Part shown: positions 1 through 64,000 of the stretch, piece by piece | Numbering within the stretch: the first letter of the stretch is position 1 | How the letters are laid out: every line of letters begins with the position of its first letter | Assembly (NCBI RefSeq): GCF_036373705.1 | Contig: NC_089861.1 | Span: 1,053,501-1,117,500, forward strand | Length of the DNA stretch: 64,000 bases | Source of the DNA: Amia ocellicauda | Lineage: Eukaryota > Chordata > Actinopteri > Amiiformes > Amiidae | Direction of reading: 5' to 3' | The notes under the pieces: generated by a model | What the model saw: the letters and a program-made list of their open reading frames with translations, nothing else | Told to the model about the DNA's origin: nothing | The model's database searches: none | Made by a program: the position numbers and the translations under genes

Positions 1-163
1 CCTTCGCTTGTCCAACAATATATTTTTAGCTGTTTTTGTGAGAACTGCAGGCTGACTATGCAGATGTCCACGTTGTTTCGAGTGTCAGTATCCGATGAGT
101 ATCCGATGAGTAACCGATAATTGTTGATGTAACCGCAGCCCGGGTCCACTGTACGGGTCCCGG

Positions 164-731
164 TCAGTGCTGCGGTCGCAGGGCGGCGTGTCCATCCTTC
201 AGCAGATCCCGCCAGGCCTTCAGGAACTGCGCGTTGGCGGAGCATTTGGCCGCCAGCTCTCTGACTTGCAGGGAGATCGCGGATGTCTCCTCCAGGACTC
301 GGGTTAAGGACACGGCAGCCTAGTGCAACACAGACAAGACAAAAACACAAAACACACGCATTCATTATTTATATAAAATATTTACTGTATATAGTGCCTT
401 TCATAACTGAATATCACGAAGCGCTTTACAACAGGTACAGCATACACATTAACAGTGCAATGATAAAACAATAAACCAGTCAAGACACAGATCACAAGAC
501 AATCATAAACCATATCAGTTACAAATAAAACGGTACTTGTCGCAATGCCCGGGCTATAGTTAGATCATACTCATGCATGGCATCCCATTTGATTTACAGT
601 ACAACAGCTACATGCGCTATTAAACTTACGTCATCGATCTGCGCCTCGATCTCCTCCACCATCTCCGCGGGGTCGCTGAGGTCGAGGATGCTGTGCAGGC
701 GGCTGGGCGCGTCGGCAGACATTGCGGACAT
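164..731 (-). CDS. C4orf46: C4orf46 (RCDG1) homologue, 2 exons
   Basis: Small vertebrate protein of unclear biochemical role. Exon 1 is 731-630 and exon 2 is 319-164, with a GTAAG donor just below 630 and an AG acceptor just above 319. The phase-0 join gives 85 codons before TGA. Exon 2 encodes the diagnostic C-terminal block, including [13 protein letters not shown] and [12 protein letters not shown], which I recognise as the conserved end of C4orf46. The N-terminus is shorter than in human (113 aa). A second ATG lies three codons inside the first. The gene is divergent from ETFDH, with about 610 bp between start codons, the same head-to-head order as in human. The bases left of 164 are 3' UTR. 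Both exons are too short to show as long open frames. Confidence 0.8.
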
Positions 732-1344
732 TAAACACTTCACAGAAACCCTGTTTTTAAAAAGTCCCGCGTTGCTCCCTGTATACCAGCTGGCCCCTTG
801 GTGACGTCATGCGCATAGGTGGCCGGTGGTGCCTGCGTAAAAATGTATATGTTGATTGAATGCGACTGAACCTGGGGATGAGCTGCTCAAATCGACATCG
901 ACACTCACTGCGTTTCCTACCTCACTTCTGTGAAATGAACTGGCTTTAATGGTGTTATTATTACTCCAGACCAAGTGGGTTCGCGCTGAAGATAAATCAG
1001 ACGTGCTCAAAAAGTACTGTATTAAAACAAATCAACTCACCGCGGAAGGCGCAATGCATGATGGTAGATGTAGTCTTTGGCTGGACACGGAAGCACGGGA
1101 ACTGCTGTCCGCAAACTGCACTTCCCAGAGATCCTCTGGGCCGATGTTGTGAAGGTTAGCTCTGCAGCGCTGGGAGTTCAGTCTGTAGTCGCGGTCCAGA
1201 GCTGCGGACGCCAGGGCCGGCGGGGATCCCGATATTCATGTGTGTTTGCATTTGAGCACATCGGGCTTCTGGATGGTCATCGCAAGTGTTGTTACATAGG
1301 AAGTAAAGAAAACCCAGGGAAGCAGCTTCGCATTTTCACGCAAC
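732..1344. promoter_or_regulatory. Shared divergent promoter region, C4orf46 / ETFDH
   Basis: Intergenic stretch between two divergent start codons (731 minus, 1345 plus). It must hold both 5' UTRs and core promoters. No clear TATA box was seen for either gene, which suits housekeeping promoters. CpG-rich sequence continues across ETFDH exon 1 into its first intron. That it acts as one bidirectional promoter is inferred from the layout. Confidence 0.5.
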
Positions 1345-4300
1345 ATGTTCCCGGCTGCCAGATACTCGCTGCAAGGTACTGTGTGTTTCCTGCTGTGCGA
1401 GTGCGCTGCCCGGCTGTACACGCCGCTGCTCCGCTGCTTATAACTGCTGCAACTGGGGCGCTGCACACCGGCCGCACTCGTGCTGCGCAGATTCCCGCGG
1501 GTGTGTGCAGCTCTGCACAATCCCAGCGCTGCTATTGGTGGATCTGCGCAGTCCGGTGGGCGTCTGCGCTACGTGGACTCGACCTCCCACTAGCGGTGAC
1601 TTGACAATGTGGGCTAAAGTTCACGAGCAGGCGGCGTGTGGCCGGTTGTGTTGCGCTGCGCAGACGCATGTCCACGCTGCACGCAGTTGTGTATCTGCTG
1701 CTTCGCCGTTCAGCAGCTGTTAATGCCAGTCGCACACATCTGGAAAATAACAATGAGCCTCATTTATTTAAATAAGATAAGTTCCTGCAATAATTAAACC
1801 ACTGCGTGCGCAAAATCTTTTAAGTTTGTGTGCCATCTTACATTAATTGGTTACTACCCTTACATACATCGGCATGTTTTTGCATTTTAAAACAACCTCA
1901 TCAGACTGTCTATTAACAACCTAACTGTGACGGTTATACAATCCATACCTTAATCTTTATCCTTCATTAAAACTCTGACTCCAGATGTCCTAATTGTGCA
2001 TCTGTCATATGTGTATTGTGCCATTGCTCTTCAGCATCAACATTTTCATTACAGATATAGCAATTAATTAGCCTAAAAACTAAATCATATATAGAATATT
2101 TTGTTCTGAATCGTGGAGCTGCATTGCACAGTCCAAAGGAGAGGCCTGGCCCTGTGACACAGGGGCAATGTGGACATCAGAGTCCGAGGCGGTGGAGAAT
2201 AGCCCTCAGAAACGCAATTTTGGGGCACCTGGAAGGCAGATATGGTTAGGAAGGGTCAGTCCTACCTATCAATACTTTATTCACTAGTTTTGACATCGGC
2301 AACATGCAATTTGTGACGTGTTGTATCGCACCTTAAGTGGATTGTTAATCAACTTCTAATGGAAGTGAAGCGCCTGAGGTAAACCAGAGTAGTAAATAAG
2401 TGGGTCGCTCGTGTCTGTTGTTAGTCTGGATCCTTTGCCTCACAGACCTGTTCGAGGGACTCCGGAGTGAAGCCACGCATGTCAGTGAATGGTTTCCTCC
2501 TCAGTTTGATCAGAGCTGCGCGGGTCTTCGAGTGTTTTAAATGGTGTGTGAAGCTCCTCCTGTACTGACACCCTGCCAGCTCTGCTCTGCTCATCTCGCC
2601 GATCAGGAAGGAAACCGGAGACCGTCCTGCCACCCGATAGCGCCTGGCCCGTTCGAGCCGCAGTGAGACGAGTCACAGACGACAGCCCTGTGCTGGTTAA
2701 TGAATGACAGTGACTCGCACAAAAATGTATCTCACAGTTTTACTTTCCACTGAACCAAAGTCACGTCTGTCTGTTTTTTTAGTTCATCCCCGCTGTGAAT
2801 ATTATCCAGGTTCACTATTTTAGACACAGCTTGTTATTATTTATTCTTGATGTTTATTTTGTGCCAGTCTGAGTGGCAGGCCTCCTGCCTGTGTAATGAT
2901 TATCGGCGGCAGCCCAAACACGTGGCCGGTGTGCAGGAGGGGGTGGACGCTGTGTCCTGCTGTCCTGGTGTTCAGACCTCCTGTCTTGTCTGTTCAGCCC
3001 ACAGGTGCGTTCGGTCCCTGAGGGTCCTGCAGAGGGAGCGCCTGTCCTCCCTGCTCCCGGCGCAGAGATGCTCGTCCTCGGCGCCGCGCATCACCACCCA
3101 CTACACGGTACACCCCCGAGACAAGGACCCGCGCTGGGAAGGTACTGGAAACCCAGCGCCTCCTTCTCGCTGAGCGGGAAAGAGAGAACTTCAATACACA
3201 AGAGATTTCTCATGATCTCTCTGTCAGGGGTGGACATGGAGCGGTTTGCGGACGAGGCTGACGTGGTGATTGTGGGCGGGGGTCCGGCCGGGCTGTCGGC
3301 CGCCATCCGTCTCAAGCAGCTGGCGGAGCAGCAGGGCCGGGAGCTGAGGGTGTGTGTGGTGGAGAAGGCCTCCCAGATTGGGGCGCACACGCTGTCCGGG
3401 GCCTGCCTGGAGCCCTCCGCGCTCACCGAGCTGTTCCCCGACTGGAAGGAAAGAGGAGTGAGTCCTTCGACTGCACACACGGACAAACGGACACTGGCAC
3501 ACACAGGCGCACACGCACTCACACTTAGACACACTCACATACACACGCTTGTGCTGAAACTGGTGTTTGTGATTCAGGCCCCTCTCAACACCCCGGTGAC
3601 GGAGGACAGGTTCGGCATTCTGACGGAGAAGCACCGGATCCCTGTCCCCATGCTGCCAGGTATGGAGCAAAGCCAGCGTCCAGATGGGCCCGTGAGAGTA
3701 GCGTGTACAGCGTGTCACATGCATGTAAACGATTTGTGTGCAGTTCCGACGCTCAGTGAGCGTGCTGGTGTCTAATCGAGTCCTTGTGCCCCCAGGTCTG
3801 CCCATGAACAACCACGGCAACTACATTGTGCGCCTGGGCCACGTGGTCCGGTGGCTGGGGGAGCAGGCCGAGGCCCTGGGCGTGGAGCTGTACCCCGGCT
3901 ACGCTGCGGCGGAGGTACGAGAGCGGGGACGTCTCTGTGTTTCTTAGCGTCTCGCAGCTGTGGCCTTAGAAGACGTGTGCCAGCCTCTGGTGGAGATGAA
4001 AGACTGTCAGTGCATTAGAACTTAAGAGCATGAGACACTGTCCAGTCGAGAGGAGCCCATTCGCCCCATCGTGCTCGTTTGGTGTCCATTAATAACTAAG
4101 TGATCAAGGATCCTATCCAGTCTGTTTTTGAATGTTCCCAAATTGTCTCTTCAGCCACATCGCTGGGGAGTTTGTTCAGATTGTGACGCCTCTCTGTGTG
4201 AAGAAGTGTCTCCTGTTTTCTGTCTTGAATGCCTTGAAGCCCAATTTCCATTTGTGTCCCGGGTGCGTGTGTCCCTGCTGATCTGGAAAAGCTCCTCTGG

Positions 4301-7266
4301 TTTGATGTGGTCGATGCCTTTCATGATTTTGAAGACATCGCCATCGTTGCTCCTCTTTATTAACCGAGAACAGTGAAGTCATTGAGCAGTGGCTGGCCGG
4401 TGTTTAGTGCCAGGGGCTCTGCGGTGTGTTTGACAACGCTGTGCTGTTTCAGGTGCTGTTTCACGAGGATGGGAGTGTGAAGGGCATCGCCACCAATGAC
4501 GTGGGCATCGCCAAGGACGGCTCCCCGAAGGTGAGGCTTCCCCTCCGATTGGCAGCGTAATTTAATTGTGCCCCGATGTCTCAACGCCTCGATCGGTGAG
4601 AGAAGCCAGTGCAGGCAGTGATCTGGGCTGAGGCCGGTGACAATAACGTGTGTGTGTCCCGTCCCCCCGTCCTCCCTGAACGCAATTAAATGTCTCTCCT
4701 CTTCTGCCTGTGTCACCAGGACACCTTTGAAAGGGGGATGGAGCTCCATGCCAAGGTCACCATCTTTGGGGAGGGCTGCCACGGACACCTGGCGAAGCAG
4801 CTGTACAGACGCTTCAACCTGCGGGAGGAGTGTGAGCCTCAGACCTACGCCATCGGGCTGAAAGAGGTGCGTGTGCATGTGCGCGGTCACGTCGGGAGTC
4901 TTGTCTGTGAGTAGTGTGAGGACGGAGGGAGGGGGGGAGAGAGGCAGGTGTGCACGTATCGGGGGTGGGGTTGAAATTCTCCGCTTGGCTCTTTGGGTGT
5001 GACCCGGCAGGGCAGAGTCCGTGCCGTAAGTCAATAATCGTCCATAAAAGTAGCACAGCAAACCAAACCCGTGTCAAATCATGACGATTCTAATGAGGAA
5101 ATGTTTATGGTGGAGCTTTTATGTTTGTAATAAACCCGACTGAACACAGAAAAGCCAGTTTTTGTTGCAGTCACGGGTCTCTGTGTCAGATGGAGGGGCT
5201 CAGCTGGTGTGTGTATGTATACATGTGAGGTCGGTTCTATTAACCGAGGCGAATGTGTCCGTTCTGATCTCTGGGTCGCAGCTGTGGGTCATCGAGGAGA
5301 AGAACTGGAAGCCGGGCCGGATCGAGCACACGGTGGGCTGGCCGCTGGACAGACACACCTACGGAGGGTCCTTCCTGTACCACCTCAACGAGGGGGAGCC
5401 GCTGGTGGCCCTGGGCTTCGTGGTGAGTCCCGGCACGTCCCGACCCGTCATGAGCGCCTCCGATGTGCGACGCAGCTCTGCTTGGTCTCCAGAGTGTTCA
5501 GGCCCCTGATCGTGTCTGTCTACTCCTTGCCCTGCCTGACAGGTCGGGCTGGACTACCAGAACCCCTACATCAACCCCTTCCGGGAGTTCCAGCGCTGGA
5601 AGCACCACCCGTCCGTCGCCCCGAGTCTGGCCGGGGGCAGCAGGATCGCGTATGGAGCCCGGGCTCTGAACGAGGGCGGCTTCCAGGTAGGAGTGCTGCG
5701 GCACGCCTGAGAACACTGGCACTGACGCACTGGTATTCATGCACCGACACTGATGCACTTTCCTCATTGTGATTCTTTTTCTTTTTCCCAAGCCTCTATT
5801 GAAGGCAACATGGATTTTTTTCAATTGTAATCATCATCGTCATGCTGAAATGTAGCAGCTGCCTGTAGTCATAGGGACCCCTGTGTGACCCCTGTGTGAC
5901 CCCGCCCCACAGAGTCTGCCTAGGCTGACGTTCCCAGGGGGGCTGCTGATCGGCTGCAGCCCCGGCTTCATGAACGTGCCGAAGATCAAGGGAACGCACA
6001 CAGCCATGAAGAGCGGCATGCTGGCGGCCGAGGCGGTCTTCCACAAGCTCACCGATGAGAACCTGGCGTCTCCCACTGCAGGTGAGTCTGTACCCTGCTG
6101 TCCCCTGCTGTCCCCCGGTGCCTACAGTTCCACCCCGAGTCCTCCTGTTCTGAAATACGTGTGGTACCAGTAGTCGGGACTGGTGAGTGCTCTGTCATGA
6201 TGTGTTGTTGAAGCGTGTGGCTCTTTAGCCTCGCCGAGGCTGCCTGGGTCCACGTCATCGTGTCCGTCTGCCCTCAGGAGTCCACGTGCCGGAGTACGAG
6301 GTCAGCCTGAGGGCGTCCTCCGTGTGGAAGGAGCTGCACAGCGTCAGGAACATCCGGCCGTCCTTCCACAACCCCCTGGGGCTGTACGGAGGCATGATCT
6401 ACACCGGCATCTTCTACTGGATCTTCAGGGGGAAGGAGCCGTGGACCCTAAAACACCAGGGTGAGGGGCGGCCACCACACCATACAACCACAACCCCACT
6501 GCCACACAACACACCGCACCGCACAACCACAAAACCACACCACACTGCTCAACCACCGCAAAACCACAGCCCCACCGCCACACCGGCCCCGGCAGCAGGC
6601 AGCAACATACCGGATAACAAGTCGAAGCCTTGGTCCCAGCTGCCGGCTCTGATCCCCCCCGTCTCTCCCCTCGCTGCCCCCCAGGTCTGGACGCCACGCA
6701 GTTGAAGCCGGCCAAGGACTGCACCCCCATCGAGTACCCCCGCCCCGACGGCAAGATCAGCTTCGACCTGCTGTCCTCCGTGGCGCTCAGCGGGACCAAC
6801 CACGAGCACGACCAGCCGGCCCACCTCACCCTGCTGGATGACCGCGTCCCGGTGGAGAAGAACCTGGCCGTGTACGACGGGCCGGAGCAGCGCTTCTGTC
6901 CCGCAGGTAACAGGCCGACGGGCACACGCCAAACACATGGAACATGGGACTGGTGCACGGTCAGCTTTGGCTTGTGGTACAAACAAACTAATATATGCAC
7001 TGGAGCTTAACGAGTCGATTTTGCAAGGTAGAGAAGAGGCCGCTGTCCTCTCTCCCTCGGTCTGTCCGTCTGTGTGCTCATATTAATCCCTGTGTCCACC
7101 AGGCGTGTACGAGTACGTGCCCCTGGAGTCGGGCGATGGGATGAGGCTGCAGATCAACGCCCAGAACTGTGTCCACTGCAAGACCTGCGACATCAAGGAC
7201 CCCAGCCAGAACATCAACTGGGTGGTCCCCGAGGGCAGTGGGGGGCCGGCGTACAACGGCCTGTAG
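1345..7266 (+). CDS. ETFDH: Electron transfer flavoprotein-ubiquinone oxidoreductase, 13 exons
   Basis: Inner mitochondrial membrane flavoprotein that passes electrons from ETF to ubiquinone in fatty-acid and amino-acid oxidation. Exons: 1345-1375, 2998-3141, 3228-3457, 3578-3659, 3796-3914, 4453-4530, 4720-4866, 5282-5422, 5543-5686, 5913-6081, 6278-6460, 6685-6906, 7103-7266. All introns are GT-AG and phases agree. The total is 1854 nt, 617 aa, the length of the human protein. Exons 1-2 encode an Arg/Ser-rich mitochondrial presequence. The FAD-binding GGGPAG is at residues 75-80. The C-terminal 4Fe-4S cysteines are C561, C586, C589 and C592 (FCPAG and NCVHCKTC). No lesion was seen. Possible poly(A) signals are ATTAAA at 7570 and AATAAA at 8294. 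Exon 1 adds only about ten residues and was chosen because its phase-1 donor fits exon 2. Confidence 0.95.
4020..4376. repeat. Dispersed repeat in ETFDH intron 5 (copy A)
   Basis: An interspersed repeat unrelated to the gene. The core (cattcgccccatcgtgctc, then tcctatccagtct and ccacatcgctgg) recurs at about 63165-63330, where only the first ~170 bp is present. It looks like a SINE or the 3' part of a LINE common in fish genomes; the family was not determined. Confidence 0.7.
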
Positions 7267-9027
7267 TGGCGGGGGAGGCCAGTGCGGCGAGGGTCCCTGG
7301 TCCCGGGGAACACCGTGCCCTATTCAGTGTTTTTTATTTTTTGGTTTAGTTTCAGCACCTCGGGGAAAACCTGCAGGCCAGTGGGGTGGCCGGGACCAGG
7401 GACAGCCCATCCCCGTTTAACCGCATTAAGAGGGGCCTCCCACTCAATCCCCACAGAAGACACCGCAGGGCTATCCTCCCCCCGGTGTCGAGCGCAACGC
7501 TGTCCTGCTGCTGAGGGAGGGGGTGCAGGCATGGTCACGTGCTCCACAATTCAACTTCCAAACACTTACATTAAACACGATGTAGGGGGGTAATAGGTAC
7601 AGTATTGTGAACTGTGATTCCATATCTAACCGCAATGGCCCCAGTCCAGCCCCGTGCCAGAACGGTCCCCAGTTCTCAGTGTGTTTTATGGGAGGTAAAG
7701 TGTTTTCTCTCAGTGTGTTAGTATCACAGCAGGAAGTGGGAAACACACAATCAGAAGGTTATTTTTCAAAAGTATTTATCGATCTGTGAATTGATTCTTC
7801 ATCCAGTAGTGTGGGTGGGCTGTGCAGCTGTGCCTCTAGACCTGCACAGCCCCAGTCCTTACTCTCACTGGTCACCCTAAAGCACCAGTTTATAAACACT
7901 GGGAACACATGTAATTAATCAATTAAAAAAGTCACCCAGGGGAGCTCTGGCGCTGAGAGGCTGCAGGTATTCAGATCATTGCTGCAGTGGTTTCTAAAGG
8001 ACTGAATTTACCAAATCAAAGCTTCACTGATCAGAACGATCCAGGTGTTTAAAGATTGGGGATAGGAGGGTGACCTCCAACCCCTGCTGGAGAGGGGCTC
8101 AGTTTGTGTGTTGATGGCAGTTGGGGAAACACTGAAGCCGCACAGCCTCCTTTCTCCACGTCTGCTGCCGATCTCCTGTGAATGAAGCACTAGCAGCAGC
8201 CTGGGCACTGAGCCCCCTGTGTGCTGCTTTAGAGCTGTGCAATGGGTTTAAAACCAGAAACTGCTGTCGAGTAGAAGTTTTATTTGTATGATTAATAAAC
8301 TGATTTTCAATTAATGTTTTTCCTCTGTGTGGCTGTACTTGCACCAGAACACGTCTGCACAGCTCAGAGCATCACCCTTCCAGCACATGGACAAATTAGA
8401 AAAATGTTTATTGATGTCAAATTCACTTTTATTCCCCCGCTTGTACAGCAGTTGTACTCATCCAAGCATGGGGGGCAGGCGATTCAAGTGTTCAGGTTTT
8501 TCATTCTTAATCTGTTCTATTTGAGGTGTACATGTACAACACTGACATCAGCACAACACAGGGAGAGGGCACTACAGGGGACGACAAGTCACGTGCTGGA
8601 ACACAGCCTGACGGCAGGGCCCTGCTTTTACACACTTCCATTAGTTCATTAAAACAGGCACGTGCCTTTCATAAAGGAAGTACACTAGAAAACAAAACAA
8701 CCTGCTCAAGTACTTGGATCATATCAGTGCAATACTGAAATGTATCCGCATGGGTTTCTTACATTCATACCTCTGTGAGGAATTTAAATACAATACATAA
8801 ACCGTAAACCTGAAACAATAATGTAAACCGCACTCGTTCAGCACGGGGGTCTTCCTGGCGCCGCTGTCGGGCGGGGGTTAAAGCCAACCGAAAGGAAAAG
8901 CTCGCTTCTTGAGGCGTCTTCTGTTGCGGCCGAGGAGGAGGAGGCGCGCCGCTGCCGGAGACACGGGGGCCGCAAAGACGAGTGGCGAGCAGCTGGGCGC
9001 GGACCCCCGCCATCATGGGGCCGGTCT
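7267..9027. other. Convergent 3' UTRs and spacer between ETFDH and PPID
   Basis: No coding sequence recognised. ETFDH (plus) and PPID (minus) point at each other here. AATAAA occurs on the plus strand at about 8294-8299, and its complement (a PPID signal on the minus strand) at about 8407-8412. The two 3' UTRs could therefore nearly meet or overlap. A dispersed repeat occupies about 7825-8000. Confidence 0.6.
7825..8000. repeat. Dispersed repeat, shared with the right end of the window
   Basis: Contains ggtcaccctaaagcaccag, then tttataaacactgg and ggctgcaggtattcag. The same string order occurs at about 63860-63990. Family not identified. Confidence 0.7.
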
Positions 9028-11584
9028 TCAGGCGAACATCTTCGCGTAAGCTCTCTTCTCCTTCTCCTTCTCTTCCTTCACTCTCTGCTTCACTCTCAGC
9101 ATCTCGTTGGCGATTGCTGTCCAGGGGGAGAAATATATAAAAATCAGTGACTCCGGGCAGTTTCAGGTCCACAGCCGGGCCAGGACAGCGGACGTGTCCG
9201 AGTTTTCAGTACCGTGCGTAGAAGATGGAGAAAAACGAGCCTAGCGCTCACCTTTGTCTTCGGGGGAGATCTCCTGAGCTCTCTTAAGGTCAGCCTGTAA
9301 AGGAACATGAGAAAGAATACATACATCAACAACCCGCGCGTACGCAAGACCACTCCGGCGGTTCAAATCAGCGATTCTAACATCTCGAGACGTTACCAGC
9401 GCCTGACTGTACTCCTTCATCCCCTGCCAGGCCTGGGCCCGCCGGTACAGCGCCTTGGTGTTCGCCGGCCTCAACTCCAGAGCCTGGAAGAGAAAGAGGG
9501 CGACCGGCCGGTTACACGATGCACACTTCACAGACAGCGCCTGGGTCTTTAAGAATCAATAAAGTACAGCACTGTGTGCATGGACAGGGTGCGCAGAACC
9601 GGTCACTATGGACCTTCCAGTTTATTTAAGATAAAATGCACTCCACTAATGTATGACTATTAATGTACCGATTACTGTTGACATTTTATTATGAAAAGCA
9701 AAGCGCTGACCTCGCTGCAGCTCTCCATGGCGTCCTGCCACAGCTGCATCTTGAGCTTGCAGGCGGCGATGTTGAGGATGCAGCTCAGGGCGATGGGCTC
9801 CAGCTTCTGCTGCGCACTCTCCTCGTCCACCACGTCCCCGCACACCTCCAGATACCTGCCAAAAGCACACGCGCAGAGCGGTCACGCCTACAGGCACTGT
9901 GTGAGCCGACCCAAAACCTCTGTGGCCATCGTGCCTACCACACAGGTCTCCACCTCGAGATCCGTACCTCAGAGCCTTGGAGTACTTCTTGTTAGCCGCC
10001 TGCCAGTTTTGGGATTTGAAGAACGTGTTCCCGATGTTCTTCACGTCTTCGGCAACCAACAGCACTTTGTCAACCTGCGGAAGATTTGAAAACGAAAACG
10101 ACGTGTGTCACGTACAGCGCGACAGACCCGCGCCCGTATAGGAGCGCTACGGCAAATCGGACGCGAGAGGCGGCGGGTGGGACCTACATCTTTGAAGTCG
10201 ACGTCAGAGTCCTCTGGGAAGTCGGGATGGACGTCCCCGGACCCGTCCCCCGGCGCGATGCCCCAGTCATCCCCCTCACTGTGCTCCCCGCACTCCGCAA
10301 TGACGCACGGCTGTCCGGGGCCAAGACACAGATCACACGAGGGTCATTCTCTGGGCCTATTGGCTTTTCCACCTCATGTCTCCATTATAACAAGCACTGA
10401 CCACAACATGTGCAATGAACACAAATCCCCACGTCAGAAATGACCCTGAAGAGAAGTGAATGCGGTCTTACGGAGACAGAACCCCTAGTCACTCCTCCTG
10501 AACCCTCTCGCTCACACAGGAGCATTTCCGTACCTTCACTGGCAAATCCTCGTTGGTCTCCATGGCCTCCATCATCTTCACCACCCCCATGCCCTTCAGA
10601 ACCTGCCCGAAGACCACGTGCTTGCCATCCAGGTGGCTGGTGGGCACCGTGGTGATGAAGAACTGCGAGCCGTTGGTGTCGGGCCCGGAGTTCGCCATGC
10701 TGAGGAGGCCCTCGCGGTCGTGCTGCAGGGGGACAATGGACAACGGTTAGGATCCATGTTGCTGTCACGCGCACTATCTTAGCTGTAATGTCTCACGATT
10801 TCCCCACAACCAACAGGATTTCAAAGTGCCTTACCTTGTAGTGGAAGTTTTCATCTTCAAACTTTTCTCCGTAAATGCTCTCCCCTCCAGTCCCGTTTTG
10901 ATTAGAAAAATCGCCCCCTTGGATCATGAACTTCTTTATAACTATAAAAATGCAGATGGGAGAGTTGAGAACAAGAACCACGACCTGCATGCAGCAATGC
11001 CGTGACTTAAAACACACCCTGCAGGAAACCCGTAGCTGGTGTGGACAGACTGTTGTTGTCGTTTTACTGCCCTCATGGCCGGCGCATACTCACCCCGGTG
11101 GAAGGGGCAGCCTCTGAAGTGCAGCGGCTTGCCCGTCGCCGCCCCGACGCCCTTCTCTCCGGTGCACAGGGCTCGGAAGTTCTCGGCTGTTTTCGGGACA
11201 ACATCGGCGAACAACTCCAGCACTATGCGGCCGACTGCAAGAACAAGGGTTTCGATTGAGCCGCACGGCAAACTCGGTTCACGACGGGTTGTGGCTTTGA
11301 AGGTCTGGAGCTACACTGCATGTGACTGTTTAGTGCGGTGCTGCGTTCAATGGCCAGATAGCATGCAGCGCTCAAGGCTGTGGACCCGAGAAAGGAGACC
11401 TCATTAGCTAATAAAGGACAACACGTGTTTAGACATCAGGCAGCCTGCCACACGGACAGCGTCCCCGCACACAGGCATGCTCTGGGCCGGCGGGCTGACC
11501 TCTCTCTCCGCCGATGTCCACGTCGAGGAACACGCGAGGGTTGTCCGCCTTGGAGGGCTTGCTCTGCGGGGTCGGGTGGGACAT
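9028..11584 (-). CDS. PPID: Peptidyl-prolyl cis-trans isomerase D (cyclophilin 40), 10 exons
   Basis: Cytosolic Hsp90 co-chaperone with an N-terminal cyclophilin domain and C-terminal TPR repeats. Exons in transcript order: 11584-11500, 11234-11094, 10941-10835, 10722-10534, 10310-10188, 10074-9968, 9855-9711, 9483-9397, 9294-9252, 9116-9028. The total is 1116 nt, 371 aa (human 370). It starts [19 protein letters not shown]. Cyclophilin blocks include [19 protein letters not shown] and [22 protein letters not shown]-type segments include [12 protein letters not shown]. The protein ends AYAKMFA. All junctions are GT-AG with matching phase. It is convergent with ETFDH, the usual vertebrate arrangement. 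No lesions seen. Confidence 0.95.
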
Positions 11585-13995
11585 GTTTCTCCGGCCGGTG
11601 TGCGCAAAGCCGAACTGGTTACAGCAGCGCAGGGCGTCCTAACGCGCAGCCGCAGACACAGCGACACGGCAGCCACTTCCGGCGCAGGAAGAGCGCGTTT
11701 CCGGCAGCGGCAGAGTCGCGTACGTGTGACGTCAGACCTGGCGTAGTGGTTCAGTGCGGACGTCATGGCATTGTGTGTGTCTGTGTGTGTGAGCAAGAGG
11801 CGCACAACAGCACAGGACTGGGTTGCAGGATCCATTGCTTAACTTCAAATCGCAAATCCAATTTATCCACAGTCATGTTAGCTGAAGAAAACGGCCTGCG
11901 CTGCATACAGCTGTGATAGGATAGACGAGAGCAGCCCCCGTGTCAGATGGGTGTAAACACGGGTATTAGCAGAGAAATAACGGGTCAGATTTGTACCAGC
12001 ATGGCGAGGGAACAGTCGTTTTCATGTGGCAGAAATGAAGAGTGTGGTTGTGGCCAGGGCTGTGGGGAGCCGTGCACAGCCAGTCATGACCGCACAAGCG
12101 CTGGCCTGACAGTGCTTCAGATCAGTGCTGTTGAACACACAGTGACTATATATATAATCATATCAAACTTATTAAAAATGTAACATTTAAACATCTACTG
12201 CAGACTGTAGGAAACGTTTAAACTGTTGTGTTGGCCGGACTGAATGCTATCAGTGGGACTGAAACAACTGAGTAAATGGACAGATGTTGAATTCGTTTTT
12301 AAAAACTCTCCAATTGTATTCCAGCTTTAAAATAACATGCCAGCTCACCTCTGTTCTCTAGTATTAATCTAACACTAACACAGAAGTGAGGGAGACATTC
12401 ATCTCTTTCACAGATTGTGCTGGTGTGTTGTCAGCGTGGCAGGACACCTGGGAGATTTGGGAAGGGAGTGTCTGACATCCATGTGACATTTCCACTTCAT
12501 ATGTGGCTGTTTCTGGTAACCTTTTTCAGGTTTTTAAGTCTTAAGTTTGAACCTCAACACAGCTGACAGGAAGTGAAAACAGAGAAAGCTGGTTCTAATA
12601 ACATCACACAGCTCCAGAGAATGAACTTAGGAGAAATCTACTGTTTTTATAGTTTCTTTCTGGAATATGAACATGACCATCTCCTAATGTCAGCCACGGC
12701 ATTGGCTTTCAATAGTGAAGACAGAATAAATACAGGGGAAGCTGCGGCCAACCAGAGGCTGCTGTCAGTGATCGAGTTACCGCTGCCATCAATAATGTTA
12801 CGAGCCAGAGACCGTCCTGGTGAAGCTGCGGCACAATTAATTCCTCTCACAATGTAGACGCAGAGTGCTGTGAAACCACAGCCATGGCCACTCACATGCA
12901 CACACACAGACACACATACACACAATCATTATTATTTTTTACACACACATTATATACATATATGTACACACACAGTTATTTTTAAAAATGTTTTTTCATT
13001 GTAGAAATATGCTTATTGTTTGCAAAAGTTTTACTACAGTTTTTCCCAATTGTTTACACACTAAATTTGGAACTTGAAACGCAGTCACCGAAACCTGAAA
13101 GTCATGACCAAATCCCTAAACCAAGTCTGCAAAATTGCAAGCACAATTCCTGCTTTATACTCAGTTTCCAATTCTATATCACACTTTTTTCAAAACTCTT
13201 TTGAAAAACATTTCAAAGAATAATTAAAAACAGTGGTTCATTGGGTTTTTATTGACCATTAGTGAGACCAAGTTTAGATTTCACCTCAAAACTAATTTAA
13301 GCATCAGATCAGGCAGCGTTGCACGGTTGCTCCACATTACTCTTCAACTGACACCCAATCATGCCGTCCCTTAAACCACCAGAGGTCATGATGTCTTGGT
13401 GAAGACCCTCGCTGCGTCCCAAACCACTCATACTCATCCGCTCCCTACTGCCTAGGTTTACACTTCATGTGACATTCTTCAACAGCATGGAGCCCATGGG
13501 AACATTTTATGTCAAGCTCAATTTACCCAAGTCAGGTGTTACTTAACCCAGGGAGTGACTGTGGTGTTTATAGCTTCTGATGCAGGAAACCACTGAACAA
13601 ATCACAGATCACAAATGCATTACAATCACAGCTGCTCTTCATGCTACTACAGGTCACCTGACCAATGGCCTCTCCGTTCACCGAGGTTGCATTGATGGCC
13701 ATCCTCATCTCCCTCCTGGTTCTCAGTCTGTGTACAGCAGCTGGGATCTTCACAGAGAAATGCACAGACCTTGAAGGTCCGTTTCCTTCTGATGCAGATT
13801 TTCCTCGACATGCGGAGTACTGTCTGAATACACTCAAAACAAAATGGTTCATATTGTACAAAGGCAGAAGAGAATTAGTGTAAGAATACCACTAGATTAA
13901 CTCTGAATCTGGACACACCCCTCTGAGCTCAGATCACATGTTTAACCCTGATCCCAAACCCAGTCAGTAGCCCTGACCCTTAACCTGACCTGAAC
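11585..13995. other. PPID upstream region and gene-free interval
   Basis: The first ~150 bp upstream of PPID is CpG-rich and is presumably its promoter and 5' UTR. The rest has no recognisable gene, with CA-rich simple sequence near 12895-12975. One short open frame with a signal-peptide-like start (13665-13883) is listed separately. Confidence 0.5.
13665..13883 (+). CDS. Short ORF with signal-peptide-like N-terminus, unknown
   Basis: A 72-codon frame from ATG to TAA. It starts MASPFTEVALMAILISLLV and continues SLCTAAG, which reads like a cleavable signal peptide of about 25 residues. The mature part would have two cysteines. No family recognised, no clear splice sites and no paralogue in the window. 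It may be chance, or an exon of a gene whose other exons I did not find. An open frame also covers it on the other strand. Confidence 0.15.
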   Translation: MASPFTEVALMAILISLLVLSLCTAAGIFTEKCTDLEGPFPSDADFPRHAEYCLNTLKTKWFILYKGRRELV

Positions 13996-14005
13996 CCTGT
14001 TAAAC

Positions 14006-16220
14006 ACGGTAGGTGTGCAGTGCAGTAGGTATGTAGTGCTGTAGGTGTGCAGTGCAGAAGGTGTGCAGTGCAGTAGGTGTGTAGTGCTGTAGGTGTGTAG
14101 TGCTGTAGATGTGCAGTGCAGTAGGTGTGCAGTGCAGAAGGTGTGCAGTGCAGAAGGTGTGCAGTGCAGAAGGTGTGCAGTGCAGTAGGTGTGTAGTGCT
14201 GTAGGTGTGCAGTGCAGAAGGTGTGCAGTGCAGTAGGTGTGTAGTGCTGTAGGTGTGTAGTGCAGTAGGTGTGCAGTGCAGAAGGTGTGCAGTGCAGTAG
14301 GTGTGTAGTGCAGTAGGTGTGTAGTAGGTGTGTAGTGCAGTAGGTGTGTAGTAGGTGTGTAGTGTAGTAGGTGTGCAGTGCAGTAGCTGTGCAGTAGGCG
14401 TGTAGTGTAGTAGGTGTGCAGTGCTGTAGTTGTGTAGTCCAGTAGGTGTGTAGTGCAGTAGGTGTGTAGTGCAGTAGGTGTGCAGTGCAGTAGTAGTGCA
14501 GTAGGTGTGCAGTCAGTGTGCAGTCAGTGTGCAGGAGGTGTGCAGTGCAGTAGGTGTGCAGTAAGTGTGCAGGAGGTGTGTAGTGTAGTAGGTGTGCAGT
14601 GCAGTAGATGTGCAGTAAGTGTGCAGTAGGTGTGCAGTGCAGGAGGTGTGCAGTAGTGCAGTAGGTGTGCAGTCAGTGTGCAGGAGGTGTGTAGTGTAGT
14701 AGGTGTGCAGTGCAGTAGGTGTGCAGTAAGCGTGTAGTGTAGTAGGTGTGCAGTGAAGTAGGTGTGCAGTGCTGTAGTTGTGTAGTCCAGTAGGTGTGTA
14801 GTGTAGTAGGTGTGTAGTGCAGTAGGTGTGCAGTGCAGGAGGTGTGCAGTGCAGTAGGTGTGCAGTAAGTGTGCAGTAGGTGTGCAGTGAAGGAGGTGTG
14901 CAGTGCAGTAGGTGTGCAGTAAGTGTGCAGTGCAGTAGGTGTGCAGTGCAGTAGGTGTGCAGTGAAGTAGGTGTGCAGTGCTGTAGTTGTGTAGTCCAGT
15001 AGGTGTGTAGTGTAGTAGGTGTGTAGTGCAGTAGGTGTGCAGTGCAGGAGGTGTGCAGTGCAGTAGGTGTGCAGTAGGTGTGCAGTCAGTGTGCAGTCAG
15101 TGTGCAGGAGGTGTGCAGTGCAGGAGGTGTGCAGTGCAGTAGGTGTGCAGTAAGTGTGCAGTAGGTGTGCAGTGAAGGAGGTGTGCAGTGCAGTAGGTGT
15201 GCAGTAAGTGTGCAGGAGGTGTGTAGTGTAGTAGGTGTGCAGTGCAGTAGATGTGCAGTAAGTGTGCAGTAGGTGTGCAGTGCAGGAGGTGTGCAGTAGT
15301 GCAGTAGGTGTGCAGTCAGTGTGCAGGAGGTGTGTAGTGTAGTAGGTGTGCAGTGCAGGAGGTGTGCAGTGCAGTAGGTGTGCAGTAAGTGTGCAGTAGG
15401 TGTGCAGTGAAGGAGGTGTGCAGTGCAGCAGGTGTGCAGTAAGTGTGCAGGAGGTGTGTAGTGTAGTAGGTGTGCAGTGCAGTAGATGTGCAGTAAGTGT
15501 GCAGTGCAGTAGGTGTGCAGTGCAGTAGGTGTGCAGTAAGCGTGTAGTGTAGTAGGTGTGCAGTGAAGTAGGTGTGCAGTGCTGTAGTTGTGTAGTCCAG
15601 TAGGTGTGTAGTGTAGTAGGTGTGTAGTGCAGTAGGTGTGCAGTGCAGGAGGTGTGCAGTGCAGTAGGTGTGCAGTAAGTGTGCAGTAGGTGTGCAGTGA
15701 AGGAGGTGTGCAGTGCAGTAGGTGTGCAGTAAGTGTGCAGTGCAGTAGGTGTGCAGTGTAGTAGGTGTGCAGTGAAGTAGGTGTGCAGTGCTGTAGTTGT
15801 GTAGTCCAGTAGGTGTGTAGTGTAGTAGGTGTGTAGTGCAGTAGGTGTGCAGTGCAGGAGGTGTGCAGTGCAGTAGGTGTGCAGTAAGTGTGCAGTAGGT
15901 GTGCAGTGAAGGAGGTGTGCAGTGCAGTAGGTGTGCAGTAAGTGTGCAGGAGGTGTGTAGTGTAGTAGGTGTGCAGTGCAGGAGGTGTGCAGTAAGTGTG
16001 CAGTAGGTGTGCAGTGCAGGAGGTGTGCAGTAGTGCAGTAGGTGTGCAGTCAGTGTGCAGGAGGTGTGTAGTGTAGTAGGTGTGCAGTGCAGGAGGTGTG
16101 CAGTAGGTGTGCAGTAAGTGTGCAGTGAAGGAGGTGTGCAGTGCAGTAGGTATGCAGTAAGTGTGCAGGAGGTGTGCAGTGCAGTAGGTATGCAATGCAG
16201 TAGGTGTGCAGTCAGTGTGG
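14006..16220. repeat. 2.2-kb minisatellite, unit about 14-16 bp
   Basis: Tandem array of variants of gtgcagtgcagtaggt, often 10 to 16 bp per step. Larger blocks recur, for example the stretch with gctgtagttgtgtagtccag at about 14420, 14770, 14980, 15580 and 15790. Minus-strand open frames rich in His, Leu, Thr and Cys across this region are by-products of the repeat. Confidence 0.95.
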
Positions 16221-16479
16221 CTGCTGGGCTCCTGTGCAGTGAAGAGCACAGAGTGCAGTGACACTGCAGGCCTGCAGGGGCTCCAGCGCCCATCTCTCCA
16301 CAAGACACTGGAGAGGAGGAGAGACACGGCAGGAAGGAAGAGCTGAGACAGAAAGTGAAAGTGCTGCTGTGAGGGAGGACTGCGCTGCTGCTCCTGCTGA
16401 GAGAGAGAGAAGAAAAGAGGCAGAAAATAGATGGAGTTAACTTTTCAACATGGAAGAAAAGTCCTTCAACAGCTGATCT

Positions 16480-16480
16480 G

Positions 16481-16540
<60 letters not shown>

Positions 16541-17067
16541 TCTGTGTTTCTGTCCTCTGTGTCCTTCAGGAGAGACTGCCATACAACACACCATACAACA
16601 CACACACACACTATACACACACTAGCAACACACCAGCAACACACACACACACACACACTATGCACACTACACACACACACTAGCAACACACCAGCAACAC
16701 ACACATACACACACACACATAACACACATAACACACACACTACACACACTCACAGAGATGGAGAGAGGGGGAATGTGGGAATGGGTAGACATGGAGAGAG
16801 AGGGAGAAGAAAAGAAGGGGTGAGAGATGTGGAGAGAGAGGGGGGATAAAGGGAGGAGATGGAGGGAAGGAGAGGCAATGGCATGAAGCGAGGGAGAGAG
16901 AAAGAGAGAGTGAGAGTTAGTGGGGAAGAGGGAAGGGGAGAGAAGAGGAAGAAAATCGTAGAGGGAGAGAGGTGGAGAGAGATGGAGGAGTAAGATGTCA
17001 GTTAGAAGAAGAACTGGACAGGTTTGGCCATTAGTGAAAAAGGTCATATAAAACACATACATGACAG

Positions 17068-17132
<65 letters not shown>
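16480..17132. repeat. Cluster of simple repeats (GA, CA, GA-rich, ATT)
   Basis: A (ga)n run lies at about 16481-16537, CA-rich sequence at about 16590-16755 and GA-rich sequence at about 16755-17000. An uninterrupted (att)n run of about 62 bp lies at about 17070-17131. No gene seen. Confidence 0.9.
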
Positions 17133-17304
17133 AAATAAAATTGAAAAAAGTTAGAAAAAAGGAGAGATAATGAGAGAGCAGCATCAGTAAGAGAAGAAGG
17201 GAGAGGAGGAGAGAGGGGAGACAGAGGGAATGAGTGTGGGAGGGATGGAGGGAGAGGCAGTGGGACTGAAGAGGGATATAAACTGTGTTGTTTCTCTCTG
17301 ACAG

Positions 17305-17592
17305 GGGGGAGACAGACTGCTTCCCCTGAGACACAGCGTCTCTCAGAGCTGAGGATTGTGCTGCTGGGGAAGAGATGGGCTGAGAAGAGTTTATCAGGAA
17401 ACACCATCCTGGGCAGAGAGGCGTTTAATACTGAGAGAGAGACTGAGCAGAGTGAGAAGAGCCAGGGTGACGTGGCCGGGAGGCAGGTCACTGTGGTCGA
17501 CACGCCAGGCTGGGGGTGGAGTGATTCTGTACAGGAGAGTCCAGAGTGTGTTAAACAGGAGATTGTGCGCAGTGTGTCTCTGTGCCCCCCAG
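17305..17592 (+). pseudogene. GIMAP (AIG1-type) GTPase exon, truncated
   Basis: Large GTPase-domain exon of the immunity-associated GIMAP family, also found in fish NLR neighbourhoods. A polypyrimidine tract and cag end at 17304. The frame then reads LRIVLLGKRWAEKS (G1/P-loop), SGNTILGREAF and VVDTPGWGWSD (G3). It stops resembling the family at SLCPP, where the 24-bp array begins in the same frame and runs on as Val/Gly/Ala residues to a stop at about 17807. The P-loop has Glu where the family has Gly just before the lysine. The missing G4/G5 half and the altered P-loop point to a pseudogene. It could instead be a gene interrupted by repeat expansion or misassembly. Confidence 0.7.
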
Positions 17593-20500
17593 CTGTGGTT
17601 GTTGTGGTAGTTGGAGCTGCAGTTGTGGTTGTAATGGGAGCTGCAGTTGTGGTTTGTGTGGAAGCTACAGCTGTTGTAGTAGTGGGAGCTGCAGTTGTGG
17701 TGGTGGTCGGAGCTGTGGTTGTTGTGGTAGTGGGAGCTGCGGTTGTTGTGGTAGTGCGAGCTGCAGTTGTGGTGGTAGTGGGAGCTGCGGTTGTTGTGGT
17801 AGTGTGAGCTCCAGTTGTGGTAGTGGGAGCTGCAGTTTTGGTTGTAGAGGGAGCTGCAGTTGTAGTAGTGGGAGCTGCAGTTGTGGTGGTGGTTGGTGCT
17901 GCGGTTGTGGTTGTAGTGGGAGCTGCGGTTGTTGTTGTAGAGGGAGCTGCGGTTGTGGTTGTAATGGGAGCTGCAGTTGTAGTAGTGTGAGCTCCAGTTG
18001 TGGTGGTGGTTGGTGCTGCGGTTGTGGTGGTAGTGGAAGCTGTGGTTGATGTGGTACTGTGAGCTGCAGTTGTGGTGGTATTTGGAGCTACAGTTGTTGT
18101 GGTAGTGGGAACTGTGGTTGTTGTGGTAGTGGGAGCTGCAGTTGTGGTGGTGGTCGGTGCTGTGGTTGTGGTTGTAGTGGGAGCTGCGGTTGTTGTAGTG
18201 GGAGCTGCAGTTGTGGTGGTGGTCGGAGCTGTGGTTGTTGTGGTAGTGTGAGCTGTGGTTGTTGTGGTAGTGGGAGCTGCAGTTGTGGTGGTGGTCGGTG
18301 CTGCGGTTGTGGTTGTAGTGGGAGCTGCGGTTGTTGTAGTGGGAGCTGCAGTCGTGGTTGTAGAGGGAGCTGTGGTTGTTGTGGTAGTGTGAGCTGTGGT
18401 TGTGGTGGTAGTGGGAGCTGCAGTTGTGGTTGTAATTGCTGCTATAGTTGTGGTGGTAGTGGGAGCTGCAGTTGTTGTAGTGGGAGCTGCAGTTGTGGTT
18501 GTAGTGGGAGCTGCGGTTGTTGTTGTAGAGGGAGCTGCGGTTGTGGTTGTAATGGGAGCTGCAGTTGTAGTAGTGTGAGCTGCAGTTGTGGTGGTGGTTG
18601 GTGCTGCAGTTGTGGTAGTGGTCGGAGCTGTGGTTGTTGTGGTAGTGTGAGCTGCGGTTGTTGTGGTAGTGCGAGCTGCAGTTGTGGTGGTAGTGGGAGC
18701 TGCGGTTGTTGTGGTAGTGTGAGCTCCAGTTGTGGTAGTGGGAGCTGCAGTTTTGGTTGTAGAGGGAGCTGCAGTTGTAGTAGTGGGAGCTGCAGTTGTG
18801 GTGGTGGTTGGTGCTGCGGTTGTGGTTGTAGTGGGAGCTGCGGTTGTTGTTGTAGAGGGAGCTGCGGTTGTGGTTGTAATGGGAGCTGCAGTTGTAGTAG
18901 TGTGAGCTCCAGTTGTGGTGGTGGTTGGTGCTGCGGTTGTGGTGGTAGTGGAAGCTGTGGTTGATGTGGTACTGTGAGCTGCAGTTGTGGTGGTATTTGG
19001 AGCTACAGTTGTTGTGGTAGTGGGAGCTGCAGTTGTGGTGGTGGTTGGTGCTGCGGTTGTGGTGGTAGTGGAAGCTGTGGTTGATGTGGTACTGTGAGCT
19101 GCAGTTGTGGTGGTATTTGGAGCTACAGTTGTTGTGGTAGTGGGAGCTGCAGTTGTGGTTGTGGGAGCTGCAGTTGTGGTGGTGGTCGGTGCTGTGGTTG
19201 TGGTTGTAGTGGGAGCTGCGGTTGTTGTAGTGGGAGCTGCAGTTGTGGTTGTAGTGGGAGCTGTGGTTGTTGTTGTAGTGGGAGCTGCAGTTGTGGTGGT
19301 AGTGGGAGCTGCAGTTGTGGTTGTGGGAGCTGCAGTTGTGGTGGTGGTCGGTGCTGTGGTTGTGGTTGTAGTGGGAGCTGCGGTTGTTGTAGTGGGAGCT
19401 GCAGTTGTGGTGGTGGTCGGAGCTGTGGTTGTTGTGGTAGTGTGAGCTGTGGTTGTTGTGGTAGTGGGAGCTGCAGTTGTGGTGGTGGTCGGTGCTGCGG
19501 TTGTGGTTGTAGTGGGAGCTGCGGTTGTTGTAGTGGGAGCTGCAGTCGTGGTTGTAGAGGGAGCTGTGGTTGTTGTGGTAGTGTGAGCTGTGGTTGTGGT
19601 GGTAGTGGGAGCTGCAGTTGTGGTTGTAATTGCTGCTATAGTTGTGGTGGTAGTGGGAGCTGCAGTTGTTGTAGTGGGAGCTGCAGTTGTGGTTGTAGTG
19701 GGAGCTGCGGTTGTTGTTGTAGAGGGAGCTGCGGTTGTGGTTGTAATGGGAGCTGCAGTTGTAGTAGTGTGAGCTGCAGTTGTGGTGGTGGTTGGTGCTG
19801 CAGTTGTGGTAGTGGTCGGAGCTGTGGTTGTTGTGGTAGTGTGAGCTGTGGTTGTTGTGGTAGTGGGAGCTGCAGTTGTGGTGGTGGTCGTTGCTGTGGT
19901 TGTGGTTGTAGTGGGAGCTGCGGTTGTTGTAGTGGGAGCTGCAGTTGTGGTGGTAGTGGGAGCTGCAGTTGTGGTTGTAATTGCTGCTATAGTTGTTGTC
20001 GTAGTTGGAGCTGCAGTTGTGGTGGTAGAGGGAGCTGCAGTTGTGGTTGTAATGGGAGCTGCAGTTGTTGTGGTAGTGGGAGCTGCAGTTGTGGTAGTGG
20101 GAGCTGCAGTTGTGGTGGTGGTCGGAGCTGTGGTTGTTGTGGTAGTGGGAGCTGCGGTTGTTGTGGTAGTGCGAGCTGCAGTTGTGGTGGTAGTGGGAGC
20201 TGCGGTTGTTGTGGTAGTGTGAGCTCCAGTTGTGGTAGTGGGAGCTGCAGTTTTGGTTGTAGAGGGAGCTGCAGTTGTAGTAGTGGGAGCTGCAGTTGTG
20301 GTGGTGGTTGGTGCTGCGGTTGTGGTTGTAGTGGGAGCTGCGGTTGTTGTTGTAGAGGGAGCTGCGGTTGTGGTTGTAATGGGAGCTGCAGTTGTAGTAG
20401 TGTGAGCTCCAGTTGTGGTGGTGGTTGGTGCTGCGGTTGTGGTGGTAGTGGGAGCTGCGGTTGTTGTGGTAGTGCGAGCTGCAGTTGTGGTGGTAGTGGG

Positions 20501-23500
20501 AGCTGCGGTTGTTGTGGTAGTGTGAGCTCCAGTTGTGGTAGTGGGAGCTGCAGTTTTGGTTGTAGAGGGAGCTGCAGTTGTAGTAGTGGGAGCTGCAGTT
20601 GTGGTGGTGGTTGGTGCTGCGGTTGTGGTTGTAGTGGGAGCTGCGGTTGTTGTTGTAGAGGGAGCTGCGGTTGTGGTTGTAATGGGAGCTGCATTTGTAG
20701 TAGTGTGAGCTCCAGTTGTGGTGGTGGTTGGTGCTGCGGTTGTGGTGGTAGTGGAAGCTGTGGTTGATGTGGTACTGTGAGCTGCAGTTGTGGTGGTATT
20801 TGGAGCTACAGTTGTTGTGGTAGTGGGAGCTGCAGTTGTGGTGGTGGTCGGTGCTGTGGTTGTGGTTGTAGTGGGAGCTGCGGTTGTTGTAGTGGGAGCT
20901 GCAGTTGTGGTTGTAGTGGGAGCTGTGGTTGTTGTTGTAGTGGGAGCTGCAGTTGTGGTGGTAGTGGGAGCTGCAGTTGTGGTTGTGGGAGCTGCAGTTG
21001 TGGTGGTGGTCGGAGCTGTGGTTGTTGTGGTAGTGTGAGCTGTGGTTGTTGTGGTAGTGGGAGCTGCAGTTGTGGTGGTGGTCGGTGCTGCGGTTGTGGT
21101 TGTAGTGTGAGCTGCAGTTGTGGTTGTGGGAGCTGCAGTTGTGGTGGTGGTCGGTGCTGTGGTTGTTGTGGTAGTGTGAGCTGTGGTTGTTGTGGTAGTG
21201 GGAGCTGCAGTTGTGGTGGTGGTCGGTGCTGCGGTTGTGGTTGTAGTGGGAGCTGCAGTCGTGGTTGTAGAGGGAGCTGTGGTTGTTGTGGTAGTGTGAG
21301 CTGTGGTTGTGGTGGTAGTGGGAGCTGCAGTTGTGGTTGTAATTGCTACTATAGTTGTGGTGGTAGTGTGAGCTGCAGTTGTAGTGGGAGCTGCAGTTGT
21401 GGTTGTAGTGGGAGCTGCGGTTGTTGTTGTAGAGGGAGCTGCGGTTGTGGTTGTAATGGGAGCTGCAGTTGTAGTAGTGTGAGCTGCAGTTGTGGTGGTG
21501 GTTGGTGCTGCAGTTGTGGTGGTGGTCGGTGCTGCGGTTGTTGTGGTAGTGTGAGCTGCAGTTGTTGTGGTAGTGGGAGCTGCAGTTGTGGTGGTGGTCG
21601 TTGCTGTGGTTGTGGTTGTAGTGGGAGCTGCGGTTGTTGTAGTGGGAGCTGCAGTTGTGGTGGTAGTGGGAGCTGCAGTTGTGGTTGTAATTGCTGCTAT
21701 AGTTGTTGTGGTAGTTGGAGCTGCAGTTGTGGTGGTAGAGGGAGCTGCAGTTGTGGTTGTAATTGGGAGCTGCAGTTGTTGTGGTAGTGGGTGCTGCAGT
21801 TGTGGTTTGTGTGGAAGCTGCAGCTGTTGTAGTAGTGGGAGCTGCAGTTGTGGTAGTGGGAGCTGCAGTTGTGGTGGTGGTCGGAGCTGTGGTTGTTGTG
21901 GTAGTGGGAGCTGCGGTTGTTGTGGTAGTGCGAGCTGCAGTTGTGGTGGTAGTGGGAGCTGTGGTTGTTGTGGTAGTGTGAGCTCCAGTTGTGGTAGTGG
22001 GAGCTGCAGTTTTGGTTGTAGAGGGAGCTGCAGTTGTAGTAGTGGGAGCTGCAGTTGTGGTGGTGGTTGGTGCTGCGGTTGTGGTTGTAGTGGGAGCTGC
22101 GGTTGTTGTTGTAGAGGGAGCTGCGGTTGTGGTTGTAATGGGAGCTGCAGTTGTAGTAGTGTGAGCTGCAGTTGTGGTGGTTGGTGCTGCGGTTGTGGTG
22201 GTAGTGGAAGCTGTGGTTGATGTGGTACTGTGAGCTGCAGTTGTGGTGGTATTTGGAGCTACAGTTGTTGTGGTAGTGGGAGCTGTGGTTGTTGTGGTAG
22301 TGGGAGCTGCAGTTGTGGTGGTGGTCGGTGCTGTGGTTGTGGTTGTAGTGGGAGCTGCGGTTGTTGTAGTGGGAGCTGTAGTCGTGGTTGTAGAGGGAGC
22401 TGTGGTTGTTGTGGTAGTGTGAGCTGCAGTTGTGGTTGTGGGAGCTGCAGTTGTGGTGGTTGTCGGTGCTGTGGTTGTTGTGGTAGTGTGAGCTGTGGTT
22501 GTTGTGGTAGTGGGAGCTGCAGTTGTGGTGGTGGTCGGTGCTGCGGTTGTGGTTGTAGTGGGAGCTGCGGTTGTTGTAGTGGGAGCTGCAGTCGTGGTTG
22601 TAGAGGGAGCTGTGGTTGTTGTGGTAGTGTGAGCTGTGGTTGTGGTGGTAGTGGGAGCTGCAGTTGTGGTTGTAATTGCTGCTATAGTTGTGGTGGTAGT
22701 GGGAGCTGCAGTTGTTGTAGTGGGAGCTGCAGTTGTGGTTGTAGTGGGAGCTGCGGTTGTTGTTGTAGAGGGAGCTGCGGTTGTGGTTGTAATGGGAGCT
22801 GCAGTTGTAGTAGTGTGAGCTGCAGTTGTGGTGGTGGTTGGTGCTGCAGTTGTGGTGGTGGTCGGAGCTGTGGTTGTTGTGGTAGTGTGAGCTGTGGTTG
22901 TTGTGGTAGTGGGAGCTGCAGTTGTGGTGGTGGTCGTTGCTGTGGTTGTGGTTGTAGTGGGAGCTGCGGTTGTTGTAGTGGGAGCTGCAGTTGTGGTGGT
23001 AGTGGGAGCTGCAGTTGTGGTTGTAATTGCTGCTATAGTTGTTGTCGTAGTTGGAGCTGCAGTTGTGGTGGTAGAGGGAGCTGCAGTTGTGGTTGTAATG
23101 GGAGCTGCAGTTGTTGTGGTAGTGGGAGCTGCAGTTGTGGTAGTGGGAGCTGCAGTTGTGGTGGTGGTCGGAGCTGTGGTTGTTGTGGTAGTGGGAGCTG
23201 CGGTTGTTGTGGTAGTGCGAGCTGCAGTTGTGGTGGTAGTGGGAGCTGCGGTTGTTGTGGTAGTGTGAGCTCCAGTTGTGGTAGTGGGAGCTGCAGTTTT
23301 GGTTGTAGAGGGAGCTGCAGTTGTAGTAGTGGGAGCTGCAGTTGTGGTGGTGGTTGGTGCTGCGGTTGTGGTTGTAGTGGGAGCTGCGGTTGTTGTTGTA
23401 GAGGGAGCTGCGGTTGTGGTTGTAATGGGAGCTGCAGTTGTAGTAGTGTGAGCTCCAGTTGTGGTGGTGGTTGGTGCTGCGGTTGTGGTGGTAGTGGGAG

Positions 23501-26500
23501 CTGCGGTTGTTGTGGTAGTGCGAGCTGCAGTTGTGGTGGTAGTGGGAGCTGCGGTTGTTGTGGTAGTGTGAGCTCCAGTTGTGGTAGTGGGAGCTGCAGT
23601 TTTGGTTGTAGAGGGAGCTGCAGTTGTAGTAGTGGGAGCTGCAGTTGTGGTGGTGGTTGGTGCTGCGGTTGTGGTTGTAGTGGGAGCTGCGGTTGTTGTT
23701 GTAGAGGGAGCTGCGGTTGTGGTTGTAATGGGAGCTGCAGTTGTAGTAGTGTGAGCTCCAGTTGTGGTGGTGGTTGGTGCTGCGGTTGTGGTGGTAGTGG
23801 AAGCTGTGGTTGATGTGGTACTGTGAGCTGCAGTTGTGGTGGTATTTGGAGCTACAGTTGTTGTGGTAGTGGGAGCTGCAGTTGTGGTGGTGGTCGGTGC
23901 TGTGGTTGTGGTTGTAGTGGGAGCTGCGGTTGTTGTAGTGGGAGCTGCAGTTGTGGTTGTAGTGGGAGCTGTGGTTGTTGTTGTAGTGGGAGCTGCAGTT
24001 GTGGTGGTAGTGGGAGCTGCAGTTGTGGTTGTGGGAGCTGCAGTTGTGGTGGTGGTCGGAGCTGTGGTTGTTGTGGTAGTGTGAGCTGTGGTTGTTGTGG
24101 TAGTGGGAGCTGCAGTTGTGGTGGTGGTCGGTGCTGCGGTTGTGGTTGTAGTGTGAGCTGCAGTTGTGGTTGTGGGAGCTGCAGTTGTGGTGGTGGTCGG
24201 TGCTGTGGTTGTTGTGGTAGTGTGAGCTGTGGTTGTTGTGGTAGTGGGAGCTGCAGTTGTGGTGGTGGTCGGTGCTGCGGTTGTGGTTGTAGTGGGAGCT
24301 GCAGTCGTGGTTGTAGAGGGAGCTGTGGTTGTTGTGGTAGTGTGAGCTGTGGTTGTGGTGGTAGTGGGAGCTGCAGTTGTGGTTGTAATTGCTACTATAG
24401 TTGTGGTGGTAGTGTGAGCTGCAGTTGTAGTGGGAGCTGCAGTTGTGGTTGTAGTGGGAGCTGCGGTTGTTGTTGTAGAGGGAGCTGCGGTTGTGGTTGT
24501 AATGGGAGCTGCAGTTGTAGTAGTGTGAGCTGCAGTTGTGGTGGTGGTTGGTGCTGCAGTTGTGGTGGTGGTCGGAGCTGTGGTTGTTGTGGTAGTGTGA
24601 GCTGTGGTTGTTGTGGTAGTGGGAGCTGCAGTTGTGGTGGTGGTCGTTGCTGTGGTTGTGGTTGTAGTGGGAGCTGCGGTTGTTGTAGTGGGAGCTGCAG
24701 TTGTGGTGGTAGTGGGAGCTGCAGTTGTGGTTGTAATTGCTGCTATAGTTGTTGTGGTAGTTGGAGCTGCAGTTGTGGTGGTAGAGGGAGCTGCAGTTGT
24801 GGTTGTAATTGGGAGCTGCAGTTGTTGTGGTAGTGGGTGCTGCAGTTGTGGTTTGTGTGGAAGCTGCAGCTGTTGTAGTAGTGGGAGCTGCAGTTGTGGT
24901 AGTGGGAGCTGCAGTTGTGGTGGTGGTCGGAGCTGTGGTTGTTGTGGTAGTGGGAGCTGCGGTTGTTGTGGTAGTGCGAGCTGCAGTTGTGGTGGTAGTG
25001 GGAGCTGTGGTTGTTGTGGTAGTGTGAGCTCCAGTTGTGGTAGTGGGAGCTGCAGTTTTGGTTGTAGAGGGAGCTGCAGTTGTAGTAGTGGGAGCTGCAG
25101 TTGTGGTGGTGGTTGGTGCTGCGGTTGTGGTTGTAGTGGGAGCTGCGGTTGTTGTTGTAGAGGGAGCTGCGGTTGTGGTTGTAATGGGAGCTGCAGTTGT
25201 AGTAGTGTGAGCTGCAGTTGTGGTGGTTGGTGCTGCGGTTGTGGTGGTAGTGGAAGCTGTGGTTGATGTGGTACTGTGAGCTGCAGTTGTGGTGGTATTT
25301 GGAGCTACAGTTGTTGTGGTAGTGGGAACTGTGGTTGTTGTGGTAGTGGGAGCTGCAGTTGTGGTGGTGGTCGGTGCTGTGGTTGTGGTTGTAGTGGGAG
25401 CTGCGGTTGTTGTAGTGGGAGCTGTAGTCGTGGTTGTAGAGGGAGCTGCAGTTGTAGTGGTGGTCGGTGCTGCGGTTGTGGTGGTAGTGGAAGCTGTGGT
25501 TGATGTGGTACTGTGAGCTGCAGTTGTGGTGGTATTTGGAGCTGTAGTTGTTGTGGTAATGGGAGCTGCAGTTGTGGTTGTAATGGGAGCTGCAGTTGTT
25601 CTGGTAGTGGGTGCTGCAGTTCTGGTTTGTGTGGAAGCTGCAGCTGTTGTAGTAGTTGGAGCTGCAGTTGTGGTAGTGGGAGCTGCAGTTGTAGTGGTGG
25701 TCGGTGCTGCGGTTGTGGTGGTAGTGGGAGCTGTGGTTGTTGTGGTAATGGGAGCTGTGGTTGTTGTGGTAGTTGGAGCTGCAGTTGTGGTGGTAGAGGG
25801 AGCTGCAGTTGTGGTTGTAGTGGGAGCTGCGGTTGTTGTAGTGGGAGCTGCAGTTGTGGTTGTAGTGGGAGCTGTGGTTGTTGTTGTAGTGGGAGCTGCA
25901 GTTGTGGTTGTGGGAGCTGCAGTTGTGGTGGTGGTCGGTGCTGCGGTTGTGGTTGTAGTGGGAGCTGCGGTTGTTGTAGTGGGAGCTGCAGTCGTGGTTG
26001 TAGAGGGAGCTGTGGTTGTTGTGGTAGTGTGAGCTGTGGTTGTGGTGGTAGTGGGAGCTGCAGTTGTGGTTGTAATTGCTGCTATAGTTGTGGTGGTAGT
26101 GGGAGCTGCAGTTGTAGTAGTGTGAGCTGCAGTTGTGGTGCTGGTTGGTGCTGCGGTTGTGGTGGTAGTGGGAGCTGTGGTTGATGTGGTACTGTGAGCT
26201 GCAGTTGTGGTGGTGGTCGGAGCTGTGGTTGTTGTGGTAGTGTGAGCTGTGGTTGTTGTGGTAGTGGGAGCTGCAGTTGTGGTGGTGGTCGGTGCTGTGG
26301 TTGTTGTTGTAGTGGGAGCTGCAGTTGTGGTGGTAGTGGGAGCTGCAGTTGTGGTTGTAATTGCTGCTATAGTTGTGGTGGTAGTGGGAGCTGCAGTTGT
26401 GGTAGTGGGAGCTGCAGTTGTGGTGGTAGAGGGAGCTGCAGTTGTGGTGGTAGAGGGAGCTGCAGTTCTAGTAGTGTGAGCTGCAGTTGTGGTGGTGGTC

Positions 26501-29500
26501 GGTGCTGCGGTTGTGGTGGTAGTGGGAGCTGTAGTTGTTGTGGTAATGGGAGCTGTGGTTGTTGTGGTAGTGTGAGTTGCAGTTGTGGTGGTAGAGGGAG
26601 CTGCAGTTGTGGTTGTAATGGGAGCTGCAGTTGTTGTGGTAGTGGGTGCTGCAGTTCTGGTTTGTGTGGAAGCTGCAGCTGTTGTAGTAGTTGGAGCTGC
26701 AGTTGTGGTAGTGGGAGCTGCAGTTGTAGTGGTGGTCGGTGCTGCGGTTGTGGTTGTAGTGGGAGCTGTGGTTGTTGTGGTAATGGGAGCTGTGGTTGTT
26801 GTGGTAGTTGGAGCTGCAGTTGTGGTGGTAGAGGGAGGTGCAGTTGTGGTTGTAGTGGGAGCTGCGGTTGTTGTAGTGGGAGCTGCAGTTGTGGTTGTAG
26901 TGGGAGCTGTGGTTGTTGTTGTAGTGGGAGCTGCAGTTGTGGTTGTGGGAGCTGCAGTTGTGGTGGTGGTCGGTGCTGCGGTTGTGGTTGTAGTGGGAGC
27001 TGCGGTTGTTGTAGTGGGAGCTGCAGTCGTGGTTGTAGAGGGAGCTGTGGTTGTGGTGGTAGTGGGAGCTGCAGTTGTGGTTGTAATTGCTGCTATAGTT
27101 GTGGTGGTAGTGGGAGCTGCAGTTGTAGTAGTGTGAGCTGCAGTTGTGGTGGTGGTTGGTGCTGCGGTTGTGGTGGTAGTGGGAGCTGTGGTTGATGTGG
27201 TACTGTGAGCTGCAGTTGTGGTGGTGGTCGGAGCTGTGGTTGTTGTGGTAGTGTGAGCTGTGGTTGTTGTGGTAGTGGGAGCTGCAGTTGTGGTGGTGGT
27301 CGGTGCTGTGGTTGTGGTTGTAGTGGGAGCTGCGGTTGTTGTTGTAGTGGGAGCTGCAGTTGTGGTGGTAGTGGGAGCTGCAGTTGTGGTTGTAATTGCT
27401 GCTATAGTTGTGGTGGTAGTGGGAGCTGCAATTGTTGTAGTGGGAGCTGCAGTTGTGGTTGTAGTGGGAGCTGCGGTTGTTGTTGTAGTGGGAGCTGCAG
27501 TTGTGGTTGTAGTGGGAGCTTCGGTTGTTGTGGTAGTGGGAGCTGCAGTCGTTGTGGTACTGGGTGCTGCGGTTGTTGTGGTAGTGGGAGCTGCAGTTGT
27601 TGTGGTAGTGTGACCTGCAGTTGTGGTGGGAGTGGGAGTTATAGTTGTTGTGGTAGTGGGAGCTGCAGTTGTGGTGGTGGTCGGTGCTGCAGTTGTGGTG
27701 GTAGTGGGAGCTGCAGTTGTGGTTGTGGGAGCTGCAGTTGTGGTGGTGGTTGGTGCTGTAGTTGTGGTGGTGGTCGGAGCTGTGGTTGTTGTGGTAGTGT
27801 GAGCTGTCGTTGTTGTGGTAGTGTGAGCTGCAGTTGTGGTGGTGGTCGGTGCTGCGGTTGTGGTTGTAGTGGGAGTTGCGGTTGTTGTAGTGGGAGCTGC
27901 AGTCGTGGTTGTAGAGGGAGCTGTGGTTGTTGTGGTATTGTGAGCTGTGGTTGTGGTGGTAGTGGGAGCTGCAGTTGTGGTTGTGGGAGCTGCAGTTGTG
28001 GTGGTGGTCAGAGCTGTGGTTGTTGTGGTAGTGTGAGCTGTGGTTGTTGTGGTAGTGGGAGCTGCAGTTGTGGTGGTGGTCGGTGCTGCGGTTGTGGTTG
28101 TCGTGGGAGCTGCGGTTGTTGTAGTGCGAGCTGCAGTCGTGGTTGTAGAGGGAGCTGTGGTTGTTGTGGTAGTGTGAGCTGCAGTTGTGGTGGTGGTCGG
28201 TGCTGCAGTTGTGGTGGTAGTGGGAGCTGCAGTTGTGGTGGTGGTCGGTGCTGCGGTTGTGGTTGTAGTGGGAGTTGCGGTTGTTGTAGTGGGAGCTGCA
28301 GTCGTGGTTGTAGAGGGAGCTGTGGTTGTTGTGGTATTGTGAGCTGTGGTTGTGGTGGTAGTGGGAGCTGCAGTTGTGGTTGTGGGAGCTGCAGTTGTGG
28401 TGGTGGTCAGAGCTGTGGTTGTTGTGGTAGTGTGAGCTGTGGTTGTTGTGGTAGTGGGAGCTGCAGTTGTGGTGGTGGTCGGTGCTGCGGTTGTGGTTGT
28501 CGTGGGAGCTGTGGTTGTTGTAGTGCGAGCTGCAGTCGTGGTTGTAGAGGGAGCTGTGGTTGTTGTGGTAGTGTGAGCTGCAGTTGTGGTGGTGGTCGGT
28601 GCTGCGGTTGTGGTTGTAGTGGGAGTTGCGGTTGTTGTAGTGGGAGCTGCAGTCGTGGTTGTAGAGGGAGCTGTGGTTGTTGTGGTATTGTGAGCTGTGG
28701 TTTTGGTGGTAGTGGGAGCTGCAGTTGTGGTTGTGGGAGCTGCAGTTGTGGTGGTGGTCAGAGCTGTGGTTGTTGTGGTAGTGTGAGCTGTGGTTGTTGT
28801 GGTAGTGGGAGCTGCAGTTGTGGTGGTGGTCGGTGCTGCGGTTGTGGTTGTCGTGGGAGCTGCAGTTGTGGTGGTGGTCAGAGCTGTGGTTGTTGTGGTA
28901 GTGTGAGCTGCAGTTGTGGTGGTAGTGGGAGCTGCAGTTGTGGTGGTGGTCGGAGCTGCAGTCGTGGTTGTAGAGGGAGCTGTGGTTGTTGTTGTAGTGG
29001 GAGCTGCAGTTGTGGTGGTAGTGGGAGCTGCAGTTGTGGTTGTAATTGCTGCTATAGTTGTGGTGGTAGTGGGAGCTGCAGTTGTTGTAGTGGGAGCTGC
29101 AGTTGTGGTGGTAGTGGGGTCTTCGGTTGTTGTTGTAGTGGGAGCTGCAGTTGTGGTGGTAGTGGGGTCTTCGGTTGTTGTGGTAGTGGGAGCTGCAGTC
29201 GTTGTGGTACTGGGTGCTGCGGTTGTTGTGGTAGTGGGAGCTGCAGTTGTTGTGGTAGTGTGACCTGCAGTTGTGGTGGGAGTGGGAGCTGCAGTTGTGG
29301 TAGTGGGAGCTATAGTTGTTGTGGTAGTGTGAGCTGCAGTTGTGGTTGTGGGAGCTGCAGTTGTGGTGGTGGTCGGTGCTGTGGTTGTGGTTGTAATTGC
29401 TGCTATAGTTATGATTGTAGTGGGAACTGTTGTTGTGGTAGAGGGAGTTGCAGTTGTGGTGGTAGAGGAAGCTGCAGTTATGGTTGTGGGAGCTGTAGTT

Positions 29501-29690
29501 GTGGTTGTAGGAGCTGCAGTTGTGGTGGTGGTCGGAGCTGTTGTTGTTGTGGTAATGGGAGCTGTGGTTGTTGTGGTAGTGTGAGCTGAAGTTATAGTAG
29601 TGTGAGATGCAGTTGTGGTGGTAGAGGGAGCTGCAGTTGTAGTAGTGGGAGCTGCAGTTGTGGTGGTAGTGGGAGCTGCTGTGGTATTGA
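17590..29690. repeat. 12-kb VNTR array, 24/21-bp units
   Basis: About 500 tandem variants of one unit, such as ggagctgcagttgtggtggt followed by agtg. The plus strand is very rich in G and T. The unit has no stop in five of six frames. Higher-order structure is clear: matching positions recur exactly 3046 bp apart (19590/22636, 19848/22894, 20777/23823, 22230/25276), giving a tandem duplication covering about 19.4-25.5 kb. A second offset of 1194 bp links 18396 to 19590. Confidence 0.95.
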
Positions 29691-29757
29691 GATTTGCAGT
29701 TGTGGGGGTTGTAGTTACCGCTGCTAAGAATATGATGGTAAAGATTTTGCTCTTCAT
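21697..29757 (-). CDS. Mucin-like Thr/Ala/Pro-rich secreted protein (candidate)
   Basis: An open frame of 2686 codons starting at ATG 29757. The N-terminus has a short basic start (MKSK), a hydrophobic core (IFTIIFLAAV) and then Thr/Pro, as in a signal peptide. Residues up to about 1650 are units of TTTTTAAP and TTTTAAP, ideal for dense O-glycosylation. An extra t at about 24810 (aattggga instead of aatggga) moves the frame to Asn/His/Cys/Ser units. The same extra base at about 21764, in the duplicated copy, moves it again, and the frame ends at 21697. If the gene is real, the intended product probably ends before these shifts or uses exons not seen here. No poly(A) signal or second exon identified. 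The repeat is open in most frames, so length alone is no evidence; the signal peptide at its edge is the main support. Confidence 0.4.
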   Translation of the reverse strand: MKSKIFTIIFLAAVTTTPTTANLNTTAAPTTTTTAAPTTTTAAPSTTTTASHTTITSAHTTTTTTAPITTTTTAPTTTTTAAPTTTTTAPTTITAASSTTTTATPSTTTTVPTTIITIAAITTTTTAPTTTTTAAPTTTTAAHTTTTTIAPTTTTAAPTPTTTAGHTTTTTAAPTTTTTAAPSTTTTAAPTTTTTEDPTTTTTAAPTTTTTEDPTTTTTAAPTTTTAAPTTTTTIAAITTTTAAPTTTTTAAPTTTTTTAPSTTTTAAPTTTTTAAPTTTTTAAHTTTTTTALTTTTTAAPTTTTTAAPTTTTTAAPTTTTTTAHTTTTTTALTTTTTAAPTTTTAAPTTTKTTAHNTTTTTAPSTTTTAAPTTTTATPTTTTTAAPTTTTTAAHTTTTTTAPSTTTTAARTTTTTAPTTTTTAAPTTTTTAAPTTTTTTAHTTTTTTALTTTTTAAPTTTTAAPTTTTTTAHNTTTTTAPSTTTTAAPTTTTATPTTTTTAAPTTTTTAAPTTTTTAAPTTTTTAAHTTTTTTAPSTTTTAARTTTTAAPTTTTTAAPTTTTTAAPTTTTTTAHTTTTTTALTTTTTAAPTTTTAAPTTTTTTAHNTTTTTAPSTTTTAAPTTTTATPTTTTTAAPTTTTTAAHTTTTTTAHTTTTTTAPTTTTTTAPTTTTTAAPTTTTAAPTTTTTAAPTTTTTAAPTTTTTITPTPTTTAGHTTTTTAAPTTTTTAAPSTTTTAAPTTTTTEAPTTTTTAAPTTTTTAAPTTTTTAAPTTTIAAPTTTTTIAAITTTTAAPTTTTTAAPTTTTTAAPTTTTTTAPTTTTTAAPTTTTTTAHTTTTTTAPTTTTTAAHSTTSTTAPTTTTTAAPTTTTTAAHTTTTAAPTTTTTIAAITTTTAAPTTTTTTAPSTTTTAAPTTTTAAPTTTTTAAPTTTTTAAPTTTTAAPTTTTTTAPTTTTTAAPTTTTAAPTTTTTAPPSTTTTAAPTTTTTTAPITTTTTAPTTTTTAAPTTTTTAAPTTTTAAPTTTTAAASTQTRTAAPTTTTTAAPITTTTAAPSTTTTATHTTTTTTAPITTTTTAPTTTTTAAPTTTTTAAHTTRTAAPSTTTTAAPSTTTTAAPTTTTAAPTTTTTIAAITTTTAAPTTTTTAAPTTTTTTAPTTTTTAAPTTTTTTAHTTTTTTAPTTTTTAAHSTTSTTAPTTTTTAAPTSTTTAAHTTTTAAPTTTTTIAAITTTTAAPTTTTTTAHTTTTTTAPSTTTTAAPTTTTAAPTTTTTAAPTTTTTAAPTTTTAAPTTTTTTAPTTTTTAAPTTTTAAPTTTTTAAPSTTTTAAPTTTTTTAPITTTTTAPTTTTTAAPTTTTTAAPTTTTAAPTTTTAAASTQTRTAAPTTRTTAAPITTTTAAPITTTTTAPNTTTTAAHSTTSTTASTTTTTAAPTTTTTAAPSTTTTTAPTTTTAAPTTTTTTAPTTTTTAAPTTTTTTVPTTTTTVAPNTTTTAAHSTTSTTASTTTTTAAPTTTTAAHTTTTAAPITTTTAAPSTTTTAAPTTTTTAAPTTTTTAAPTTTTAAPSTTKTAAPTTTTGAHTTTTTTAPTTTTTAARTTTTTAAPTTTTTTAPTTTTTAAPTTTTAAPTTTTAAASTQTTTAAPTTTTTAAPNYNHNCSSLYHHNCSSNYHNNYSSNYNHNCSSHYHHNCSSHYNNRSSHYNHNHSNDHHHNCSSHYHNNHSSHYHNNHSSDHHHNCSTNHHHNCSSHYYNCSSHYNHNRSSLYNNNRSSHYNHNCSSHYNCSSHYHHNYSSNYNHNCSSHYHHNHSSHYHNNHSSLYNHDCSSHYNHNRSTDHHHNCSSHYHNNHSSHYHNNHSTDHHHNCSSHNHNCSSHYNHNRSTDHHHNCSSHYHNNHSSHYHNNHSSDHHHNCSSHNHNCSSHYHHNCSSHYNNNHSSHYNHNCSSHYNNRSSHYNHNHSTDHHHNCSSHYHNNCSSKYHHNCSSQYHINHSFHYHHNRSTNHHHNWSSHYYNCSSHYNHNRSSLYNNNRSSHYNHNRSTNHHHNCSSHYYNCSSLYNQNCSSHYHNWSSHYHNNRSSHYHHNCSSHYHNNRSSHYHHNRSTNHHHNWSSHYYNCSSHYNHNRSSLYNNNRSSHYNHNRSTNHHHNCSSHYYNCSSLYNQNCSSHYHNWSSHYHNNRSSHYHHNCSSHYHNNRSSHYHNNHSSDHHHNCSSHYHNCSSHYHNNCSSHYNHNCSSLYHHNCSSNYDNNYSSNYNHNCSSHYHHNCSSHYNNRSSHYNHNHSNDHHHNCSSHYHNNHSSHYHNNHSSDHHHNCSTNHHHNCSSHYYNCSSHYNHNRSSLYNNNRSSHYNHNCSSHYNNCSSHYHHNYSSNYNHNCSSHYHHNHSSHYHNNHSSLYNHDCSSHYNNRSSHYNHNRSTDHHHNCSSHYHNNHSSHYHNNHSTDNHHNCSSHNHNCSSHYHNNHSSLYNHDYSSHYNNRSSHYNHNHSTDHHHNCSSHYHNNHSSHYHNNCSSKYHHNCSSQYHINHSFHYHHNRSTNHHNCSSHYYNCSSHYNHNRSSLYNNNRSSHYNHNRSTNHHHNCSSHYYNCSSLYNQNCSSHYHNWSSHYHNNHSSHYHHNCSSHYHNNRSSHYHNNHSSDHHHNCSSHYHNCSSHYYNSCSFHTNHNCSTHYHNNCSSQLQPQLQLPLPPQLQLQLPQQL

Positions 29758-29799
29758 GTTTTTTCTTCTTTGTCTCTGTCTGAGATATGTGAGATTAGG

Positions 29800-30042
29800 G
29801 ATATGAGAAATTTAGCTCAACAAATTTCTGATTGTCAGACAGACATTGAGACAGACACTCTGTCTGAGAATCAGACAATGGAGTCAGATAGACCCTCAGG
29901 GAGAAATACAGAGCGATGGAGAGATAGTGTGTTAAGCAGACACATAGGCAGACAGAAACAGAATGACAAGGAGGCAGACATAATATCGACAGAGAGACAT
30001 AGAGACACCTAGAGGAACAGGAAAGCAGAAATTATAGAGAAC

Positions 30043-30078
<36 letters not shown>

Positions 30079-31470
30079 TCACTGGAGGGGTGCAAATCTG
30101 TCTGACAGCATTTCTCTGTGGCTTTAATTGTTTGTTGTTGGTTTTCATAGTTTCCTTAATAAAATAATGACCAGCAGAGCTGGAAGACTTTGTATGATTA
30201 CGCCTACATTCAAGTGCGAAATGCTTGAAGGTGTGCTTGTCATTTTTTTACATTTTGATGAAGATGTAATATGTTGACATTGGGTACATCAACACAAGGG
30301 TTCATTTAAATTTTTTTAATTTAAATTTATTTATTCTTTTTTTTGTCATATACTGACCCTCCCCTACCACCAGGCCTGGCAGCAGGATTAACTCGACATG
30401 GGGTCATCTGAAATGACTGAGGGGGCACAACTGTTTCCACAGGATGTACAATATAATAATCTATAGTACAATTACACACAATGTTTTTGCTTCATTCTCA
30501 AGTTTTCAAATCATCAATGCATGAGATTCGTCATATTAAATACAATTGAACTGTAATCTAATACACATTGGCAGGCTTTTTGTGTGGGTGTGTGTGGTTT
30601 AAATCACTTTCATATGAATGAATTAGTATCGCCCACAATGTTTTATTTCTCTTGTCCATCCTAATAAATGCTGTGCAGATGTTACAAGATAATCTTGGTA
30701 TATCATATCGTGAGTGTCTGTGTCTCAGGTGAAATGTTATATTACAGATTTTTAAATGTTCATTTTGTTCCAGGATCTACATACTGTGTGTTTGTCCAGG
30801 GTCTATTCTATTACATTTAGGATTTTAATGTTCTAGGTAGTACATACCGTGTTTTTAAGGTCAAATAATAATATCTGTCTTAAGTTGCTTGACAGGAACT
30901 ACTATTGAAAAGCCGTAGAGATGTTTGACTCGCCCCTGTCCTGTGCTCCAAACTAGAGGATGGCGTAGCAGGTATAGCCCATAGGGGGCACTACATTTAA
31001 GAATGTGTGTATGTAACAATTCGCCACTTTAGCCCCTGTGTGTGTGAGTGTTGTATGTTGCTGTACGACATGAAGTGAGGTCAATCATTGTCCAGGGCAG
31101 AGACTTGTCCTGCACAATTGTTCTTTTACAGTCTGTTGTTGTACAACATTGCTGTTGCTGCTGTTATTATAATGTTGTCATGGATTAAGTCCTGACTTAT
31201 CATCCTTGCTGTCTACACCGTGGGCACATTGTCATGTGTTTTTGCACTGAGCCATGGTGAGCTGAAGACAAAATCATGTTTTATGTTCCATGTAATGAAC
31301 AACAAAGCTTGATTGATTTATTTTGATAATGTGGTTATTTTCTGCGGTCATAAGCTTTGAACACCACCTGTAGTAGATGACAACAATGTGTCTATTTTCA
31401 CCCTGTGTCACATGAGCTGTATTGCAGTTTAATATACAGGATATATATATTTCATGTTTATAGGTATTTA
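29800..31470. other. Gene-free interval
   Basis: AT-rich sequence with an (aat)n run at about 30041-30078. No open frame, RNA gene or recognised repeat beyond that. Confidence 0.5.
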
Positions 31471-31480
31471 GAGGTATGTG

Positions 31481-31666
31481 TACTCTAGCTTATGGAGTAG
31501 TGGTTAGGGTTCTGGACTCATAATTGAAAAGTTGTGGGTTCAAATCCTGGGTAAGGCAATGCTGAGCAAGGTACTTCACTTGGATTGCTCCAGTAAAATA
31601 CCCAGCTGTATAAATTAGTACAAATGTAAGTTGCCCTGGATAAGAGAGTCTATTAAGTAATAATAA
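31481..31666 (+). mobile_element. tRNA-derived SINE
   Basis: Starts with a tRNA-like head: box A-like agtggttagggttctgg and box B-like gggttcaaatcc. The body (gagcaaggtacttcact, ttgctccagtaaaa) and a tail near ccctggataagag are typical of widespread fish SINEs. Flanking ggtatgtg (31473-31480) and ggtaatgtg (31667-31675) look like a target-site duplication. It appears to have landed in or at the edge of the adjoining Tc1 element. Confidence 0.75.
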
Positions 31667-31675
31667 GGTAATGTG

Positions 31676-33212
31676 TTTGGGTAAAATGAACATTTTTGTT
31701 TTATTCTATAAACTACTGACAACATTTCTCCCAAATTCTAAATAAAAATATTGTAATTTAGAGCATTTATTTGCAGAAAATGACAACTGGTCAAAATTAC
31801 AAAAAAGATGCAGTGTTGTCAGACCTTGAATAATGCAAAGAAAATAAGTTCATATTCATTTTTAAACAACACAATACTAATGTTTTAATTTTAGAGTTCA
31901 GAGGAAGATTTCAGAAATCAATATTTGGTGGAGTAACCCTGATTTTCAATCACAGCTTCCATGTGTCTTGGCATGCTCTTCACCAGTCTTTCACATTGAT
32001 GTTGGGTGACTTTATGCCACTCCTGGTGCAGAAATTCAAGCAGCTCGGCTTTGTCTGATAGCTTGAGACCATCAATCTTCCTCTTCATCACATTCCAGAG
32101 GTTTTCAATGGGGTTCAGGTCTGGAGATTGGTCTGGCCATGACAGGGTCTTGATCTGGTGGTCCTACATTCACACCTTGATTGACCTGGCTGTGTGGCAT
32201 GGAGCATTGTCCTGCTGGAAAAAAACAATCCTCAGATTTGGGGAACATTGTCATAGCAGAAGGAAGCAAGTTTTCTTCCAGGACAACCTTGTACGTGGCT
32301 TGATTCATGCGTCCTTCACAAAGACAAATCTGCCGATTCCAGCCTTTGCTGAAGCACCCCCAGATCATCACCGATCCTCCACCAAATTTCACAGTGGGTG
32401 TGAGATACTGTGACTTGTAGGCCTCTCCAGGTCTCCGTCTAACCATTAGACGTCCAGGTGTTGGGCAAAGCTGAAAATTTGACTCATCGGAGAAGATGAC
32501 CTTACTCCAGTCCTCTATGGTCCAATCCTCATGGTGTTTTGCAAACCTCAGCCTGGCTCTTCTTTGCTTCTCATTGATGAAGGGCTTTTTTCTAGCTTTG
32601 CACATCTTCAGCCCTGCCCCTAACAGCCTGTTTTGAACCGTCCTCACTGTGCACTTCACCCCAGCTGCTGTTTGCCATTCTTTCTGTAGGTCACTTGATA
32701 TCATCCTATGGTTGTTGAGTGACATTTGAATGAGTCGTTTTTGTCTGGTCTGTAGCTTTGTTGTCCCCAATGTCTGTTGCTTGACCTTGTTCTTATGAAC
32801 CACTGTCTTTGAAATTTTAAGGATGGAAGCAACCTGACACTCACTGTATCCCTCTGCCAGTAAAGTCAGAACTGAACCCTTCTTTTCCTCACTCAAAACT
32901 ATCCTTTTCAACTCTTTTGGCATGGTCAATAGTTATTTTTTTATTCCAGTTACTTCTGAGGTACTACTAGCACTGTTTTTGAAATCCAGCTGGTCCTATT
33001 GCAAGAGGATAGTGATGACCACAGCAGTGATTTTTATATTTTCCCTGGTTAAATAAGATTTGGTTCAGGTGATCACCTAATCAGTACCTCATTCAGTAAA
33101 ATGTGTGCCTGTGCTGGAATTAAACAGGCACTGGAATGGAATGGCTGCCATACATGTAGAGATGCTGATTTAAGAAAAATCTGCAGTGGTCTCTTAATTT
33201 TTTCCAGAGCTG
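31676..33212 (-). mobile_element. Tc1-type transposon 1, degraded
   Basis: The transposase reads on the minus strand from 32929. It has an N-terminal helix-turn-helix (SECQVASILKISKTVV), the first catalytic Asp in FSDESNF and a GGGSVMIWGCF block. Near 32225 a frameshift moves the remaining sequence (second Asp, SPDLNPIE-like region, C-terminus near 31930) to another frame. The right end is ttttttccagagctg followed by TA repeats. The left end is not clear because the SINE sits there. Inactive. Confidence 0.85.
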
Positions 33213-33220
33213 TATATATA

Positions 33221-34121
33221 CACCGATCAGCCATAGCATTATGACCACTGACAGGTGAAGTGAATAAACTGATAATCTCGTTATCATGGCACCTATCAGT
33301 GGGTGGGATATATTAGGCAGCAAGTGAACATTTTGTCCTCAGAGTCCTCAGTGTTAGAAGCAGGAAAAATGGGCAGCTTAAGGATCTGAGCGACTTTGAC
33401 AAGGGCCAAATTGTGATGGCTAGACGACTGGGTCAGAGCATCTCCAAAACTGCAGCTCTTGTGGGGTGTTCCCGGTCTGCAGTGGTCAGTACCTATCAAA
33501 AGTGGTCCAAGGAAGGAAAAGCGGTGAACCGGCGACAGGGTCTTGGGCGGCCAAGGCTCACTGATGCACGTGGGGAGCAAAGGTCCGATGTCCGATGTGG
33601 TCCGATCCAACAGACGAGCTACTGTAGCTCAAATTGCTGAAAAAGTTAATGTTGGTTCTGATAGAAAGGTGTCAGAACACACAGTGCATCGCAGTTTGTT
33701 GCGTATGGGGCTGTGTAGCCGCAGACCAGTCAGGGTGCCCATGCTGACCCCTGTCCGCTGCCGAAAGCACCTACAATGGGCACGTGAGCATCAGAACTGG
33801 ACCACGGAGCAATGGAAGAAGGTGGCCTGGTCTGATGAATCACGAGTTCAAGGTGTTGACTTGGCCTCCAAATTCCCCAGATCTCAATCCAATCGAGCAT
33901 CTGTGGGATGTGCTGGACAAACAAGTCCGATCCATGGAGGCCCCACCTCGCAACTTACAGGACTTAAAGGATCTGCTTCTGATGTCTTGGTACCAGATAC
34001 CACAGCACACCTTCAGAGGTCTAGTGGAGTCCATGCCTCGACGGGTCAGGGCTGTTTTGGCGGCAAAAGGGGGACCTACACAATATTAGGCAGGTGGTCA
34101 TAATGTTATGGCTGATCAGTA
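33221..34121 (+). mobile_element. Tc1-type transposon 2, internally deleted
   Basis: Terminal inverted repeats: caccgatcagccatagcatt at the left and its near complement (aatgttatggctgatcagta) at the right, flanked by TA. The transposase remnant starts near 33413 ([17 protein letters not shown]). It runs in broken frames to AWSDES near 33840, then jumps straight to VLTWPPNSPDLNPIEHLW. The region with the second catalytic Asp is missing. A non-autonomous deletion derivative. Confidence 0.85.
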
Positions 34122-34123
34122 TA

Positions 34124-35344
34124 CACTCACCTAAAGGATTATTAGGAACACCATACTAATACTGTGTTTGACCCCCTTTCGCCTTCAGAACTGCCTTAAT
34201 TCTACGTGGCATTGATTCAACAAGGTGCTGAAAGCATTCTTTAGAAATGTTGGCCCATATTGATAGGATAGCATCTTGCAGTTGATGGAGATTTGTGGGA
34301 TGCACATCCAGGGCACGAAGCTCCCGTTCCACCACATCCCAAAGATGCTCTATTGGGTTGAGATCTGGTGACTGTGGGGGCCAGTTTAGTACAGTGAACT
34401 CATTGTCATGTTCAAGAAACCAATTTGAAATGATTCGACCTTTGTGACATGGTGCATTATCCTGCTGGAAGTAGCCATCAGAGGATGGGTACATGGTGGT
34501 CATAAAGGGATGGACATGGTCAGAAACAATGCTCAGGTAGGCCGTGGCATTTAAACGATGCCCAATTGGCACTAAGGGGCCTAAAGTGTGCCAAGAAAAC
34601 ATCCCCCACACCATTACACCACCACCACCAGCCTGCACAGTGGTAACAAGGCATGATGGATCCATGTTCTCATTCTGTTTACGCCAAATTCTGACTCTAC
34701 CACCTGAATGTCTCAACAGAAATCGAGACTCATCAGACCAGGCAACATTTTTCCAGTCTTCAACTGTCCAATTTTGGTGAGCTTGTGCAAATTGTAGCCT
34801 CTTTTTCCTATTTGTAGTGGAGATGAGTGGTACCCGGTGGGGTCTTCTGCTGTTGTAGCCCATCCGCCTCAAGGTTGTACGTGTTGTGGCTTCACAAATG
34901 CTTTGCTGCATACCTCGGTTGTAACGAGTGCTTATTTCAGTCAAAGTTGCTCTTCTATCAGCTTGAATCAGTCGGCCCATTCTCCTCTGACCTCTAGCAT
35001 CAACAAGGCATTTTCGCCCACAGGACTGCCGCATACTGGATGTTTTTCCCTTTTCACACCATTCTTTGTAAACCCTAGAAATGGTTGTGCGTGAAAATCC
35101 CAGTAACTGAGCAGATTGTGAAATACTCAGACCGGCCCGTCTGGCACCAACAACCATGCCACGCTCAAAATTGCTTAAATCACCTTTCTTTCCCATTCAG
35201 ACATTCAGTTTGGAGTTCAGGAGATTGTCTTGACCAGGACCACACCCCTAAATGCATTGAAGCAACTGCCATGTGATTGGTTGATTAGATAATTGCATTA
35301 ATGAGAAATTGAACAGGTGTTCCTAATAATCCTTTAGGTAAGTG
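34124..35344 (-). mobile_element. Tc1/mariner transposon 3 (DD36E), intact
   Basis: 1221 bp flanked by TA (34122-34123 and 35345-35346). The ends are cactcacctaaaggattatt and, inverted, aataatcctttaggtaagtg. It encodes one uninterrupted transposase. A second copy lies at 36018-37233. Confidence 0.92.
34156..35196 (-). CDS. Tc1/mariner DD36E transposase, full length
   Basis: 346-aa cut-and-paste transposase. An N-terminal paired-type DNA-binding region (LSISQSAQLLGFSRTTISRV) is followed by a basic linker. The catalytic triad is D155 (WSDESRF), D246 (QQDNAPCH) and E283 (NPIEHLW). Thirty-six residues lie between the second Asp and the Glu, so this is the DD36E class, not the DD34E of classical Tc1. 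GGGGVMVWGMF precedes the second Asp. No stop or frameshift. The protein fills almost the whole element, with short non-coding ends. Confidence 0.9.
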   Translation of the reverse strand: MGKKGDLSNFERGMVVGARRAGLSISQSAQLLGFSRTTISRVYKEWCEKGKTSSMRQSCGRKCLVDARGQRRMGRLIQADRRATLTEISTRYNRGMQQSICEATTRTTLRRMGYNSRRPHRVPLISTTNRKKRLQFAQAHQNWTVEDWKNVAWSDESRFLLRHSGGRVRIWRKQNENMDPSCLVTTVQAGGGGVMVWGMFSWHTLGPLVPIGHRLNATAYLSIVSDHVHPFMTTMYPSSDGYFQQDNAPCHKGRIISNWFLEHDNEFTVLNWPPQSPDLNPIEHLWDVVERELRALDVHPTNLHQLQDAILSIWANISKECFQHLVESMPRRIKAVLKAKGGQTQY

Positions 35345-35346
35345 TA

Positions 35347-36017
35347 TATATATATATACTCTGGCACCTTCCCAACTCTGTCAGTACCTCCACAACCCTC
35401 CCATCCCATTCACAACCACCACACCCTACACCCCACCAACATATTTGACGTTTATTTGTTACTCAAAGAATTCTTTACGCTCTTTACTTCCTTTTTTCAA
35501 CATGAGAAAAAACCTGAAGTTAATCTAGATAGTCCACAATCCTGGTTAATAGTAGGTTCCCTATAAAAACAAACAAACACACACAATGGCATGAATTAAC
35601 CACACAGCCTTAGCGTGAGTGTGGGAGCGTCCATCAGTGACTGTGCCGGTTGTTGCTTTTCACATTCCGCTTGGTGCTGATTCAGACACTGAGTTCTGGC
35701 CAGAGCTGCTCTACAGCCCAGCGCACTGCACAGAGGGGTCTTCACTGCGCCTGTCCGGCACTGACAGTGTCCCTACGAAACACCAGGAGGATACCTTCAG
35801 TATATTCAAAGAAACTTAAAATTCAATTATAAATACACATCATAAAGCTATGAGGGGTCGTTTAGGAAATAATTCAAACTTGTGCACACACATATGAAAT
35901 GCTCTCTCACACACACACATGAAATTGAATACTGTCACACGCACACATATGAAAAACCTCTCACTCATCCATATGAAATGCTCACACACACATATTAAAT
36001 GCTCTCTCACACACATA
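35347..36017. other. Spacer with CA/ATG minisatellite
   Basis: No gene. From about 35880 to 36015 there are short degenerate repeats of cacacatatgaaatgctctc. Similar motifs, partly inverted, continue at 37236-37330, so transposon 4 inserted into this minisatellite. Confidence 0.6.
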
Positions 36018-37233
36018 CACTCACCTAAAGGATTATTAGGAACACCATACTAATACTGTGTTTGACCCCCTTTCGCCTTCAGAACTGCCTTAATTCTACG
36101 TGGCATTGATTCAACAAGGTGCTGAAAGCATTCTTTAGAAATGTTGGCCCATATTGATAGGATAGCATCTTGCAGTTGATGGAGATTTGTGGGATGCACA
36201 TCCAGGGCACGAAGCTCCCGTTCCACCACATCCCAAAGATGCTCTATTGGGTTGAGATCTGGTGACTGTGGGGGCCAGTTTAGTACAGTGAACTCATTGT
36301 CATGTTCAAGAAACCAATTTGAAATGATTGGACCTTTGTGACATGGTGCATTATCCTGCTGGAAGTAGCCATCAGAGGATGGGTACATGGTGGTCATAAA
36401 GGGATGGACATGGTCAGAAACAATGCTCAGGTAGGCAGTGGCATTTAAACGATGCCCAATTGGCACTAAGGGGCCTAAAGTGTGCCAAGAAAACATCCCC
36501 CACACCATTACACCACCACCACCAGCCTGCACAGTGGCAACAAGGCATGATGGATCCATGTTCTCATTATGTTTTAATTCTGACTCTACCATCTGAATGT
36601 GTCAACAGAAATCGAGACTCATCAGACCAGGCAACATTTTTCCAGTCTTCAACTGTCCAATTTTGGTGAGCTTGTGCAAATTGTAGCCTCTTTTTCCCAT
36701 TTGTAGTGGAGATGAGTGGTACCCGGTGGGGTCTTCTGCTGTTGTAGCCCATCCGCCTCAAGGTTGTACGTGTTGTGGCTTCACACATGCTTTGCTGCAT
36801 ACCTCGGTTGTAACGAGTGCTTATTTCAGTCAAAGTTGCTCTTCTATCAGTTTGAATCAGTCGGCCCATTCTCCTCTGACCTCTAGCATCAACAAGGCAT
36901 TTTCGCCCACAGGACTGCCGCATACTGGATGTTTTTCCCTTTTCACACCATTCTTTGTAAACCCTAGAAATGGTTGTGCGTGAAAATCCCAGTAACTGAG
37001 CAGATTGTGAAATACTCAGACCGGCCCGTCTGGCACCAACAACCATGCCACGCTCAAAATTGCTTAAATCACCTTTCTTTCCCATTCAGACATTCAGTTT
37101 GGAGTTCAGGAGATTGTCTTGACCAGGACCACACCCCTAAATGCATTGAAGCAACTGCCATGTGATTGGTTGGTTAGATAATTGCATTCATGAGAAATTG
37201 AACAGGTGTTCCTAATAATCCTTTAGGTGAGTG
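36018..37233 (-). mobile_element. Tc1/mariner transposon 4 (DD36E), disrupted copy
   Basis: Near-identical to transposon 3 and flanked by TA (36016-36017, 37234-37235). It is 5 bp shorter. A 5-nt loss near 36570 (atgttttaatt here against ctgtttacgccaaatt in the intact copy) breaks the transposase into two frames, 37085-36567 and 36592-36050. A few substitutions separate the copies. Confidence 0.9.
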
Positions 37234-37235
37234 TA

Positions 37236-38190
37236 TAAACCGTTCACTCATCTATGAGAATTTCTCGCATGCACTTCATATGTATGTGTGTGAACATTTC
37301 ATGTGTCTGTGAGTGTTTCATGTGTATTTACAGGAAGAATTTGTAGTGGAAAAAATTACCTATTATTTTTCTGTATATAATTTATATATTATTGTTATGT
37401 TGTTATAGTATTCATTGTTTCGGTTTTAACTACAATCATCTGTTTATATTTGCTCCTTTTTGGGGGCTACTTTAAGTTTGTTAAAGCATTTTCATCTGTA
37501 GTTTCATACCAAATGCCGAATGCTACAGAAATCTACAAAAAAAGCATGTTACGCTGTCTCCGCCTTAATCGTTTCTTGAAATGTATACAGCCATCATCTT
37601 CTCAATAGTTGGCCAGCTGCTGCCTAAGAGGGCACCTTCACTAACCAACCAGTCTTTTGTATTTTCAATCTTAATCAAGACTTAATCAACGACTGTATTA
37701 TGCATGTGGCAAACTGAAAACCTGTACAACTGGATTTTAAGGAGATCAATTCCAATAGAAACGATTGTAACCTATTGTTCATCACAAGTTACAAAAAGGC
37801 TTCTTCCAACTCTCATCGTTCGTTCTTCACTTCATGTGAGAGCAGAGCTCCAGGTTAACCTGTATTTAGGTTTTCAGCAATAAATGAGTTACTTCTTCAT
37901 TGGTGTATCCTGGGATTTACTAAATCCACAAGTTTAAAATATTTCCTAAATGGCCCCTCATATAAAGCACTCATACACAAACTCCTATATTTTTAAATGT
38001 AAATAACACATAATTATTATCTAAAATTAATCAAGATCAATATTCGTGAGGTAGCAAATGCGATAAAGGCACAGTCAATCTTGTGTAGTTGCAATCAGAA
38101 ACCGTTTAAACGTTTAAAAAGCAGGATACATTGATTATTCCCAAGATTGCACAACCCGAGCAAGTCAATTAAAATAAAAACTTTCCTTGG
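37236..38190. other. Gene-free interval
   Basis: AT-rich sequence without recognised genes or element ends, apart from the minisatellite remnant in its first 90 bp. Confidence 0.45.
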
Positions 38191-38212
38191 AAGGTTATGC
38201 TGCACATGAACC

Positions 38213-39402
38213 ATGTTTCTGTGACGGGGGCTCCTGGGGGGGGGTGGATTTAGCGGGGTTTCGTTCTACCCCCCGGGGGCCCCCCATCACAGAAACGTCA
38301 CTTAACCTCCTGACTACACCACCCCAGTTAATTAATGAGGAAGGGGAGTCTCAAGATCAACTCACTATTTCCCCCTACACAGGTTATTTGATCCCACGCA
38401 ACCACAGAAAAGGACTCAAGGTAAATCATAAAATATTTTATTCATGCTGTCCAAACCACACACATGCACTTCCGTAATCAACATCCATACTAATAGCAGA
38501 GAAAGGGAGGTACATAATAATTTCCATACCACACAACGGCGAAGATATAAAATCCAAAATGTAAGTGCATGTAATGTCCCATTCCTTTTTAGTTCAGTCC
38601 TGGCACATGCTCCAATGCGTCCTGCACCGCAGAGGAATGTCTACCTTACGGAGATCTGGGGCCAAAACCAGCGTATCCTAGTCCGTCCATAGTGGGGCCT
38701 TTGGAGAGGGCTACCATCCCCCCCTGCACCTATTCCTTTAGCCCTCCGGCGATAGTCAGCAGCACCATCCATCGTGCGTGCACACTTCCACCGCTCCGAC
38801 CCTGGGTGGGGGTGCGCGGCCCTCGCCCTTCCCCCGCTGCTGCTCCGGGTACTGCTGGCCCCACTCCCATCCACCCCGACTGTGACATCCTCTCTCTCTC
38901 AAGCCTGCATCTGCTTGGGGTGATGGGTACCTTCTCTGCCAAAGACAGGGACACCAGGCACAGCGGCTGCACTTGGCACTCTGGCTCTCTCTAGCCTACT
39001 AGCGTGCCTCGATCCTGCAGTCGCTTGCCACACTGCATTCCTCCACTCCCCAAACCTATTTCCCTTTAAACACAGGACTGTTGTACATGGTGTACCCGCT
39101 GCTCACTCCACACTCTCCCGTAGTTCTCTCCCATATTCCTTCTAATCACTCTTTTTAACTCCTACCTCACAATCCTAATTAAGAACAGGTGTTACACTAA
39201 TTAGCATGGGGAGCCTATTACCAAATAGTTAACATTACTAAGGGGGGGGGAAATCAGAGCTTAATAACAATTAAACCAAAGTCCCAATAACACCAATCAC
39301 CTATATATAAAAAACAAAACCCAACACCATATAACAATAGCACTATATAATTAATAGATGCATAAGCAATTACCCCCTGTCACCCCTCGTGACACTTCTG
39401 TT
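38213..39402. repeat. Unidentified probable dispersed element with 5' hairpin
   Basis: Begins with an imperfect inverted repeat: gtttctgtgacgggggctcc, matched by the complement of a stretch ending catcacagaaac at about 38298. It ends near ccctcgtgacac at 39402. The base composition changes to C-rich inside and AT-rich outside. No protein domain recognised. The bounds are a guess from composition and the repeated tgtgac/gtgaca ends. Confidence 0.3.
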
Positions 39403-39611
39403 TGATTGTGCTCAGTTTAGCTCCATCCAAATCAATCTGCAGTTGAACGTGACTCCACTCATTTCGGCTCATTCAGGTCAGTTTCATGCAGTTTTGTATT
39501 TCTGAAATTAGTATTTTCCAATACACTCACTTATTTAAAAAGGTGAATACAAATTATAAACTGTTTTCATTCATAACTAGACAATAGGTGAACCTTTAAA
39601 TTAAGCCCTGG

Positions 39612-39664
<53 letters not shown>
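39612..39664. repeat. (aat)n microsatellite
   Basis: Uninterrupted aat units. Confidence 0.9.
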
Positions 39665-39666
<2 letters not shown>

Positions 39667-39937
39667 CATTTCCATTGTTTTGCTTTGTATTTTTGCATGT
39701 TGTAGTATACACACTTACATGCTTAATATTAAATAAATAATCATTCAGTTGCCTATAGATCACCCCTGTAGAGACTGATGGTTCAAGCTATGAAAGAAAA
39801 AAACGCACCCTCCATTTTCTGTTGGGATTCTGATCGGGACTTAATTGAATAAATGGTTACTTACCAAAATATGGTTATAAAAAGGAACTGGCTCATTCGA
39901 GGAGGAGGGGAATCTGGAGGAAGCGTTTGTTACGGAG

Positions 39938-39941
<4 letters not shown>

Positions 39942-40002
<61 letters not shown>
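39942..40002. repeat. (ga)n microsatellite beside the LINE 3' end
   Basis: Pure ga units of about 60 bp, directly next to the probable 3' end of the minus-strand LINE. Confidence 0.9.
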
Positions 40003-40006
<4 letters not shown>

Positions 40007-41213
40007 ATTTGAGTTTGAAACCACTTTATTCTACACAACAAAATAAAAGTCCAGTATGAAAAAAGATAATCAAACCATCAAAAAGAAACAGCAGCAAACA
40101 TAAAACGAGAGAGACCTAATAAAAAATATAATAAAAGTTCAGCCCTCTCGCCTACCCTCTGCCACACACCACCTCAACTTAAAAGAGTTGATATCTCTGA
40201 CCATGGTAAAAAACTGTAAAATCCACCCCTATCCTAGTTGAGACAAGAACTTTGAAAATACATTGCGCATCCTCAACATCTGCACTGGACAGCCTATTAT
40301 TACGTGATTTTAAGATGGCTAGCTTCGCTTGACCCAGGAGAAAGTTGACCAGAACGCAACAATGGCGATTCTTGTATGAATACTGAATGCTAAAAATCAA
40401 AAGCTCTTTACTAAAAATTACCCTGAGAGACCTCAGTAGGCTGGCAAAAAAAAAGAAAAACGTCTGGAGTCGCAGGCAGTAAAAAGATGAAACACAGTCT
40501 CCGCTGCGGGGCAGAAAGGACAGCACTCCTCCACCCCTGGGTCAACCCGACTCAGCCAGCGGTTTGTGGCCAGAATACCATGCAGGACTCGCCACTGCAG
40601 ATCTCCTGAGTGCTTGGGCAGGGGCAGCTTATACAGCACCCTCTAGGACGGCAGCACATCCTCGCCCAGCCCCAGGTGAGCCCTCCACTTGGAGTCAGTC
40701 AGCTCTTTCAGCTCTGGGTAATGGTGGGGTTTTACAGCCAATATATACAGCTGCCTCTTCTGTGCAGAGTGAAACTGCAGGTCAGTCTCTGTGTCCAGAC
40801 TCACCAGCATCCCAGGACGCTCACCCAACTCCGGCACCCCTGGGGAGAGCAACACCAAGGGGAACATGAGCTCACGCCCCGGGACCCGCCTCTGCAGGAC
40901 AAACTCCAACACAGTAGGGGCCGGAGAGGCTCTAACCTCCCCCAGCAGTCTATCCATGAACTGCACTGAGTGCATGCCCAGCACCCTGGCCAGCTCAGCC
41001 CCACTCTTCCACCTCCACTCGTCCCAGTCCAGCAGGTGACCCAGGGTGGAAACTCCAGCCCGCACAAAAACTAAAACCAACTGTCTAGACTCAAAACAAT
41101 CAATTTTAAAAATATAATTAAAATATAATGGTTCTTCAAATAAAAACATGGTTAAAAGACTGTCTTCAGACCTTGAAAGTGTCACAGAACTCCAGACCTT
41201 AAGCATATTTATA

Positions 41214-42792
41214 CAGTGGGGGAAAAAAGTATTTGATCCCCTGCTGTTTTTGTACGTTTGCCCACTGACAAAGAAATTATCAGTCTATAATTTTAATGGT
41301 AGGTGTATTTTAACAGTGAGAGACAGAATAACAACAAAAAAATCCAGAAAAACGCATTTCAAAAAAGTTATAAATTGATTTGCATGTTAATGAGGGAAAT
41401 AAGTATTTGATCCCCTATCAATCAGCAAGATTTCTGGCTCCCAGGTGTCTTTTATACAGGTAACGAGCTGAGACTCTCTTAAAGGGAGTGCTCCTAATCT
41501 CAGCTCGTTACCTGTATAAAAGACACCTGTCCACAGAAGCAATCAATCAATCAGATTCCAAACTCTCCACCATGGCCAAGACCAAAGAGCTGTCCAAGGA
41601 TGTCAGGGACAAGATTGTAGACCTACACAAGGCTGGAATGGGCTACAAGGCCATCGCCAAGCAGCTTGGTGAGAAGGTGACAACAGTTGGTGCGATTATT
41701 CGCAAATGGAAGAAACACAAAATAACTGTCAGTCTCCCTCGGTCTGGGGCTCCATGCAAGATCTCACCTCGTGGAGTTTCAATGATCATGAGAACGGTGA
41801 GGAATCAGCCCAGAACTACACAGGAGGATCTTGTTAATGATCTCAAGGCAGCTGGGACCATAGTCACCAAGAAAACAATTGGTAACACACTACGCCGTGA
41901 AGCACTGAAATCCTGCAGCGCCTGCAAGGTCCCCCTGCTCAAGAAAGCACATGTACAGGCCCGTCTGAAGTTTGCCAATGAACATCTGAATGATTCAGAG
42001 GAGAACTGGGTGAAAGTGTTGTGGTCAGATGAGACCAAAATCGAGCTATTTGGCATCATCTCAACTCGCCGTGTTTGGAGGAGGAGGAATGACCCCAATA
42101 ACACCATCCCCACCGTCAAACATGGAGGTGGAAACATTATGCTTTGGGGGTGTTTTTCTGCTAAGGGGACAGGATAACTGCACCGCATCAAAGGGACGAT
42201 GGACGGGGACATGTACCGTCAAATCTTGGGTGAGAACCTCCTTCCCTCAGCCAGGGCATTGAAAATGGGTCGTGGATGGGTATTCCAGCATGACAATGAC
42301 CCAAAACACACAGCCAAGGCAACAAAGGAGTGGCTCAAGAAGAAGCACATTAAGGTCCTGGAGTGGCCTAGCCAGTCTCCACACCTTAATCCCATAGAAA
42401 ATCTGTGGAGGGAGCTGAAGGTTCGAGTTGCCAAATGTCAGTCTCGAAACCTTAATGACTTGGAGAGGATCTGCGAAGAGGAGTGGGACAAAATCCCTCC
42501 TGAGATGTGTGCAAACCTGGTGGCCAACTACAAGGAACGTCTGACCTCTGTGATTGCCAACAAGGGTTTTGCCACCAAGTACTAAGTCGAAGGGGTCAAA
42601 TACTTATTTCCCTCATTAACATGCAAATCAATTTATAACTTTTTTGAAATGCGTTTTTCTGGATTTTTTTGTTGTTATTCTGTCTCTCACTGTTAAAATA
42701 CACCTACCATTAAAATTATAGACTGATCATTTCTTTGTCAGTGGGCAAACGTACAAAATCAGCAGGGGATCAAATACTTTTTTCCCCCACTG
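41214..42792 (+). mobile_element. Tc1-type transposon 5 (DD34E) inside the LINE
   Basis: 1579 bp flanked by TA (41212-41213, 42793-42794). Long terminal inverted repeats of about 200 bp start cagtgggggaaaaaagtatt on each side. The LINE reading resumes on the far side, so the element came later. The 5' leader holds a 32-bp inverted repeat (about 41442-41473 and 41499-41530). Confidence 0.93.
41572..42585 (+). pseudogene. Tc1 transposase with a single internal stop
   Basis: 338 codons from ATG ([16 protein letters not shown]) to TAA, ending NKGFATKY. The only lesion seen is TAA at codon 202 (42175-42177), just after the [15 protein letters not shown] block. Catalytic residues lie in [15 protein letters not shown] and NPIENLW, with 34 residues between the second Asp and the Glu (DD34E, classical Tc1). 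The long N-terminal ORF extension upstream of 41572 is not needed. Confidence 0.9.
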
Positions 42793-44221
42793 TATACATT
42801 TATATAAAGCCCAGTAATAGTAAGATTGGCCTTTATCATTAAAAACAACTGCCGGTCCAAACCAACGCCCCCAACCCTGCACAGGAGTGACAGAGACAGA
42901 CCTCTCCAGCACAGCTCAGGGGTGAACAGCAGCCTCTGTGCCGCCTGCAACCTGAACACAGCGACCCGGGAGGGGATGTCAATCAACCCCTGCCCCCCTC
43001 ATCACAGGGCAGGTACAGGAGAGCCGGCTTCAGCCAATGGTTTCCACTCCAGAAGAACTTAACCAGAGTCTTCTGCACCGACTCCAGCAGCCCTGGGGGG
43101 GGATCCAGACACGCCAGTCTGTGCCAAAGCACGGACGCCACCAGATTATTAATCACCAGGACCCTCCCCATGAAAGATAGGTGCTTCAACAGCCACTGCC
43201 ATCTCTGCAGTCTCCCTGAGACCTTCTCCAACACCCCTTCCCAGTTCAGCCGCATGTAAGCCTCCGTGCCCAAATACACCCCCAGCACCTTCAGTCCCAC
43301 TCTGTTCCACTCCAGCGCCTGCGGTAGAACGGGAGGCACCTTCCCCTGCCAGCTGCCCAGCAGGAACGCTGCACTCTTGGCCCAATTCACCTGTGCTGAG
43401 GAAGCTCTCTCAAAAACCTGTAGACAGGACTACAGCACCATCACGTCTTGGTCATGAGTCACAAAGACATTCATGTCATCAGCATATGCTGAGAGACGGA
43501 CAGGCGGGGCTGAGGGGAGGCCAGGGACAGCCAGGCCATGGAGCTGCTCTCTCAGCCGGTGCAGCAGCAGCTCGATGGAGAGAGAGAGTAGAGCATCCCG
43601 GACAGAGAGCAGCCCTGTCTGATCCCTCTCTGTACTGGGAAAGTCTGGCTCAGACCGTTGTTAATTTTAATAAAACTAAAAACATTAAAATACAGAAGTT
43701 TAATATAAGAAAGAAAACCAGGACTAACACCAAAAGCCTCCAGGGTGCAGAACAAAAACCCATGATCCACCCGGTCAAAGGCCTTCTCATGGTCAAGCGA
43801 CACCAGCCCAATCTCGAGATTAAAAAGATCAGAAACAGTAGAAAAATCTCTAAGTAAAAACAAATTATCAAAAATGGAGCACCCTGGCACATAGTACGTT
43901 TGATCGCTGTGAACCACAGTGCCCACACACTCTCTCAATCGGCTGGCCAGAGCTTTGGAGAGGATCTTGTAATCGCAGAACAGCAGGGAAACAGGGCGCC
44001 AGTTCTTCAAATCACAGAGGTCTCCTTTCTTTGTCAACAGTGTCAACACAGCCCTGCGTGAACTGTGTGAAACTCAGCAGGCAAGCCATCCATCACAGGT
44101 GCCGTGCCATGGGAGAGCTGTGTGACAGCGGTGGAGAGCTCTGCCAGCATGATGGGTGTGTCCAAGCCCCGCCGCTCACCCTCACTCAGGTTGGGGAGAC
44201 CCACCAGCACAATTTTTCATA

Positions 44222-44260
44222 TGCATGTGTGTGTGTGTGTGTATATATATAAAGATATAT
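44222..44260. repeat. GT/TA simple repeat
   Basis: gt units followed by ta units at the truncated 5' edge of the LINE. Confidence 0.7.
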
Positions 44261-44480
44261 CATGTGTGCATAGATTATACATCAGTGAGCAATATGCTAT
44301 GATAAGTTCCTCCTCACATCAGCAGCATGTTTGTGTCCCTATGAGACATTGCTGAGATTCCTAGGGAGTCATCGCAAAGAGCTGTTTGATGTTCAGTCCA
44401 CCTCTCCAGACAGAAGACTATGTAATTCACATCACACTAGCTATTACGGGTGACGTCAGTGGACAGACATCTACACACGC

Positions 44481-44697
44481 AGTCTGCTGTAAAAACAGCC
44501 GGCTATAGCGCAGGAATGACATGAATGGGGGCTACAACTCTTTAGTTTTATTTCAGTTTTCTTTCTTACTTTTTCAGTGTAATTGTAGAATAGTGATGGC
44601 AGAGGGTGGTATATTCGTGTGGCTCCATCCCTGGACTGGGTTACACCTGCTGTGCTTTTTTATTTATTTTCCTGTTTGATGAGAGTGTGTATGTGCT

Positions 44698-44731
<34 letters not shown>

Positions 44732-45087
44732 TCATCCAGCCACAGGTCTGCTTTTCTACTTGGGGCTGGATTTGAAATAGACTCACTATTTCTTCAGTTA
44801 TTAATGCTCATGTTTACTTACTTTATTATTTATTAGTTGGATTACGTCAGCAATTAATTTATTTGTATGCACTTGTGTATTGACTTTCTGCATATTTGCA
44901 TATATCTGTTATGGAACTATTTCAATTATTGCATATTTCTCCGAGACAATCATGAATCTCTCTCTGCAGTTTATAGTCTGACATTTCCTCATTGATGTTT
45001 CTCATCCACCCACATGACTTTTGATAAGCAGGTCCCTCCGGAATCTGTTCCCTGCAGCTCTAGTTCAACTAGTTCCGCTTAAAAAAG

Positions 45088-45147
<60 letters not shown>

Positions 45148-45250
45148 CCTTGCTTCTGTTCTCTGTGATTCAAAAATAAACATTCATTTTAGATGCCAAC
45201 GCCCCGACCACGTATCTCCCTCCCACGGGGTCCCGTGTGGGTTCATCATG
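44481..45250. repeat. Host tandem duplication, copy A left part
   Basis: Nearly identical to 62077-62864 over about 770 bp, from agtctgctgtaaaaacagcc to gggttcatcatg. It contains internal (ga)n tracts at about 44710-44731 and 45092-45145. Its continuation lies beyond the Polinton at 61841-61936. Function unknown; probably an unclassified dispersed repeat. Confidence 0.9.
45245..45250 (+). other. Target-site duplication, left (atcatg)
   Basis: Six bases directly before the left terminal repeat. They are repeated directly after the right terminal repeat (61841-61846) and present once in the unfilled paralogous site. Six base pairs is the known Polinton/Maverick target duplication length. Confidence 0.95.
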
Positions 45251-45431
45251 AGTAGATAGTAGGGTTTTTTGGGCGCGGCCTATTTTGTTATGACGTATGC
45301 CCTAAGCTTATTCATATTCCTACGTCATAATTGGGGGGCGTGATTTTAGAGTTATTTCCTTAATTATTCCTACGTCATATCCGTCAGAAAGTGTACACCC
45401 CTAAAACCCTGAACAACAAGGCCACCCATAA
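45251..45431 (+). repeat. Polinton left terminal inverted repeat
   Basis: 181 bp, starting agtagatagtagggtttttt. It matches the complement of 61660-61840 with 2 mismatches. It holds three CRE/ATF-like cores: TGACGTA at 45291, and TACGTCA at 45321 and 45371. Confidence 0.96.
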
Positions 45432-45522
45432 CCGGTTGTTCTTGTTGTTCTTGTTGGTCAACTGTAGAGTGTGAATGGGTCGGCTCTTCCTGTAGTTGTT
45501 GGGGTCTTTTTTAAATATACAT

Positions 45523-45850
45523 GTAATGGTCCCAGGTCTTAACAATGCCTGTTTTGAATAGTGTGTTTATCATATTCACACTGTCTCTGTCTCTGTCTGT
45601 CTCTCTCTCTCTCTCTCGCCCAAGCATTTTATAAGATCAACAAGTTCTGTTGTCTGTAATGGGCCCAGGTCTTAACAATGCCATTTTGAATAGTGCGTTT
45701 ATCATATTCACACTGTCTCTGTCTCTGTCTCTGTCTGTCTCTATATCTCTCTCTCTCACACAATCATTTTATAAGATCAACAAGTTCTGTTGTCTGTAAT
45801 GGTCACAGGTCCTAACAATTCCTGTTTTGCATAGGGTACTTATGTTAACC
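45523..45850 (+). repeat. Subterminal tandem repeat of about 133-140 bp
   Basis: Units start at 45523, 45656 and 45796 (gtaatgg, then aggtcttaacaat); the third is partial. Each full unit has a (ct)n tract and ends ataagatcaacaagttctgt. It lies between the left TIR and the first gene, a place where regulatory or replication signals might sit; that role is inferred. Confidence 0.85.
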
Positions 45851-46723
45851 CCAATGTATATGGCTCTGTCTCTCCCCTCAAATTTAATTAAAAATAAAAT
45901 TAAAAAAAGAGGGTGTGTGTGTGTGTGGGTGTTTGTGGGTATAGGTTAATTGTTTTTGTTAAAAAAAAAAAAAAAAAAAAAGCTGTGGTTATATTTTATC
46001 TCACACATAATGTGTTCATTCGTTTTACTTAAATACATTCTAGGGTCTTAAAGCTCATAAGAGTTAGACTTAAGATAAGGATATGTTTTTAAGGTATTTT
46101 AGCAGGCTCAATCCCTGATGATAAGGAATCATTTAAAAAATAAAAACAACTGATCACTCAATGCTAAATAGATCACAACACTCAAGGCTAAATCACTCAC
46201 ACCACGGGGGGCGGGGGTGGGCTCAGACAAACGTAGGTATGGCATGTGGTCTCAAAACATTCAGAATACTTTTAAACTATATAATTTATAAGCTTTGTAA
46301 AATAAACCCAAATATCTCTTTTGTGGGGATAAACGCTGTTCTGAGTAGTTTGTGACTTGTTTAATACCAAACAAAGCATCGCTATTAAAAAAAAAAAAAA
46401 ATCACTGTAAAAGCGCTACTTATTTTAGATCTTTATAGTTATTTTCTTGGCTCAGGTTGTTTTTTAGCGCGTATAAAGGCCTGAAATATTCTTAGTGTTT
46501 ATTGACTATAGGTCTTGATGCTTAAAAATGTTTTTTTGAGAGACCAAAAGGTTCTAATAAAAGTTTAGAGTAGAGAGGAGAGAGATCGTCGCCATCTTGG
46601 TTTCTATTTGAAATTGATGCAGGGTCATTTTATTGGTTGGTTTTGATATGTTAATTGGTAACAGGACGGCACAAAGGCCAGCCCAGAACAATGCCTTACA
46701 AGCAGATCCGGCATCCGGCCAAC
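45851..46723. other. Polinton left non-coding region
   Basis: No supported gene. It contains a (gt)n tract near 45912, a poly(A) run at about 45961-45982 and another near 46387. Short open frames here have no recognisable features. Confidence 0.5.
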
Positions 46724-46733
46724 AGTATAAGTA
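46724..46733 (+). promoter_or_regulatory. TATA box-like site of the spliced accessory gene
   Basis: agtataagta about 70 bp upstream of ATG 46799. The spacing allows a transcript start about 30 bp downstream and a short 5' UTR. Confidence 0.55.
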
Positions 46734-46798
46734 TGAAGGTCTGGTCTTCAGCTCGACAGACTCATACTGACCTTTCGATTTAAGCCTAAAGATCAACA

Positions 46799-48849
46799 AT
46801 GTCCGGAAACAACATCAACGACTTCGATTTAAACGAGTTTTTAGGTAAGTCTTCAGATTATTTTCATTGACTCAGAGCGGGTTGTGGTCATGTATTGTAA
46901 ATAAGGTTATAACATCTGTTTTAAGTTCTGTAAAATTATTTTTCAGCCAGTCAACAGGAGTTAATTCCCAACGCTGAGGATATCATCTGGAACAACGACG
47001 GTAAGATTTTTGTGTTTGCGCTCATGGGTTCTTATGTATGGGTGTGTGGGTGTGTTTTGAAGCGGCTCATTAGAGTTATGAAAACGTTTTAATATATATT
47101 AATGGCGGTCTCTTTAATTACACAGAAACTATCGAAAGGCCTGTGATTAATGTCTCCGAGGATCAACCAAGAGAAGTGGTTGTCCCTAGACAGGCTGTCT
47201 GCCGACCGGGTAAGAACTAAACCCCTGTTTGTTTGTATAACGTTTCTGTAAGATGTTTGAGGCCCGTTTTGTTAATTTTAAAAAATATCCTTTCTAACAG
47301 TATTAAGAAACGTGGTTCGAGACAACGAAAGGCCTTCCACATCGAGGGCTTGTTTCGTTTTACCTTCGAGAACCGTAACCTTTCAAGAATCTGAAAGGCC
47401 GTCAGCCCCTGTATCTGATAGCGGTGAGTATATATCTGCCGCTTGTAAGAGGTTAAAGCTTTTTATAAAGCGGGGTGGTTAAAGGTTAAACATGTCTCTT
47501 ACCTTCACAGAAGTGCAAAAAGCTAAACCAGCTGAAAAACATAAGAAACGATTATTCTTTGGAGGTAAGTAAGATCTTTCAAACTTTAATGTTTTTAAAA
47601 GGGTTTTGTTTGCCCGTTGAGGGCTAATATTTAAGCGAGGGGTGGCCATTTCCTGTAGGTCTTGGGGGTTCTGGGAAAGATCTTTAGAAGTCCGGACAGG
47701 TCTAGGCTTGTTTCTGGGGCATGTGTTTAGAAATGACCGATTGCCCGACCGTCTGGTTAGGAAGTAAAGCTGTCCGAAAGGTTTTAGTAAGTTGTTTGGC
47801 TTATCTCCCGCAATTATACTTCTGTTTTAAAGTGGCTGTAGGAAAAGGCTTGAAGGTGTTCATTGTATTTAATATTTAAACAGATCGTGAAAACGTTTGT
47901 GAAACAGGAAGTCCCGGGATCAGGAAGCGTTTACACTTGGAAGGTTCGTTTAAAAATGAAATGTGGTGTGTGTGTGTATAAAAAGTGTTTTATTAACAAT
48001 ATTACAGTTTTTAAAGAAACATTTAAGAAACAGTTTATTTACAGAGGCTTCTCTGTTTTACATTTATTATCAAGTCCTAATAAATATATTGTCTGTAAAT
48101 AATAAGGCGTTGTAGTGAATGTCTAAGCCTATTTTCAAAGGTCTAAAAAAGCTAAAGGTTTTGAAGGTCCTGGACATGTTGTTTTAAGTTTGATTTCTGT
48201 CGCCGTTTAAAGATGTAAATGTAATGTATATTTTTATTCTTCCCAAGACTCTTGGGATAGTCATTCTGTGGATGAGCTATTGAGGACAATTACCCCGTCT
48301 AAGTGGGATCAAACATCTTCCCCGGAGAGATCACCGAGAGGATCCCCCACGGTGGTCTTGGAGACCCCCCAACATCTACTCAGGCCACAGCCTTCTGGGG
48401 GTAATTCAACAATCCAGATTCAGCCCGCCGCATTGTCGGGCGGAACAAATACAGGCAGCCAACAACCTCAGGGGTCGCCGTCAGTCAGGGTTGACACACC
48501 ACCCAACGACGGACTGGTTTCAACATCGTCCCCCCAGCCCCGTTTCTTGGCTACAGAAACGCTGAACAGTACACCGCAATTGGCCAGGGTGTCACCGCAA
48601 AGGCCTTCTTGGTCTCCGTCCGTGAGTATACGCTCGCTCCCTGCCTCCTTCGACCGAGATTTACCGGAGCGACCATCCTTTGCAGCTGAGCCAGGCCACC
48701 ATCCCCCGGAGCTACTTCCTGAAGGTCGGCATGAGTTGCTACATGCTTTGTTACTAAATCAAAGACTTGTGTTAGTGGGGCAAAACCTTGTGATAGAGAG
48801 CCAAAACACCCTTATTAATACCCTTACTAACGAATTGTACCGTATTTAA
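46799..48849 (+). CDS. Spliced 7-exon Polinton accessory gene, unknown function
   Basis: Not recognised as a known family. Exons: 46799-46844, 46947-47000, 47126-47209, 47301-47423, 47511-47564, 47884-47943, 48248-48849. Every junction is GT-AG and every intron is phase 1. The total is 1023 nt, 340 codons plus stop. Features seen: an acidic/hydrophobic N-terminus (DFDLNEFL in exon 1), basic RxL-type motifs KKRLFFG (exon 5) and RKRLHLE (exon 6), and a Ser/Pro-rich stretch in exon 7 with TPSK, SPER and SPQR. The C-terminal segment is leucine-rich (LLHALLLNQRLVLVGQNL) and could form a helix or coiled coil. AATAAA signals follow at about 48895-48912. The motifs suggest a nuclear regulator touching the cell cycle, which is inference. 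Exon 6 has the weakest donor (GTTCGT). Confidence 0.75.
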
Positions 48850-48915
48850 TGTTTTAATAGATACAAAACGCCTTACTATTATGGGTTGTTGGAAAAATAA
48901 AAAATAAATAAAAAA

Positions 48916-51900
48916 ATGTCCGGCCTTGGTAAAAGAACTCACAAACTAAAGGATTATGAACAAGTTAGGGCCCCAAAAAGACCTTCCCGAGAGAACATCC
49001 CCGGCCCTGTTGTGAACTCCTCTGATGTCCCAATGAACCAGGAACTATTACAAATGATAAATGATTTAAATAACCCCCAATCACCACCGATAGAATGTGA
49101 ATTAACAGACTTACCGGTGAACCCCGACCTGTTACAGATGGTCAATGATCTAAATAACCACCTCCCAACGGTAGCGCTTATAGAGGTTCAACCCATAGTT
49201 CACCCCGATTTGTTTGAAATGGTGGAGGCTTTGGAGACGCTACCCCGACCAAATTCTGCCCCTATTATAAATTATTTGAGACAATTAGAACACAGTACGG
49301 CGGCAGAAGCAGCCGTCACTATAGAGGAGGGTCTTGACATTAACCGGGTGGATATCTTTGAAGGACTTTTACAGGCTTTAAATGAGCCTCCTCAAAAAGG
49401 GGGTTTTGTAGATGTCAGCGGTGGGGGTGTTCGGAATGTGGAGGGTTCTGAGACTGATAAGGCTGTGGAGGACATGCTCTGTGAGAATGTAGGGGTTGAA
49501 GGCTCTGTTCAAAATGATGATGTGTCCAAGAGTACCAGAGATCCCGTGATTATAGATAGACCGGCCTATAACAATTTTGAAATGATTCAGCGTTTTAATT
49601 TTGCAGAACTTTTAAATTGTGACAATTATGCAGAAATATTTGTCAACATACACGAGACCTTGCAAAACATGCTTGAACAGGTTGCTGAAAGGGTCAGACC
49701 TCGAGATGTTGTACAGTTAGAACTCAGAGGGGATGATTTGTTTAGCAACCTATCTGTAATGCTGAGTGGAGATAATTTAGATGTTGATGAATTTCTGGCT
49801 AAAATCGAAGCGTTATTGCAAAGTAACGCATCCATCTTAGCTGATGAAAGTCTGTCTCTGGTAATGAATGTGGTTCGTAACCCTGAGGGTGGGGCGCTTA
49901 GAAGACTGTCGAAATGCTTGAAGAACGACATAATTAGGAACAAGCTCAGGCAATTAGTGGTGAGTTCCAATGGGGACAATAAGCTCTGTTTTGCTTACAG
50001 TTTAATAAAACTACTCACCCCCGACATGCCTGAACCCCAAGCTATGCAAGAGGCTTTAATGCTTCATCAGAGGGCCGGCTTAAACTCTCAACAGATGGTT
50101 GCCTTTTCAGACATTGCCATGTTTGAGGAGTTGTTGTCTTTAAAAATTGTTGTGTGGTACCGTTGTGAGGTAAAGGAAGTATTTGTGAAATTTCAGACAC
50201 ATCCTGAAACCCATACACAGACACTGTTTCTCTTCCTAAGTGATAGTCATTACTTTGGAATAAAGAGTTTGACGGCTTTTTTGGGTTGTTCGTATGTTTG
50301 TCATTGGTGTTATAAGGCCTTCAATGATAAGCTTAAGCACCGCTGTGACGGTTACTGTAACGTCTGTTTCAATCCGCAATGTCGTAAGGGTTTGGCCCCT
50401 ACCATCCGATGTAAAGATTGCTTAAGGATTTGTCTCTCCGCGTTCTGTTTTTCCGAACATAAGGTACAGAGGGCCGCTGCTGAGGGGGTTAAAAAACGGA
50501 GTTATTGTGATCAAACTAAATATTGCCCGCAGTGTTGCCTCCAGTACCGTTTTCATGAGGTTAAACCACACAAATGTCTGGAACAGAGATGTAGGATCTG
50601 TAATGCGGATTTAACCCCGGGGTCTGAACACCAGTGCTTTATTCAGCCGGTTAAAAAGGAGCCGCCGCACAACCGGTATGTCTTTTTTGATTTTGAATGC
50701 CGGCAAGAAAACGGGGTCCATGTTGCTAATTATATACACTGTATTGACATGTTGGATTGTGAGTGGTCAGCTAGCGGTGAGAGTTGTGTCAGGGATTTCT
50801 TTACGCGGTATCGCGGTCCAAAATACCTCAATTACACATTTATTGCCCACAATGCTAAGGGTTATGATTCTTACATATTGATGAAGTATCTGGTGGAAAA
50901 TGGGGTGACCCCAAAAATAATAGCTCAGGGTAGCAAGATCATGTGTTTCACCGACGAAGCTTTCAACCAACGTTACATAGACTCGTTAAATTTCCTCCCC
51001 ATGAAATTGAGCGCTTTGCCTAAAGCTCTGGGTTTTGAGGCTCAGAAGAAAGGTTGGTTCTGCCATTTTTTTAATACTAAGGACACTCAAAATTATCGAG
51101 GGTCCTACCCGCCCGCCTCTTATTATGGGGTTGATACTATGATGTCTCATGAGAGGGAGGAATTCTTTAAATGGTACAATACGGTTAAGGGAGGTGTTTT
51201 TGATTTCCGAGAAGAGATGGCCGCTTATTGTAAAAATGATGTGGTGATCCTTAAAGAAGCCTGTTTGCGTTTCCGCGCCGAGGTTATCAACACATCGGGT
51301 CTCGACCCTTTGCAAAGTGTGACCATAGCGTCTCTCTGCATGAAAATGTATCGATCCAATTTCTTGCAGAAAAACACTATAGCGGTCACCACTTCTGACA
51401 ACTATCGTGCTAGACAAAAGAACTTTTCGACTGTCTCCATACAGTGGCTGGAATATCTGAGTGCCCGGGATAACATCTTCATCAGACATGCTTTAAATCA
51501 AGGGGAAGTCAAAATGGGGCCTTACTACTTAGACGGTTTTAGCGACGTGTCCGGGCGGCGTACCGCTTATGAGTTTGCTGGTTGTATTTACCATGGCTGT
51601 CCTCAGTGCTTCGACCCAAACACCTTTAACCCCGTAACACAAAAACTCTGCGGTGATATGTACTATGATTTCCAGGAACGAATTGAAACTTTAAAAAACA
51701 CCTATGGTTTGAATGTGCTGGTGATTTGGGAACACACGTGGACGACCCTGAAGCAACAGGATGTGGGGGTACAACGGTTTATGGAAACCTTGGACTTTCC
51801 TGAACGTCTAGAGCCCAGGGATGCGTTATTTGGGGGTCGTACCAACGCCCTCTGTTTACATTATGAGGTAAAGGAGGGTGAGAGAGTAGATTACTATGAT

Positions 51901-53154
51901 TTCACCAGTCTGTACCCTTATGTCAACAAGACCAAAATGTACCCGGTGGGGCATCCAACCATTGTTTATCGTGACTTTCTCGAAATCGGACAGTACTTTG
52001 GTTTGATCAAGGTCACCATGTACCCTCCTCGCGAGCTGTTCTTACCCGTGTTGCCTTACAGGTGTTCGGGAAAATTGATGTTCCCTCTGTGTAGAACGTG
52101 TGTGGAAACTGAAAATCAAAATACCTCTTGTCTGCACAGTGATGACGAGAGAGCGCTGACGGGTGTCTGGTGTAGCATTGAGCTTGACAAGGCGTTGGAG
52201 AAAGGTTACAGAGTCGGTAAGGTGTATGAGGTTTGGCATTTTTCTGAAAAATCTGATACTCTTTTTTCTGATTACATTATGACCCATCTGAAAGGGAAAC
52301 AGGAGGCATCGGGCTATCCCTCATGGTGTGTTGACGCCGCAGAAAAAGAGCGGTACGTTCAGCAATATTTTGAAAAGGAAGGGATCCGTCTAGAGCCGGG
52401 GAACATAACTGTAAACCCCGCCAAGAGACAAATGTCCAAACTGATTTTAAACAGTCTGTGGGGTAAGTTTGGGGAAAGAAATAACCGTCTAAACACAACC
52501 TTGATTAAAACCCCTGAACAGTTTATAGAATTTATGTTTTCCAAACAACATGCAGTATCACACTTTCAATTCTTAAATGACCACGTGGCACAGGTCCAGT
52601 GGAGGGCCCCTAAAGATTTCCCCACCAAACAGGGAAACGTTAATGTTTTCATAGCGGTTTTTACCACGGCTTACGCCCGGCTTGAACTGTACAACTTAAT
52701 GGATCAGCTGCAGGAACGCACGCTCTATCATGATACTGACTCTGTAATCTTTGTCACCAGGCCAGGGGATTGGGTCCCTCCCCTCGGTGACTACCTTGGG
52801 GAGTTAACGAGCGAGCTAGATCCTCAGGACCACATAGTGGAGTTTGTTTCAGGGGGTCCTAAGACTTACGCATACAGAACGGCTGCGGGTAAGACCTGTA
52901 TGAAAGTTAAGGGTTTCACTCTGAACCATTGTAACAACAAGCTCATTAACATCAAGTCTCTGACGACCCTGGTACAAAGTTTTGTAACCGAGAAAGACGC
53001 GCCTCCTCGCGAGATTATTACAGCCGGAAATCAGATCTATCGCAATAAAAAGGGGTACACATTGGAAAATAGATCACTAAACAAACGGTTCAGGGTGGTG
53101 TACAATAAAAGAGTGTTGAAGACTGATTATACCACTCTGCCTTATGGATATTAG
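48916..53154 (+). CDS. POLB: Protein-primed family B DNA polymerase (PolB)
   Basis: Replicates the linear element using a protein primer. 1412 aa. Residues about 40-110 hold three imperfect repeats of the type NPDLLQMVNDLNN. A possible OTU-like cysteine-protease motif follows (D354, C358; H445). A Cys/His-rich zinc-binding region covers roughly 450-580. The 3'-5' exonuclease has DFE at about 592, the IAHNAKGYDS block and YCKNDVV. Polymerase motif A is DFTSLYP (D995). Motif B is KLILNSLWG (K1175, N1179, G1183). Motif C is YHDTDS (D1273, D1275). All catalytic acidic residues are present. ATG 48916 is the first in frame after the accessory gene. The 3' end overlaps the ATPase start by 11 bp. The N-terminal extension makes it long for the family. 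Confidence 0.95.
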   Translation: MSGLGKRTHKLKDYEQVRAPKRPSRENIPGPVVNSSDVPMNQELLQMINDLNNPQSPPIECELTDLPVNPDLLQMVNDLNNHLPTVALIEVQPIVHPDLFEMVEALETLPRPNSAPIINYLRQLEHSTAAEAAVTIEEGLDINRVDIFEGLLQALNEPPQKGGFVDVSGGGVRNVEGSETDKAVEDMLCENVGVEGSVQNDDVSKSTRDPVIIDRPAYNNFEMIQRFNFAELLNCDNYAEIFVNIHETLQNMLEQVAERVRPRDVVQLELRGDDLFSNLSVMLSGDNLDVDEFLAKIEALLQSNASILADESLSLVMNVVRNPEGGALRRLSKCLKNDIIRNKLRQLVVSSNGDNKLCFAYSLIKLLTPDMPEPQAMQEALMLHQRAGLNSQQMVAFSDIAMFEELLSLKIVVWYRCEVKEVFVKFQTHPETHTQTLFLFLSDSHYFGIKSLTAFLGCSYVCHWCYKAFNDKLKHRCDGYCNVCFNPQCRKGLAPTIRCKDCLRICLSAFCFSEHKVQRAAAEGVKKRSYCDQTKYCPQCCLQYRFHEVKPHKCLEQRCRICNADLTPGSEHQCFIQPVKKEPPHNRYVFFDFECRQENGVHVANYIHCIDMLDCEWSASGESCVRDFFTRYRGPKYLNYTFIAHNAKGYDSYILMKYLVENGVTPKIIAQGSKIMCFTDEAFNQRYIDSLNFLPMKLSALPKALGFEAQKKGWFCHFFNTKDTQNYRGSYPPASYYGVDTMMSHEREEFFKWYNTVKGGVFDFREEMAAYCKNDVVILKEACLRFRAEVINTSGLDPLQSVTIASLCMKMYRSNFLQKNTIAVTTSDNYRARQKNFSTVSIQWLEYLSARDNIFIRHALNQGEVKMGPYYLDGFSDVSGRRTAYEFAGCIYHGCPQCFDPNTFNPVTQKLCGDMYYDFQERIETLKNTYGLNVLVIWEHTWTTLKQQDVGVQRFMETLDFPERLEPRDALFGGRTNALCLHYEVKEGERVDYYDFTSLYPYVNKTKMYPVGHPTIVYRDFLEIGQYFGLIKVTMYPPRELFLPVLPYRCSGKLMFPLCRTCVETENQNTSCLHSDDERALTGVWCSIELDKALEKGYRVGKVYEVWHFSEKSDTLFSDYIMTHLKGKQEASGYPSWCVDAAEKERYVQQYFEKEGIRLEPGNITVNPAKRQMSKLILNSLWGKFGERNNRLNTTLIKTPEQFIEFMFSKQHAVSHFQFLNDHVAQVQWRAPKDFPTKQGNVNVFIAVFTTAYARLELYNLMDQLQERTLYHDTDSVIFVTRPGDWVPPLGDYLGELTSELDPQDHIVEFVSGGPKTYAYRTAAGKTCMKVKGFTLNHCNNKLINIKSLTTLVQSFVTEKDAPPREIITAGNQIYRNKKGYTLENRSLNKRFRVVYNKRVLKTDYTTLPYGY

Positions 53155-53815
53155 CAGTGGTTTTGATAACAGACTTCAACACCCTTTCTCCTGTATTATA
53201 GCCGGTCCCTCCAATTCGGGTGAGAGCTATCTTATAAAGAACATCATAGAAGATGTGGACGCAACCGTGTCCCAAGCTCTTGACAACATAGTGTGGTGTT
53301 ACTCTTGCTGGCAACCTCTCTACGATGATTTGGCATCAAAAAAAAAAAATCTGAAATTTGTGCAAGGTCTCCCCGCCTCGTTGTGTGACGATGAACTGTT
53401 CCCGCCCGGACAAACTAATCTAGTGATCCTTGATGACCTGATGGAACAGGCCGGTGACAACAGTGAAGTGGAAAAAGCTTTCACAAAGTACACTCATCAT
53501 AGGAATTTAAGTATTATTTATTTAGTTCAAAATCTATTTTTTCAAGGTAAAAAAAGCCGCACTATTAATTTAAATGCCAATTATATAATTCTTTTTAAAA
53601 ACCCCAGAGATAAACTACAGGTCACCGTCTTGGCTCGTCAAATGTACCCTAACCAGACCAAGTTCTTTTTGGAGGCATTTGAGGATGCCACCAAAAAACC
53701 CTACGGGTACTTGATTGTGGACTTAAAAGCACAAACCCCAGAAGACTTTTGCCTCAGAACAGGTTTGTGCCCGCCCGATTGGCCGGCAGTGTATGTGCTA
53801 AAGAAAAGGAAATAA
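53144..53815 (+). CDS. FtsK/HerA-type genome-packaging ATPase, altered Walker A
   Basis: 223-aa packaging motor ATPase that would pump DNA into the capsid. The P-loop reads GPSNSGES at residues 21-28. The expected lysine is Glu27 (GAG), although the surrounding loop is kept. Walker B is NLVILDDL (about residues 91-98). Sensor-like QNLFFQGKKSRTI follows. It starts inside the last 11 bp of PolB in another frame, a compact viral arrangement. Family and order (PolB, then ATPase, then small basic protein) fit Polintons. Loss of the P-loop lysine normally abolishes ATP hydrolysis in P-loop NTPases, so this copy is probably impaired despite an open frame. Confidence 0.88.
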   Translation: MDISSGFDNRLQHPFSCIIAGPSNSGESYLIKNIIEDVDATVSQALDNIVWCYSCWQPLYDDLASKKKNLKFVQGLPASLCDDELFPPGQTNLVILDDLMEQAGDNSEVEKAFTKYTHHRNLSIIYLVQNLFFQGKKSRTINLNANYIILFKNPRDKLQVTVLARQMYPNQTKFFLEAFEDATKKPYGYLIVDLKAQTPEDFCLRTGLCPPDWPAVYVLKKRK

Positions 53816-53821
53816 ATAAGA

Positions 53822-54157
53822 ATGTCTGTTCGGATTAAAAGAAATCTGCCGCTTTTGCAAATGTTATTTGAGGGGAGCCCGCGCCATAGGAAAGCTGTGC
53901 TGGCTGGGGCCCCCTCGGATTTGATCGAGACCCTGTGTGAAATAGCTTTTAACATCTTACGCGGTAATATACCCCTAACCCCTTCTCAACATTCTAAACT
54001 CAAAAAACAAAAAGCGGTAATCAAGATCATCGCTAATAAGAGGTATTCTATTAAAAGAAAAAGAAAGAAGATTAATCAAACCGGGGGTTTTATAGGACCG
54101 CTGTTGAGCATAGCCGTGCCTTTCCTAACCAGTCTTCTAGCTTCCAGAGTGGGTTAA
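53822..54157 (+). CDS. Small basic Polinton protein with adenain-type cleavage motif
   Basis: 111 aa. It resembles the short conserved protein that follows the ATPase in many animal Polintons. An N-terminal helical region (LIETLCEIAFNILRGN) is followed by a highly basic stretch (YSIKRKRKKI). A hydrophobic C-terminal segment (FIGPLLSIAVPFLTSLL) comes last. The joint between the basic and hydrophobic parts reads Q86-T-G-G-F, which fits the adenovirus protease rule (M/I/L/N/Q)xGG|x. It may be a virion protein matured by the protease encoded at 55082-55654. The start follows the ATPase stop by 6 bp. Role inferred. Confidence 0.7.
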   Translation: MSVRIKRNLPLLQMLFEGSPRHRKAVLAGAPSDLIETLCEIAFNILRGNIPLTPSQHSKLKKQKAVIKIIANKRYSIKRKRKKINQTGGFIGPLLSIAVPFLTSLLASRVG

Positions 54158-54159
54158 TA

Positions 54160-54903
54160 ATGGAATATGCTCAGAAAATGTTTTTGATCCCTCAGGAGCA
54201 GCTTGAGAAACTGAGAAAAATTTTTGTCGGGCCAGAGCCCATTAGACAAACGGTCGAAAACAACCTGGACTCTGAAATGAAAGCTATACTGGCCAGGGCC
54301 GATTTAAATCAGTATTCCAAAGCCCAGATGTATAGCAACACGTTACAGCGCTACCTCCGTCTGGTTAGACAGGGTGAAAAAGATCAAAACATTTTAACTT
54401 TAACCATGGCCTCTCAAGAAAATGGTTCTGGGGCTGATGCGGGGGGTACGGTTGATAAAGATGTTGCGGTGCCCGAACCTGTTGAGAGTTCAGAGGGAGA
54501 TGTTGTAACGGATGTTTTGAGAAACATGCCGGCCAGAAGCAAAAGACATGCAGAATATATTCTGCACAAAATGGTTCAGAAACCGCGGGTAACGACTTGG
54601 AATGAACAGGGTGAATTTGTTTTTAAAGGACAACTGATCAAAGGTTCACACATGTTTGATTTGTTGAAGAGTGTCACTAGCACTAATAAGGTACCCGATA
54701 GTCGCCGACCTGTAGGCTGGAATGCTTTCCTACAGGCGATGGCCTGTCTGAACATGCCCCAATCAACAGTCCCTAACCAGGAAACGCGACAAAAAATCCG
54801 TCTGTGTAAAGAGGCGGTGACTGGTCTGACTCCGATATCTCATTACTCTGATCGTGCTGAGCAACCATCCTCAGGATCTATCCATCGTTGGGAAGCTTAT
54901 TAA
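54160..54903 (+). CDS. Conserved Polinton protein, unknown role
   Basis: 247 aa. The N-terminal ~70 residues (LDSEMKAILARADLNQYSKA, then YSNTLQRYLRLVR) look like a block widely found in animal Polintons. A low-complexity acidic/Gly linker covers about 85-120. The C-terminal part contains FVFKGQLIKGSHMFDLLKSV and a helical end. No catalytic motif seen. It begins 2 bp after the preceding stop codon. Position among virion genes suggests a structural or assembly role, not proven. Confidence 0.65.
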   Translation: MEYAQKMFLIPQEQLEKLRKIFVGPEPIRQTVENNLDSEMKAILARADLNQYSKAQMYSNTLQRYLRLVRQGEKDQNILTLTMASQENGSGADAGGTVDKDVAVPEPVESSEGDVVTDVLRNMPARSKRHAEYILHKMVQKPRVTTWNEQGEFVFKGQLIKGSHMFDLLKSVTSTNKVPDSRRPVGWNAFLQAMACLNMPQSTVPNQETRQKIRLCKEAVTGLTPISHYSDRAEQPSSGSIHRWEAY

Positions 54904-55081
54904 TCTCATGTTTTTATTTGTCTCCCCTGTAAATAAGGAACCGATTTTTTTATTTTTTATTTTTTATTTTTATTTTCAAATGTTGTACATTTATTTATAA
55001 CATAACCCTGCTTTGTATAAGATTTGTGTTGAATAAAAACAAAACTCATGATTCAAAGGCTGTTTTCATTATTTTTTCACT
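54904..55081. terminator. Convergent 3' ends with poly(A) signals on both strands
   Basis: AT-rich spacer where the two gene arms meet. Plus strand: gaataaaaac gives AATAAA near 55032. Minus strand: several tttatt motifs at about 54950-54975 read as AATAAA. One short region could end both transcripts. Confidence 0.7.
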
Positions 55082-55639
55082 TTAACACGCATGACATCTT
55101 TTAAAATCCTCACAAGAACACCCCATCTGTATACATGGCCGGCTAGGGTCGTAAGTAATTGTGTTATAAGGGGGGGTCCACAGTGTCCTGACAAACTCTG
55201 CCACTTTTTTATCATTTTGGCCTAAATCCTCACTGTACAAGGACATAATATCGGGGTATGACCTTCCTTTAGATCTATGATATAAGAAAAACACACAGTG
55301 TTGACCACAAGTGAAGGTCTGAAGACTTTGTACTTGACGACCGCTGTAAATGGTTTCTTGACAGCTGTTGAGCAGAAAGTTATTGATCTTCCGAGGGAAA
55401 GGTCTGAAATCCGGGGGGTTTCCATAGGAATCAAAAAATTCCCCACGGCGGTCCTCCCTTAGATAAATAGCCAGCCAATGTTCTCCGGGCATATTTTTAG
55501 GGTGTGTGTTGATTATGTACATTGCAGGTAAATTCTTGATCTTAAATTTAGGCAGCTGGTCGCAGGCGTAGACTCCTTGAAACACTTTCCGTGAGCCGGC
55601 CAGGGCATTCATGATGTGGTTGAGCTCTCTGGTGTTCAT
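55082..55639 (-). CDS. PRO: Adenain-like cysteine protease
   Basis: Maturation protease of the adenovirus-protease family, cleaving virion precursor proteins. The start used is ATG 55639 (MNTRELNH). An upstream ATG at 55654 would add five residues and overlap the capsid gene by 14 bp. Counting from the upstream ATG, the catalytic residues are His59 (GEHWLAIYL), Asp75 (FFDSYG), Gln109 and Cys120 (CGQHCVFF), in the family order. The C-terminus is cysteine-rich (MGCSCEDFKRCHAC). At about 185 aa it has a normal length. It lies directly downstream of the major capsid gene. Two neighbouring proteins carry matching cleavage motifs. Confidence 0.92.
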   Translation of the reverse strand: MNTRELNHIMNALAGSRKVFQGVYACDQLPKFKIKNLPAMYIINTHPKNMPGEHWLAIYLREDRRGEFFDSYGNPPDFRPFPRKINNFLLNSCQETIYSGRQVQSLQTFTCGQHCVFFLYHRSKGRSYPDIMSLYSEDLGQNDKKVAEFVRTLWTPPYNTITYDPSRPCIQMGCSCEDFKRCHAC

Positions 55640-55640
55640 T

Positions 55641-56948
55641 TTAATAATAATCATACAGAACGTTTCTCCTCTGATTCACCTCAATAATGTTGTCAAACAC
55701 AGCATACACGACCATATTTACAGTGCGTGGTAGAGGCTGCTTGAAACGCATCTCCAGACGCATATTGCCCGTCTTCATCAGTGAAAAATGTTGTCCACAC
55801 TCTTCGTCAGGGGTCAGGTTGAAACCGTACAGGGTGTAACCGCTGCAGTATTCCCGGCGATCGATCAGCAGAGGTTGATCCTTGAGATGGCGACCCATAG
55901 CCAGTACTAGACTGTAATATTCACGAACCGCGTTGCCGTTTTCAAAGTCAGGTTGAAAAGGTCTGGATGGAACCTGCACACCATCGACGTACAGTGCTAT
56001 AAATTCCGCGTTATAATGTTTAAAGTTAAAGGGGTTCTTGTTGTAAACCCCGGTAAATGCATCATTATCCACGAGACCTATAATAACCTGTTTTGGGAGC
56101 TGGCCTAGAAACAGATTTTCCTGGTTCATCACCCGTGTCCCTGCGGGGATACTGTGGACTTTCATATAGACTCTTTCGATTGGGTACTTGGCGTTTGCCG
56201 TCATTAAAGCCTGCGCATGTCCTAGTTTAACCGCCGGGGAGACGGATACTTTTTTCACAAACAGCGAGGCCGATAATATGGTCAGTTTATATTTTTCAGT
56301 ATCAGGGGTCATCAGACAAAAAGCACTTTTACTACGGATCATTTTAATTTTAATGTCTACCCCGTTGAGCATGAGTTTTTCTTGGAAAAATATGTCTGCA
56401 TGGATATGTCCCATTAGCTCAAAGGTCCTCCCTTCTGTTGAAAAGGCCGTTCTTTTTTGCAAACCCTTATTGAGTCCCTCTGGATCCTTGTCGTCCATAG
56501 CTTCCGGGCTGTCTTTGAAGAAAAGGCCGGGGCTGAACTGTTTGCTTAGGGTCTCCTCACTATAATTAAGGATACACTCCATCATGGCCCTATAGGGGTA
56601 AGTATTGCTGCTTTGACTAATGAGCCGATCTCCCAGGGTCACATCCACCTGTGAAAACATGGTGGCCACCGGGTAATTGATGACCCCAGCGTTGGCCGTC
56701 TTCTCGATTGCATTGCCATCCTCATCAGTCACTTTACAGTTCATTAAAATAAATGTGTTATTCAAATCAATATAATCCTCGCCATTGCCAGCTATAAAAA
56801 ACTCCAGAGGGGCCGTATCTGAAATTGCGGAAAGAGGGGGTATCTCTACATATATGCTCTTATCTATACTCGTTTGAGTGTATGGAACTGTAAACAGATC
56901 CAGTTCTGATTTGACGCATTCTTCCGATAGACTGTGGACAAAAGACAT
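55641..56948 (-). CDS. MCP: Major capsid protein (hexon-like, double jelly roll)
   Basis: 435 aa. It corresponds to the Polinton/adintovirus major capsid (hexon) protein, which forms the icosahedral shell. Characteristic blocks: DYIDLNNTFILMNCKV near residue 57, VATMFSQVDVTLGDRLISQS, and SNTYPYRAMMECILNYSEE; these belong to the first jelly roll. The second half has GYTLYGFNLTPDEE and ends in a strand-rich segment. No lesion. The start is ATG 56948, 2 bp after the stop of the basic protein gene. The stop (TAA) touches the protease start. Identification rests on motif recognition, without structural comparison. Confidence 0.9.
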   Translation of the reverse strand: MSFVHSLSEECVKSELDLFTVPYTQTSIDKSIYVEIPPLSAISDTAPLEFFIAGNGEDYIDLNNTFILMNCKVTDEDGNAIEKTANAGVINYPVATMFSQVDVTLGDRLISQSSNTYPYRAMMECILNYSEETLSKQFSPGLFFKDSPEAMDDKDPEGLNKGLQKRTAFSTEGRTFELMGHIHADIFFQEKLMLNGVDIKIKMIRSKSAFCLMTPDTEKYKLTILSASLFVKKVSVSPAVKLGHAQALMTANAKYPIERVYMKVHSIPAGTRVMNQENLFLGQLPKQVIIGLVDNDAFTGVYNKNPFNFKHYNAEFIALYVDGVQVPSRPFQPDFENGNAVREYYSLVLAMGRHLKDQPLLIDRREYCSGYTLYGFNLTPDEECGQHFSLMKTGNMRLEMRFKQPLPRTVNMVVYAVFDNIIEVNQRRNVLYDYY

Positions 56949-56950
56949 TT

Positions 56951-57439
56951 TTAAAAGATGTATCCTGAGGCTCTATTTGTCTTTCTTTGAGACTTTCTTT
57001 TTGCAGGTTTTTTCTTGTGCTGCTTCCTTCTCCGAGTGTTTCCACGATATGTTGGAGAATGAGAGCTTCTTCGTTTTTTGTTAGCCACGGATCTTCGTCG
57101 CCCTGGTGGACACATACTGTTTCTTCTTTTACCCCCCCTCCTCGCCATAACCATGAGACCCGAACCCTCCTGCTGATCATGGCTAGCTGCCCGGTTCATA
57201 ACATTGGTGAACACGTCACTAACAATATTTTTAGCCGCTGATTTCAAGTGGGGTCTGGCTATAGCAAAGCCTCTCTTAAGCAGGGGTACGGCCATTCTAA
57301 AGAGACCACGAAAGAGTCCTCCTAGACCGGCTCCATACATTGTGGGGGCTCCTACAAAACCGGGCAAGCCGTTCCCGGCTTGCATCTTGTAATAATCCAC
57401 ATAGGCGCTAGGATCTACATAACCCCTCGAGGTAGCCAT
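56951..57439 (-). CDS. pX/pVI-like basic virion protein with two cleavage motifs
   Basis: 162 aa from ATG 57439 (MATSRGYVDP). Upstream in-frame codons begin only with GTG. The N-terminal part has Gly-rich sequence and an amphipathic segment (GGLFRGLFRMAVPLLKRGF), as in membrane-lytic or core proteins of adenoviruses. The C-terminal 60 residues are extremely basic (KKRRSSHS, RRRKQHKKKPAKRKSQRK), suited to binding DNA. Two sites fit the adenovirus protease rule (M/I/L/N/Q)xGx|G: Q20-A-G-N-G and M34-Y-G-A-G. Probably a capsid-internal core protein. Equivalence to adenovirus pX or pVI is inferred from layout and composition. Confidence 0.75.
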   Translation of the reverse strand: MATSRGYVDPSAYVDYYKMQAGNGLPGFVGAPTMYGAGLGGLFRGLFRMAVPLLKRGFAIARPHLKSAAKNIVSDVFTNVMNRAASHDQQEGSGLMVMARRGGKRRNSMCPPGRRRSVANKKRRSSHSPTYRGNTRRRKQHKKKPAKRKSQRKTNRASGYIF

Positions 57440-57541
57440 TTTAATAATGTACACACTGTTTCAGGGGTCGAAAATGTAGTTTGACAATAACTTTACCGAA
57501 GCGGAAGGGTACGTTGATATTCTGATCCGATTTTACTTTGA

Positions 57542-58192
57542 TCATGATGTTGTCAAATTGGGTGAGACTGGTACGTAGTGCGGCTTGTCATAAGTAATTG
57601 TGACCATGTCATTGCTTTTACCTTTAATAAGTACATTTCTCAAAAGGGGGACATAACTATCCCCGACCCTCTGGTGTGTTATGATATCCGTATACACATA
57701 AAGAGTGTAAAAGCCGCCCCTGATGTCAGCCGGGAAGGGTGCCACCACTTCTGAGAACCTGCTCTCTGTGTCAGAATAGAACCCTAATATACGCCCCAGT
57801 TGTCCGTTGGTTTGAATGCTAATACCAGGTTTTGACACCTTGTACACTCTGTTTTTAATAGGGTTGTAATATAGCTTGATGTTGGGGGTGCCTTCTGAGA
57901 ACTGTTTATGCATCTCATCTAATATTGTATCCACATTGTCATAATAACCTCCTTGTATCGTGAATGTCCATTGACTCTTTTTAACATCGTCAAAAATGGC
58001 GAAGGTGGCATCCTTATCTTGTAAAACAGCCCAAGTGTAAGGATACTGTATTTCCGCCAACCCCACTTCCCACGACCCCCTTAGATCTATAGATTTTCCA
58101 AATTGTACCGTGTAACTGGATATTTCATTTTTAGGGTATATATCGAGAGAGGCGTTACTGGGTAGAGTCACGTAGAAGCCTCCTGATTCCAT
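57542..58192 (-). CDS. Minor capsid protein (penton-like, single jelly roll)
   Basis: 216 aa from ATG 58192 (MESGGFYVTLPSN). The open frame extends upstream, but that part overlaps the integrase end and looks non-coding. The opening FYVTLPSNASLDIYPKN and the WEVGLAEIQYPYTW block are typical of Polinton minor capsid (penton) proteins, which sit at the five-fold vertices. Further blocks include YYNPIKNRVYKV and GRILGF. No lesion. It lies between integrase and the basic core protein on the leftward arm. Confidence 0.9.
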   Translation of the reverse strand: MESGGFYVTLPSNASLDIYPKNEISSYTVQFGKSIDLRGSWEVGLAEIQYPYTWAVLQDKDATFAIFDDVKKSQWTFTIQGGYYDNVDTILDEMHKQFSEGTPNIKLYYNPIKNRVYKVSKPGISIQTNGQLGRILGFYSDTESRFSEVVAPFPADIRGGFYTLYVYTDIITHQRVGDSYVPLLRNVLIKGKSNDMVTITYDKPHYVPVSPNLTTS

Positions 58193-58238
58193 CTTGAGTA
58201 TCGAAAGTAATGCCCCCAACACACCCGCGGGCATGTTG

Positions 58239-59330
58239 TTATAAGGCTTGAATATCACAAACCTGTTGTTCCGGGACCCAACTATTGAACTTTTCAGGCC
58301 ATCCAAGCCATTTCACCAACACATATTTTTTCCGGTTCTGGGTTTTCTCAGCTAATATCTTTTCAACTCTGTATACAATGTCTTTACCCACAATAATTTT
58401 TTGTAACTCGGCTTCGTAAAACGTTCCTTCTATATCCTCCCCGTCATAGTCTTTTAACCGGTACACGGGGGGGTCTCTAGCCACCTGTTCGGTAACTGTA
58501 AAATATTCGTCAGAAAATGTTTGTTCATAACCTTTGGCAAAAGTACTCCTTAGCTTTGAAACGCGAACCACATCGCCGATGTTGAACTTATAAGTAGTTT
58601 TTCCCTTCTTAATAAAGGGGCCGTATAATTTTTTATAGACCTTAAAAGAATTACTTTGATCAACATCTATAGGCTTCATTTTAATACTGGCGTGATACCC
58701 TTGGTTGTAAGCATCGATAAAATCCTGAACTTTATCAAAATACTTGAACGTGTTGACCGCTGTAAAATATCTCCACATTTTGGTCTTTATGGTGCGGTTA
58801 AACCTCTCCACCACCGATGCCTTAAGCTCATTACCGGTGGTGAAATGATGTATTTTGTGTCTCTTCAGTAGATTCTGAAATTCTCTGTTGAGAAACTCTT
58901 TTCCTTTATCAGTCTGCAGTTTTTTAGGACATCGGCCCTGGGACAATATATCCTCAAAGGCCCTTGTCACCGCCCGACCTGTTTTATTATGTAGAATGCG
59001 AGCCCAGGCATATTTTGATAACACATCGATACACATCAACATAAATTTGTGACCATTGTTATGTTTTGATAAATTTGACATATCGACTAGATCCATTTGC
59101 CATTGTGAGTCTATGTCAGTTGCATATACACGGTTTCTTTTAAAGTTAATCCTGAGAGGTTTATGTAAGGTATAGGCGTCTTGTTCCCGTAACCATTCTG
59201 AAACAACCACATCATTAACCTTCACACCGGCCTCAGCGAGTCCCCTTTGAAAACCCTTCTTACACTCCAAACCCCCAATCTTGGCTGGGTTGTAGTATAG
59301 TTCATGCATTTGGGGAGCTTGCCGAGTCAT
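58239..59330 (-). CDS. INT: Retrovirus-like integrase with chromodomain
   Basis: 363 aa from ATG 59330 (MTRQAPQMHELYYNP). An upstream in-frame GTG at 59348 is ignored. The rve-type catalytic core has D80 (WQMDLVDM), D141 (LQTDKGKEF) and E175 (VVERFNRT), all present. An SH3-like region follows (YKFNIGDVVRVSKL). The C-terminus is a chromodomain (VYRVEKIL, YVLVKWLGWPEKFNSWVPE), which in such integrases binds modified histones and guides insertion. It joins linear element DNA to the host with a 6-bp stagger, matching the atcatg duplication. A TATA-like GTATAAAAA lies at 59370-59378 on the same strand, about 40 bp upstream. Confidence 0.95.
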   Translation of the reverse strand: MTRQAPQMHELYYNPAKIGGLECKKGFQRGLAEAGVKVNDVVVSEWLREQDAYTLHKPLRINFKRNRVYATDIDSQWQMDLVDMSNLSKHNNGHKFMLMCIDVLSKYAWARILHNKTGRAVTRAFEDILSQGRCPKKLQTDKGKEFLNREFQNLLKRHKIHHFTTGNELKASVVERFNRTIKTKMWRYFTAVNTFKYFDKVQDFIDAYNQGYHASIKMKPIDVDQSNSFKVYKKLYGPFIKKGKTTYKFNIGDVVRVSKLRSTFAKGYEQTFSDEYFTVTEQVARDPPVYRLKDYDGEDIEGTFYEAELQKIIVGKDIVYRVEKILAEKTQNRKKYVLVKWLGWPEKFNSWVPEQQVCDIQAL

Positions 59331-59369
59331 TCTGCCAAATAAACACACAGACCCACACTATGCGCAAAG

Positions 59370-59378
59370 TTTTTATAC
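59370..59378 (-). promoter_or_regulatory. TATA box-like site of the integrase gene
   Basis: GTATAAAAA on the minus strand, about 40 bp before ATG 59330 and just beyond the stop of the neighbouring gene. Confidence 0.55.
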
Positions 59379-59384
59379 AAGGTT

Positions 59385-59390
59385 TTTTAT
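59385..59390 (-). terminator. AATAAA overlapping the stop codon of the Bcl-2-like gene
   Basis: On the minus strand GAATAAAAAACC contains the stop TAA (59389-59387) inside AATAAA. The poly(A) signal therefore begins in the last codon, a very compact gene end. Confidence 0.6.
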
Positions 59391-59893
59391 TCAACTTCAG
59401 GAGAGCAGATACCCCTTTTTAGACATTTGAGAAAAGTATAACATACACAACAATTTTTTCTACGGTCCAGACAAAAAGAAATCAGATGATTGGTTACTTG
59501 ATCTATATCAACAAATACCTGTTTCTTTATCTTGTAGGCACACACCTCAGTTACATATGTAAATAAAACAACAATATGACCTATTTTAAAAGTAAACAGA
59601 GGGGTATTAAACATGCTCAGTAAAAGGTCATACAGATGTTGATGAAATGGCCTAATATCATTCTTGGCCCCCTTGAGCGCTTCATCCCAGTGTTCGTACC
59701 CCCCGGTCTTTGTTACAGCAACCATTAACTTTTCCAGGTTTGAAAGTTGATCCTCATCGATGGTTAAATCTGTAGAGAAAAGGCTCGCGTTGGCTACTTT
59801 TCTGTCAAGCACATGGTGTAATAGCGCTCTCAGGTTAGCTGCAGAGTGTTGATGACAGAACCAGTTGCAGCAGCAGTCCAGAACATTCCCCAT
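59387..59893 (-). CDS. Accessory protein, Bcl-2-like candidate
   Basis: 168 aa from ATG 59893 (MGNVLDCCCNWFC); the codon opening the longer frame is TTG. The helical middle and end resemble the Bcl-2 fold. A hydrophobic helix after SMFNTP (FTFKIGHIVVLFTYVTEVCA, residues 100-119) sits where the BH1/central helix would be. A following amphipathic helix (VDIDQVTNHLISFCLDRR) is placed like the BH2 side. The canonical NWGR core is not preserved. No C-terminal membrane anchor; the end is Cys-rich. Gly2 with Cys7-9 could allow lipid attachment. An apoptosis-blocking role would fit a virus, but this is inference from pattern only. It starts 12 bp after the stop of the next gene. Confidence 0.4.
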   Translation of the reverse strand: MGNVLDCCCNWFCHQHSAANLRALLHHVLDRKVANASLFSTDLTIDEDQLSNLEKLMVAVTKTGGYEHWDEALKGAKNDIRPFHQHLYDLLLSMFNTPLFTFKIGHIVVLFTYVTEVCAYKIKKQVFVDIDQVTNHLISFCLDRRKNCCVCYTFLKCLKRGICSPEVE

Positions 59894-59905
59894 GTTCAAA
59901 GTCCC

Positions 59906-60754
59906 TTAGTTCAGGTCAGAGTCTGAATCAGTGGCGTAGATGTCGAATTCTTCGTCGCTGCCCCCAGCTTTAACTTCTTTACAGAAGAAATAAGCTTTTA
60001 GCTTGCCAGCGGTTTTTCTACTTGGCTCATCCAGGTCATTGAGCAGCTGCCCAAGTTTCTCTATTATAAACGGCTCCTTTTTCAGCTCCAGCAAAATCTC
60101 ATCTATGATTTTCTGGACTTGTCCAGCAGTGACATGTATGTGGGAGTAAGACAGAGCCTTGATTAGTGCCGGTTTCAGCCACGGTTTGTTCAGTCTTCTG
60201 TAAAACACGTTGAAATAGAACAGGAAATAGTAACGGTCTGGTTCAAACAAACAACTGTGTCTCAACTGACTGGGGTGATTCACTTCACACCCCCGACAGA
60301 CTTCTTTCAGAGCTCGGTCGATGAGAGCACTCAGAATATACACCAGGGTGCTTTTAACCACTCTGCTTACTTGGACACCTACCCCGGGCATAAATCCTGC
60401 GTCTTCATCACGCCCCCGAGACAGTCCGATGCTCATTGGGTCGCCTGGTGGTTTGTGGGGTGTTTCTACATCCATTGGACTGACCCCCTCCTGAGACGCA
60501 CAGACGGTAGACAGTTCGGCAAAATCGAGGCCCTCCATGAGCTCCAGAGGCTGGGGATCCCCGAGACTCATTTGGACATCCATCGCCCCGCATGTTGTTT
60601 CGTCCTGAGGGACCGGGGTCTGAGGTCTTGGAGGGTAACCGCAGTCAGAGGGTTCCGCAGTGTATACAAAATCTGGGGAATAGAACCAGGGTTGATCCCG
60701 GGTTTGAAGAGGCCTGTAGAGCCTGTCGACGTCCGCAGCTTTCGGGTAAGACAT
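59906..60754 (-). CDS. Accessory protein with Cys/His cluster, unknown
   Basis: 282 aa, not recognised as a named family. The N-terminal 125 residues are Pro/Asp/Glu-rich and probably disordered. A compact C-x2-C-x3-HPSQ-x2-H-x-C cluster (C153, C156, H160, H166, C168) looks like a metal-binding site. It is followed by aromatic, helix-rich sequence (DRYYFLFYFNVFYRRLNKPW). The C-terminus is acidic (YATDSDSDLN), with SDEE and SDSD that could be CK2 sites. ATG 60754 is preceded by a TATA-like element about 40 bp upstream. This architecture recalls regulatory proteins of small DNA viruses, but no homology is claimed. Confidence 0.6.
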   Translation of the reverse strand: MSYPKAADVDRLYRPLQTRDQPWFYSPDFVYTAEPSDCGYPPRPQTPVPQDETTCGAMDVQMSLGDPQPLELMEGLDFAELSTVCASQEGVSPMDVETPHKPPGDPMSIGLSRGRDEDAGFMPGVGVQVSRVVKSTLVYILSALIDRALKEVCRGCEVNHPSQLRHSCLFEPDRYYFLFYFNVFYRRLNKPWLKPALIKALSYSHIHVTAGQVQKIIDEILLELKKEPFIIEKLGQLLNDLDEPSRKTAGKLKAYFFCKEVKAGGSDEEFDIYATDSDSDLN

Positions 60755-60790
60755 TCTCTTTAATTTTAAACCATGAATGAATTGTTGCGC

Positions 60791-60797
60791 CTTTTAT
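60791..60797 (-). promoter_or_regulatory. TATA box-like site of the 282-aa gene
   Basis: ATAAAAG on the minus strand, about 37-43 bp before ATG 60754. Confidence 0.5.
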
Positions 60798-60832
60798 CCT
60801 ATCTCTTCACTACGTCACGACACACCGCCCTC

Positions 60833-61543
60833 TTAGAAGAGAGTAGACCCTGAGCCGTCAGACCCCCCTCCAACCCCCCACAGGTCGTCTGTTTTATCAT
60901 CGTCGTCGTCATTCAAGGGGGATATATAATCCATAATCCAGCATATTCTCCTTCTAACAGAATCCAGTTGTGAACATTTGGTCAAGATGTCAAAACCATC
61001 ATTTATACAGTTTATGACCTCTTTCAAGAACGGCCAGTCCACGGCGTCAAACATAATTTCAGTAACCTGTTTTTCTGGAGCCTCCACAACCCCTTCAATA
61101 GGGTTTGTAATCAGGGTACTGCTAAACAAAACCTTACGATCAGTAGTTAGAGATAGACTCTTCACCACTGTACCGTAGTTCTGCAAGCTTTCCCATTCAC
61201 ACCTTTCAAAACTCTGAGTCGGAGACTCCGTTTCGCCTTCTCTTGGACCCTCTTGCAAGCCTTCTAGAGTCTTATCCACAAGCCCCAGGTCTCTCCATGC
61301 CATCACCTTCAACCAGTCCTCATAAGAGTATTCAATCACCGTCTCAAAAGGTTCCAACGTACCCTCCTTCTCTCCCAAAGCAAAAAGCTCCACTCCAACA
61401 TAGCTGGGATCCCTTTTAAAGCGGTAACCCCGTTGACCCCCCCAGAACAACACCCAGGAGCGTTCAATCTTCAAATTGGTGAGTACAGGAACCCTTGCCC
61501 GGGATTGTTTCTTGCGGGGTTTCATGTTGATGTCGCTGGACAT
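60833..61543 (-). CDS. Right-end accessory protein, unknown, acidic tail
   Basis: 236 aa, not recognised. The N-terminus is basic (MKPRKKQSRARVP), a possible nuclear localisation signal. The middle has aromatic strand-like segments (RSWVLFWGGQRGYRFKRD). A helical part near the end (VRRRICWIMDYISPL) leads to a run of Asp (NDDDDDKTDD) and a Gly/Ser-rich tail. It is the gene nearest the right terminal repeat, often the site of early or host-interaction genes in linear DNA viruses. ATG 61543 is the first in frame. A TATA-like TATTTAAG lies about 67 bp upstream. Confidence 0.6.
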   Translation of the reverse strand: MSSDINMKPRKKQSRARVPVLTNLKIERSWVLFWGGQRGYRFKRDPSYVGVELFALGEKEGTLEPFETVIEYSYEDWLKVMAWRDLGLVDKTLEGLQEGPREGETESPTQSFERCEWESLQNYGTVVKSLSLTTDRKVLFSSTLITNPIEGVVEAPEKQVTEIMFDAVDWPFLKEVINCINDGFDILTKCSQLDSVRRRICWIMDYISPLNDDDDDKTDDLWGVGGGSDGSGSTLF

Positions 61544-61609
61544 GTTGAAGAAGCGGGATGTTTCAGATGCTGAGAATTAAAGAGGTATTGCCTAAAAGCA
61601 GCGCGGGGT

Positions 61610-61617
61610 CTTAAATA
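61610..61617 (-). promoter_or_regulatory. TATA box-like site of the right-end gene
   Basis: TATTTAAG on the minus strand, between the right TIR and ATG 61543. Confidence 0.5.
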
Positions 61618-61659
61618 GATAGGAGAGTTTCGGGGCGTTGCCTTCAGAGGGGGGGGTCT

Positions 61660-61840
61660 TTATGGGTGGCCTTGTTGTTCAGGGTTTTAGGGGTGTACAC
61701 TTTCTGACGGATATGACGTAGGAATAATTAAGGAAATAACTCTAAAATCACGCCCCCCAATTATGATGTAGGAATATTAATAAGCTTAGGGCATACGTCA
61801 TAACAAAATAGGCCGCGCCCAAAAAACCCTACTATCTACT
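61660..61840 (-). repeat. Polinton right terminal inverted repeat
   Basis: Complement of 45251-45431 over 181 bp with 2 mismatches. One mismatch changes a TACGTCA core to TACATCA, so this end keeps two of the three CRE-like cores. Confidence 0.96.
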
Positions 61841-61846
61841 ATCATG
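61841..61846 (+). other. Target-site duplication, right (atcatg)
   Basis: Directly follows the right TIR and matches 45245-45250. Confidence 0.95.
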
Positions 61847-61936
61847 GTTTTACTTTGCTTTACTACACTTTACTGCTTTCACATCAACTATTGAATACTA
61901 TGGCAAGCCAAATTATCATTTAGAGATATTTCGAGA
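61841..61936. repeat. Host tandem duplication, copy A right part
   Basis: Continues copy A after the inserted element (gttttactttgctttactac to atatttcgag). It is identical or nearly so to 62859-62953. Confidence 0.9.
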
Positions 61937-62076
61937 TATCTCTAAATCATTTAAAGATATCTGCAAATCATTTAAATATATCTCCTTTAAAAATACATTT
62001 AGAGATATCTCTAAATGATTGGAAAATATAATTATTTACAGATATCTGCAAATTACTTCCTGTTTATTTAGATGAA
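61937..62076. repeat. Palindromic gatatctctaaat-type spacer
   Basis: AT-rich spacer between the two host copies, with several agagatatctct-like units. One perfect 22-bp palindrome is at 61996-62017 (core tttagagatatctctaaa). Confidence 0.8.
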
Positions 62077-62297
62077 AGTCTGCTGTAAAAACAGCCGGCT
62101 ATAGCGCAGGAATGACATGGATGCGTGTGGGCTACAACTCTTTAGTTTTATTTCAGTTTTCTTTCTTACTTTTTCAGTGTAATTGTAGAATAGTGATGGC
62201 AGAGGGTGGTATATTCGTGTGGCTCCATCCCTGGACTGGGTTACACCTGCTGTGCTTTTTTATTTATTTTCCTGTTTGATGAGAGTGTGTATGTGCT

Positions 62298-62333
<36 letters not shown>

Positions 62334-62689
62334 TCATCCAGCCACAGGTCTGCTTTTCTACTTGGGGCTGGATTTGAAATAGACTCACTATTTCTTCAGT
62401 TATTAATGCTCATGTTTACTTACTTTATTATTTATTAGTTGGATTACGTCAGCAATTAATTTATTTGTATGCACTTGTGTATTGACTTTCTGCATATTTG
62501 CATATATCTGTTATGGAACTATTTCAATTATTGCATATTTCTCCGAGACAATCATGAATCTCTCTCTGCAGTTTATAGTCTGACATTTCCTCATTGATGT
62601 TTCTCATCCACCCACATGACTTTTGATAAGCAGGTCCCTCCGGAATCTGTTCCCTGCAGCTCTAGTTCAACTAGTTCCGCTTAAAAAAG

Positions 62690-62731
<42 letters not shown>

Positions 62732-62953
62732 CACAGAGAGAGAGAGAGAGAGAGAGAGATTCCTTGCTTCTGTTCTCTGTGATTCAAAAATAAACATTCA
62801 TTTTAGATGCCAACGCCCCGACCACGTATCTCCCTCCCACGGGGTCCCGTGTGGGTTCATCATGGTTTTACTTTGCTTTACTACACTTTACTGCTTTCAC
62901 ATCAACTATTGAATACTATGGCAAGCCAAATTATCATTTAGAGATATTTCGAG
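62077..62953. repeat. Host tandem duplication, copy B (unfilled site)
   Basis: Uninterrupted counterpart of copy A. atcatg occurs once at 62859-62864, exactly where the Polinton sits in copy A. Small differences from copy A include atggatgcgtgtggg against atgaatggggg, and the structure of the (ga)n tract near 62693-62758. Confidence 0.92.
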
Positions 62954-63120
62954 TTGGCATGGTATGGTCGGGGGGTGACGTATAGCCGATGCTGGCATAT
63001 GGTTGGCATGGTCGGACAGCAGTAGGTCGGGGAGGTGGAGGATGACTGACGTTGACATATGGTTGACATGGTCAGACTGCAGTTACGGTCGGCGAGATGA
63101 ATCATGTCCAACTAAATGCT
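62954..63120. repeat. Degenerate tandem repeat around catatggttg
   Basis: Two imperfect units of about 65-70 bp: gctggcatatggttggcatg with ggtcggacagcagt, then gttgacatatggttgacatg with ggtcagactgcagt. No gene. Confidence 0.6.
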
Positions 63121-63161
63121 GGCAGATGTGATATCAGTGCAACTTGTTTTAATGCATTAGA

Positions 63162-63332
63162 TAAGAACATAAGAACATAAGAAAGTTTACAAACGAGAGG
63201 AGGCCATTCGCCCCATCGTGCTCATTTGGTGTCCACTCAGTGATCCAAGGATCCTATCCAGTCTATCTTTAAATGTTCCCAAATTTTCAGCTTCAACCAC
63301 ATCGCTGGAGAGTTTATTCAGATTGATTTTGA
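63162..63332. repeat. Dispersed repeat, copy B (partial)
   Basis: Starts agaacataagaacataagaa and contains the cattcgccccatcgtgctc core shared with 4020-4376. It breaks off near ttcagattg. Confidence 0.75.
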
Positions 63333-63591
63333 AAAGTGAAATTGAGTATTTACCAGCTCCACTGTATGACAAGGAGACGTAGAATCCGGTTGTGTGAGGG
63401 TGAGGCTGATCAGTACAGAAACGCCTACTGTATAAAGTGATACTCTCTCTCCACTTGATTGGCTTCTGAATGTGACAGGCCATTACCTCGTTATAAACCA
63501 CAGTTCAATTGTTAAGTTAAATGCTTTGTTGCTTCTTCAAAAGCTACATAAAATCAGTTGTAACTTTCCTGACCCTCTCTTTCCCCCACAG

Positions 63592-63816
63592 AAACTGAAA
63601 AGCGATGCAGCTCTTCTGCTGAAGGGCCACTGGCTGTTAACAAGGAGACACAAGACCTTTAGGTTTGCACACATATATAGTCACACCAAGGAAACTGCAG
63701 GACTCAAGGCACAACTGATGCTCAATAAATACAGCGAAGATCCCAAAACAAGAGCTCGTTCCACTGAGCTGCGCACAATGCTGAGGAGACGTGCTGCTGA
63801 AGAGCTAAGAGTTTAA
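63592..63816 (+). CDS. Possible terminal exon of an unidentified gene
   Basis: A strong pyrimidine tract ending cccccacag stops at 63591. The frame then stays open for 74 codons (KLKSDAALLLKGHWLLTRRH, then RFAHIYSHTKETAGLKAQL) and ends in TAA at 63814-63816. The peptide is basic and helix-prone (RTMLRRRAAEELRV). No family recognised, and no upstream exon found with certainty. It could be the last exon of a host gene, or chance. Confidence 0.3.
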   Translation, partial: KLKSDAALLLKGHWLLTRRHKTFRFAHIYSHTKETAGLKAQLMLNKYSEDPKTRARSTELRTMLRRRAAEELRV

Positions 63817-63824
63817 CAATGAAT

Positions 63825-64000
63825 GAAAGCAGGGGAGTCCAGCCCTGCTCCTGAGAGCCCCAGTCCACTTACCCTCACAGGTCACCCTCAATCACCAATT
63901 TATAAACACTGGACACATGGGAGTTATTAACCAATTAAGCAGCTCAAGCAGGGGATTCTGCCCTCAGGAGGCTGCAGGTATTCAGAACATTGATCCAATC
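63825..64000. repeat. Dispersed repeat, second copy
   Basis: Matches 7825-8000 in order: caggtcaccctcaatcacca, tttataaacactgg, ggctgcaggtattcag. Cut by the window end. Confidence 0.7.

What the first reader, a model, noticed from the sequence alone, without database searches (positions are those of the whole stretch)
45251..61840. Near-intact endogenous adintovirus-type Polinton with exact ends
Sequence shows 181-bp inverted ends differing at 2 positions, AG/CT termini, a 6-bp target duplication and 13 open genes covering replication, integration, packaging, maturation and capsid. Such complete copies with no visible stop or frameshift are uncommon and point to recent activity.
Basis: partly seen in the sequence, partly recalled or inferred. 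Interest (0 to 1): 0.9.

Follow-up and report, generated by a model that had tools for sequence, protein, structure and literature searches.

The report
Broken provirus from a booming family
A 16.6-kb DNA virus-like element (a Maverick, or Polinton) sits in what is probably a fish chromosome with clean ends, and an unfilled copy of its landing site lies beside it; this copy itself has damaged genes, but it belongs to a family of hundreds of near-identical copies that spread through this genome recently.

Summary
The ends are real: 181-bp inverted repeats (2 mismatches) and a 6-bp duplication, ATCATG. A near-identical copy of the joined flanks with one ATCATG lies 1 kb to the right, showing the empty site. 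Layout and proteins match vertebrate Mavericks/beta-adintoviruses; 134 intact copies were already published, so the kind is known. 'No frameshift' is wrong: relative to the copies compared, the minor-capsid gene is frameshifted (last 41 residues lost) and the packaging ATPase lacks its invariant P-loop lysine. New is the family: the host assembly (988 Mb, probably a teleost) holds 352 + 344 exact 30-bp termini. Of the 100 listed, 80 pair up, suggesting roughly 280 elements with both ends exact, and more with one. They include two one-direction proviral arrays, estimated by probing at ~31 and ~20 copies. Of 25 distinct insertions resolved, 23 have a perfect 6-bp TSD; its central step is pyrimidine-purine in 20 of 23 (P = 4e-10). 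Mechanism: integrase-made insertion plus host segmental duplication. tRNA targeting was tested and not supported.

The parts
45245..45250 (.). left target-site duplication ATCATG
   Evidence: single copy in the empty site at 62859-62864
45251..45431 (+). left terminal inverted repeat, 181 bp
45432..48915 (.). left accessory region, no ATG frame of 80 aa or more; holds a 140-bp x 2.3 tandem repeat (45522-45834) and an open frame without a start (48211-48849)
48916..53154 (+). PolB, 1412 aa, protein-primed type by family; exonuclease and polymerase motifs present
   Evidence: Pfam DNA_pol_B_2 1.3e-45; motifs found at residues 592, 646, 771, 995, 1175, 1271 (motif meaning recalled)
53144..53815 (+). 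packaging ATPase (FtsK/A32 type), 223 aa; P-loop lysine lost in this copy, probably dead
   Evidence: Pox_A32 weak, below its cut-off; 1360 homologues, Terrapene and Astyanax adintovirus FtsK 65%
53822..54157 (+). PM by position, 111 aa
   Evidence: order as in PMC8097293; assigned by position only
54160..54903 (+). PZ by position, 247 aa
   Evidence: assigned by position only
55082..55654 (-). adenovirus-type maturation protease, 190 aa; His, Asp and Cys motifs present
   Evidence: Pfam Peptidase_C5 3.8e-5, motifs (meaning recalled)
55641..56948 (-). major capsid protein (hexon type), 435 aa
   Evidence: 1124 homologues, up to 72%; departs from 3 of 105 columns conserved at 95% or more
56951..57439 (-). 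PW by position, 162 aa, basic
   Evidence: assigned by position only
57542..58234 (-). minor capsid (penton) protein by position, 230 aa in this copy; frameshifted near the C terminus
58239..59330 (-). retrovirus-type integrase with C-terminal chromodomain, 363 aa; D, D, E motifs present
   Evidence: Pfam rve 1.2e-12, Chromo 3e-9
59387..59893 (-). accessory ORF, 168 aa, no detectable homologue
   Evidence: 12 candidates, none at E 1e-3; model pLDDT 42
59906..60754 (-). accessory ORF, 282 aa, no Pfam match
   Evidence: also open in a copy on C6
60833..61543 (-). accessory ORF, 236 aa, no Pfam match
   Evidence: also open in a copy on C6
61660..61840 (-). right terminal inverted repeat, 181 bp
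61841..61846 (.). right target-site duplication ATCATG
44481..45250 (+). left part of the interrupted host segment (its right part is 61841-61935)
61936..62076 (.). 141-bp AT-rich, partly palindromic filler between the two host-segment copies
62077..62953 (+). uninterrupted copy of the host segment = empty target site; single ATCATG at 62859-62864
   Evidence: 2 substitutions and 18 gap columns against the joined flanks of copy 1, 859 aligned bases

Best explanation
This is an endogenous vertebrate Maverick (Polinton, beta-adintovirus type) of a recently expanded family. Each dispersed copy was made by the element's retrovirus-type integrase, which inserts the linear protein-primed DNA with a 6-bp staggered cut centred on a flexible pyrimidine-purine step (insertions and target signature shown; enzyme and replication steps inferred from the proteins). 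A few insertions landed in host segments that later multiplied as tandem or segmental duplications and carried the provirus with them, giving one-direction proviral arrays (shared TSDs, flanks and orientation shown). The window copy inserted into one unit of an approximately 0.87-kb host segment that is present twice in the assembly; the other unit keeps the empty site (shown). It now carries damage in the minor-capsid and packaging-ATPase genes that the other copies compared do not have, so by itself it should not make packaged particles (inferred).
For: Ends and TSD. Empty site. Gene content and converging two-module order. Homologues. Family: all 40 scored major-capsid hits full length and printed as 99-100% identical, of 1009 loose candidates. 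Exact 30-bp termini: 352 forward + 344 reverse, reversed control 0/0. Of the 100 termini listed, 80 form 40 +/- pairs; 36 of the 40 are 14-18.5 kb and 27 of these lie outside the C6 array. Perfect TSD in 26 of 26 copies with both TIRs found, of 29 fetched, and in 18 of 20 further dispersed copies; 25 distinct sites in all, 23 with TSD. Arm-to-arm TIR mismatches 0-5 in the 26. Central YR in 20 of 23, P = 4e-10 against flank YR frequency 0.242; five steps looked at. Arrays: C25 plus one C42 copy share TSD CACATC (read on the other strand in C42), C6 copies share CCTGTG, with alike host flanks. Stratified random probes hit the element in 14 of 20 (C6) and 7 of 20 (C25), all in one orientation. 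Damage.
Against: No virion, transcript or new insertion was observed. 20 of the 100 listed termini are unpaired and 4 pairs are under 14 kb; 3 of 29 fetched copies lacked one TIR and 2 of 20 dispersed ones had no TSD, so part of the family is broken or rearranged. Two of 18 ATPase pieces carry an in-frame stop, and one C6 copy has an internal deletion in the minor capsid gene. Arrays could be partly mis-assembled. The terminus count is not a count of intact copies. PolB, PM, PZ and the accessory genes were not compared systematically between copies.
Confidence: 0.87

Rival explanations
1. The filled and empty segments are two alleles of one locus that the assembler laid end to end: the insertion is heterozygous, so the element was still moving very recently.
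For: Copies differ at only 2 of 859 aligned bases, apart from 18 gap columns at microsatellites or short stretches, as alleles might. The window copy has 30 of 4302 sites private against 7 other copies, far more than the about 5 expected since insertion if the flank pair were a paralogous clock (P = 3e-14; 0.006 at the upper confidence bound, about 18 expected).
Against: A 141-bp AT-rich palindromic filler separates the copies and resembles neither of the 40-base stretches beyond the outer ends that were printed; a simple haplotype join would not create it. The private count also includes changes made before insertion and compares only array or small-contig copies from four contigs.
Confidence: 0.3
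2. True local tandem duplication came first and the element then inserted into one unit.
For: Same geometry, filler at the junction as in end-joining repair (repair habit recalled), single hexamer in the empty unit.
Against: Coverage and reads not available. The genome-wide search for the segment did not complete.
Confidence: 0.65
3. The integrase is drawn to tRNA genes, which would explain the arrays.
For: tRNA genes lie 34 bp (C6), ~594 bp (C25) and 264 bp (C2) from three insertions. One further site has a B-box-like word without a called tRNA gene (C6_1409048).
Against: 0 of 17 further distinct dispersed insertions have a called tRNA gene within 1 kb (286 bases of one site's flanks read N); 3 of 25 overall. 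None in the window. Array insertions were over-sampled by the top-40 list. No tRNA density of this genome could be measured. A cryptophyte PLV survey also saw none within 1 kb (PMC12220804, passage).
Confidence: 0.06
4. Exogenous virus or contamination assembled into the contig.
For: Proteins are viral.
Against: Sits in a 42-Mb contig (C18) with host flanks, TSD and empty site; other copies carry different flanks and TSDs.
Confidence: 0.01

Closest known systems
Intact vertebrate Mavericks (Barreat and Katzourakis 2021, PMC8097293; abstract, passages and part 1 of 2 of Results seen)
   Same: Two converging modules PolB-ATPase-PM-PZ and INT-mCP-PW-MCP-PRO, accessory regions on both sides, TIRs, 6-bp TSD, 16.6 kb (published mean 16.9 kb)
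   Different: End motif AGTAGA instead of the published (AGT)2, (AG)3 or (AC)3A types; this copy is not intact; hundreds of near-identical TIR ends in one genome, where the paper's maxima are 38 intact copies and 287 mostly degraded loci (counted differently); proviral arrays
Terrapene box turtle and Astyanax cavefish adintoviruses
   Same: Packaging ATPase 65% identical to each; integrase with chromodomain as in the definition in PMC11071296 (passages)
   Different: Only the ATPase could be compared by name; three right-end accessory ORFs, one of them searched and without detectable homologue
Vertebrate 'F54H12.2-like' proteins (Maverick major capsid proteins in fish, reptile and amphibian genomes; that they are Maverick capsids is recalled)
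   Same: Major capsid protein 56-72% identical over 90-100% of its length in the 120 hits listed
   Different: Best match (72%) comes from an unnamed assembly; best named ones 65-67%

Membership tests
Vertebrate Maverick/Polinton | TIRs and 6-bp TSD | tested here: met
Vertebrate Maverick/Polinton | PolB, integrase, ATPase, protease, major capsid | tested here: met
Vertebrate Maverick/Polinton | minor capsid, PW, PM, PZ | tested here: inconclusive
   assigned by position and size only; no convincing Pfam match; model of the minor capsid protein pLDDT 32
Vertebrate Maverick/Polinton | two modules on opposite strands pointing to the centre | tested here: met
Vertebrate Maverick/Polinton | end motif (AGT)2, (AG)3 or (AC)3A | tested here: not met
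   AGTAGA, one base off (AGT)2; shared by the ends of the 26 complete copies apart from one AGTAGG end. The source calls the first two common and reports a new type itself, so it is not an excluding feature
'Intact' Maverick | all eight core frames unbroken | tested here: not met
   minor capsid frameshift; ATPase P-loop lost
Adintovirus (definition in PMC11071296) | rve integrase with C-terminal chromodomain | tested here: met
Adintovirus (definition in PMC11071296) | PolB with N-terminal OTU-like domain | tested here: inconclusive
   Pfam reports no OTU domain; C and H motifs seen by eye only
Adintovirus (definition in PMC11071296) | hexon recognisable by BLASTP to adintovirus hexons | tested here: inconclusive
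   strong hits to vertebrate proteins, none named adintovirus among the 120 of 1124 listed; the ATPase does hit two named adintoviruses

The most novel reading that the evidence does not exclude
The family is an ongoing Maverick outbreak in one fish genome: hundreds of near-identical copies (696 exact termini), with new insertions still segregating. The window would hold both the filled and the empty allele. Some proviruses have turned into arrays of 0.7-0.9 Mb in one direction, so an endogenous DNA virus multiplies both by integration and as host megasatellite.
Probability: 0.3. Interest if true: 0.75.

Novelty: new member of a known kind. Interest (0 to 1): 0.5.

Why it matters
Virions of Mavericks had not been seen as of PMC8097293 (abstract), and most copies are fossils. 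A genome with hundreds of near-identical copies, an empty site beside a filled one and a sharp integrase target signature makes three questions testable. Does the family still jump? Does it jump through particles or in trans? How do host duplications turn proviruses into arrays? It is also a caution: clean ends and long frames do not mean a copy is intact.

Tried and rejected
tRNA-gene targeting looked attractive after the first 8 insertions (3 of 8). It failed on 17 further distinct sites (0 of 17) and is rejected as a general rule.

Bcl-2 likeness of the 168-aa ORF (by eye, recalled motif) was not supported: Pfam nothing, PDB phmmer nothing relevant, no homologues, fold model pLDDT 42. PDB searches of the 282-aa ORF and the major capsid gave nothing useful. 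The minor-capsid model failed (pLDDT 32), so no fold search was run. PHROGs: one weak match (E 0.086, unknown function) for nine proteins. IMG/VR scans with integrase, PolB and a major-capsid alignment found no relatives.

Paper searches: adintovirus, Maverick/Polinton fish, adintovirus plus Bcl-2 (none), Polinton plus tRNA gene, Maverick plus tandem array, tRNA arrays, target preference. No title or abstract start in these listings, and no passage that I saw, reports a comparable single-family amplification, proviral arrays or a central-YR target signature for Mavericks. Papers opened: PMC8097293 (abstract, passages, part 1 of Results), PMC11071296 (passages), PMC12220804 (passages), PMC9683012 (abstract and outline), PMC2888827 (passages; not used).

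Full report
Check of the observation. The inverted arms 45251-45431 and 61660-61840 are 181 nt and differ at two positions. The outermost bases are AGTAGATAG and CTATCTACT, and ATCATG flanks both ends. So the coordinates given are exact. Twelve ATG frames of 100 aa or more form two converging blocks (three overlapping antisense frames set aside): PolB, ATPase, 111 aa and 247 aa on +; protease, major capsid, 162 aa, 230 aa, integrase, 168, 282 and 236 aa on -. A thirteenth frame (48211-48849) is open but has no start codon; an upstream exon is possible but not shown.

The empty site is in the window. The left flank 44481-45250 and the right flank 61841-61935 recur joined, without the element, at 62077-62953, with a single ATCATG at 62859-62864. 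Joining the flanks of the filled copy and aligning to the empty one gives 859 aligned bases, 2 substitutions and 18 gap columns. Between the two units lie 141 bp of AT-rich, partly palindromic DNA. This fixes both ends and the TSD independently of the TIRs. Whether the two units are neighbours by tandem duplication or two alleles laid end to end cannot be told without reads.

What it is. PolB matches DNA_pol_B_2 (1.3e-45), the protease Peptidase_C5 (3.8e-5), the integrase rve plus Chromo (1.2e-12, 3e-9) and the ATPase, weakly and below the curated cut-off, Pox_A32. The major capsid protein has 1124 homologues (120 listed), the best 72% identical, with named ones from fish, reptiles and amphibians. 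The ATPase has 1360 homologues (120 listed), among them the FtsK proteins of the Terrapene and Astyanax adintoviruses at 65%. Order, strand layout and size agree with the intact vertebrate Mavericks of PMC8097293 (abstract, passages and part 1 of Results). PMC8097293 counts 134 intact copies in 17 species, at most 38 in one genome, and up to 287 loci in all. Motifs of PolB, integrase and protease catalysis are present in this copy (their meaning is recalled knowledge).

It is not intact. In an alignment with the 120 listed ATPase homologues, the copy departs from 2 of 45 strongly conserved columns: the P-loop lysine (114 of 114 sequences with a residue there) and one near the C terminus (118 of 118). 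All 18 other copies read keep the family residues there, so both changes are private to this copy among the 19 read. In the minor-capsid gene the frame ends early with six unrelated last residues. All 7 other copies compared (from four contigs) run on for 41 residues in the original frame, and another frame of the window still holds most of that tail. The major capsid protein looks sound (3 departures in 105 conserved columns). PolB, the 111- and 247-aa frames and the accessory genes were not compared systematically between copies.

The family. The window is in a 988-Mb assembly of 385 contigs (C18:1053501-1117500). Frames in the first 11 kb of the window look like ETFDH and PPID exons (read by eye), and the nearest named relatives include many fishes, so a teleost is likely; the species is not known. 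The 40 scored major-capsid hits are all full length and printed as 99-100% identical, of 1009 loose candidates. The exact 30-bp terminus occurs 352 times forward and 344 times reverse; its reversed control occurs 0 times. Only the first 100 termini are listed: 80 of them form 40 +/- pairs, 36 of these 14-18.5 kb, 27 of those outside the C6 array; 20 termini are unpaired. If the rest behave alike, which is an assumption, there are roughly 280 elements with both ends exact, and more with one exact end. None of these numbers counts intact copies.

Insertions. End regions of 29 copies were fetched; 26 had both TIRs and all 26 a perfect 6-bp TSD. They fall into two groups with shared TSD and host flanks (C25 with one C42 copy: CACATC; C6: CCTGTG) and single sites on C23, C28, C10, C2 and C1. 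Another 20 dispersed pairs from C1-C6 (20 of the 25 full-size pairs in the listing that lie outside the array and had not been fetched; near neighbours were thinned) gave 18 perfect TSDs; three of the 20 were segmental duplicates of other sites. Together with the window that makes 25 distinct sites, 23 with a TSD. The middle step of the TSD is pyrimidine-purine in 20 of 23, against 24.2% of dinucleotides in the flanks (P = 4e-10 for this step, the best of five). Retroviral integrases are known (recalled) to like such flexible steps at the centre of the cut, so this fits the element's own integrase acting repeatedly.

Arrays. Stratified random 350-bp probes hit the element in 14 of 20 cases across C6:49.44-50.18 Mb and 7 of 20 across C25:1.30-2.24 Mb, always in the same orientation. 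At 16.5 kb each this means roughly 31 and 20 copies. Start-to-start distances in the listed part of C6 are 19-30 kb; in one gap about 3 kb of host DNA with a tRNA-Glu gene lies between copies (the start of the next copy inferred from its reading frames). Shared TSD and flanks show that host duplication, not repeated integration, built the arrays.

tRNA genes. Three of the first eight insertions lie within 600 bp of a tRNA gene. None of the 17 further distinct sites has a called one within 1 kb; one of them has a B-box-like word, and 286 flank bases of another read N. The early figure was inflated because array copies filled the top-40 list. No background density could be measured. Targeting is not supported.

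Dating. Flank units differ at 2/859 (95% interval 0.03-0.84%), TIR arms at 2/181, and 30 of 4302 sites are private to this copy against 7 others. With recalled neutral rates near 5e-9 per site per year the flank figure is of the order of 0.2 million years, very roughly. Private changes exceed what the flank pair predicts (5 expected; P = 3e-14, or 0.006 at the upper bound). Either many changes predate the insertion, which could mean that a copy already carrying damage was mobilised, perhaps in trans; or the flank pair is allelic or was homogenised. The comparison copies come from only four contigs and few insertions, which inflates the private count.

Verdict. A real, precisely bounded, recently inserted but damaged member of a known virus-like family, in a genome where that family has expanded to hundreds of near-identical copies.

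Noticed in passing
window 17591-29679: 12-kb array of a 24-bp unit (about 515 copies) with strong GC skew; the minus strand reads long TTTTAAP-type, mucin-like frames.
   Followed up: no
window 14009-16216: 2.2-kb array of a 16-bp unit (about 134 copies).
   Followed up: no
window 1-11400: Frames that look like ETFDH and PPID (cyclophilin) exons, read by eye; suggests a teleost host.
   Followed up: no
window 32105-37085 and 41464-42585: Several Tc1/mariner-like transposase frames, two of them nearly identical (by eye).
   Followed up: no
G000 C1:61436305, C6:42493258, C6:43164270: TIR pairs only 4.6, 6.9 and 7.2 kb apart: internally shortened family members.
   Followed up: partly
L071 and L076 (ATPase pieces on C28 and C6): Same in-frame stop at codon 65 in two copies at unrelated sites: shared ancestry of a damaged lineage, conversion, or recurrent change.
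   Followed up: no
window 59387-59893: 168-aa accessory protein with no homologue in the 5.8-billion-protein search, helical in a low-confidence model; the same frame is open in a C6 copy.
   Followed up: partly
L087, L088 (C2): One insertion sits inside a minisatellite with a unit of about 142 bp, next to two tRNA-Thr genes; a segmental duplicate lies 99 kb away.
   Followed up: partly
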